From a bacterium (GTDB lineage: Bacteria > CAYTYR01 > UBA6262), in the NCBI GenBank assembly GCA_028712895.1, contig JAQTPL010000023.1, positions 1 through 32,394 of the forward strand: a stretch of DNA of 32,394 bases, in the 5' to 3' direction. A model generated the notes under the pieces. That model was not told the DNA's origin and made no database searches. It saw only the letters and a list, made by a program, of their open reading frames with translations. Made by a program: the position numbers and the translations under genes. Positions 1-32,394 of the stretch are shown piece after piece. Each line of letters starts with the position of its first letter. Within the stretch, counting starts at the first letter, position 1.

Positions 1-1029
1 AGCCATAGCCACGCTCATGCGGTCCACCGCTTCTTTCATATTATTCAAAGCAGTAGTAAATCTTTCCTGGGCCCGGCTCATCTCTTCCAGCTTGTTCTCG
101 CTGAAATCTATCGGACTGCGGTAATGCTGCGAAATCAGGAATAAACGAACTACCTGGGGCTCATATTTTTTATAAATTTCTTTAAGAGTAAAGAAATTAC
201 CCAGGGACTTGGACATTTTCTCTTTATTAATAGTTACAAATCCATTGTGCAGCCAGTATTTGGCAAAAGGCTTGCCGGTAACAGCTTCAGACTGGGCAAT
301 CTCATTTTCATGATGCGGGAAAATCAGGTCTTGCCCCCCGCCATGTATATCCAAGGTATCTATTTTCAGTTCACCAAGGCTCATAGCTGAACATTCTATG
401 TGCCAGCCTGGCCGGCCGTTACCCCAGGGCGAAGTCCAGGATGGTTCGCCTGGTTTTTCTTTTTTCCACAGCGCAAAATCAAGCGGGGATTCTTTACGTT
501 CATCTATCTCTACTCTCGCTCCTGATTTAAGCTGATCCAATTCCCGTTTGGACAGCTTCCCATAACCGGGGAAGGAAGCTACCCGGAAATAAACATCCCC
601 GTCAACCACATAAGCATGCCTGCTGTTAACCAGGTTCTCCACGATCTTAATAATATCAGGGATGTGTTCGGTGACCCGGGGATATTTCAGGGCCGGCTTT
701 ATATTGAGGGCATTAATATCCTGGAAGTAAGCGTCAATATTCTTTTGGGCTAATTCTAGCGGCTGGACATTCTTTTCCTGGGCGCGCTTAATGATCTTAT
801 CATCTATATCAGTGAAATTCTGGATATAGTTAACAGTGTAACCCTTATATTCCAGATAGCGCCGGATAACATCAAAAGCCACATAGCAGCGGGCATGGCC
901 TAAATGGACCTCATCATACGGGGTCACGCCGCAAACATACATATTAACCACTTTATTCTTAAGCGGCTTAAACTCTTCCTTCTGCTGGGTTAAAGTATTA
1001 TATAAAAAGAGAGTCAAATTATTTTTCAC
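1..1029 (-). CDS. cysS: Cysteinyl-tRNA synthetase, 3' end cut by window edge
   Basis: Charges tRNA-Cys with cysteine in the cytoplasm. About 343 codons are visible; family members are about 460 residues, so the anticodon-binding C-terminus lies outside the window. Class I motifs are clear: YVCGVTPYD near the start, HLGHAR as the HIGH motif, [13 protein letters not shown], and KMSKSLGNF as KMSKS. The Cys in YVCG, the Cys in IECS and the HHE residues are the expected zinc ligands. The start is uncertain. A GTG at 1029 overlaps the end of cysE by 11 bp and has GGAAAG just upstream; a TTG at 1017 gives the usual short N-terminus (LFLYNTLT) but has no good ribosome binding site. The gene is the last of the radA-yacL-ispD-ispF-cysE-cysS series. 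Confidence 0.95.
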
Positions 1030-1654
1030 ATTCTTTCCGCCAGCGCTGGCACTGGGTGCGGAATTCTTCAATTTCTTTCTGCATTTCTTCAATTTTTTCC
1101 ATTACTGGATCAGGGAGATCAGCGGTTTGCACCAGTTCCAAAGGATTATATCCCTTGATCCGCACTACTTCGCCAGGGACTCCTACTACCGTAGAATCAT
1201 CAGGAACAGACTTCAAGATCACCGCATTAGCGCCAATCTTCACGTTATTGCCTATCCGGATGTTACCCAGGATCTTAGCACCGGCACCGACTACTACATT
1301 ATTTCCGATCGTCGGGTGACGCTTGCCTTTTTCCTTGCCAGTCCCACCCAGGGTTACCCCTTGATAGATAGTGACATTATCCCCGATCTCGGTGGTTTCG
1401 CCGATTACTACTCCCATTCCATGATCTATAAAAAAATTATTCCCGAGTTTTGCCCCGGGATGGATCTCAATGCCGGTTACAAACCTGCCGAACTGGGAGG
1501 TCAAACGCGCCAGTAGCAACAAGCGCGCCTTAAGGAAAAACCGCCCCAGCCGGTAAAACCACAACGCGTGCAGGCCGGAATAGGTCAACACGACTTCCAG
1601 GACGCTTCTGGCTGCCGGATCTCTTTCAAATATTGCTTTGATATCACGAATCAT
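1019..1654 (-). CDS. cysE: Serine O-acetyltransferase
   Basis: Transfers acetyl from acetyl-CoA to L-serine, the first step of cysteine synthesis. The protein has 211 residues: a short helical N-terminal region ([24 protein letters not shown]), then a left-handed beta-helix of hexapeptide repeats containing [16 protein letters not shown] and the [15 protein letters not shown] loop with the expected active-site histidines. The start at 1654 is chosen because TAGGAG lies 5 nt upstream; a longer frame from 1678 begins inside a tandem repeat and is unlikely. It overlaps cysS. The pairing of cysE with cysS downstream of ispF is the order known from Bacillus, where gltX stands between ispF and cysE; gltX is absent here. 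Confidence 0.95.
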
Positions 1655-1672
1655 ATAAACTCCTAAAAACTG

Positions 1673-1732
1673 TGTCAAAATGTCAATGTGTCAGAGTGTC
1701 AAAGATTTTTACTGATCCTCTTTTGTGACACT
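1673..1732. repeat. Octamer tandem array with inverted copy (cysE-ispF gap)
   Basis: Four contiguous 8-bp units of the form TGTCARNR occupy 1673-1704 (TGTCAAAA, TGTCAATG and so on). An inverted copy TTTTGTGACACT follows at 1721-1732. The last unit and the inverted copy can pair with a small bulge. The unit on the minus strand contains TTGACA, so the array creates several -35-like hexamers, but I see no -10 at the right distance. Confidence 0.75.
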
Positions 1733-2208
1733 TATTTTCTGTTCAGACTGACGATAGCCAGCGCGGCTATCGCCTGGCCCTTGCCGATGAAACCTACGCC
1801 TTCATTGGTAGTCGCTTTAATGCCAATACAATTTTTTCGCATCTTAAGCACCCCGGCAATATTTTTCTTTATCTGTTCGACATACTTCCCGATCTTAGGC
1901 GCTTCCGCCAGCACCACTATATCAATGTTGCTGGGATGGTATTTATGTTTTTTGATAATACGCAAGGTCTGGCTGAGTAATTCCAAGCTGGAAATCCCCT
2001 GGTACGTATCATCTGTAGTCGGGAAATGATAGCCGATATCCCTTTCGCCAACAGCTCCAAGCAGGGCATCACAGACAGCGTGCAATAAGACATCAGCATC
2101 AGAATGGCCTAGTAACCCTTTGGTGAAAGGAATCTTGACTCCGCCTAAAAACAGTTTACGGCCTTTTACCAACCGGTGGATATCATAACCTAATCCAATT
2201 TTATACAT
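1732..2208 (-). CDS. ispF: 2-C-methyl-D-erythritol 2,4-cyclodiphosphate synthase
   Basis: Cyclises CDP-methylerythritol 2-phosphate to MEcPP in the non-mevalonate isoprenoid pathway. It has 158 residues, the normal family length. The metal-binding DIHRL motif is at residues 9-13, GHSDADVLLHAVCDALLGA follows, and TNEGVGFIGKGQ with AALA near the C-terminus is the family signature. The ATG abuts the ispD stop codon (TAA then ATG), so the two are translationally coupled; ispD and ispF catalyse non-consecutive steps of the same pathway. ispE, the step between them, is at 22.1-23.0 kb in this same window. Confidence 0.97.
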   Translation of the reverse strand: MYKIGLGYDIHRLVKGRKLFLGGVKIPFTKGLLGHSDADVLLHAVCDALLGAVGERDIGYHFPTTDDTYQGISSLELLSQTLRIIKKHKYHPSNIDIVVLAEAPKIGKYVEQIKKNIAGVLKMRKNCIGIKATTNEGVGFIGKGQAIAALAIVSLNRK

Positions 2209-2889
2209 TTAATCCTTTCGTAACAATTTTTCTGCCAGGAACAGGTCTATGGGGGTAGTTATTTTCAGGTTATCATAGCTACCTGGTACAATTTTTACTT
2301 TTTTCCCCAACCGTTCTATCAGCATGGCATCGTCAGTGCCATAAAACTTCTGCTGGCAAGCCTGCTTATAGGCTTTCATAATCAATTTATAATCAAAAAT
2401 CTGAGGTGTTTGTATACTCCATAGGTTATAACGATCAATAGTTTTGTTTACGAAAGCTTTATCATTTCCTGCTTTGATCGTATCCTTGACCGGTACTGCC
2501 GCAATAGCTGCCCCATATTTTTTTGCTGCAGCCACAGTATCTTGAATAACTTGCAGCGGGACCAAGCAGCGGACACCATCATGGATGCAAACCAGATCAC
2601 AGGGTTGAATGCCCTTTAATCCATGGTATACTGAATCCTGGCGTTCTTTGCCTCCCACAACCAGTGTTACGTGGTTGAATTTATACTTTTTAATAATATT
2701 TTGCTGGCAATACTGCCGGAAATCTCGATGTATTACTACTATAATTTCATTAAATAGGCCACTCTTAATAAATCTTTGCAGGGTATGCCAAAGAACAGGC
2801 TTGCCGGCCAGGGCCAGGAATTGCTTGGGTTTAAGGTAATTCATGCGCTTTCCTAAGCCAGCCGCCACTATTACCGCTGCTATCTTCAT
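2209..2889 (-). CDS. ispD: 2-C-methyl-D-erythritol 4-phosphate cytidylyltransferase
   Basis: Makes CDP-methylerythritol from MEP and CTP. It has 226 residues, typical for the family. The nucleotide-binding loop AAGLGKRM and the following KPKQFLALAGKPVLWHTL are canonical; VCIHDGVRCLVP and KDTIK also match the family. GGA stands 6 nt before the ATG, which lies within an ATGA overlap with the yacL stop. The order yacL-ispD-ispF is the Firmicutes order. Confidence 0.97.
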   Translation of the reverse strand: MKIAAVIVAAGLGKRMNYLKPKQFLALAGKPVLWHTLQRFIKSGLFNEIIVVIHRDFRQYCQQNIIKKYKFNHVTLVVGGKERQDSVYHGLKGIQPCDLVCIHDGVRCLVPLQVIQDTVAAAKKYGAAIAAVPVKDTIKAGNDKAFVNKTIDRYNLWSIQTPQIFDYKLIMKAYKQACQQKFYGTDDAMLIERLGKKVKIVPGSYDNLKITTPIDLFLAEKLLRKD

Positions 2890-3869
2890 TTGTCTTCCTT
2901 ACTCTTGAGCCGGGTAAAAATCATCCTGCCGGCAGTTGTCTGCAAAACACTGGTGACCACTACTTCAAGTTTTTCACCAATCTTTTTACGGCCTTCTTCC
3001 ACAACGACCATGGTACCATCTTCTAAATAGGCAATACCCTGGCTATGCTCTTTCCCTTCCTTCACCACCATTACCTGCATCATTTCGCCGGGAATGACCA
3101 TTGGCTTCACAGCATTGGATAATTCATTAACATTCAGCACTATTACACCGCTCAGCGCAGCGATCTTATTCAAATTAAAATCAGTGGTGATGACTTTTGC
3201 TTTGAGCTCAGTCGCCAGTTTGACTATTTTAATATCTGCTTCTGCTGTTTCCGGGTAATCTTTTTCAAAGATGCGCAGCTGGATATTCTTGTTTTCTTGC
3301 AGCCGGTTCAATATCTCTAATCCTCTGCGGCCGCGACTGCGCTTCATGCTGTCCCCGCTATCGGCTACGGTTTGCAGCTCCTTTAAAATAAAACGCGGAA
3401 CGATAAAAACTCCATCCAGGAATTTGGCGTCGCAGACGTCGGCAATCCTGCCATCGATGATCGCGCTGGTATCCAGTATTTTCAGGTCTTGTCCTTTTAC
3501 GGCTTTGGAAATATTCTGGTCCAGTAAATTCAGCTCTTCTTTTTTTCGGATAGCTATGAGGAGGCCAAAATAGCCAAAAGCCATTTTAATAAGAATAGAA
3601 TAAGGCATATATAAATCAGTGAGATTTTGATTCCCTATCAAGCTTACTGCATAATCAAGCAATTTAGCACCGATCAAACCAATAATAGCCCCTAAAATGC
3701 CAGCTACCAGATCATCCAGGGGGATTTTCTCGATCATCATTTCGATGATAATTATCCCTGCGGCTACGGCTGTGCCTAAAAGGACCCCTTGCGGTCCTTC
3801 ACCCCATTGGAAATAACCAATAATCGGGCCAGCGATGACCACTAACAATCTAATCATCCAGATAATCAT
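2886..3869 (-). CDS. yacL: YacL-family membrane protein with PIN and TRAM domains
   Basis: Inner-membrane protein of 327 residues. About four hydrophobic segments lie before residue 110. A PIN nuclease-like domain covers about residues 128-250 (ILDTSAIIDGR, with candidate metal ligands D133, E164, D212 and D230). A C-terminal TRAM domain covers about 257-325. The four acidic PIN residues are all present, so a ribonuclease activity is plausible, but the physiological role of the family is not established. Bacillus yacL stands directly downstream of disA; here disA is absent and radA is the upstream neighbour. Confidence 0.9.
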   Translation of the reverse strand: MIIWMIRLLVVIAGPIIGYFQWGEGPQGVLLGTAVAAGIIIIEMMIEKIPLDDLVAGILGAIIGLIGAKLLDYAVSLIGNQNLTDLYMPYSILIKMAFGYFGLLIAIRKKEELNLLDQNISKAVKGQDLKILDTSAIIDGRIADVCDAKFLDGVFIVPRFILKELQTVADSGDSMKRSRGRRGLEILNRLQENKNIQLRIFEKDYPETAEADIKIVKLATELKAKVITTDFNLNKIAALSGVIVLNVNELSNAVKPMVIPGEMMQVMVVKEGKEHSQGIAYLEDGTMVVVEEGRKKIGEKLEVVVTSVLQTTAGRMIFTRLKSKEDK

Positions 3870-3890
3870 ATTTTTTCACCACCCTTCTCC

Positions 3891-3965
3891 TAGCGTTTAG
3901 CGGGTAGCGTTAAGCGTATAGGAAAACACTTTCGCCCTATCCGCTATACGCTATACGCTTTGCGC
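3891..3965. repeat. Heptamer array in inverted arms, TAGCGTA type (yacL-radA gap)
   Basis: Arm one (3891-3922) is a run of 7-bp units of the form TAGCGTT or TAGCGGG. Arm two (3936-3965) holds the same unit inverted (reverse complement TAGCGTA, TAGCGGA). The arms can pair around a short loop at about 3923-3935. A second array built from the same words lies at 12990-13062. There is no T-tract, so this is not an ordinary intrinsic terminator. Confidence 0.8.
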
Positions 3966-3971
3966 CTCTCG

Positions 3972-5336
3972 TTATTTTTTCAAGCAGAAATCGATTGCTT
4001 CGCGAATAGTCTTCACGCCAATCACATCTATTTTACTCTTCAGAGCCTGCGCTTCTTTCATATTGCCGGCAGGTATGACTGCCTGCTTGAAACCAAGCTT
4101 CGCTGCTTCCTGCAGGCGTTCTTTAGCGAAGTTAATCGCCCTAACCTCTCCGCTTAATCCCACTTCACCCATCGCCACCGTCAGTTTATCTATGGGTATA
4201 TTGCGCAGGGCACTGGCCACTGCACAGATGAGTCCCAGGTCACTGGCTGGCTCGTCTATTTCTATCCCGCCAACCACGTTGACAAAAACATCCTGGTTTC
4301 CCAAATGCATACCTAAACGTTTTTCCATTACTGCCATCAGCAGCAAGACCCGGTTATAATCAATTCCCTGAACCTGGCGCCTGGCTACCGGCAGGTATGT
4401 GCTGGTTACCAGGCTCTGCAGTTCTACGAGCAGGGGCCTGGTTCCTTCCAGACTGACTACCACTACCGTACCGCTGGCAGTTTCATTGCGCTCACTTAAC
4501 AGCACTTCAGAGGGATTGAGGACTTCAGCCAGCCCCTTTTCCTGCATCGTAAAAATACCTATTTCGTTAGTCGAACCAAACCGGTTTTTTACGGCGCGCA
4601 AAATACGGTAATTATGCTGAACATCACCTTCAAAATACAAAACTGTATCGACCATATGTTCCAGCACCCGGGGACCGGCGATCTCTCCCACCTTGGTCAC
4701 ATGGCCGCAAATAAAAGTGGCGATCGTATGGCCTTTAGCCAGGTTCATTAATTGGAAAGTACATTCCCTGACCTGGCCAACACTTCCCGGGGCACTTGGC
4801 AGATCAGGATCATACAGCGTTTGGATAGAATCAATGAACAGGAACTTTGGATTAAGCTTTTTGCAGTATTCAATAACTTGCTGGATATTGGTCTCACTGA
4901 CTAAATACAATTGTTCGCTGGCCACCCCCAGTCGTTCTGCCCGTAATTTTATCTGCTGGGGAGATTCCTCACCGGAAATATAGAGGATTGCTCCCCGTCG
5001 GCTCAAAGGCTGGGCAACCTGCAGAAGCAATGTAGACTTACCGATACCCGGTGCTCCGCCGATCAAAACCAGTGATCCAGGAACTATCCCGCCACCGACG
5101 ATCCGGTCAAACTCGCCTATCCCGGTAGGCACCCTGTCTACATCAATAGATCTTATTTGCGACAGAGTTTGAGGCGTGCCGGCAATCTGTGTATGACTGG
5201 CTTTATGCTTGACCGGAGCGACTACTTTCTCCTCAACCAGCGTATTCCATTTGCCACAATCCGGGCATTTACCCATCCAATTGATCGCTTCATACCCACA
5301 TTCCTGACAGCGAAAAATAATTTTGTCCTTAACCAT
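3972..5336 (-). CDS. radA: DNA repair protein RadA/Sms
   Basis: RecA-related ATPase that promotes branch migration of recombination intermediates. It has 454 residues, the full family length. The N-terminal zinc finger uses C10, C13, C24 and C27. Walker A is GGAPGIGK at 93-100, Walker B is in FLFIDSIQ, and the RadA-specific KNRFG motif is at 250-254. The C-terminal third is the Lon-protease-like domain (GGIEIDEPASDLG). Its ribosome binding site (GAGTGGG) lies at the edge of a GTTTTGA-type array. In Bacillus radA is followed by disA; here it is followed directly by yacL. Confidence 0.97.
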   Translation of the reverse strand: MVKDKIIFRCQECGYEAINWMGKCPDCGKWNTLVEEKVVAPVKHKASHTQIAGTPQTLSQIRSIDVDRVPTGIGEFDRIVGGGIVPGSLVLIGGAPGIGKSTLLLQVAQPLSRRGAILYISGEESPQQIKLRAERLGVASEQLYLVSETNIQQVIEYCKKLNPKFLFIDSIQTLYDPDLPSAPGSVGQVRECTFQLMNLAKGHTIATFICGHVTKVGEIAGPRVLEHMVDTVLYFEGDVQHNYRILRAVKNRFGSTNEIGIFTMQEKGLAEVLNPSEVLLSERNETASGTVVVVSLEGTRPLLVELQSLVTSTYLPVARRQVQGIDYNRVLLLMAVMEKRLGMHLGNQDVFVNVVGGIEIDEPASDLGLICAVASALRNIPIDKLTVAMGEVGLSGEVRAINFAKERLQEAAKLGFKQAVIPAGNMKEAQALKSKIDVIGVKTIREAIDFCLKK

Positions 5337-5344
5337 TAAAACCC

Positions 5345-5490
5345 ACTCAAAATCAGTTTTGAATTTTCCCCTGCTGATTTGTTTAAGGACAAATCAAAGC
5401 CGTGGGGACAGGTAAGTTTTGAGTTTTGAATTGAGGATGTATCTAATAAAAATTGTCCTTCACTCAAAATTTAACACTCAAAACTCAACA
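5345..5490. repeat. Heptamer array, GTTTTGA type, with nested hairpin (radA-mlaD gap)
   Basis: Two perfect GTTTTGA units stand at 5416-5429. Inverted, more degenerate units occupy 5461-5490 (ACTCAAAA, ACTCAAAACTCAAC), and further ACTCAAAA and TTTTGA words lie at 5345-5366. Nested between them, 5375-5396 is a perfect 8-bp inverted repeat (TGATTTGT, 6-nt loop). Flanking CCCC and GGGG runs could extend that fold imperfectly. The same GTTTTGA word recurs at 19611-19690. Confidence 0.75.
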
Positions 5491-5495
5491 TTGCT

Positions 5496-6908
5496 TTATT
5501 TAGCTATCGATGACAATCCTGATAACCCCAGGAAGTAGGCAATATCTTCATCTTCCACTACCAGGTTCATAGTCGCGGTAAAACTGCGCTGTTCCAGGAT
5601 ATCTTCATAAGTTGCCCTTAAGTTAATATTATTAGTTACTTTAAATACCGCGCCGGTATTAACCCAGGCTTTATTCTTATCATTAATTTTACGGTCGAAG
5701 CGGAAAGCTTCGGCATTAAATTCAAGCCGGTCGCTCTTAGGAATAGGACGCCAACCTGCACCAAACCCACCGGTGGACCGGATAAACCCTCCGTACAAGG
5801 TAAATGGTCCGAAATCCTTACCCAACTCCGCCGTAATACTGTTATATTTCTGGTCACCAGCATCATATTTAATGGTTTCACCAGTCACCAGATCATGCGG
5901 CCGTTCGCCTTTAATATTGTTGATGGCAAAATAATAGAACTTATCCGGCTTAGGCCTGATCCTGATACCAAAATCGCTGCGGGTTAGGGTATCTTCACTG
6001 TTATAATTCAAGCGATAATCCCAATAGGTCTTAAAATTGCTCACGCGGGCTAAAAGTTTTTTGGCTTCATCAGACGCGCCTCTCAGGCTGGAGACAGTTC
6101 CCTTGACATCGTCAGCCATCTGCTCATCATTCACCAGTTTGCCCAGCGTACCTTGTCCGCTTTCGATCTTAGCGGCGATATTATTCAGTGATGTCAACGC
6201 TGCATCCAGTTTCACGCTAATACTTTTGAAATTCTCCATGGTTGTTTTCAGGTCTTCCTTGGATACAGCACCACTCAAGTCATCAAGTTTGGCTGCGACC
6301 TGGTTAATGCGGACTGAGAACTGCTCAAAATTTTCAACAATACTGTCAATACTCTGGTCCTTATCGGCTAACAGAGTATTAACTTTTTCCATGACTGAAT
6401 TGACATTGATAAATATTTTTTTCAAAGAATCTTTCATTTCCTTATCACCGGTAAATTCCTTAACAGCATCAGCCAGGGAGGTAAATCCTTTTAATCCTTC
6501 ATTCACTACTTTATCAAAGCTTATCGGATCGATACCGATCAGCATATCGCCTTCTTTTAAAGGCCGGTCTGATTTTGTACCTAAGAACAGTTCCAGGTAC
6601 TTAGTACCGATCAGGCCGGTAGAGGCAATAGTGGCCCTGGCATCATGGAAAACCGACAGGCTACCTTTGATCCACAGGGTAACCTGGGCTTTGCCCTTGA
6701 CCAGATCTACTTCTGTGACCTCGCCAATCTGCACACCGGCAGTTTTAACCGGGGCCCTGACCTGCAGGCCACTGATATCATTAAACAAGACCTTAATGGT
6801 ATAGCCGCGCTCCAAACGAAAATCACCAACTAAAAGAATAGCTGCTGCTAAAAGCACTAAACTGACCATAACCAGCAATCCTACTTTAGTTTCCTGGCTT
6901 AAGCCCAT
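5496..6908 (-). CDS. mlaD: MlaD-like MCE protein with beta-rich C-terminal domain
   Basis: Substrate-binding protein of the Mla phospholipid transport system, anchored in the inner membrane. The 470 residues comprise a membrane segment (about 12-29), an MCE domain (about 34-116, with GLQVRAPVKTAGVQIGEV), a long helical region (about 130-290, with the GQGTLGKLVND motif common in MCE proteins), and a C-terminal domain (about 295-470) of alternating short strands rich in Tyr, Phe and Gly that resembles a small outer-membrane barrel. E. coli MlaD is only about 180 residues. The start at 6908 is supported by GGAG 6 nt upstream; the frame extends upstream to 6935 without support. The domain assignment of the C-terminus is inference. 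Confidence 0.88.
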   Translation of the reverse strand: MGLSQETKVGLLVMVSLVLLAAAILLVGDFRLERGYTIKVLFNDISGLQVRAPVKTAGVQIGEVTEVDLVKGKAQVTLWIKGSLSVFHDARATIASTGLIGTKYLELFLGTKSDRPLKEGDMLIGIDPISFDKVVNEGLKGFTSLADAVKEFTGDKEMKDSLKKIFINVNSVMEKVNTLLADKDQSIDSIVENFEQFSVRINQVAAKLDDLSGAVSKEDLKTTMENFKSISVKLDAALTSLNNIAAKIESGQGTLGKLVNDEQMADDVKGTVSSLRGASDEAKKLLARVSNFKTYWDYRLNYNSEDTLTRSDFGIRIRPKPDKFYYFAINNIKGERPHDLVTGETIKYDAGDQKYNSITAELGKDFGPFTLYGGFIRSTGGFGAGWRPIPKSDRLEFNAEAFRFDRKINDKNKAWVNTGAVFKVTNNINLRATYEDILEQRSFTATMNLVVEDEDIAYFLGLSGLSSIAK

Positions 6909-6930
6909 GTAATTCTCCTTTAAATACACA

Positions 6931-6986
6931 GTCAAAACGAAAAACCGTCAAAACGAGAAACAGTTGCCGGTAAGAATGAAAAACAG
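6931..6986. repeat. Short tandem repeat of period 16 (mlaF-mlaD gap)
   Basis: GTCAAAACGA occurs at 6931-6940 and again at 6947-6956, each followed by a GAAAAAC or GAGAAAC word; GAAAAACAG recurs at 6978-6986. On the minus strand the unit carries TTGAC. One TTGACG is followed after 17 nt by TGTATT, a weak promoter-like pair upstream of mlaD. I do not see a strong inverted arm here. Confidence 0.55.
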
Positions 6987-7000
6987 TATTACTTTTTAAA

Positions 7001-7759
7001 CTAACCCCGGTCTTCCAAAGTAATCGGACCTTTGGCTGTGCCGGTAATAAACTGTTTCACGATAGGATCCAAGGTGTTCTTAATTTCCCGAGGTGTCCCT
7101 ATTTGCTGTATCATACCATGATACATCATCGCTATGCGGTCAGCTACGGTGTAAGCACTGACCATGTCATGCGTCACCACAATAGAGGTCACCCCCAGTT
7201 TTTCCTTCATATTTATGATCAGGTCATTGACTGCGTCAGACATGATCGGGTCTACACCGGTAGTCGGCTCATCATATAAAATATACTGTGGCTGGGCGGC
7301 AATAGCCCTGGCCAAGCCTACGCGTTTGCGCATCCCGCCGGAAAGCTCAGATGGCATAGTGTGTTCAATACCTTCCAATCCTACTAACCGCAAACATTCG
7401 GCTACTCGTGCCTGAATTTGCTTTTCATCACTCATCAGGTGTTGCGTGCGTAAGCCGAAGCTGATGTTGTCACTTACATTCATGGAATCAAAGAGAGCTG
7501 CTCCCTGGAATAAAAACCCGAATTTTTTTTGGATACTCTGTAATTCCAAAGGGGGCAGTGTAGCAATATTCACGTCATCTACTTCGACTGCCCCTTGATC
7601 CGGTTTCAGCAAGCCAACAATATGCTTCAGGGTCACGCTTTTGCCGCAACCGCTGCGGCCGATGATCACGATGGTCTCTCCGGCATTGATAGTCAGGTCC
7701 AAGCCTCTTAAAACTTCCTGCTGGTTAAACTTTTTATAGATACCCGTTAACTTGATCAT
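7001..7759 (-). CDS. mlaF: Mla-type ABC transporter ATPase
   Basis: ATP-hydrolysing subunit that powers phospholipid movement by the MlaE-MlaF-MlaD complex at the inner membrane. It has 252 residues. Walker A is GRSGCGKS at 34-41, the Q-loop region is FLFQGAALFDSM, the ABC signature is ELSGGMRKRVG, Walker B ends in YDEPTTGVDP and the switch histidine is in VVTHD. The FDSM and GMRKR wording is typical of the MCE-associated ATPase group. The ATG follows the mlaE stop by only 1 nt, so the two are coupled. Confidence 0.95.
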   Translation of the reverse strand: MIKLTGIYKKFNQQEVLRGLDLTINAGETIVIIGRSGCGKSVTLKHIVGLLKPDQGAVEVDDVNIATLPPLELQSIQKKFGFLFQGAALFDSMNVSDNISFGLRTQHLMSDEKQIQARVAECLRLVGLEGIEHTMPSELSGGMRKRVGLARAIAAQPQYILYDEPTTGVDPIMSDAVNDLIINMKEKLGVTSIVVTHDMVSAYTVADRIAMMYHGMIQQIGTPREIKNTLDPIVKQFITGTAKGPITLEDRG

Positions 7760-7760
7760 A

Positions 7761-8645
7761 TTAACCGATCCCGATAAACTGCAGGATATTGGTGAGAAAG
7801 GTATCAGTGACCAGGATAAGCACCATGGAAATAACCACTGACTGGGTAGTAGCCTTGCCTACTCCTTCTGCCCCGCCTTCAGTCGTAAATCCCTTATAGC
7901 AGCTGATCAAAGCAATAATAATACCAAATACCACGCATTTGATCAGGCCATGAATAATATCCTTGCCGCGCATAAAGTCAATAATATCATGATAATACCT
8001 GGTTGAAGGGATAGCCATTTTATACACGCTGACAAAGAACCCGCCAATAATGCCCAATATATTTGAAAAGACAGTCAATACAGGCACCATTACCACGCAA
8101 GACAAAAAACGCGGGACCACCAGGTATTTGACCGGATTGGCGCCCAGGGTATACAGGGCATCGATCTGTTCCGTTACCCGCATTGTTCCCAGTTCGGCAG
8201 TAATAGCCGCTCCTACCCGTCCGGCAATTACAATAGAAGTTAATACCGGCCCTAGTTCCTTAACCATGGAAAAACCGACAGCAGTTCCCACATAGAGCGG
8301 TTCCCCGAGAATATTTTTAGAAGCGGCGCCCATTTGCAGAGCCAGGACCATCCCGACTGACACACTGGTCAAAGAAGTGACCACCAGCGAATTGACCCCT
8401 ATTTCGTTCATTTGCTTATTGATATTTTTAAGGTCATAAGGCCGGCGGAAAGTCCAAAATATGATCTGGAAAAAAAGCAGTACTAGTTTACCGATATGAT
8501 CGGCAATCCCAACTATGTACTTGCCTAGAAATTTAATAAATTTGTCTTCCTCAAGACGTTCCTCTAATTTTTGTTCCAGGCTTTCACCTGGCAAATGCTT
8601 ATGCACTTTAGACTCCAGCCACTTGGCTCGTAGCTCGTAGCTCAT
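7761..8645 (-). CDS. mlaE: Mla-type ABC transporter permease
   Basis: Integral membrane subunit of the Mla transporter. The protein is 294 residues if started at the ATG at 8645, with an N-terminal amphipathic segment, about five membrane helices and the family motifs ELGPVLTSIVIAGRVGAAITAELGT (residues about 135-160 region) and EQIDALYTLGANP. The first seven residues from this ATG (MSYELRA) are encoded by an intergenic heptamer array and the ATG has no clear ribosome binding site. A GTG at 8606 has GGAG 6 nt upstream and gives 281 residues; this may be the true start. It is followed by mlaF and mlaD, with alr upstream. Confidence 0.92.
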   Translation of the reverse strand: MSYELRAKWLESKVHKHLPGESLEQKLEERLEEDKFIKFLGKYIVGIADHIGKLVLLFFQIIFWTFRRPYDLKNINKQMNEIGVNSLVVTSLTSVSVGMVLALQMGAASKNILGEPLYVGTAVGFSMVKELGPVLTSIVIAGRVGAAITAELGTMRVTEQIDALYTLGANPVKYLVVPRFLSCVVMVPVLTVFSNILGIIGGFFVSVYKMAIPSTRYYHDIIDFMRGKDIIHGLIKCVVFGIIIALISCYKGFTTEGGAEGVGKATTQSVVISMVLILVTDTFLTNILQFIGIG

Positions 8646-8695
8646 AGTAATGTTTCGCCTACGAGCTAACAGCTATGAACTAAGAGCTATATTTA
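8627..8695. repeat. Heptamer array, TAGCTCG type, overlapping both flanking genes
   Basis: Plus-strand units TAGCTCG and TAGCTCA occupy about 8627-8650. Inverted units (reverse complement TAGCTCG, TAGCTGT, TAGTTCA, TAGCTCT) occupy about 8659-8692. The array covers the annotated mlaE ATG on one side and the TAG stop and last codons of alr (8680-8682) on the other. Confidence 0.8.
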
Positions 8696-9801
8696 TAAAT
8701 TCTCGGGACTCGTGCTGAAATACCGCATATTATTTCGTAACTGATAGTCTTGGCCCATTCTGCCACTTCATTGACGCTGATAGTTTCCGGGCCCTGCTTG
8801 CCGACCAGGACAACTTCTTCGCCAATATCAATACCTTTCATACCAGTCAGGTCGATCATGCACATATCCATGCAGACCCGGCCAATAACCGGCACTCTTT
8901 TGCCTTGTACCAATACCATCGCCCTGTTAGAAAGGCTCCGGACATAACCATCGGCATACCCGATAGGCAACGTCCCGATGAAAGAATTCCGTTTGGTAAT
9001 GAAAGTGCGGCCGTAACTTATACTGTTACCCTGGGACAAGCGTTTTAGATAAACGATCTTTGTTTTTAAGCTCAATACCGGATACAAGGCAATCTGTTTT
9101 TCTGCTCCTTTGAATGGCGCCAGGCCGTACATCATTAAGCCGGGACGCACCATATTGAGCGGATAATTCCTGTATTTCAAGATCGCAGCGCTGCCGCTGA
9201 CATGTTTATATTTCACGGTAATTTTTGCCTGTTCCAATTCCTTAATGATCCTGGTAAATATTTCTATTTGCTGGCGGGAATATACTTCATCATCTTCAGC
9301 CGAAGCCAAATGAGTATATATTCCTTCCATTTCAATGAAGGGCAGGGCTTTAATCTTCCTGATGGTAGCTACCGCAGACAGGGGACGGATACCGATCCTT
9401 CCCATACCTGTATCTACCTTAAGGTGAAATTTTATTTTTTGCTTATGTTTTGCGGCGATGCGGGAAAGAGAACGGGCGCCGGCCAAGCTGGCAATAGTGG
9501 GGATCAGGTTATATTCCAGGACATACTTAAAATTGTTAAAAGGAAAGATACTGCCTAATATTAAGAGCGGCGCTTTTATCCCCGCTTTGCGTAAGGTTAT
9601 AGCTTCTTCGATCAAAGCTACTCCCAAATAACAGCGATATTTTTCGCAAACCTTGGCCACTGCCAATGCGCCATGGCCATAAGCATCTGCTTTGACAATA
9701 GCCAGGATTTTTGTCTGCCGGCCTATTTTCCGGCTGATGTTTTTAAGATTCTGGGCAAGGGCTGGCACATTTATCTCGGCCCAAGTCGGTCTTAAGAGCA
9801 A
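8680..9801 (-). CDS. alr: Alanine racemase
   Basis: PLP enzyme interconverting L- and D-alanine for peptidoglycan. It has 373 residues, normal length. The PLP lysine is K37 in IVKADAYGHG, and SISYGRTF followed by GTLPIGYADG carries the C-terminal-domain catalytic tyrosine region; VCMDMCMID is also a family motif. The start codon is TTG at 9801, supported by GGAG 6 nt upstream. The last three residues (YSS) and the TAG stop are encoded by the TAGCTCG-type array, so the original C-terminus may have been altered. The gene sits 30 bp downstream of dnaB. Confidence 0.96.
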   Translation of the reverse strand: MLLRPTWAEINVPALAQNLKNISRKIGRQTKILAIVKADAYGHGALAVAKVCEKYRCYLGVALIEEAITLRKAGIKAPLLILGSIFPFNNFKYVLEYNLIPTIASLAGARSLSRIAAKHKQKIKFHLKVDTGMGRIGIRPLSAVATIRKIKALPFIEMEGIYTHLASAEDDEVYSRQQIEIFTRIIKELEQAKITVKYKHVSGSAAILKYRNYPLNMVRPGLMMYGLAPFKGAEKQIALYPVLSLKTKIVYLKRLSQGNSISYGRTFITKRNSFIGTLPIGYADGYVRSLSNRAMVLVQGKRVPVIGRVCMDMCMIDLTGMKGIDIGEEVVLVGKQGPETISVNEVAEWAKTISYEIICGISARVPRIYKYSS

Positions 9802-9831
9802 CGCCTTCTCCTTAGCGGTTACTGTACCTGT

Positions 9832-11208
9832 TTATTTTACCGCAGCGTACTGCGGTTGCTGCTGTAAGTTTTCAAAGCGGGCAAATTCTTCCAGGAAATT
9901 CAGCTTTATGATACCCGTAGGGCCGTTCCTTTGTTTGCCGATAATTATTTCCGCTACCCCTTTTTCATCGGGTAATACTTCCTGGTTCTGTTGCCGTTTA
10001 TAATATTCTTCCCGGTAAATAAAAGCTACCAGGTCAGCATCCTGCTCAATCGCCCCGGATTCCCGCAAATCTGCCAGTTGCGGACGCTTACCTTCGGTAC
10101 GTTTCTCCGGGGAACGGTTCAACTGGGATAAAGCTATTACCGGGACTTGCAGTTCTTTAGATAATATTTTGAGCGCGCGGGTAATATCGGAAATATCTTG
10201 TTGGCGGTATTCGATACGACCGCTCCGGCCAGGCATGAGTTGCAGATAATCAATAACAACCAGGCCTAAACCATGCTCATGTTTTAACCGCCTGGAGCGG
10301 GCTTTCATTTCCAGCACAGACAAAGATGGCGAATCATCAATAAATAAAGGCGCTTCCACCAGACGGCTGGCGGCATTAGTAATGCTCACCCATTCGTTTT
10401 TTGCGGAAAATCCCCCGCGGAGTTTTTGCATGCTGACTTTGGCCTCAGAACAAAGCAATCTCATAGCTAAGTCTTTGCAGGACATCTCCAGGCTAAAAAA
10501 GGCTACCGGGATCTTCTGCTCAATAGCCGCATGCATGGATATACCCAGGACCAGGCTGGTTTTACCCATACTCGGCCGACCAGCTATGATCACCAGGTTG
10601 CCTGGCTGCAAGCCGGAAGTTTTTTCGTCAAATTCGTAGAATCCGGTCGGCACCCCGGTTACCATCCGGTTACCGGTTGTCTTTTCCAGCTCATCAATAG
10701 TATCATTGACTAAATCTTTCATGGCCAGGAAACCAGTCCCGATCTTCCTGTCGGCGATCTTAAAAATAGCTTCCTCCGCCTTATCGATCAGGGTTTCCAC
10801 TTCTTCGGAATCATCATAAGAAATAGAAACTATATTCGTAGCGGTTTCAATGAGCTTGCGCAGCATGCTTTTTTCGTGGACTATTTTAGCATACGTTTCC
10901 ACATGCGCTGCAGTAGTGACGCTATTGATCAGGCTGGTGATATAGGCACCGCCCCCTACTTCCTTAAAATTCGACTGTTTTTTTAATTCATCGCTTAACG
11001 TCAAGGCATCGACTGCCTCACCTTTATCGTATAGCGATAATATAGTTTGATAGATCAGCTGATGGGCTTCTTTATAAAAATCGCCTGTCTGCAGGATCTC
11101 AATAGTTTTAGGAATAGCTTCTCTTTCGATCAGCATTGATCCTAAAACAGCTTTTTCCGCGTCCAGGTTCTGCGGTGGTATCTTGTCAATAAGAGATCTC
11201 TCAGCCAT
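9832..11208 (-). CDS. dnaB: Replicative DNA helicase
   Basis: Hexameric helicase that unwinds the replication fork. The 458 residues are full length. The N-terminal DnaB domain (about 12-115) is followed by the RecA-like core with Walker A GRPSMGKT at 210-217, Walker B in LVVIDYLQLM, and the RQQDISDITRALK and QLNRS motifs. No intein interrupts the Walker A site. It lies 22 bp downstream of rplI, the rplI-dnaB order known from Bacillus. Confidence 0.98.
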   Translation of the reverse strand: MAERSLIDKIPPQNLDAEKAVLGSMLIEREAIPKTIEILQTGDFYKEAHQLIYQTILSLYDKGEAVDALTLSDELKKQSNFKEVGGGAYITSLINSVTTAAHVETYAKIVHEKSMLRKLIETATNIVSISYDDSEEVETLIDKAEEAIFKIADRKIGTGFLAMKDLVNDTIDELEKTTGNRMVTGVPTGFYEFDEKTSGLQPGNLVIIAGRPSMGKTSLVLGISMHAAIEQKIPVAFFSLEMSCKDLAMRLLCSEAKVSMQKLRGGFSAKNEWVSITNAASRLVEAPLFIDDSPSLSVLEMKARSRRLKHEHGLGLVVIDYLQLMPGRSGRIEYRQQDISDITRALKILSKELQVPVIALSQLNRSPEKRTEGKRPQLADLRESGAIEQDADLVAFIYREEYYKRQQNQEVLPDEKGVAEIIIGKQRNGPTGIIKLNFLEEFARFENLQQQPQYAAVK

Positions 11209-11230
11209 AAACTTACCTTTCCACAGGGAC

Positions 11231-11674
11231 TTACTCTTTCACTACCAATACTTTCAGCTTTGGCAAAATATCGCTAGTTAAACGGATCGGCACATGATAC
11301 AAACCAAGTTCCTTGATCGGTTTTTCTATTTCGATCAATTTTTTATCTATAACCAATCCTTCCTTCTTTAAGGCGTCCTGCAGGTCCTGGCTGGTCACTG
11401 AACCAAACAGCTTATCTCCTTCCCCTGCTTTTACTTTCAAGGTACAAGATATTTTTTCAATTTTCTCGGCAATTATTTTGGCTTCTTCGCGATGCTTGGC
11501 CAGGTGTTTGGCTTCTACTTTTTTTATTTCTTCATACCTGAGCATATTGTGGGTAGTAGCTTCCAATGCCAGGGCCTGCGGGAACAGGAAATTGCGGGCA
11601 TACCCTGCGGAAACATCCACGATCTCGCCCTTATTGCCAACCTTAGGGATATTATCTTTCATTATTACCTTCAT
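11231..11674 (-). CDS. rplI: 50S ribosomal protein L9
   Basis: Large-subunit protein that binds 23S rRNA. It has 147 residues, the normal length. The N-terminal domain signature (MKVIMKDNIPKVGNKGEIV, then VSAGYARNFLFPQ) is canonical, followed by the connecting helix and the C-terminal domain. A GGAGG sits 4 nt before the ATG. Neighbours are dnaB downstream and the YybS-like membrane protein upstream; in Bacillus gdpP lies between yybS and rplI, but not here. Confidence 0.98.
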   Translation of the reverse strand: MKVIMKDNIPKVGNKGEIVDVSAGYARNFLFPQALALEATTHNMLRYEEIKKVEAKHLAKHREEAKIIAEKIEKISCTLKVKAGEGDKLFGSVTSQDLQDALKKEGLVIDKKLIEIEKPIKELGLYHVPIRLTSDILPKLKVLVVKE

Positions 11675-11690
11675 TAATCCTCCAATATTA

Positions 11691-11744
11691 GTCGCTGGTC
11701 GCTGGTTACTAGTTAAAACTATTTAAACTAGCTGATAGCAACTG
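11691..11744. repeat. Heptamer array, GTCGCTG type (yybS-rplI gap)
   Basis: Two perfect GTCGCTG units at 11691-11704 are followed by GTTACTA and GTTAAAA. An inverted, degenerate arm lies at 11722-11744 (reverse complement begins CAGTTGCTATCAGC). The TAG stop of the upstream membrane protein (11728-11730) and its last four residues are read from this arm. Confidence 0.7.
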
Positions 11745-12681
11745 TCTTATTTATTTTTCTAAAATTTATCCAGAAATCTAACAGGCCAAATAGCGCCATA
11801 ACGAACCAGAGGTCCCGATTGAGAGCCACCAGGAAATAAAATAACACCTGCGGCAATTTACCAGCTTTGGCTTTATGGAAGTAGTAGTTAGCTATGCTCA
11901 ATCCCTGGATAAAATAAGCAAAACCAACAACTACCAAAATACTCAATAAACCGCTGTAAAGCCAGTACTGCTGGGCAACTTTTAAGATCTTATCACTGAC
12001 CAGTAAGCCACTGGGGACAATAACTCCCCAGACTAGCCAGTCGGGACACTGCCATTGCCGCAGTGCCGGCAATGATCTGACAGTGATGCCCAAACGGCGC
12101 AATAGCTTGCTGACTATTAGATAATCTATATAGACAGCAAACCAGATGCTGATCGCCAGCAGGGAAGGCCAAATAAGTTCAAGGATCCCGAGTATTCGCC
12201 AGCTATTGCGCTTGATCAGGGATAATTCTTCGGGGCCAACCCCGCGGTTTTTATAAAACTGGTAAGCTTTATCCAGAGAATCACGCAATATCTGCTGCAT
12301 TTCTAAGGAAAAATTTAACTGCCCTACCTGCTCTAAAATAACTATCAACAGCACTAGACAGCCAAGCAATAAGGTCGTACTTAGAATTATTACAGGCCAG
12401 ACTTTAGTATCCTTTTTTATTAAGATACCCATGGCCAATGCCGGTATGCCGGCAACCAGCAGGAAAATCAGGCTGATAAAATTAATCCCGGATAGCAGCC
12501 AAATAGCTAAAGCAGCGAATACCATACCCCCAACCGCATATCTCGTACCTTTAAGGCAGTAAAGTAGCACCAACGGGATTAAAGCCAAAAAAGTCAGCGG
12601 CGGCCAAAATAATACTATACTGGCTAATATTAAAACTGTCAAGAGACGATATGAATATGCCATGTTAAACCACGAGAACAT
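11728..12681 (-). CDS. YybS-like (DUF2232) multi-pass membrane protein
   Basis: Predicted inner-membrane protein of about 317 residues with roughly eight hydrophobic segments, including LLTVLILASIVLFW near the N-terminus and a C-terminal run around YFLVALNRDLWFVMALFGLL. The family is recognised from membrane topology and from position between rpsR and rplI, as in Firmicutes; no catalytic motif is visible and the function is unknown. The start is uncertain: ATG at 12681 lies 2 nt after the rpsR stop, ATG at 12663 is also possible, and neither has a good ribosome binding site. A longer frame to 12765 lies inside rpsR and is rejected. The C-terminal VAIS and the TAG stop come from a heptamer array. 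Confidence 0.75.
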   Translation of the reverse strand: MFSWFNMAYSYRLLTVLILASIVLFWPPLTFLALIPLVLLYCLKGTRYAVGGMVFAALAIWLLSGINFISLIFLLVAGIPALAMGILIKKDTKVWPVIILSTTLLLGCLVLLIVILEQVGQLNFSLEMQQILRDSLDKAYQFYKNRGVGPEELSLIKRNSWRILGILELIWPSLLAISIWFAVYIDYLIVSKLLRRLGITVRSLPALRQWQCPDWLVWGVIVPSGLLVSDKILKVAQQYWLYSGLLSILVVVGFAYFIQGLSIANYYFHKAKAGKLPQVLFYFLVALNRDLWFVMALFGLLDFWINFRKINKTVAIS

Positions 12682-12683
12682 CT

Positions 12684-12968
12684 TTATGAAGTGGCGTAAG
12701 GTAATAAAGCTACTGCCCGGGCTCTTTTGACTGCCCGGATGACGGAACGTTGATGACGCGCGCAATTACCAGTAACACGGCGTGGTAATATCTTGCCGCG
12801 TTCAGTCACAAAATTCCTTAAGAGCCCTATATTTTTAAAATCTATTTCTTCCTTATTAGCGCAAAAACGGCAGGGCTTACGCCTGAATTGTCCCCGGCGT
12901 CCCCCTGGTCCGCCTTCACGCCGCGGTCCGGATGGTCTTGATGCTGGTTTTGGTCTGGCTGAATACAT
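12684..12968 (-). CDS. rpsR: 30S ribosomal protein S18
   Basis: Small-subunit protein that pairs with S6 on the platform. It has 94 residues, somewhat longer than the usual 75-80 because of a Gly/Arg/Pro-rich N-terminal tail (residues 1-28). The core matches the family: [18 protein letters not shown], then [19 protein letters not shown] and [15 protein letters not shown]33 and C36 form a CxxC. GGGGAAG precedes the ATG. It is separated from ssb by a TAGCGTA-type array, where Bacillus has a short plain gap. Confidence 0.97.
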
Positions 12969-12989
12969 TAAACTTCCCCCTTATTAATC

Positions 12990-13062
12990 AGCGTATAGCG
13001 GGTAGCGTTTAGCGTATAGATCTTGTTTTTCTATCCGCTTTACGCTCTACGCTTAACGCTAG
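12990..13062. repeat. Heptamer array in inverted arms, TAGCGTA type (rpsR-ssb gap)
   Basis: Arm one (12990-13021) has units AGCGTA, TAGCGGG, TAGCGTT and TAGCGTA. Arm two (13031-13062) carries the inverted units. The unit order in arm one (GCGGG then TAGCGTT) is the same as in the array at 3891, so the two arrays are related and not merely similar in composition. The loop is about 9 nt and T-rich. Confidence 0.8.
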
Positions 13063-13064
13063 TT

Positions 13065-13505
13065 TTAGAATGGTATTTCTTCGTCCAAGTTCTCTTCTTC
13101 GGTTTTAGCACTTTTGGTCGGAGCTTCTTTGGCCCATTTTGTCCCGTCTTTATCTGCTGCTTCCTGCCCCTTAGCCCGGTCGAGGAACTGGACTTGTTGT
13201 GCCACTACTTTTAGTTTGCTCTTTTTAGTGCCATCATTTTTATCTTCCCAGGAATCCTGCTGCAGACGGCCTTCGATATAAACTGAGCTGCCTTTGCTTA
13301 AATATTGTTTGATCAGTTCAGCTTGTTTGCCCCAGGCTACTATAGGAATAAAATCCGTTTTCTCCTGTGACTGCCCGGCTTTATCTTTATAGCGCTGGTT
13401 AATAGCGATGGTAAACTCTATTACCGCTTGCCCGCCAGGGATATAGCGTAACTCCAAATCACGGGTAATGTTGCCGATCAATATTACCTTATTTGCGTTG
13501 GCCAC
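13065..13505 (-). CDS. ssb: Single-stranded DNA-binding protein
   Basis: Coats single-stranded DNA during replication and repair. It has 146 residues: an OB-fold (about 1-105, starting ANANKVILIGNITRDLELRY, with VEGRLQ-type strand as YIEGRLQQDSWEDK), a low-complexity linker, and the acidic tip ENLDEEIPF that recruits partner proteins. The start codon is GTG at 13505, with GGAGG 9 nt upstream, overlapping the rpsF stop region; rpsF ends 4 nt upstream. The rpsF-ssb-rpsR order is widely conserved. Confidence 0.97.
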   Translation of the reverse strand: MANANKVILIGNITRDLELRYIPGGQAVIEFTIAINQRYKDKAGQSQEKTDFIPIVAWGKQAELIKQYLSKGSSVYIEGRLQQDSWEDKNDGTKKSKLKVVAQQVQFLDRAKGQEAADKDGTKWAKEAPTKSAKTEEENLDEEIPF

Positions 13506-13509
13506 GTAA

Positions 13510-13872
13510 CTAACCCTCCACTTTCGGTTCGGCAGAAGCTGCCGGAGCCACCTTCACTTTCTCTTTCTTAGGCTTGATCCTTCTGGGTTTTCTTACTTTG
13601 GTGGTAATAGAACGAATGATCCCATCGGTTACTTGATAGGTTTTCTTCAGGCTGTTTACTATTTCCGGGGCAACCTTAAAATTCAAATAAACGAAAAATC
13701 CGTCCCGGTATTTCTTCACCTGGAAAGCTGTTTTCTTAATACCCCATTTATCCGCATGAAGTACTTCCCCGTTACTGGACGTAATAATTTTCTCGAATTT
13801 GGCGATCAATTTATCTATTTCTTCAGCCGCTAGATCCGGCCTGAAAATAATAATGCTTTCATAACTATGCAT
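13510..13872 (-). CDS. rpsF: 30S ribosomal protein S6
   Basis: Small-subunit protein that forms a heterodimer with S18. It has 120 residues when started at 13872 (MHSYESIIIFRPDL), where GAGGAGG lies 9 nt upstream; a frame running on to 14025 crosses the promoter and is rejected. The ferredoxin-like fold signatures are IIIFRPDLA, the WGIKKTAFQVKKYRDGFFVYLNF segment in the middle third, and VTDGIIRSITTKV. A Lys/Pro-rich tail follows. It is the first gene behind the 13997-14025 promoter and likely autoregulated through its leader. Confidence 0.96.
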   Translation of the reverse strand: MHSYESIIIFRPDLAAEEIDKLIAKFEKIITSSNGEVLHADKWGIKKTAFQVKKYRDGFFVYLNFKVAPEIVNSLKKTYQVTDGIIRSITTKVRKPRRIKPKKEKVKVAPAASAEPKVEG

Positions 13873-13931
13873 CCTGCTCAACCTCCTCATAATGTGAAAC
13901 TGGATTATTATATGTAAACGCTCATTATCGA

Positions 13932-13972
13932 CCGGATACCTGCCTTGTTGCCTCAGCCGACAGGTTACCCGG
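13932..13972 (-). promoter_or_regulatory. Candidate S6:S18-binding leader hairpin of rpsF
   Basis: The rpsF leader RNA (about 118 nt) contains a 41-nt stem-loop. An outer CCGG pairs with CCGG and an inner ACCTGTC pairs with GGCAGGT, separated by a small internal bulge. The 3' side reads GGTATCCGG, reminiscent of the 16S rRNA site bound by S6 and S18. Leaders of this kind bound by the S6:S18 complex are known upstream of rpsF. The fold is visible; the regulatory role is inferred. Confidence 0.4.
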
Positions 13973-13996
13973 AATAAACGTACCATATCTTTGTTA

Positions 13997-14025
13997 ATTC
14001 TACTATAGAAACTGCCTTTTGGCAA
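13997..14025 (-). promoter_or_regulatory. Sigma70-type promoter for rpsF operon
   Basis: TTGCCA (14025-14020) and TAGAAT (14002-13997) are separated by exactly 17 nt, each with one mismatch to consensus. Transcription would begin near 13990 and read rpsF, ssb and onward. The gap 13873-14097 (225 bp) is the longest in the window and the only long one without a tandem array. Confidence 0.7.
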
Positions 14026-14097
14026 GGTATTTAACCACTTAAGATCCGAGAATTGGCCTTTTTCGTCATATTCTCACAACCAATCCCGGAACTTGAG

Positions 14098-16152
14098 TTA
14101 CCGGCCAAATAAGGCAAAAAGAGCAACGTGTAATTTAAAAATAAGCGGCGACAAGACCAAAGAAACAACAGCCATCAGCTTTAATAAGATATTCAAGCTG
14201 GGGCCAGCAGTGTCTTTAAATGGATCCCCGACTGTATCGCCGATCACAGCAGCCTTATGCGCGTCTGAGCCCTTACCGCCCAGGTTACCGGCTTCAATAT
14301 ACTTTTTGGAATTATCCCAAGCCCCGCCGGCATTGGAAAAAAAGATAGCCAATGGGACACCGGAAACAAGTGATCCAACCAGCAGGCCGCCTAAAGCAGC
14401 TGGACTGATGAAGATCCCGACCGCAACCGGTATAATTATGGCCATCACACTGGGGAAAACCATCTTTTGCAGGGCAAAAGCCGTGGTAATATCAACGCAT
14501 CTGGCATAATCTGGCTTAGCTTTGCCTTCCATCAAACCAGGTATTTCCTTGAATTGGCGGCGCACTTCTTCCACCACCTTAAAAGCCGCTTCTCCCACTG
14601 CTTGCATGGCCTTGGAAGAGAAAAAGAAAGGAACCATTCCGCCAATAAACATGCCTGCTACAACAGTTGCATTCATGGCATCAATACTGAGCAAGCTGAT
14701 GACCTGGCTATACGCCACAAATAACGCCAAAGCAGTCAGGGCTGCCGAACCGATGGCAAATCCTTTGCTGATAGCCGCGGTCGTATTACCTACAGCGTCC
14801 AAGGTCTCGCAACGTTTCCTGACTTCCGGTCCCATATGGGCCATTTCCGCAATACCCGCGGCGTTATCCGCAATCGGGCCATAGGCATCCACTGCTACGG
14901 TCATACCGGTAATGGAAAGCATCCCGATAGCAGAAAGAGCGATACCGAAAATACCGGCAAAATAATACGAAATTATGGTCGCCAAAGCGATCACTACCAA
15001 TGGTATAACGGTACTGTTCATCGCTATAGCCATACCTTCTATGATCACGGTAGCCGGACCGGTTTTGGCATTATCCGCGATCTTCTCAACAGTTTTTCCG
15101 CTGGTAAAATATTCTGCTACAAAACCAACGATCATCCCGGCCAGTAAACCGGAAAGCACTGCCCAGAAAAGATTCAAACTGCCATACCAGAGATGCGTAC
15201 AAGCATAGGCTCCTACAATTAACAACACAGCGCTCACGATCATGCCCATGCGCAAAGCAGTCTGCGGATCGGTTTTTTCGTCAGTCCGGACAAAAAAGAC
15301 CCCAATAATGGTAGCCACAATACCTATCGCAGAAAGCAACATGGAAAGCATTACACCTTTAGTCCCCACGTCCATGGTCGTCACCGCGATCACCAATGCT
15401 GAAACAATAGCGCCTATATAAGATTCAAAGAGGTCCGCTCCCATGCCCGCGACATCACCGACATTGTCACCGACATTGTCCGCGATCACTGCCGGATTGC
15501 GCGGGTCATCTTCAGGAATACCTTTTTCTACTTTACCAACGAGGTCAGCCCCTACATCCGCGGCTTTGGTATAGATCCCGCCGCCGACACGGGCAAACAA
15601 GGCTACGGAACTGGCACCCATGGAAAAGCCGGCAATGAGCTGGGTCGCCTCAAAGATCGCCAAAGATAAATTGGCCTGGTGCTGCAGAGCATGCCAGATA
15701 TATATTATGTAAATCAAGGAAAGCCCGAAAAGACCGATCCCTACGACATTCATGCCCATTACTGCGCCGCCGGGGAAAGCTACCCCGATGGCTTCATTAT
15801 AACTCTTGCTCGCTGCCTGGGCAGTCCGGCAATTGGCTTTAGTCGCTATTCTCATCCCTAGATAACCGGCACAAACAGAACAAAATGCTCCAGCTATAAA
15901 AGCAACAGCTGTTTTCTTGGAAATGCCAACAAAAAGGATAACCGCCACGATCAGGACGAAAATCGCTATCGCGCGGTATTCCCTTTTAAGGAAAGCCATG
16001 GCCCCCTGCTGGATAGCTTCGCTTATCTCCTGCATCGCCGGCGTTCCCGGGTCTTTCTTGGCTATCTTCCACGATAAATAAGCTGCAAAAAGAATACCGA
16101 TAAATCCGGTGCCTAACGCGATCAACAACGAAGTCAAATCTTGCCACATCAT
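14098..16152 (-). CDS. hppA: Membrane-bound ion-pumping pyrophosphatase, K+-dependent type
   Basis: Hydrolyses pyrophosphate and pumps H+ or Na+ across the inner membrane. The 684 residues contain about 16 membrane helices. Substrate-binding motifs are [13 protein letters not shown] (197-209) and the [19 protein letters not shown] stretch at 225-243, with [10 protein letters not shown] and [15 protein letters not shown] near the C-terminus. Residues 455-464 read [10 protein letters not shown]: Ala at the position where K+-independent enzymes have Lys, so the enzyme is predicted to need K+. The pumped ion cannot be decided by eye. GAGGAGG precedes the start, about 11 nt away. pth is 46 bp upstream. 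The enzyme would recover energy from pyrophosphate released by neighbours such as IspD, GlmU-like protein and CysS. Confidence 0.95.
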
Positions 16153-16198
16153 AATACTTTGTTCCTCCTCTTGTTATTTTTAATACTTCCGTAAGATA

Positions 16199-16762
16199 TT
16201 ATTTCTCCCGCAAATTATACCGGTTCATAGTATTTTCAAAACTATGTCCCAGCAAGAATTCAATAGCTTCAGCGGCCCGCACAACTGTTTCTTTGACTAC
16301 TGCCATTTCCTCTTTAGTGAACGCACCTAACACAAAATCAGCATCCTTACTGTCTGCTGTGCCGATCCCGATACGCAACCGTTTAAAATCCGCCGTACCA
16401 AGCTGCTGCACGATGGATTCTAAACCATGGTGCCCGCCGGCTGAACCCTTGGCGCGGAAGCGCAAAACACCCAATTCCAGGTTAAAATCATCAACCACTA
16501 CCAGCAAATGCTCAGCTGTTACTTTATAATAGTTCATGGCCGGTACTATAGCTTCGCCGCTTTTGTTCATATACGTTTGCGGCTTAAGGAGCAGTACTTT
16601 ATGCCTGGCCCGCTCGCCACGGCCGAGAATGGATTCAAATTTATGTTCGTTTAGTTTGATATCCAGCTGGCTGGCTAACTGGTCAAGAACCAGAAAACCG
16701 GCATTATGCCTGGTTTTCTGGTACTCTTTACCCGGATTGCCGAGACCGGCGATGATCCACAT
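16199..16762 (-). CDS. pth: Peptidyl-tRNA hydrolase
   Basis: Releases tRNA from prematurely dropped peptidyl-tRNA. It has 187 residues when started at MWIIAGLGNPG (16762), where GAGG is 6 nt upstream; a start at 16777 is less likely. The catalytic histidine is H19 in KTRHNAGF, and YMNKSGEAI, VVDDFNLELG and GSAGGHHGLES are the family motifs. It follows ctc, the ctc-pth order of Firmicutes. Confidence 0.97.
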   Translation of the reverse strand: MWIIAGLGNPGKEYQKTRHNAGFLVLDQLASQLDIKLNEHKFESILGRGERARHKVLLLKPQTYMNKSGEAIVPAMNYYKVTAEHLLVVVDDFNLELGVLRFRAKGSAGGHHGLESIVQQLGTADFKRLRIGIGTADSKDADFVLGAFTKEEMAVVKETVVRAAEAIEFLLGHSFENTMNRYNLREK

Positions 16763-16778
16763 TTTAAACCTCGTCAAT

Positions 16779-16883
16779 CGGTTACGGGGACGAGGCCCGA
16801 TTAAAGCTTTCTTTTCGGGTCTCGTATCCGTTTACCGTGCACCTAGTTTCTATTCGGGCTTCGTTACCGTATATCGTATACCG
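16779..16883. repeat. Heptamer arrays, GGTATAC type, three arms (pth-ctc gap)
   Basis: Arm 16779-16800 (begins CGGTTACGG, ends GGCCCGA) is nearly complementary to 16815-16837 (begins TCGGGTCTCG, ends TTTACCG), with a 14-nt loop. A third related arm lies at about 16854-16883. Read on the minus strand the units fall in a 7-bp register (GGTATAC, GATATAC, GGTAACG, AAGCCCG). No T-tract follows. Confidence 0.75.
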
Positions 16884-16887
16884 AGAG

Positions 16888-17604
16888 TTATTTTTTCTCT
16901 TCCTTCGCTGGCGCTGCTGCTGCACCCTCTGCAGGTTCTTCTTCTTTCTTGCCTTTCTTGATGACTTCTGGTTCAGCCGTTGCTGCCGCTGCTGCTTCCG
17001 GAGCTATCGCTCCTTCAGCTGCGACTGGCTCTTCCAATATCGTAGGCGGTACGATGCTGACCAGCATCCGCTCGGCTGGAGTAAGGACTTTGACCTGGTC
17101 ATCGGACAGCTTCAGGTCACGCACATGGATCGATTCGTTGATCTTCAGGCTGGATACATCGACCATAATATGTTCCGGGATCTGGGTAGGCAGACATTCA
17201 ACTTCCACTTCACGCTGCACATATTCCAGAATACCTCCCTCTTTGATTCCAGGCGCTTCACCTGTGACCATAACCGGCACATTAACCTTGATCTTATCTT
17301 TAAGCGAGATAGCCAGCAAATCAATATGCAGGATATTGCGAGATACTGGGTCGCGCTGGATCTCTTTGATAATTGCCGTTTTTGCTTCCTTTTTATCCCC
17401 GCCGAATTTCAGGGTTAAGACCACATTCTCCCCGGCTCCGCCATGGATGATCCGGTTAAATTCTTTCACGGCTATACCCAGGGAAATTGGGGTTTGTTTC
17501 GCTCCATACAAAACAGCGGGAATGGTGCCGGCAACACGCAAGCGCTTGGAAACGCGGGTTCCCTTTTCTGCTCTTTCCTTCACTTCCAAAATTACTTCTT
17601 TCAT
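16888..17604 (-). CDS. rplY: 50S ribosomal protein L25, Ctc/TL5 family
   Basis: Binds 5S rRNA in the large subunit. It has 238 residues, the long Ctc form with an added C-terminal beta domain. Recognisable stretches are RVAGTIPAVLYG near residue 25, IIKEIQRDPVSRNILHIDLL near 80 and GGILEYVQREVEVECLP near 125. The last 50 residues are Ala/Glu/Lys-rich low complexity (AAAAATAEPEV, KKEEEPAEGAAAAP). The ATG has a very strong AAAAGGAGGAG upstream. It lies between prs (with an inserted GGDEF gene) and pth, as in Bacillus prs-ctc-pth. Confidence 0.95.
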   Translation of the reverse strand: MKEVILEVKERAEKGTRVSKRLRVAGTIPAVLYGAKQTPISLGIAVKEFNRIIHGGAGENVVLTLKFGGDKKEAKTAIIKEIQRDPVSRNILHIDLLAISLKDKIKVNVPVMVTGEAPGIKEGGILEYVQREVEVECLPTQIPEHIMVDVSSLKINESIHVRDLKLSDDQVKVLTPAERMLVSIVPPTILEEPVAAEGAIAPEAAAAATAEPEVIKKGKKEEEPAEGAAAAPAKEEKK

Positions 17605-17625
17605 CAGCTTTCTCCTCCTTTTTTA

Positions 17626-17660
17626 TCGTACGAAAATCCTTTTTTTTATGTCGTACGGCT
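17626..17660. repeat. Short direct repeat of palindromic CGTACGA (GGDEF-ctc gap)
   Basis: Two CGTACGA-type palindromes, at about 17627-17633 and 17651-17657, are each followed on the minus strand by an A-run and GGA. The distal one supplies the ctc ribosome binding site region and the proximal one the last codons of the GGDEF gene (ending RTT). The 41-bp gap therefore looks like a direct duplication of about 24 bp. Confidence 0.5.
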
Positions 17661-19592
17661 CTCGGCAGGCTCCGGTGTATGAATTACCACCCGGTTACCT
17701 CCCATGTTTTTTGCTTTTACTAAAGCTTTTTTAGTCATCTCAATAATCGTTTCCGCTGTCATATGACCATCCAGGCCATTAAAGTTACTGACCCCTACGC
17801 TCACTGTTATTTCCAATTTCCCTCCGCCAGCCACGTTTATTTTCTGTTTTTCGACCTCCCGGCGGATATGTTCGGCTATTTCCACCACTCGGGAAACATT
17901 TTCTTTGATCCGATGAGCTACGTTATAAGCCCCCTCTTCACGGGTTTCCGGCAGGATCAGGACAAATTCCTGTCCGCTGAAACGAGCGGCTACATCAGTC
18001 AGGCGGATGCTGTTCTTGATCAGGGCAGCTACTTCGGTAATGATCCGATCGCCTTCTTTATGCCCATATACGTCATTTAGCTTATTCATATTATCGATAT
18101 CGATCAAGACCAGGGAAAGATAATGGGAATACCGCCTGGCGCGGTCCATTTCCTCAGCCATCCGGCGCTGAAAATAACGGTGATAATACAATTGTGTCTG
18201 GCTGTCGGTCACGGCTTCTGTATAAAGCTTGGCCTTTTCCAAGGCGATAGCTGCCTGACCAGCCAAGGCTTCCAGAATATCGATATCTGCCTGGTTATAA
18301 ATTGCTCCAGACTGCTTGTTGTCCAGGCAAACCAGGCCGGTTAAATTACCCCGGTAAAACAGCGGTATCACCACTTCTGCGCTGATCCGGCGGAGATCTC
18401 CGAAGATCTCTTTCAAATTCTGTTTCGAAAGATATTGTTCGGCTTCCTCCTTGATCAGGATACTACGGTTCTCTTTCAACCAGGCAATGAGCGGTGCGTC
18501 CTGGCGGATAGAATATTGGCTCATTAAACCTTTTTCCAGGGCATAACCCGCCCGGATATCATAATTCCCTTCATTATTCTCCAATAGCAAGCTGGCTTTG
18601 AGCATCCCGATATTTTTAGCCAGCATCTGGATCAGGAAATAACATAATTCATTTAAGTCCAGCTTAGTAATAAGCAGCTGGGTTGTTTCTTTCAGCGCCT
18701 TCTGGTATTCATATTTATTGCGATAGACGATCACATCAATGACCTGTTGTAGTTTATCTTTCATGGAGGTAAAGAACATGACCGTAATAATGATCGCTAC
18801 TGCTAATAAACCAGCCAGGGACGGGCTGAAAATTGGCAATAGGGCATTCGTCAACAGCACATAACACAGAGCCACCAGCATGCTGTTAACAAATAAGAAA
18901 ATAAGCTTATTAATGATAATATCTATTTCTACCAGCCGGTAACGCAAAACCGTGATCACTACCAGTACTAGCCCCAGCATGGTGAAAAGATAACCAGAAG
19001 GATAAAATTCAATCCCTTTGATACCCAAAAAATCAATGGCACTGAGCGGCAAGATGCCTACGGTGCAAAAAAGATACCGGATCTGGCTGTATTTCAACGA
19101 TGATGTTCTCTTCGCTTCCCGGTAATGCTTATACAGGATATAATTAATACGGGCATAAAGAACAAGATAAAAAACAGCGAATACCCCATGCACTATCCCA
19201 CCTATAGGAGTATAGCCCCAGAAAAACTGACGATACCCACTGAAAAATAAGGGATTAAGCATGGCGTTCATAGCGAAAACCAATCCCCCGATATAGGGAA
19301 TGGTCAAGGACTGGCCCCGGCTTTTAATATTTAGAAAGATCACGGTATAATGATAGAGCAATATCGGTATAAAAATAAAGCCAACATATCCCAGCCGCAG
19401 CAAAAACATGATCAATTCTCTGCCCGCAAAATAATTGGCCAAAGCGAAACAGATCAGCCACAAAGTACTGGCTATACAGGTAAGGCCGAGCAGGATATTG
19501 ACCCGGGCCCGGATATTTTTGACCAGGATAAAAGAACCCAGGAAAAACAAACTACTGCCTATGATCAGGTACGGTATGGTGTTAAAAGCCAT
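17646..19592 (-). CDS. Membrane GAF-GGDEF protein with degenerate SGQEF signature
   Basis: Predicted sensory protein of 648 residues. Residues 1-275 form about eight membrane helices like the sensor module of 7TM-type histidine kinases. About 300-450 is a GAF domain (ending ALAGQAAIALEKAKL). About 480-640 is a GGDEF domain with LIDIDNMNKLND (D498 and D500) and YGHKEGD. The signature at 539-543 is SGQEF: the third position, normally Asp or Glu and needed for metal binding and catalysis, is Gln. The inhibitory I-site RLTD (530-533) is intact, five residues upstream as in active enzymes. It may be a c-di-GMP receptor rather than a synthase, or weakly active. It is inserted between prs and ctc. 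GAGG lies 4 nt before the ATG. Confidence 0.88.
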   Translation of the reverse strand: MAFNTIPYLIIGSSLFFLGSFILVKNIRARVNILLGLTCIASTLWLICFALANYFAGRELIMFLLRLGYVGFIFIPILLYHYTVIFLNIKSRGQSLTIPYIGGLVFAMNAMLNPLFFSGYRQFFWGYTPIGGIVHGVFAVFYLVLYARINYILYKHYREAKRTSSLKYSQIRYLFCTVGILPLSAIDFLGIKGIEFYPSGYLFTMLGLVLVVITVLRYRLVEIDIIINKLIFLFVNSMLVALCYVLLTNALLPIFSPSLAGLLAVAIIITVMFFTSMKDKLQQVIDVIVYRNKYEYQKALKETTQLLITKLDLNELCYFLIQMLAKNIGMLKASLLLENNEGNYDIRAGYALEKGLMSQYSIRQDAPLIAWLKENRSILIKEEAEQYLSKQNLKEIFGDLRRISAEVVIPLFYRGNLTGLVCLDNKQSGAIYNQADIDILEALAGQAAIALEKAKLYTEAVTDSQTQLYYHRYFQRRMAEEMDRARRYSHYLSLVLIDIDNMNKLNDVYGHKEGDRIITEVAALIKNSIRLTDVAARFSGQEFVLILPETREEGAYNVAHRIKENVSRVVEIAEHIRREVEKQKINVAGGGKLEITVSVGVSNFNGLDGHMTAETIIEMTKKALVKAKNMGGNRVVIHTPEPAESRTT

Positions 19593-19610
19593 GTGACCTC
19601 AAACAACTGC

Positions 19611-19690
19611 AGTTTTGAGTTAGAAGTTTTAACTTATAAATTAAGGTTTAATTACCATAATTCAAAACTCAAAATTCAAAATTTATAACT
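19611..19690. repeat. Heptamer array, GTTTTGA type, in inverted arms (GGDEF-prs gap)
   Basis: Three perfect 7-bp units TTCAAAA, CTCAAAA and TTCAAAA stand at 19661-19681. The inverted arm is at 19611-19640 (begins AGTTTTGAGTTAG). It uses the same word as the array at 5416-5490. The gap between the arms is A/T-rich. Confidence 0.75.
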
Positions 19691-19695
19691 GTCTC

Positions 19696-20637
19696 TTAAA
19701 TAAACAGCGAGCTCAGTGATTCTTCTTCATGAATACGCTTGATCGAATCAGCCAATAATTTAGCTACGGATAGTACTTTTATTTTCCCCTGGGCATCTTC
19801 CCGTAGAGGAATGGTATTAGTTACTATTACTTCCTTAAGCACTGATCCCCGGATACGTTCCAGGGCCAAGCCGCTCAACACCGGATGGGTGCAAGCCGCG
19901 TAAATATCCAATGCCCCGTTTTTCTTTAGTACCTCTGCTGCTTTCACCAGGGTACCGGCACTATCAATGATATCATCCAGGATCACTACATTTTTACCCT
20001 GTACATCCCCGACTACATAATTCATTTCCGCCTTGCCTGGCGCCGGTCTTCTCTTATCGATAAAACCCAAGGCTGATTCGCGCTGCAGCCGTTTGGCAAA
20101 AGCCCTGGCTCTTTCTACCCCGCCGGCATCCGGGGAAATAGTCACCAGGTTCAGGATCTTTTTATGGTTAAAATATTCGACCAAGACCGGCGCGGCAAAT
20201 AAATGATCAACCGGTATGTCAAAATAACCTTGCAGCTGGCCCGCGTGCAGGTCCATCGCCAGGATACGGTTCGCGCCGGCTTTAGTGATTAAGTTAGCCA
20301 CCAGCTTAGCCGTGATCGGCACCCTGGGTTCAACTTTACGGTCTTGCCGGGCATAGCCGTAATAAGGAAGTACTGCCGTTATCCGGCGGGCACTGGCCCT
20401 TTTTAAAGCATCGATAATGATCAATAATTCCATTAAGTTATTATTCACCGGAGGACAGGTAGGCTGAATGACAAAGACATCCTCGCCCCGGACATTTTCC
20501 TTGATCTTGACGTTTATTTCGCCATCGTTAAAGTTAGCCACCTCTGATGCTACTGGTCTGATCTTCAGGTGTTTGCTAATTTCTTCCACTAATTTTAAAT
20601 TGGCATTCCCGGCGCAAATCCTCAAACCATTAGACAT
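19696..20637 (-). CDS. prs: Ribose-phosphate pyrophosphokinase
   Basis: Makes PRPP from ribose 5-phosphate and ATP for nucleotide, His and Trp synthesis. It has 313 residues, full length. Motifs include VFVIQPTCPPVNNNLMEL (about 54-71), YYGYARQDRK, AMDLHAGQLQGYF and the PRPP-binding loop VVILDDIIDSAGT. AGGAGG sits 6 nt before the ATG. The order glmU-prs-ctc-pth is that of Bacillus gcaD-prs-ctc-pth. Confidence 0.98.
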   Translation of the reverse strand: MSNGLRICAGNANLKLVEEISKHLKIRPVASEVANFNDGEINVKIKENVRGEDVFVIQPTCPPVNNNLMELLIIIDALKRASARRITAVLPYYGYARQDRKVEPRVPITAKLVANLITKAGANRILAMDLHAGQLQGYFDIPVDHLFAAPVLVEYFNHKKILNLVTISPDAGGVERARAFAKRLQRESALGFIDKRRPAPGKAEMNYVVGDVQGKNVVILDDIIDSAGTLVKAAEVLKKNGALDIYAACTHPVLSGLALERIRGSVLKEVIVTNTIPLREDAQGKIKVLSVAKLLADSIKRIHEEESLSSLFI

Positions 20638-20668
20638 AGTATCCTCCTGGAGTTTGTTGTAGGGGTGA

Positions 20669-20743
20669 GAAGTAAGTTTGGTCTGAGGTCGTTAGGCCTG
20701 GGCTTTAAACTACAAACTTTAGACTTACTTCTATACTTACTTC
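20669..20743. repeat. Dispersed palindromic element A, copy 1 (prs-glmU gap)
   Basis: This 75-bp element begins GAAGTAAGTTTGGTC and ends ATACTTACTTC. The ends are complementary, so it can fold on itself. It shares at least 57 aligned identical positions with copy 2 at 22999-23074, and copy 3 at 31383-31457 is in reverse orientation. The upstream glmU-like gene ends (TAG, 20750-20752) in repeat-like sequence just beyond it. Confidence 0.8.
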
Positions 20744-20749
20744 CACAAC

Positions 20750-21502
20750 CTATAACTTTCTACTTGTATAATAAGCATTAGCCGCGGCCAATTGATGTTG
20801 ATCGTTAATACCGGCAACTTCCTGGTTACTGGTACAGACCAAGGCCCCGATACAGGCGCCCTCTTGCTGCAGTAAGCCAATCGCATCAGTCAGGTAATAT
20901 TCCTTTTTTTGGTTATTCGGCTTTATTTTTCTAAGTATCCGGAAAAGTTCAGGCGCTTGAAAACAATAAATCCCGGTGTTTATCTCCTGGACCTGCTTTT
21001 CCTGCTCTGAAGCATCTTTTTCTTCGGCAATTCTCACGACCTGGTCGCCAGCCCGGATGATCCGGCCATAACCAGTTGGTGTTGTCATAACAGTAGTCAA
21101 TATGGTAGCGGCATTACCCTGCCGCTGATGCAGCGTCATTAGTTTTTGCAATGTTCCCTTGGTGATCAAGGGGACATCAGCACATAACACCAAAACATTA
21201 CCGCGGTAACCAGCCAAAACTTTAGCTGACTGTAATACCGCATGCCCTGAACCAAGCCGTTTGGCTTGAAAAACAATAGTAACCTGGCCATATCCCGGAT
21301 TATCCTGTATATGGCCAGCCACTGTTTTGCCGCGAAACCCTAACACCAATATCTGCTGGTCCATACCCAAGGATAATACCGTGTCTAAGACATGGTCTAC
21401 AAGCGGTTTCCCGCCCACTGTATGTAATACTTTGGGCAAGGTTGATTTCATCCGGGTACCTTCGCCGGCACCCAGGATCACGCTGGCAAATCCCTTGAAC
21501 AT
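20750..21502 (-). CDS. GlmU-type nucleotidyltransferase, N-terminal domain only
   Basis: Likely converts GlcNAc-1-phosphate and UTP to UDP-GlcNAc, precursor of peptidoglycan and lipid A. It has 250 residues. The nucleotide-binding loop ILGAGEGTRMKSTLPKVLH, LCADVPLI and EINTGIYCF match the GlmU pyrophosphorylase domain. GlmU is normally about 455 residues with a left-handed beta-helix acetyltransferase; that half is absent, and the 112 bp before prs leave no room for a frameshifted remnant. The start at 21502 (MFKGFASVILGAG) has AAAGGA upstream. The final residues (TSRKL) and the TAG stop are repeat-like. GlcN-1-P acetylation must be done elsewhere, or the true substrate is another sugar phosphate. 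Confidence 0.85.
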   Translation of the reverse strand: MFKGFASVILGAGEGTRMKSTLPKVLHTVGGKPLVDHVLDTVLSLGMDQQILVLGFRGKTVAGHIQDNPGYGQVTIVFQAKRLGSGHAVLQSAKVLAGYRGNVLVLCADVPLITKGTLQKLMTLHQRQGNAATILTTVMTTPTGYGRIIRAGDQVVRIAEEKDASEQEKQVQEINTGIYCFQAPELFRILRKIKPNNQKKEYYLTDAIGLLQQEGACIGALVCTSNQEVAGINDQHQLAAANAYYTSRKL

Positions 21503-21544
21503 GCAAATTCCTTTAACTAAATGCTGGGAATAGGGTTTAGTGAG

Positions 21545-21584
21545 TAGAGAAAGTGCAACCACGACTCAGGTTGCACTTTCTCTA
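21545..21584 (-). terminator. Perfect 16-bp hairpin downstream of tRNA-Gln
   Basis: TAGAGAAAGTGCAACC at 21545-21560 pairs perfectly with 21569-21584 around an 8-nt loop. It begins 20 nt after the tRNA 3' end and lies before the glmU-like gene. There is no T-tract after it on either strand, so factor-independent termination is doubtful; it may mark the tRNA 3' trailer for processing or be a mobile palindrome. Confidence 0.5.
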
Positions 21585-21603
21585 AAATTATCCCTCATAA
21601 CTC

Positions 21604-21675
21604 CTCTGGGGCTAGGACTCGAACCTAGAACAGGAGATCCAAAGTCTCCGGTGTTACCAATTACACCACCCCAGA
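21604..21675 (-). tRNA. tRNA-Gln (anticodon TTG)
   Basis: A 72-nt cloverleaf reads cleanly on the minus strand. The acceptor stem TCTGGGG pairs with CCCCAGA; the D-arm is GTGT with ACAC; the anticodon stem GGAGA/TCTCC encloses CTTTGGA, giving anticodon TTG; the T-arm CTAGG TTCGAGT CCTAG is canonical. The discriminator base is G and CCA is not encoded. It lies between spoVG and the glmU-like gene. Confidence 0.96.
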
Positions 21676-21680
21676 ATAAA

Positions 21681-21765
21681 TACGCTTATAGAATTAGAAA
21701 CGCTTATAGCGAATGGTCTATGCGTATAGCAGAAGCATTATTGTCTTGTTTCCGCTATTAGCTAC
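21681..21765. repeat. Degenerate TAGCGNA-type array upstream of tRNA-Gln
   Basis: ACGCTTATAG occurs twice (21682-21691 and 21700-21709). An inverted relative CTATGCGTATAGC is at 21718-21730 and TCCGCTATTAGCTA at 21751-21764. Read on the minus strand the last part gives 7-bp units TAGCTAA and TAGCGGA. The spoVG stop TAG (21762-21764) is the start of this array. Confidence 0.6.
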
Positions 21766-22058
21766 ATGCCATTCGCGCCCTTGTTTTCTGGGGGCTCTTT
21801 CAGCTTTTCTTCATAAGCAGCAATGACTTTATCTTCAATGAGTTTCCTGGTTTCATTATTCAAGGGATGGGCGATGTCCTTGAAAGTGCCGTCCTTCAGT
21901 TTGCGGCTGGGCATCGATACGAATAATCCTTTGTCACCGCGGATCACTTTTAAGCCGCTCACCACAAAACAGTCATCAAAAATTATATTGGCAAAGGCTT
22001 TGAGCCTTTTTTCCGCTTCATCCAACACTAGATTCACTTTTACTGCCGTAATCTCCAT
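21762..22058 (-). CDS. spoVG: SpoVG family RNA/DNA-binding regulator
   Basis: Small nucleic-acid-binding regulator. It has 98 residues when started at MEITAVKVNLV (22058), where GGTGG is 5 nt upstream; an ATG at 22070 has its G-run too close. The family core is intact: RLKAFANIIFDDCFVVSGLKVI and GLFVSMPSRKLKDGTFKDIAHPLN, in adjacent segments at about residues 20-70. SpoVG proteins bind nucleic acid and affect many processes; a target cannot be read here. The ispE-spoVG-glmU-prs order matches Bacillus. The last codons (GANGM) run into a repeat array. Confidence 0.95.
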   Translation of the reverse strand: MEITAVKVNLVLDEAEKRLKAFANIIFDDCFVVSGLKVIRGDKGLFVSMPSRKLKDGTFKDIAHPLNNETRKLIEDKVIAAYEEKLKEPPENKGANGM

Positions 22059-22076
22059 GCTGTCCACCATCCCCCA

Positions 22077-22961
22077 TTAGAATACACATTTTCCCCGGTG
22101 CCGGGGCAAGGAACTCCCGTTCCATATCCAAAAACTTTTAGCTTTAGAAAACACCTCCTTGATTCGATTCTCAGCTGTCCGGCTGGGTACCAGCCCAAAA
22201 ACAGTAGAGCCGCTGCCGCTCATAAGGGCTGCGGTGGCTCCTAAGGATAATAAACGGTGTTTTATTTCTAAAATTAATGGATATTTACTGATGCATACCG
22301 ATTCTAGATCGTTCTGCAGGTATTCTTTTAGTTGATTAAAACGCTTCTGGATCAGGGTTTTGTGTATAATTTTAATATTTTTTGGGTGTTTAGTCAAGCT
22401 TATTTTTAAGTTTTTATAAGCCCAAGCTGTGGAAATACCCAATAATGGCTTTACCAGAACCAACCTGAATGCAGGGATTCCCGGCCAGGGATTTAATATT
22501 TCCCCCCTCCCCTGAGCCAGGGCAGTGCCCCCGCCGATAAAAAAAGGCACATCTGATCCTAAGGTACCGCCGATTTGTACCAACCTTTTGTCAGTCAGGT
22601 GAAGTTGCCAGAGGTAATTCAGTGCTTTTAACGTGGCTGCGGCATCGCTGGAACCGCCTCCTAACCCGGCCCCGACCGGGATATTCTTCTGTATCCGGAT
22701 ACTGACCCCGTAAACAGGCTTCTTCAAGCGCCTGGCTTCCTCTTGCATAACTACGGCAGCTTTGTACACCAGGTTATTTTTATTGAGCGGCAAAGTCTGG
22801 TCTGAACAATCAAGTATAATACCCTGCGGCGCTTTACTAATAGTCAGCACATCATGCAAGGCGATTTCCTGCATTACACTGGCCAGGTCATGGTAGCCGT
22901 CAGCGCGCCTGGACAATACTTGCAGCATTAGGTTGATCTTAGCATAAGCTTTTATTTTCAT
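22077..22961 (-). CDS. ispE: 4-diphosphocytidyl-2-C-methyl-D-erythritol kinase
   Basis: Phosphorylates CDP-methylerythritol in the non-mevalonate pathway, between the IspD and IspF steps. It has 294 residues. As a GHMP kinase it shows KAYAKINLMLQVLSRRADGYH at the N-terminus, the ATP loop PVGAGLGGGSSDAAATLKAL at about 95-115, and the C-terminal ALMSGSGSTVFGL motif. AAGGG is close to the ATG. It is followed 18 bp later by spoVG. Confidence 0.97.
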   Translation of the reverse strand: MKIKAYAKINLMLQVLSRRADGYHDLASVMQEIALHDVLTISKAPQGIILDCSDQTLPLNKNNLVYKAAVVMQEEARRLKKPVYGVSIRIQKNIPVGAGLGGGSSDAAATLKALNYLWQLHLTDKRLVQIGGTLGSDVPFFIGGGTALAQGRGEILNPWPGIPAFRLVLVKPLLGISTAWAYKNLKISLTKHPKNIKIIHKTLIQKRFNQLKEYLQNDLESVCISKYPLILEIKHRLLSLGATAALMSGSGSTVFGLVPSRTAENRIKEVFSKAKSFWIWNGSSLPRHRGKCVF

Positions 22962-22998
22962 ACACCCTTCTTAATCAAGTTATTGGGTATTGGGTTTG

Positions 22999-23074
22999 GA
23001 AGTAAGTTTGGTCCAAGGTCTTTGGAAGTTAGGATTTAAACCACAAACTTCAGACCTCCTTCCATACTTACTTC
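22999..23074. repeat. Dispersed palindromic element A, copy 2 (ispE-LolB gap)
   Basis: A 76-bp element with the same ends as copy 1 (GAAGTAAG at the left, CTTACTTC at the right) and the same inner words TTTGGTC, AGGTC and TTTAAAC. It lies in the ispE upstream region, 38 bp before the ispE start on the minus strand. Confidence 0.8.
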
Positions 23075-23090
23075 TAAAACCTACAACCAA

Positions 23091-23861
23091 TTACTGGAAA
23101 TCCCGCAGGAAATCTGAAAGCTTTTTCTCTTCATAGGTGGCTGGCAATTTTAGTTTAAACACGTCCGCGCTAATTTGCTCATTAAAAGAAAGCCGGCTGA
23201 ATTTAAAAGTCGCCTTCTGCCGTAAGTCACGGTCATAGACACTCACCAGCCCCGGGTAATACCAGTCTCCTACTTTGATGATCCCTGCACGCTCCACTAT
23301 CCTGATCGCTTCATTAGTCCGCAATGACCTGACCTCATGCCTGGTAATGACTTTTGTTGCTTTATTCACCCAAGCCAGGTTTTGCTGCCCCTCAGCGATC
23401 CAGGCAACTTTATAAGACTTGCTATTTTCCGTTATAATTATATTCTGTCCTGTTCCCAGATCAAGCCTGGAGCCATAAATAAATCCTTGTAACAGGTCAT
23501 TGATCGTAAAAGCCGGCCCCAATTCATCAGTTCTGCCTTTGACCAGGATATTCCTGATTGGGATAAAAAGCTGAAAATCATTCTGGTCGATCACTACCAT
23601 AACCACCGGAATGCCTAAAATACCGGCTATTTCTAAACGCAACAGGTTTGGTGAGGAATAATATATTTTCTGAGCCAGGATATAATTTCCGGCACTGCTT
23701 TGCAATTGTACTTTCACCCAGCCTTGTAAACTTTGGATCTCAGCTTGCGACTGGGACTGCTGGCTCATGAAAGCACCCGGGCTGAGCGTACTGGGAAAAT
23801 AATGGCGGTTACAGCCAGTGAGAGTAATTAAAACACCGATCAATAGTAATTTTCGCTGCAA
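23091..23861 (-). CDS. LolB-like outer-membrane lipoprotein (DUF4292-like)
   Basis: Predicted lipoprotein of 256 residues. The N-terminus MQRKLLLIGVLITLTGC is a lipoprotein signal with the lipobox LTGC, acylated Cys17. The rest is beta-rich, with LQGWVKVQL, AQKIYYSSPNLLRLEIAGILG and IRNILVKGR as in LolA/LolB-fold proteins that carry lipoproteins to the outer membrane. The family assignment is from overall pattern and is moderate. It is downstream of the TPR gene and separated from it by an 8-bp array. Confidence 0.7.
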   Translation of the reverse strand: MQRKLLLIGVLITLTGCNRHYFPSTLSPGAFMSQQSQSQAEIQSLQGWVKVQLQSSAGNYILAQKIYYSSPNLLRLEIAGILGIPVVMVVIDQNDFQLFIPIRNILVKGRTDELGPAFTINDLLQGFIYGSRLDLGTGQNIIITENSKSYKVAWIAEGQQNLAWVNKATKVITRHEVRSLRTNEAIRIVERAGIIKVGDWYYPGLVSVYDRDLRQKATFKFSRLSFNEQISADVFKLKLPATYEEKKLSDFLRDFQ

Positions 23862-23890
23862 GTTAGTTCCTTTAGTAAACAGGGTTAGGG

Positions 23891-24002
23891 TATCAGGTAA
23901 TCAGGGGAACAGGAAGTGGGCATCAGGATAACAGGAAATCAGGTTTTCTTGATAACCTGATCTTCTGATTACCTCTCCCTGATAACCAGATAACCTGATA
24001 GT
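23891..24002. repeat. Octamer array, ATCAGGTT type, in inverted arms (TPR-LolB gap)
   Basis: Arm one (23891-23943) has repeated ATCAGG words with 8-bp spacing in places. Arm two (23950-24001) is inverted: on the minus strand it reads ATCAGGTT, ATCTGGTT, ATCAGGGA and further related words. The two arms can form a long imperfect hairpin with a short loop. It is the longest array in the window. Confidence 0.8.
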
Positions 24003-24008
24003 CTTAAC

Positions 24009-25682
24009 TTATCGCTGGATCTCCTTTATTTTTCTTTTTAACATCTTATTCTGGGGATTAGCAGCCAGGGATTGACGCCAGTATTGGAGGGCTTCTTCAG
24101 TGCGTAATAAGGCAGCATAAGCATCGCCCAGGTGTTCCAGGACAACCGGGTCGCTTTTCATATAGATTACTGCTTTGGTCAGATATTCCAAAGCCTCACT
24201 ATACTTTTCCTGGCGGAAATAGAGCCAGCCGAGGCTATCCAGAAAAGCGCCATTTTCAGGTTCCAGGGAAATAGCTTTTTTAAGATACCCTTCAGCCTCA
24301 ACCAGGTTTTCCCCCCGGTCAGCATAAGAATAGCCCAGGTAATTCAATGCCTGTGAATTCTTGGAATTATAACTGATCGCTTTTTGCATAGCTTCCACCA
24401 TCTGGGGAAATTCACCTGTCTCATCGTAAAGGATCCCTAAACGAAAATATAACTCATCTATGTCCGGCTCTTTGCTGGTCTGTCCCAAGCGTAATCCCTG
24501 CTCATTCTTAAGGATAATAGACTTTTTATAGGCAGCCATAGCTTCGGAATATTTTTTAAGGTCTGTATAGATTACACCCAGAAAATAATACAACAATAGG
24601 TTATTTTTATCAGCGGCAATAGCTTCCTGCATCACCTGTAAAGCCTTCTTCGCCTGCTTTTGCTGCAGGTAAAGATATCCTAGATGAAGATAAATACTGC
24701 TTTTAGCGGGCAGAATGGCCCCGGCTTGTGACTGGTTGAGCGGTTGCCTGGTCGAGATCTGGTCTAACCGCTGTAGCGATAATTCATAATAAGAAATGGC
24801 TTGCTTTAATTCTTTCTGTTCTTCACTGATCGCGGCCAAATAAAAATAACTGGAAACAGAAAGGTCATCAGCTACTTTTTTTTCGATCTTAGTAAAAACC
24901 TCGGCGCTCTTAATAAATTCTTTCTGCTCATAATACAAGACACCCAGCCGGTATTGGGCCAGGCTATTGGCAGGATTTAATTTAATTAACTGTTGATATG
25001 TTTCAATCGCCTGGAGATAATCCTGGTCCCTTTCGTAAGCTTCAGCCAAGCCAAAATAGGCCATCAAATTCTCCGGCGCCAGCTTGATGACCTGTCCATA
25101 GGTCGCAATCGCTTCTTTGTTCTTGTCTACAGCCAGGTACGCGCCAGCCAAACTCATATAAGCTTCTGCCTGTTCAGGGGCCAGCTGGCAGACTCTCTGC
25201 AATACTTCTATCGCCTGGCTGTAATTGCCGATATTCACGTACAAGGTGCCCAGGATAAATAAAGCCGCCTGGTTTTCCGGCTCTAAAGAAACAACTTTCT
25301 CGTATACAGGCACAGCTTCCTTAATCTTGTTCTGGCGAATTAAGATAGAACCGTAGAGGAAATATGACGGGATATATTTTTCATCACGTTTGATAGCTTC
25401 CTGCGCTTGCCGGATAGCCTGGGCAATATCCCCACTTAAACTATAGGCCACGCCCAACTGGACAAATAAGGGAGCGCGCAGTGAATCATAACTTAAGGCC
25501 TGCTGGTAAGATTCGATGGCTTGCTGGTATTTACCTTCCCGTTCCTGCAATAGTCCCTGGATAAAATAAAAATAAGCTGCCCCGCTCCGGTCAATTTCAT
25601 ACCCAGATAGAGGAACGATAAAAGCTCCTAAAATAAAAAAAACCAGGATCGCCGGTAATAAGATTTTTAATTTTTGTGACAT
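24009..25682 (-). CDS. Large TPR-repeat protein, membrane-anchored or secreted
   Basis: It has 557 residues. An N-terminal hydrophobic segment (LKILLPAILVFFILGAFIV) is a signal or anchor, followed by about a dozen or more tetratricopeptide repeats over residues 30-555 (for example YQQAIESYQQAL, AIEVLQRVCQLAPEQAEAY, YSEALEYLTKAV). TPR arrays are protein-protein scaffolds. Its position directly after pilM-N and pilO suggests a role in pilus assembly or in outer-membrane assembly with the LolB-like protein downstream, but no specific function can be assigned. Confidence 0.85.
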   Translation of the reverse strand: MSQKLKILLPAILVFFILGAFIVPLSGYEIDRSGAAYFYFIQGLLQEREGKYQQAIESYQQALSYDSLRAPLFVQLGVAYSLSGDIAQAIRQAQEAIKRDEKYIPSYFLYGSILIRQNKIKEAVPVYEKVVSLEPENQAALFILGTLYVNIGNYSQAIEVLQRVCQLAPEQAEAYMSLAGAYLAVDKNKEAIATYGQVIKLAPENLMAYFGLAEAYERDQDYLQAIETYQQLIKLNPANSLAQYRLGVLYYEQKEFIKSAEVFTKIEKKVADDLSVSSYFYLAAISEEQKELKQAISYYELSLQRLDQISTRQPLNQSQAGAILPAKSSIYLHLGYLYLQQKQAKKALQVMQEAIAADKNNLLLYYFLGVIYTDLKKYSEAMAAYKKSIILKNEQGLRLGQTSKEPDIDELYFRLGILYDETGEFPQMVEAMQKAISYNSKNSQALNYLGYSYADRGENLVEAEGYLKKAISLEPENGAFLDSLGWLYFRQEKYSEALEYLTKAVIYMKSDPVVLEHLGDAYAALLRTEEALQYWRQSLAANPQNKMLKRKIKEIQR

Positions 25683-25699
25683 TATTCCACTCGTATAAA

Positions 25700-26275
25700 T
25701 TATTTTTTAGCCGGTTCGGCTTTTTTAGCCGGTTCCAGCATAGTAAAAGCTGTTAAAGATAAGGCAATTTGCATTTCTTCCGGGTCTAAATCATTGACTT
25801 TGATAAAGAGCCCGTCTACCCGGGTCAGGCGCTGCATTTTTTCCAGTTCTTTTAGATATTCTATTAGTTTGGGATAACTGCAGCCAAAAATTACTTGAAT
25901 CGGCACAAGTGTATATTTATCAATAGTAACGACTGAGCCAGGAACAATGGAACTATATTCCTTAATGCCCAAACGGGAACCGATCTGGGCTAGATCCTGT
26001 ACCAATTCGGCGATGTTAACATCATTGGGCAATCTCCTCCGGATCAAACTGATCTTGCGATTATTATCGTAAATATCCCGTTCCAATTTAGGCACATACG
26101 ATTCATCCTTCTTATTCTTGGCAAAACTAACTTCCATCGCCTGAAGCTGGGTGCTTAATCCAATAAGCTTTTTTATTTGTTGCCCAAATAAAAGGAAATA
26201 GGCGCTGGCCAGGCACACGACAACGGCTGCGGCGATGATCGCTAATTTAATTTTGGTGGTGAATTTGAATTGCAT
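25700..26275 (-). CDS. pilO: PilO-like type IV pilus inner-membrane protein
   Basis: Part of the inner-membrane alignment complex (PilM-PilN-PilO) of type IV pili. It has 191 residues: one N-terminal membrane helix (about 9-30), a coiled-coil stretch (about 40-90) and a ferredoxin-like C-terminal domain (about 95-180, VPIQVIFGCSYPKLIEYLKELEKMQ). The tail is a short Glu/Lys/Ala/Pro repeat (EPAKK twice). It overlaps the stop of the PilM-PilN gene by 1 bp (TAATG), indicating coupling. Confidence 0.88.
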   Translation of the reverse strand: MQFKFTTKIKLAIIAAAVVVCLASAYFLLFGQQIKKLIGLSTQLQAMEVSFAKNKKDESYVPKLERDIYDNNRKISLIRRRLPNDVNIAELVQDLAQIGSRLGIKEYSSIVPGSVVTIDKYTLVPIQVIFGCSYPKLIEYLKELEKMQRLTRVDGLFIKVNDLDPEEMQIALSLTAFTMLEPAKKAEPAKK

Positions 26276-27963
26276 TATTTCTTGTCCTCTGGTTTTTTAT
26301 CTGGCGCCGGTGCCGGATTCAGAATGTTACATTTAATGGTCCACGCGACTCCCTGTTCTGTCCCGATCGCGGCTAGTTTAGCCCCGGTCAGGACACAGCT
26401 ACTGAAATGAGGCCACTGTTTCAGGTTAACCATAAAATCAGCTACTCCGGCTGATTTTGTGGCTAAGCCAACGACATCCAGGTTCAAATTTGGCGGAGGC
26501 CCGGCTTTTTTCTTAGCACCTTTGCCTTCTTTGGCGGTTTTAGCGGTAATCGCCGCTTCTTCCGGGATATCCCCGGAAATAATCACTTCTCGCAACCAGA
26601 CACTAGAAGGCATAGAAACGACTAGTTCCTCCAATACCTGCGCAATAGGGGGGGTAATTATATACATTTCTTTAAGTATGCCTTCAAACTTGGTTGCTTC
26701 AGCCAAGGTTTGGGCTGACTCCTGGGTCCTTTCTACTACATATTGCACATTGCTCAAAGCTTTTTTCATATCCGCAATACTGGTTTCCTTCTGTTTGATC
26801 TTAAAAGCCAGCAACAAGTAGAATAGTAAAATCAAAGCTGCTGTGGCTAACCCAGCGCCGACATAGTAAATCTTAAACGATATTCCTTCTTTGCGCATAT
26901 TTTCAGGCAAGAAGTTAAAGCGTTTTTCATTTTTTTTGGCCTTCATAGCCAATCCGATTGCCGTGACCAGGGATGGGCCAATTTCCTCCAGTAGTCCAAC
27001 CGGGATATTTTTTATTTCATTCTTAACGTTTTCCAGGGGCGGATTGGCGATTTCCAGCGGGATATCAATTTTTTCTTTCAGGAATTGCAAGACCTGCCGC
27101 AATTTACTGCCGCCGCCGCAGACAAAAGCCAGATCAATTTTTTTGTGTTCCTGCAGTTGAAAATAACTCAGGGAATTGCGGATCTCAGTGGCAATACGTT
27201 CAAACTGCGGGGTAACAGTCGGGGGTAAACCTTCTTTTATCTTCGAGTTTTCAGCTTTTTCATAATCCAGGTTTAGTATATCCTGGATTACCCTGGTCAG
27301 CAAATTCCCTCCCAAAGGGACATTGCGGGTAAAGAGCATATCCAGCCCTTTGGTCACCACTACTTCTGTGGTCGCAGCACCCAACTCGATGATGCCGGTA
27401 GTTTCCACGTTTAACCGCGGTTTCAGGGCCGTAATCCCTCTCATCAAAGCAAAGGGGACCACATCGATCGATTCTTGTTCGATCCCGATCTCACGCATTA
27501 AGGCCATATTTTTGTCAATTTCTGTTTTGGGAACAACGGCAACCGATATCCTGACCTTCTCCTCTTTCGTGGTAGTCGGATCATCTAAAGTATAAAAATC
27601 AACCGCTGCGTCTTCAACCGGGAACGGGATCTCTGCCTCGATCTCAGCAATGATCATTTTCTTTACTTCTTCCCGGGAGAGGCGCATAACCGGGCCTTTC
27701 GGCAAGGAAATGACGCGGTTAATCACTAATTTGCCGTTTAAGGCGGTGACTACTTTCTTGGTTTTTAGGCCGGATTTGGGCAGAGCGGCTTGGATGGCTT
27801 TAAGCAGAGCTTTATGGCGGTCTTCCTCATTGGTCAGGTCAGGAATAGCTTCAATCGGTGCATAGCCGACATGTTTTAAAATAATTTCCTTGCCGGTTTC
27901 GACAAGCTCGACGGCTTTTACATTATTTGCACCAATATCTAAACCAATAACAGATTTAGCCAA
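26275..27963 (-). CDS. PilM-PilN fusion protein
   Basis: It has 562 residues. Residues 1-345 are PilM: actin-like ATPase fold starting SVIGLDIGANNVKAVEL, with IELGAATTEVVV as the phosphate loop and FVCGGGSKL near 281. FNFLP at 349-353 is the start of PilN, normally a separate protein (INLLP-type motif); here it is followed by a membrane helix at about 363-389 and the PilN periplasmic domain to the end. In Pseudomonas the PilN N-terminus binds PilM, so the fusion makes that contact covalent. The start codon is TTG at 27963 with GAGG 6 nt upstream. It is the first gene behind the promoter at 28029-28057. Confidence 0.9.
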   Translation of the reverse strand: MAKSVIGLDIGANNVKAVELVETGKEIILKHVGYAPIEAIPDLTNEEDRHKALLKAIQAALPKSGLKTKKVVTALNGKLVINRVISLPKGPVMRLSREEVKKMIIAEIEAEIPFPVEDAAVDFYTLDDPTTTKEEKVRISVAVVPKTEIDKNMALMREIGIEQESIDVVPFALMRGITALKPRLNVETTGIIELGAATTEVVVTKGLDMLFTRNVPLGGNLLTRVIQDILNLDYEKAENSKIKEGLPPTVTPQFERIATEIRNSLSYFQLQEHKKIDLAFVCGGGSKLRQVLQFLKEKIDIPLEIANPPLENVKNEIKNIPVGLLEEIGPSLVTAIGLAMKAKKNEKRFNFLPENMRKEGISFKIYYVGAGLATAALILLFYLLLAFKIKQKETSIADMKKALSNVQYVVERTQESAQTLAEATKFEGILKEMYIITPPIAQVLEELVVSMPSSVWLREVIISGDIPEEAAITAKTAKEGKGAKKKAGPPPNLNLDVVGLATKSAGVADFMVNLKQWPHFSSCVLTGAKLAAIGTEQGVAWTIKCNILNPAPAPDKKPEDKK

Positions 27964-28028
27964 TACTGACCTCTCCTAAATGTTGTTAGATCAAATACGA
28001 ATGATACAAGATATAGTATAGCTATTTA

Positions 28029-28057
28029 ATTATATGCTTATTGTTTTAGTTTGTAAA
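28029..28057 (-). promoter_or_regulatory. Sigma70-type promoter for pilMN operon
   Basis: TTTACA (28057-28052) and a perfect TATAAT (28034-28029) are 17 nt apart. Transcription would start near 28022, giving a leader of about 58 nt to the TTG start. The operon would include pilMN, pilO and the TPR gene. Confidence 0.75.
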
Positions 28058-28065
28058 GTTAAAAA

Positions 28066-28154
28066 TAGTCACGAGTCTCTGGTCAACGGGTCCCGAGTCA
28101 AGGTAATATATATGAATAATAAACTAGACTCGCGAACTCGAAACTCGCAGACCT
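28066..28154. repeat. Heptamer array, CGAGTTT type, in inverted arms (pilX-like/pilMN gap)
   Basis: Arm one (28066-28103) carries CGAGTCT, GGGTCCC and CGAGTC words. Arm two (28123-28154) on the minus strand reads GCGAGTT, TCGAGTT and CGCGAGT at 7-bp spacing. The arms are partly complementary around a TA-rich loop. It lies between the stop of the propeller gene and the pilMN promoter, the position of a terminator, but no T-tract follows. Confidence 0.75.
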
Positions 28155-28157
28155 GTT

Positions 28158-29672
28158 TTAGAATGTATCCCGCCAGGATTCTGTCAATACTGTCATAGTC
28201 CCGGTCGGGGTGACCTGGCTGGCGAATTTATAAAGACGGTTGCTGTCAGAACCGATATACAGGTTATTGCCATAAATAGCCGGGGAAGAATCGACATTGC
28301 CCTGGGTGTTATAACGATAGCGGCGGCTCAGGTTACTGATATTAAGCGCGACCACATAATTATCATCATTACCGACAAAGAGCTGGTCATTTTGCACCGC
28401 CGGGGTAGAGTCAACCGCGTGACTGGTATTATAGCTGTCTACCTGCCGGCCATCCCGGCAGCGGAATTGATATAATCTCCTGGTGCCTGATCCTACGAAA
28501 ATACTGTCCTCTTCCGGCGAATAAACCGGAGACGACTGAATATCTCCGTAGCTCCTCCTGGCGATCCAATGCCACCAGCCGGAAGGATCAAAAGAAACAA
28601 CTGTTCCGCCCATTGAGCATTGGTAAATAAAAGTACCGCCGCCATATGGCTGGCCATGCCAGTACCAATAACCGCTTTCGGAAACACAAGCCGTGCTTCT
28701 GACCGCTCCATCCATATCTTCCGGCCACCCCGGTACCAAGCTCGCCGTAACCAGGTTAATGGCATAGAAATAACTGTTGTCCGCGCCAATATATAATACA
28801 CCAGCAGCAGTGTCAATGGCCGGAGAAGAGTAGATAGCTACATTATTACTGATCAGGAAAGGCCAGCCCACTTTAATATTTCCGGTTTCATAGTCAAAAG
28901 CATAAACCCTGCCATCATCACAGGCAGTATAGATCACGTCATCAACCGCGCACGGCGAAGCCCGCCAGGGACGCAAAACAGCGGGATTACGGTAGCGCCA
29001 GACCAGGGCGCCGGTAGTCAGATTGAGGCAATAAAAATAACCGTCGAGTGAACCAACATAGACATAATTTTTGTAAATGCACGGCGAGGACAGCACATCA
29101 TTGCCGGTGGTATAGGACCAGATAAACCCGCCATCTGATGCCCGGATACAATAAACCTTATTATCGTCACAACCAAAGACTACCCGGCTCTTGTCCACCG
29201 CGGGAGAAGAATTGATATCGCCGCCCGCGGTATAATACCATTTCTCATCCAACTCACGGGCTACGATATGCTGCGGGAAACTATAACCGGTCCGCTCCGG
29301 GCAATACTTGAACATAGGCCAGTTGCCCATCAGGATCCTGACCCGCAAAGTCTTTTGCACCCCTTTATAAGTGCCAACGGATTTCAATTGCACTGTTCCC
29401 CCATCGCCGTCCTCCAGGGTGACCGTGAAACTACCGCCGTTAAAACTCATGGTCGCGCCGGTGCGCCAGCTGGAATCATAATCCAGCTGCGGCAGGGACC
29501 AGCTTAATCCCGCTTCCGCGATATATAAAGCAATAGTCGTATTCTCGGAACCAGCGGCCATGCGCACATCAGTGGTCAGGATATTAATAAATAGCAATCC
29601 CAGGAGTAAAACAAAAAGCACTATCCCGATAGCCATAATGAGTATCGCGCCGCGTTTATTCTTCAGATACAC
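28158..29672 (-). CDS. PilX-like minor pilin fused to eight-repeat beta-propeller
   Basis: It has 504 residues. Residues 1-8 (MYLKNKRG) are a short prepilin leader; the following hydrophobic helix AILIMAIGIVLFVLLLGLLF lacks Glu at position 5, like PilX and GspK proteins. About 125-495 is a PQQ-type beta-propeller: eight repeats marked by SSPA-like motifs (NSSPAV, LSSPCI, RASPCA, YSSPAI, RSTACV, QSSPVY, DSTPAV, DSSPAI) and AxDGxxxW-type blade ends. PilY1 carries a propeller as a separate tip adhesin that works with PilX; here one polypeptide seems to combine both. The start is GTG at 29672 with GAGG 5 nt upstream. It would be the last gene of the minor-pilin operon. Confidence 0.85.
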   Translation of the reverse strand: MYLKNKRGAILIMAIGIVLFVLLLGLLFINILTTDVRMAAGSENTTIALYIAEAGLSWSLPQLDYDSSWRTGATMSFNGGSFTVTLEDGDGGTVQLKSVGTYKGVQKTLRVRILMGNWPMFKYCPERTGYSFPQHIVARELDEKWYYTAGGDINSSPAVDKSRVVFGCDDNKVYCIRASDGGFIWSYTTGNDVLSSPCIYKNYVYVGSLDGYFYCLNLTTGALVWRYRNPAVLRPWRASPCAVDDVIYTACDDGRVYAFDYETGNIKVGWPFLISNNVAIYSSPAIDTAAGVLYIGADNSYFYAINLVTASLVPGWPEDMDGAVRSTACVSESGYWYWHGQPYGGGTFIYQCSMGGTVVSFDPSGWWHWIARRSYGDIQSSPVYSPEEDSIFVGSGTRRLYQFRCRDGRQVDSYNTSHAVDSTPAVQNDQLFVGNDDNYVVALNISNLSRRYRYNTQGNVDSSPAIYGNNLYIGSDSNRLYKFASQVTPTGTMTVLTESWRDTF

Positions 29673-29683
29673 TTTAACCTCGT

Positions 29684-30268
29684 TTATTGTTGCGGTTTAT
29701 TCCTGGGAAATACTTTTGTCGCCAGATTAACGGTCTGAGCGTTATTGGCCACTCGTATCCTAATGGCGATCTGCCCTTCATATTCTAAAGTAAAATATAA
29801 TTTAGTAACATAAGTCGCTACTACGTTAGTATCTGACCCGCCGGCAGCATAGGTCACTGTACGCTGCAGATCCCCATTGAGCTGCGGCTCATACCGTACT
29901 GTCTGCATATCATCAGGGTTTTCCAGTTCCAGCGGCGCGCTGAAATCGATCCGGTCACGATTAGCATCAAGCGTAGTAATGGTAATGGTGGAAATATCCG
30001 CCTGCCTGATCTCCCGGGCCATTTTTTCCGTCGCTGTGCGGGCCTGTTGGACAATATTTGTTTGCACATCCTGGTACTTATACGCATTGGTTGTCTCGCG
30101 CAGGATATCATACAGGACTATCACTATCAGACTGATAATGACAATGGCGATGATAAACTCTACACCACTCAAACCTTTTTTATTGCGAATTAAGCGAATG
30201 TTAGCGAATTTCGCTAATAAAAATGCTTTATTCGAGATATTAGCTATCATTCGAGTTATTCGGCTCAT
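29684..30268 (-). CDS. PilW-like minor pilin with unusually long leader
   Basis: It has 194 residues. The class III cleavage site is RNKKG followed by LSGVEFIIAIVIISL, with Glu at mature position 5 and a membrane helix after it. The middle contains RTATEKMAREIRQADIS, typical of PilW/PulJ-type minor pilins. The leader is 32 residues, against the usual 6-15, and most of it (ANISNKAFLLAKFANIRLI) is read from repeat-like DNA at 30181-30262. The ATG overlaps the previous stop (TAATG) and AGGAAA lies about 6 nt upstream. No alternative ATG, GTG or TTG lies nearer the cleavage site, only Met7. Confidence 0.85.
   Translation of the reverse strand: MSRITRMIANISNKAFLLAKFANIRLIRNKKGLSGVEFIIAIVIISLIVIVLYDILRETTNAYKYQDVQTNIVQQARTATEKMAREIRQADISTITITTLDANRDRIDFSAPLELENPDDMQTVRYEPQLNGDLQRTVTYAAGGSDTNVVATYVTKLYFTLEYEGQIAIRIRVANNAQTVNLATKVFPRNKPQQ
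30181..30262. repeat. Repeat-like words inside the PilW-type leader
   Basis: GCGAAT occurs at 30185, 30194 and 30203. A 17-bp perfect palindrome TTAGCGAATTTCGCTAA occupies 30201-30217. TTCGAG occurs at 30231 and 30250. This resembles the intergenic arrays but lies within an open frame with no stop; the 7-bp period is not clear here. Confidence 0.55.
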
Positions 30269-30795
30269 TAATAGTTTCCTTTGATCGCCCGCAGCACTAC
30301 GCTTTGCGTGTCATTTTCCCAGGATACGGTCACAGTAACACGTTTGAATCTCGTTATTGATGTTGACACCAGGTCGAGATTAGTTTCACTGACATAATCA
30401 ACGATCACTCTTCTCCTAAACCCGGTATACTCTGTCATTATTGTATTATCCACTTCCCTGGGAGGGCTCTCGTTAAAGCCGTCAAAATCGTCAACATCGT
30501 CATAGTTCCTGTTGGTCGGATTCCCCGCCCGCGTCTCCAGACCATCTGGGCCTAAACGGGATGTCGTATCCGGACTCGTCGGGTCTTCATCAAATTTTTT
30601 GCACATTATCTCTTCCATCAGATCCTGCGCCAGCATATTAGCCACGGTGATCTTCTGGGGATCCTTGCCTCTTTTTACGCCCTGCCCCAAGACGGTTATC
30701 AGCGGTACCAGCGCTACCGTGATCACTACCACCGCGACCAGGATTTCAGCGAGCGTAAACCCGGCTATTTCGTTGGATAATTTAAATAATCTCAT
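30268..30795 (-). CDS. PilV-like type IV pilus minor pilin
   Basis: It has 175 residues. The leader MRLFKLSNEIAG is followed by FTLAEILVAVVVITVALVPL, with Glu5 and a membrane helix, the class III pilin pattern. LAQDLMEEI and the late FRRRVIVDYV and VTVTVSW segments resemble PilV/GspI proteins. A hydrophilic Asp/Asn-rich region (residues about 70-115) with DDVDDFDGF could bind a metal. GGGA precedes the ATG. It would act in pilus priming or at the tip with its neighbours. Confidence 0.85.
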   Translation of the reverse strand: MRLFKLSNEIAGFTLAEILVAVVVITVALVPLITVLGQGVKRGKDPQKITVANMLAQDLMEEIMCKKFDEDPTSPDTTSRLGPDGLETRAGNPTNRNYDDVDDFDGFNESPPREVDNTIMTEYTGFRRRVIVDYVSETNLDLVSTSITRFKRVTVTVSWENDTQSVVLRAIKGNY

Positions 30796-30813
30796 TGAGA
30801 TATTCCCTGGATG

Positions 30814-30845
30814 ATTTCGCGGATTTCAAAAACTATTTCGCGGAT
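30814..30845. repeat. 11-bp direct repeat between two pilin genes
   Basis: ATTTCGCGGAT occurs at 30814-30824 and 30835-30845, 21 bp apart (three times 7). It fills most of the 52-bp gap between the FimT-like stop and the PilV-like start. Confidence 0.6.
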
Positions 30846-30847
30846 AG

Positions 30848-31339
30848 TCATGGTTTGGTCCAATAGGCGCGGCCGGTATTGTCTTCCACCCAGACAGAAT
30901 AGGAATCAGCACCATATTGCAGTACGGCTTTACCGCCGCTCGTGTTGCGACCCAAGGGATCAAATTCTATATACTCTGTCCCAGACGGGAAACCCGCCGA
31001 AACAAGATCGACATTATGGTGCTCCCCTTTAGTAAAATCACGGATCATGGGTTTACGATGGACGGGATCAGTGATGGGAGTGCTAAAAGTATTGGTATAA
31101 ACAATATACTTTTCTTGCGCCGGGTAAAAAATAACACCACTTTTTACCTGGGTGGTTTCAGCGGTTTTCTTGGCCAACATAATATCAGATACCAGCAACC
31201 TTGAGGCAGCTTTAGCCCGGTAGCTGAAAATCCCGGTCATGGAGATAAGCAGCACCGCGGTCAGGAACCCTATCAGTGCCAGCATGACCATGGTTTCAAC
31301 CAGGGTAAATCCCTTTTTTTTAAATATCCTAATTATCAT
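30848..31339 (-). CDS. FimT/GspH-like minor pilin
   Basis: It has 163 residues. The leader MIIRIFKKKG precedes GFTLVETMVMLALIGFL, the canonical class III site with Glu5. The body has the GspH-like beta-rich C-terminal domain (AAQEKYIVYTNTF-like strands, then GTEYIEFDPLGR and GADSYSVWVEDNTGR). It is the first pilin gene after the promoter at 31490-31518. AGGA lies about 10 nt before the ATG. Confidence 0.87.
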   Translation of the reverse strand: MIIRIFKKKGFTLVETMVMLALIGFLTAVLLISMTGIFSYRAKAASRLLVSDIMLAKKTAETTQVKSGVIFYPAQEKYIVYTNTFSTPITDPVHRKPMIRDFTKGEHHNVDLVSAGFPSGTEYIEFDPLGRNTSGGKAVLQYGADSYSVWVEDNTGRAYWTKP

Positions 31340-31382
31340 ATTTGTACTATCCTAGGTATATAGAAGTATGTTATTAGTTATG

Positions 31383-31457
31383 GAAGTAGGTATAGAAGTA
31401 GGTCTGAAGTTTATGGTTTTGAGCTTACACCCCTACACCATAGACTAAACTTACTTC
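31383..31457. repeat. Dispersed palindromic element A, copy 3, reversed
   Basis: A 75-bp element whose reverse complement begins GAAGTAAGTTTAGTC and ends ACCTACTTC, matching copies 1 and 2. It lies in the predicted 5' untranslated leader (about 144 nt) of the minor-pilin operon. Confidence 0.75.
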
Positions 31458-31489
31458 TTAACCTAACACCCAAATGCTAACTATAAGAA

Positions 31490-31518
31490 ATTGTACCTAA
31501 ATTAAAGGTTATTTTCAA
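31490..31518 (-). promoter_or_regulatory. Sigma70-type promoter for minor-pilin operon
   Basis: TTGAAA (31518-31513) and TACAAT (31495-31490) are exactly 17 nt apart, one mismatch each to consensus. The -35 box overlaps the last codons of the glycosyltransferase gene. Transcription would start near 31483. Confidence 0.65.
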
Positions 31519-32257
31519 CTTTTTTAAATATTTTAAAATTTCCCAGATGAAGTTTTTGCAAGACAAATTTCCCGACAACAGCTACGGTAGCTAAGCCATA
31601 AATAGCCGAGTTCAGGAAATTAATAGATGAAGCTTCCTTAAAATAGCGCGCCGGCACAGGCGTCTCTCCCAGCCGGAATCCGAAATAAACCGCTTCGGCC
31701 AGAAACTCCGTGTCAAACACGAAGTTATTAGAATTATTCTGCCAGGGGATAGTTTCCAACACTTTCCTGGTATACGCCCTGAACCCGGTATGAAACTCGC
31801 TTAAGTTCTGTCCGAAAAAAATATTTTCAAAGAGAGTAAGAGCCCGGTTGCTGATATATTTATACAACGGCATGCCGCCAGCCAAAGCCTCTGCCCTGGT
31901 CCTGATCCTGGATCCCAGCATGACATCATACAACCCATCGGTTAATGGTTTGATCATATAGGGAATTAGGCTGGAATCATATTGGTAATCAGGATGGACC
32001 ATCACTACAATATCAGCGCCTTGCTCCAATGCTTTTTGGTAGCAGGTTTTCTGATTACCGCCGTAACCCAGATTTTTTTCATGCGCAAATACCTGTAATC
32101 CTAATTCCCGGGCCATACTTACCGTATTATCGCCGCTGGCATCGTCTACAACAATAATTCCATCAACTATCCCGGGGGGGATATCCTGTACTGTCTTGGC
32201 AATAGTTTTACCAGCATTATAGGCAGGCATAACTACGATTATTTTTGGTTTCACCAT
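31502..32257 (-). CDS. GT2-family glycosyltransferase, dolichol-phosphate-mannose synthase-like
   Basis: It has 251 residues when started at MVKPKIIVVMPAYNAG (32257), where GGAGG is 4 nt upstream; a start at 32332 runs through a repeat and is rejected. The GT-A fold motifs are PAYNAGKTI, IVVDDASGDNT, EKNLGYGGNQK and MVHPDYQYD (a DxD-like position), followed by GSRIRTRAEALAGGMP and SEFHTGFRAYTR. This pattern matches enzymes that transfer sugars from nucleotide to lipid carriers or glycan acceptors; the sugar and acceptor are unknown. The C-terminus is hydrophobic (AIYGLATVAVVGKFVLQ), suggesting membrane contact. Confidence 0.9.
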   Translation of the reverse strand: MVKPKIIVVMPAYNAGKTIAKTVQDIPPGIVDGIIVVDDASGDNTVSMARELGLQVFAHEKNLGYGGNQKTCYQKALEQGADIVVMVHPDYQYDSSLIPYMIKPLTDGLYDVMLGSRIRTRAEALAGGMPLYKYISNRALTLFENIFFGQNLSEFHTGFRAYTRKVLETIPWQNNSNNFVFDTEFLAEAVYFGFRLGETPVPARYFKEASSINFLNSAIYGLATVAVVGKFVLQKLHLGNFKIFKKVENNL

Positions 32258-32269
32258 CAATCCTCCCTT

Positions 32270-32290
32270 AATTTTTGCCTTGCAAAAATT
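32270..32290 (-). promoter_or_regulatory. Hairpin just upstream of glycosyltransferase start
   Basis: AATTTTTGC pairs perfectly with GCAAAAATT around a 3-nt loop. On the minus strand it ends 3 nt before the GGGAGG ribosome binding site. It could influence translation; no T-tract marks it as a terminator. Confidence 0.4.
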
Positions 32291-32299
32291 GGAGCAGTC

Positions 32300-32356
32300 G
32301 AAATTAGAAATTAGAAAGTAGATTGCGGCCAACTTTCAAATCTCAATTCTTAATAG
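32300..32356. repeat. Heptamer array, GAAATTA type, in inverted arms
   Basis: Two perfect GAAATTA units at 32300-32313 are followed by GAAAGTA. The inverted arm is at 32334-32356 (minus-strand units GAATTGA and GATTTGA). It has the same design as the other arrays. Confidence 0.7.
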
Positions 32357-32392
32357 TTATTCTTTATGCCTCTCACCGCCGATACGCTTAAA
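32357..32392 (-). other. Possible C-terminal end of an upstream gene
   Basis: The last 38 bases at the window edge contain a short frame FKRIGGERHKE ending in TAA at 32359-32357, just before the GAAATTA-type array. The arrays elsewhere start right after stop codons, so this may be the end of a neighbouring gene, but twelve codons cannot prove it; another frame ends 18 bases earlier or later. Confidence 0.2.
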
Positions 32393-32394
32393 AC

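Follow-up and report, generated by a model that had tools for sequence, protein, structure and literature searches.

Dispersed palindromic word arrays in the intergenic gaps of an uncultured Elusimicrobia genome resemble copying DNA elements

Arrays in the window

The window, that is, the whole stretch of 32,394 nucleotides that was analysed (contig JAQTPL010000023.1), comes from an uncultured Elusimicrobia genome. Its genes, with mlaF, mlaD and a tRNA gene (21604-21675, by Rfam) among them, are separated by spacers that often carry tandem arrays of a short degenerate word. The first array (1673-1732; TRF rows 1671-1704 and the sequence) repeats an 8-bp unit, TGTCAAAA/GTGTCAAA, and has a short inverted arm, GTGACAC. 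A palindrome of the TAGCGTA family follows at 3895-3962 (arms 3899-3922 and 3936-3959; lag-7 p 0.01, fold z -3.4, stem score 14), and its gap (3858-3971) hardly differs between G000 and G001; G002 has a shortened version, and G003 a different word there, AAGTGTA. Another palindrome of this family, ~72 bp long, lies at 12990-13062 (TRF 12990-13019 and 13036-13060), and its arms and loop recur near-identical in G001, at the orthologue of another gap (19593-19695). In the window that gap holds an AGTTTTG palindrome (19610-19691; arms 19610-19647 and 19654-19691; p 0.01, stem 15), in place of which G001 has the TAGCGTA element. A degenerate TAGCG-type element (21676-21761) lies between a gene and the tRNA gene and is absent in G001, where a few bases separate the stop codon from the tRNA.

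AGTTTTG arrays also occupy 5345-5490 (lag-7 p 0.03, fold z -3.2 for gap 5337-5495; sequence) and enclose a palindromic stretch of unrelated sequence (CCCCTGCTGATTTG...); the G001 orthologue carries a GATTACA-type array. The 16-bp units that had been claimed for the mlaF-mlaD gap are real: a repeat GTCAAAACGAAAAACC at 6913-6961 comprises two near copies (6931-6961, by TRF) and a diverged third, with a weak stem only (stem score 7), and the G001 orthologue has paired 16-mer arrays. Similarly, the GTCGCTG array at 11691-11731 (lag-7 p 0.01, fold z 0.2) forms no significant stem in the window copy, and its arms are paired in the G001 and G002 orthologues. A TAGCTCG palindrome lies at 8627-8695 (TRF 8626-8647); at this gap G001 has a CCGTAAC-type element and, after it, sequence similar to TAGCTCG units. 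ATCAGG elements stand in G001 in place of both the GGTATAC/CCGTAAC palindrome (16770-16885; arms 16770-16808 and 16845-16885; p 0.04, fold z -3.2, stem 15 for gap 16763-16887) and the CGAGTTT array pair (28091-28135; arms 28091-28111 and 28116-28135; p7 0.06, stem 10). The window has its own 8-bp ATCAGG palindrome at 23884-24008 (arms 23884-23941 and 23950-24008; lag-8 p 0.01, z -2.9, stem 24 for gap 23862-24008), the family of which has many copies in G001 and occurs in G098, outside the phylum.

The GAAGTAAG family (family 6) is represented by an element at 20638-20749 (stem 10), a palindrome at 22983-23090 (arms 22983-23021 and 23052-23090; p 0.01, z -2.9, stem 19 for gap 22962-23090) with 79-85% identity to copies at locus L085, and a palindrome at 31353-31465 (arms 31353-31390 and 31432-31465; stem 17) that is absent from the orthologous G001 gap. 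A GAAATTA array with an inverted partner lies at 32300-32356 (TRF 32300-32322). The arrays at 1673-1732, 8627-8695, 12990-13062 and 32300-32356 are visible in the sequence and fall outside the gene caller's gap scoring. The sequence-only reading had placed an array in nearly every gap, which holds for most of the places it listed and extends genome-wide, but is overstated: spacers below ~50 bp have no 7- or 8-bp array, nor do some longer ones in the window (13873-14097, 16153-16198, 17605-17645 and 30796-30847).

Periodicity and folding across the genome

Genome statistics rest on 1.18 of 1.93 Mb, and comparisons were made with one genome per uncultured species, all of them metagenome-assembled. 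Autocorrelation of the gaps against dinucleotide shuffles, as the sequence-only reading had proposed, gave a strong excess at lag 7 (identity 0.318 vs 0.271, z 27.5; 326 gaps, 822 kb), with harmonics at lag 14 (z = 13.0) and lag 21 (z = 6.3) and weaker peaks at lag 8 (z = 4.7) and lag 16 (z = 3.4). Lag 7 was individually significant in 28% of gaps, compared with 3-4% at most control lags. Independent assemblies of related genomes showed the same lag-7 excess (G001, z = 22.8; G002, z = 5.6). Pairing of the arrays into inverted stems was found in part: folding went beyond shuffles (fold z < -2) in 42% of gaps, including 8 of 8 convergent ones, but no significant stem was detected at 11675-11727 or 6909-7000. 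A general bacterial feature was rejected: among 20 stretches of 20 kb, taken singly from other genomes and each of low power, most had no lag-7 excess.

Dispersal and replacement of word families

The word had been thought simply to differ from gap to gap, which proved wrong: identical words recur as dispersed families. In the genome parts covered for two species, 61% of gaps of 35 bp or more have sequence in common with another gap (E ≤ 1e-4), and the 572 significant gap pairs involve 223 of the genome's own 513 gaps. Similar copies cluster locally: 30 pairs lie no more than 10 kb apart where permutation gives 9.5 (p ≤ 0.0005), and in the stringent set 12 do so where it gives 2.2 (p ≤ 0.0005). 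Matches to TAGCG, GTCGCT, TTTTGAG, TAGCTC and GATTACAC fall nearly all inside the ~10% of non-coding DNA; those to ATCAGG and CCGTAACCG (loose pattern) are as frequent within called genes as between them, or more so. The ATCAGG triple pattern matched 32 times in G001, compared with twice in G000 and once in G002, its sisters, and a model of this family found a homologue in G098, matching along 125 bp (E 1.1e-20), and its reversed control found nothing. Nine other word families had no nhmmer homologue in 678 kb of foreign loci, and a plasmid BLAST with one word family gave no match. Exact GATTACAC triples occurred in 5 of 241 genomes and those of GAATTTGGTGCTTGGAATTTGG in 2, and a literature text search with six word strings returned no paper on bacterial repeats.

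Gap orthology between two species was assigned by RBH (median 91% identity). Both species have an element at 62 orthologous gaps, and at 39 of these the two are unrelated; another 37 gaps had an element in one species only, a filled/empty comparison in which insertion and deletion are not always separable. One candidate before/after pair with a conserved terminator (G000 C28:9336 and G001 C14:7994) was rejected, a single flanking gene being orthologous. The arrays thus combine similar copies at non-orthologous sites with presence or absence at orthologous ones, as dispersed mobile repeats do. One element per gap is the rule (two-family gaps, 10% vs 40% by Poisson), a scarcity that selection for short spacers can also produce. 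Since sister species often differ in the word at one gap, the arrays resemble copying DNA elements that replace one another quickly, more than conserved RNA signals. A large share of the intergenic DNA of this genus consists of elements that switch identity between sisters whose genes keep ~91% protein identity.

Origin of the elements

We consider it probable that the arrays are families of short, dispersed, palindromic mobile elements acting at the DNA level, REPIN- or MITE-like yet without defining tags or target duplications. Among the roles that had been suggested, a selfish element fits best, given the dispersed families, rapid replacement, local clustering, lineage bursts and cross-phylum homologue. 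Each element, of ~50-130 bp, consists of a short core flanked by two arrays in inverted orientation, both built from one degenerate word of 7 bp (sometimes 8 or 16 bp). Arms and core would be copied into spacers, chiefly in the interval that separates a stop codon from the following ribosome-binding site, new copies often landing near an existing one. Copies may then decay without selection for pairing, be deleted or give way to an element of another word. We infer a transposition-like mode of copying in which the intermediate is a single-stranded hairpin. The sole candidate enzyme found is a RAYT (REP-associated tyrosine transposase), and host replication alone might suffice. If the elements move, they represent an abundant, undescribed way of rewriting bacterial spacers. 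It is conceivable, though we hold this only tentatively, that they form a distinct class in which an architecture is conserved instead of a sequence: a core between two inverted arrays whose 7-8-bp word is free, rewritten with new words in one intergenic slot, and passed between phyla, by an undescribed copying process.

Slippage with template switching is a serious rival, although we regard it as rather unlikely. An inverted repeat would seed polymerase slippage in 7-bp steps together with template switching, so that arrays form in place, and similarity between gaps would reflect gene conversion, or template switching at ectopic sites, between forks lying close together. The symmetry of the strands, the lack of target-site duplications (TSD) and the local clustering of similar copies are consistent with such an origin, and the dominance of 7 bp agrees with the excess of heptanucleotides in bacteria generally and with the idea of polymerase slippage, which PMC4679880 attributes to Mrazek 2007. 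Slippage is probably one source of the 7-bp register; alone, it fails to account for whole elements that recur, with the same unit order and near-identical arms and loop, at unrelated gaps as well as in another species, or for the 125-bp homologue outside the phylum. Stems kept 85% of their score after the units of one arm were shuffled, so the arms are not exact snap-back copies, and that origin was rejected. If replication does produce the elements, template switching and slippage in 7-bp steps have left a natural record in them.

The sequence-only reading had also proposed RNA punctuation. Transcribed hairpins would here terminate, process or stabilise mRNA at 3' ends within long co-directional runs; we judge this improbable. 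Besides the folding, the strong placement of arrays at 3' ends in two species speaks for it: observed and shuffled lag-7 values were 0.420 and 0.267 in convergent gaps, 0.318 and 0.271 in co-directional gaps, and 0.287 and 0.276 in divergent gaps, where the signal is absent. Tolerance accounts for this placement equally well, however. On the sense strand, G.U mismatches in stems equalled A.C mismatches (291 each), a symmetric, DNA-like spectrum, and 17 orthologous stems contained 2 compensatory against 59 one-sided changes. The reported lack of a T-tract was borne out statistically, with TTTT after 15% of 3' arms versus 11% on the antisense side and a T fraction of 0.32 versus 0.37 on the other strand. 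Ordinary T-tailed terminators coexist with the arrays, between or beside the arms of several convergent gaps, and Rfam found no family in the window except the tRNA. A terminator or stabiliser role was rejected on the wobble, compensation and T-tract tests. Structure alone is insufficient to annotate long imperfect hairpins at 3' ends in uncultured genomes as terminators, and the wobble test (sense-strand G.U versus A.C) offers a simple general control for RNA-hairpin claims.

A REPIN/RAYT system proper, in which RAYT-DnaA-C proteins of the genus mobilise the palindromes as REP doublets, seems to us very improbable. RAYT-family Y1 proteins are present in G000, G001, G002 and G003 (none was found in G004), REPs have a like placement and single-stranded hairpin form (PMC3733652, PMC3116915), and the missing TSD is compatible with a Y1 enzyme. 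The RAYT genes, however, sit among other repeats of the GGGACGTTG type in the stretches read, many word families face few RAYTs, and the palindrome foot is not enriched in REP tags (GTAG, 12 vs 14.4 expected; CGTC, 2 vs 3.1 expected); RAYT as a proven motor was accordingly rejected. Flanks of 225 elements gave no TSD (longest match 3.44, and 3.44 when permuted), and with REP tags lacking as well, there is no positive transposase signature. A universal terminal motif seen by eye (AAACAGTT...AACTGTTT, TAAATAC...GTATTTA) was rejected, since shared element ends are only modestly enriched (AAACAG, 17 vs 6, at the 5' end; GTATTT, 34 vs 10, and CTGTTT, 15 vs 5, at the 3' end) and do not occur in all elements. 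A reverse transcriptase as copying motor was also rejected, as PF00078 matched nothing in 5 genomes while the controls gave matches. Finally, an assembly artefact of metagenome binning, suggested by the origin of every genome concerned, has a negligible chance of explaining the main pattern, for separately published assemblies of different origin contain the same arrays, and in one gap almost every letter agrees.

Comparison with known systems

Copying DNA elements, as we read these arrays, come close to REP/REPIN sequences with RAYT (PMC3733652, PMC3116915), which are likewise short dispersed palindromes downstream of genes in co-directional and convergent gaps, with several families per genome and no target duplication found; the arrays lie where REPs are placed (PMC3733652), and the genus has RAYT genes. 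They differ in the absence of a GTAG/CGTC tag, in arms built of tandem 7-8-bp arrays, in their many word families, in same-gap replacement between sister species and in the other repeats that flank RAYT genes. With MITEs they share short, non-coding, dispersed copies with inverted ends, but lack a target-site duplication and a matched parent transposase, and no terminal sequence appears fixed across families. A separate, conventional MITE-like family of ~270 bp is present in this genome.

Cyanobacterial heptanucleotide arrays had been named as the nearest analogue, and partly similar precedent exists beyond cyanobacteria in Geobacter metallireducens, where GGGACCG x4 in 49 places and MTYCTGA x5 are described (PMC2700814). 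Those are multicopy short tandem-heptanucleotide elements with several families per genome, some classes being opposed site pairs; they are treated there as putative regulator-binding sites, some lie within genes, and gap-by-gap replacement is not among the features described in the part consulted. Beggiatoaceae TAACTGA repeats and cyanobacterial heptamer arrays (PMC4679880) are also intergenic tandem heptamers with a patchy distribution across phyla, but consist of one word, head-to-tail, near start codons and not palindrome-paired. Although the tandem repeats of Borgs (PMC9879509) are perfect, have longer units, also occur in ORFs and are not palindromic, they resemble the present arrays in having many different words per genome, in evolving fast and in lying among genes that are nearly all on one strand.

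Periodicity and placement of the arrays

The source genome G000 comprises 1.93 Mb in 75 contigs, with the window forming the entire contig C32, and its closest named relatives, compared over one protein, are the Elusimicrobia metagenome assemblies UBA6262 (97%), NC_groundwater_1672 (94%) and fen_1175 (89%). We analyzed metagenome assemblies, covering 1.18 Mb of G000, 0.48 Mb of its sister species G001 and all window gaps; genes were called with a home-made dicodon model, so gap limits are approximate. The autocorrelation proposed by the sequence-only reading bore out the 7-bp register: lag-7 identity was 0.318 in 326 gaps versus 0.271 in dinucleotide-preserving shuffles (z 27.5), with further excess at lags 14 (z 13.0), 21 (z 6.3), 8 (z 4.7) and 16 (z 3.4), while the coding-sequence control gave 0.253. 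Gap by gap, 28% reached p<=0.05 at lag 7, and the folding check agreed, with z<-2 in 42% of gaps. The statement that nearly every gap holds an array was too strong, as most window gaps >50 bp contain one but several do not.

Lag-7 identity was 0.420 versus 0.267 in convergent gaps (9 gaps), 0.318 versus 0.271 in co-directional gaps (426 gaps) and 0.287 versus 0.276, not significant, in divergent gaps (14 gaps), the convergent and divergent classes being small; the pattern across the three classes agreed in G001. Co-directional stems started a median of 7 nt past the stop codon and ended a median of 21 nt ahead of the next start. This placement can reflect function at 3' ends, or mere tolerance where no promoter is disrupted. 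Gene orientation was extremely co-directional in all contigs analyzed of both genomes (1019 of 1055 adjacent pairs on the same strand in G000), reminiscent of the one-strand genes of Borg replichores.

Word families and copying of whole elements

Single-linkage clustering of gaps yielded the families TAGCGTA, AGTTTTG, GTCGCTA, CGGTATA/CCGTAAC and TAGCTCG, as well as ATCAGG (8 bp), CGAATnn (9-10 bp), GATTACAC, GAAGTAAG and AAATCCTAATATC. Words are indeed many, but they do not simply differ by gap, since the same ones recur across gaps. Whole elements are copied, with a local excess. Copies within families have unit order and loop in common beyond the word alone, and the 72-bp element at 12990-13062 has a nearly unchanged copy in a different gap of G001. 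Similarity between gaps involved 223 of 513 G000 gaps at E<1e-5, and 464 of 756 gaps of G000 and G001 together at E<=1e-4; BLAST E-values are optimistic for low-complexity sequence, so permutation and reversed controls were used. Similar copies lay <=10 kb apart in 30 pairs against 9.5 expected (stringent set, 12 against 2.2; permutation p 0.0005).

Other repeats were also present. Further palindromes (CCCCTGCTGATTTG..., TCCGCCTGAGGCGGA...) are nested within heptamer arrays at 5360-5415 of the window, L030:7594-7722 and L087:4621-4735. A separate family of ~270-bp repeats, bounded by long inverted sequences (CCTGTCTCCTAAATC...GATTTAGGAGACAGG), has copies 71-89% identical at L026:6955-7223, L028:18915-19193, L022:9067-9357 and, in G001, L098:15862-16142; it is absent at one site from the G001 orthologue and resembles an ordinary MITE or a structured element. 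In the gaps that follow the tRNA at 21604-21675 (window 21503-21761), G001 (L091) and the related genome G003 (L092) hold extra tRNA 3'-end copies (GTCCTAGCCCCAGAG) with a palindrome in between, as might be left by integration at the tRNA or by its partial duplication.

Turnover between sister species

Among G000/G001 orthologous gaps >=35 bp, 62 were occupied in both species (39 with unrelated content, 23 similar), 37 in one and 45 in neither. G000 carries GGTATAC at 16763-16887 and AGTTTTG at 19593-19695, where G001 carries ATCAGG and TAGCGTA, respectively, and the gap at 12990 holds TAGCGTA, AGTTTTG or CAGCGTT across three species. Short gaps without elements (17605-17645, 16153-16198) remain alignable between species. 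In the G001 orthologue of 8646-8679, a CCGTAAC-type element precedes sequence similar to the G000 TAGCTCG element, which suggests overwriting. Two different families shared a gap in 10% of cases versus 40% by the Poisson rule, though selection for short spacers could also explain this. ATCAGG triples numbered 32 in G001, 2 in G000 and 1 in the sister species G002.

Proposed mechanism of copying

The stem mismatch pattern is strand-symmetric, as expected of a DNA-level process, and neither arm is an exact copy of the other, as unit shuffling in one arm retains 85% of the stem score. From these features and the whole-element copies we infer that the elements are copied in a transposition-like manner, perhaps through a hairpin-forming single strand. 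Of the earlier proposals of a selfish element or a slippage by-product, the former fits better, and slippage would set the 7-bp register; an origin of the arrays themselves by slippage and template switching is a serious though less likely rival, given the copied whole elements. Neither target duplication nor a GTAG/CGTC tag was found at the elements, nor a reverse transcriptase in a search of five genomes. Y1 transposases of the RAYT (REP-associated tyrosine transposase) type, fused to a segment resembling the DnaA C-terminus, occur in G000 (L175, contig C13), G001 (L176, L178) and G002 (L177), and G003 has one without that segment, but the repeats around these genes are of another kind (GGGACGTTG-type).

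The proposed role as RNA punctuation found no support. Selection for RNA pairing would favor G.U mismatches, whereas transcribed-strand G.U and A.C mismatches were equal (291 each; stem scoring counted Watson-Crick pairs alone, which favors neither strand). Across 17 orthologous stems that were similar, Watson-Crick pairs were altered on one side or broken 59 times (19 A.C, 12 G.U, 28 other), and changes on both sides kept pairing twice. As the sequence-only reading had noted, the arms lack a T-tract after them; several convergent gaps have an ordinary terminator located between the arms (G000 C2:1257, C3:8576, C10:11812 and C20:5205; G001 C16:37822). The hairpins look like decaying products rather than maintained RNA parts, and weak effects on transcripts are possible. 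Among transition-type mismatches in co-directional stems of both genomes, 403 placed the purine in the 5' arm and the pyrimidine in the 3' arm and 179 the reverse, a polarity alike on both strands.

Distribution and relation to known systems

The phylum was represented by five genomes. TAGCGTA and GTCGCT were seen in the genus only. GATTACAC triples turned up in 5 of the 241 genomes sampled, accompanied by an inverted partner in one of them. The ATCAGG-element profile matched G098, related to G000 only at the level of domain, over 125 bp (E 1.1e-20) and gave no match in reversed controls; for this family, transfer is likelier than convergence. The G098 element adjoins GGAATTTGGTGCTTGG, which belongs to a 22-base string that genome G005 shares. 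In G098 (1.4 Mb), the element and the GGAATTTGGTGCTTGG repeat lie at L209/L221 (contig C6), other 7-8-bp word arrays occur in L204, and this genome may show the same array phenomenon.

Families of heptamer elements on their own are already known, from Geobacter metallireducens (PMC2700814). For free words, inverted arrays and same-gap replacement combined, no description was found in the searchable literature. We file the elements with short palindromic mobile repeats, and their placement and form are similar to those of REPs and REPINs (PMC3733652, PMC3116915).
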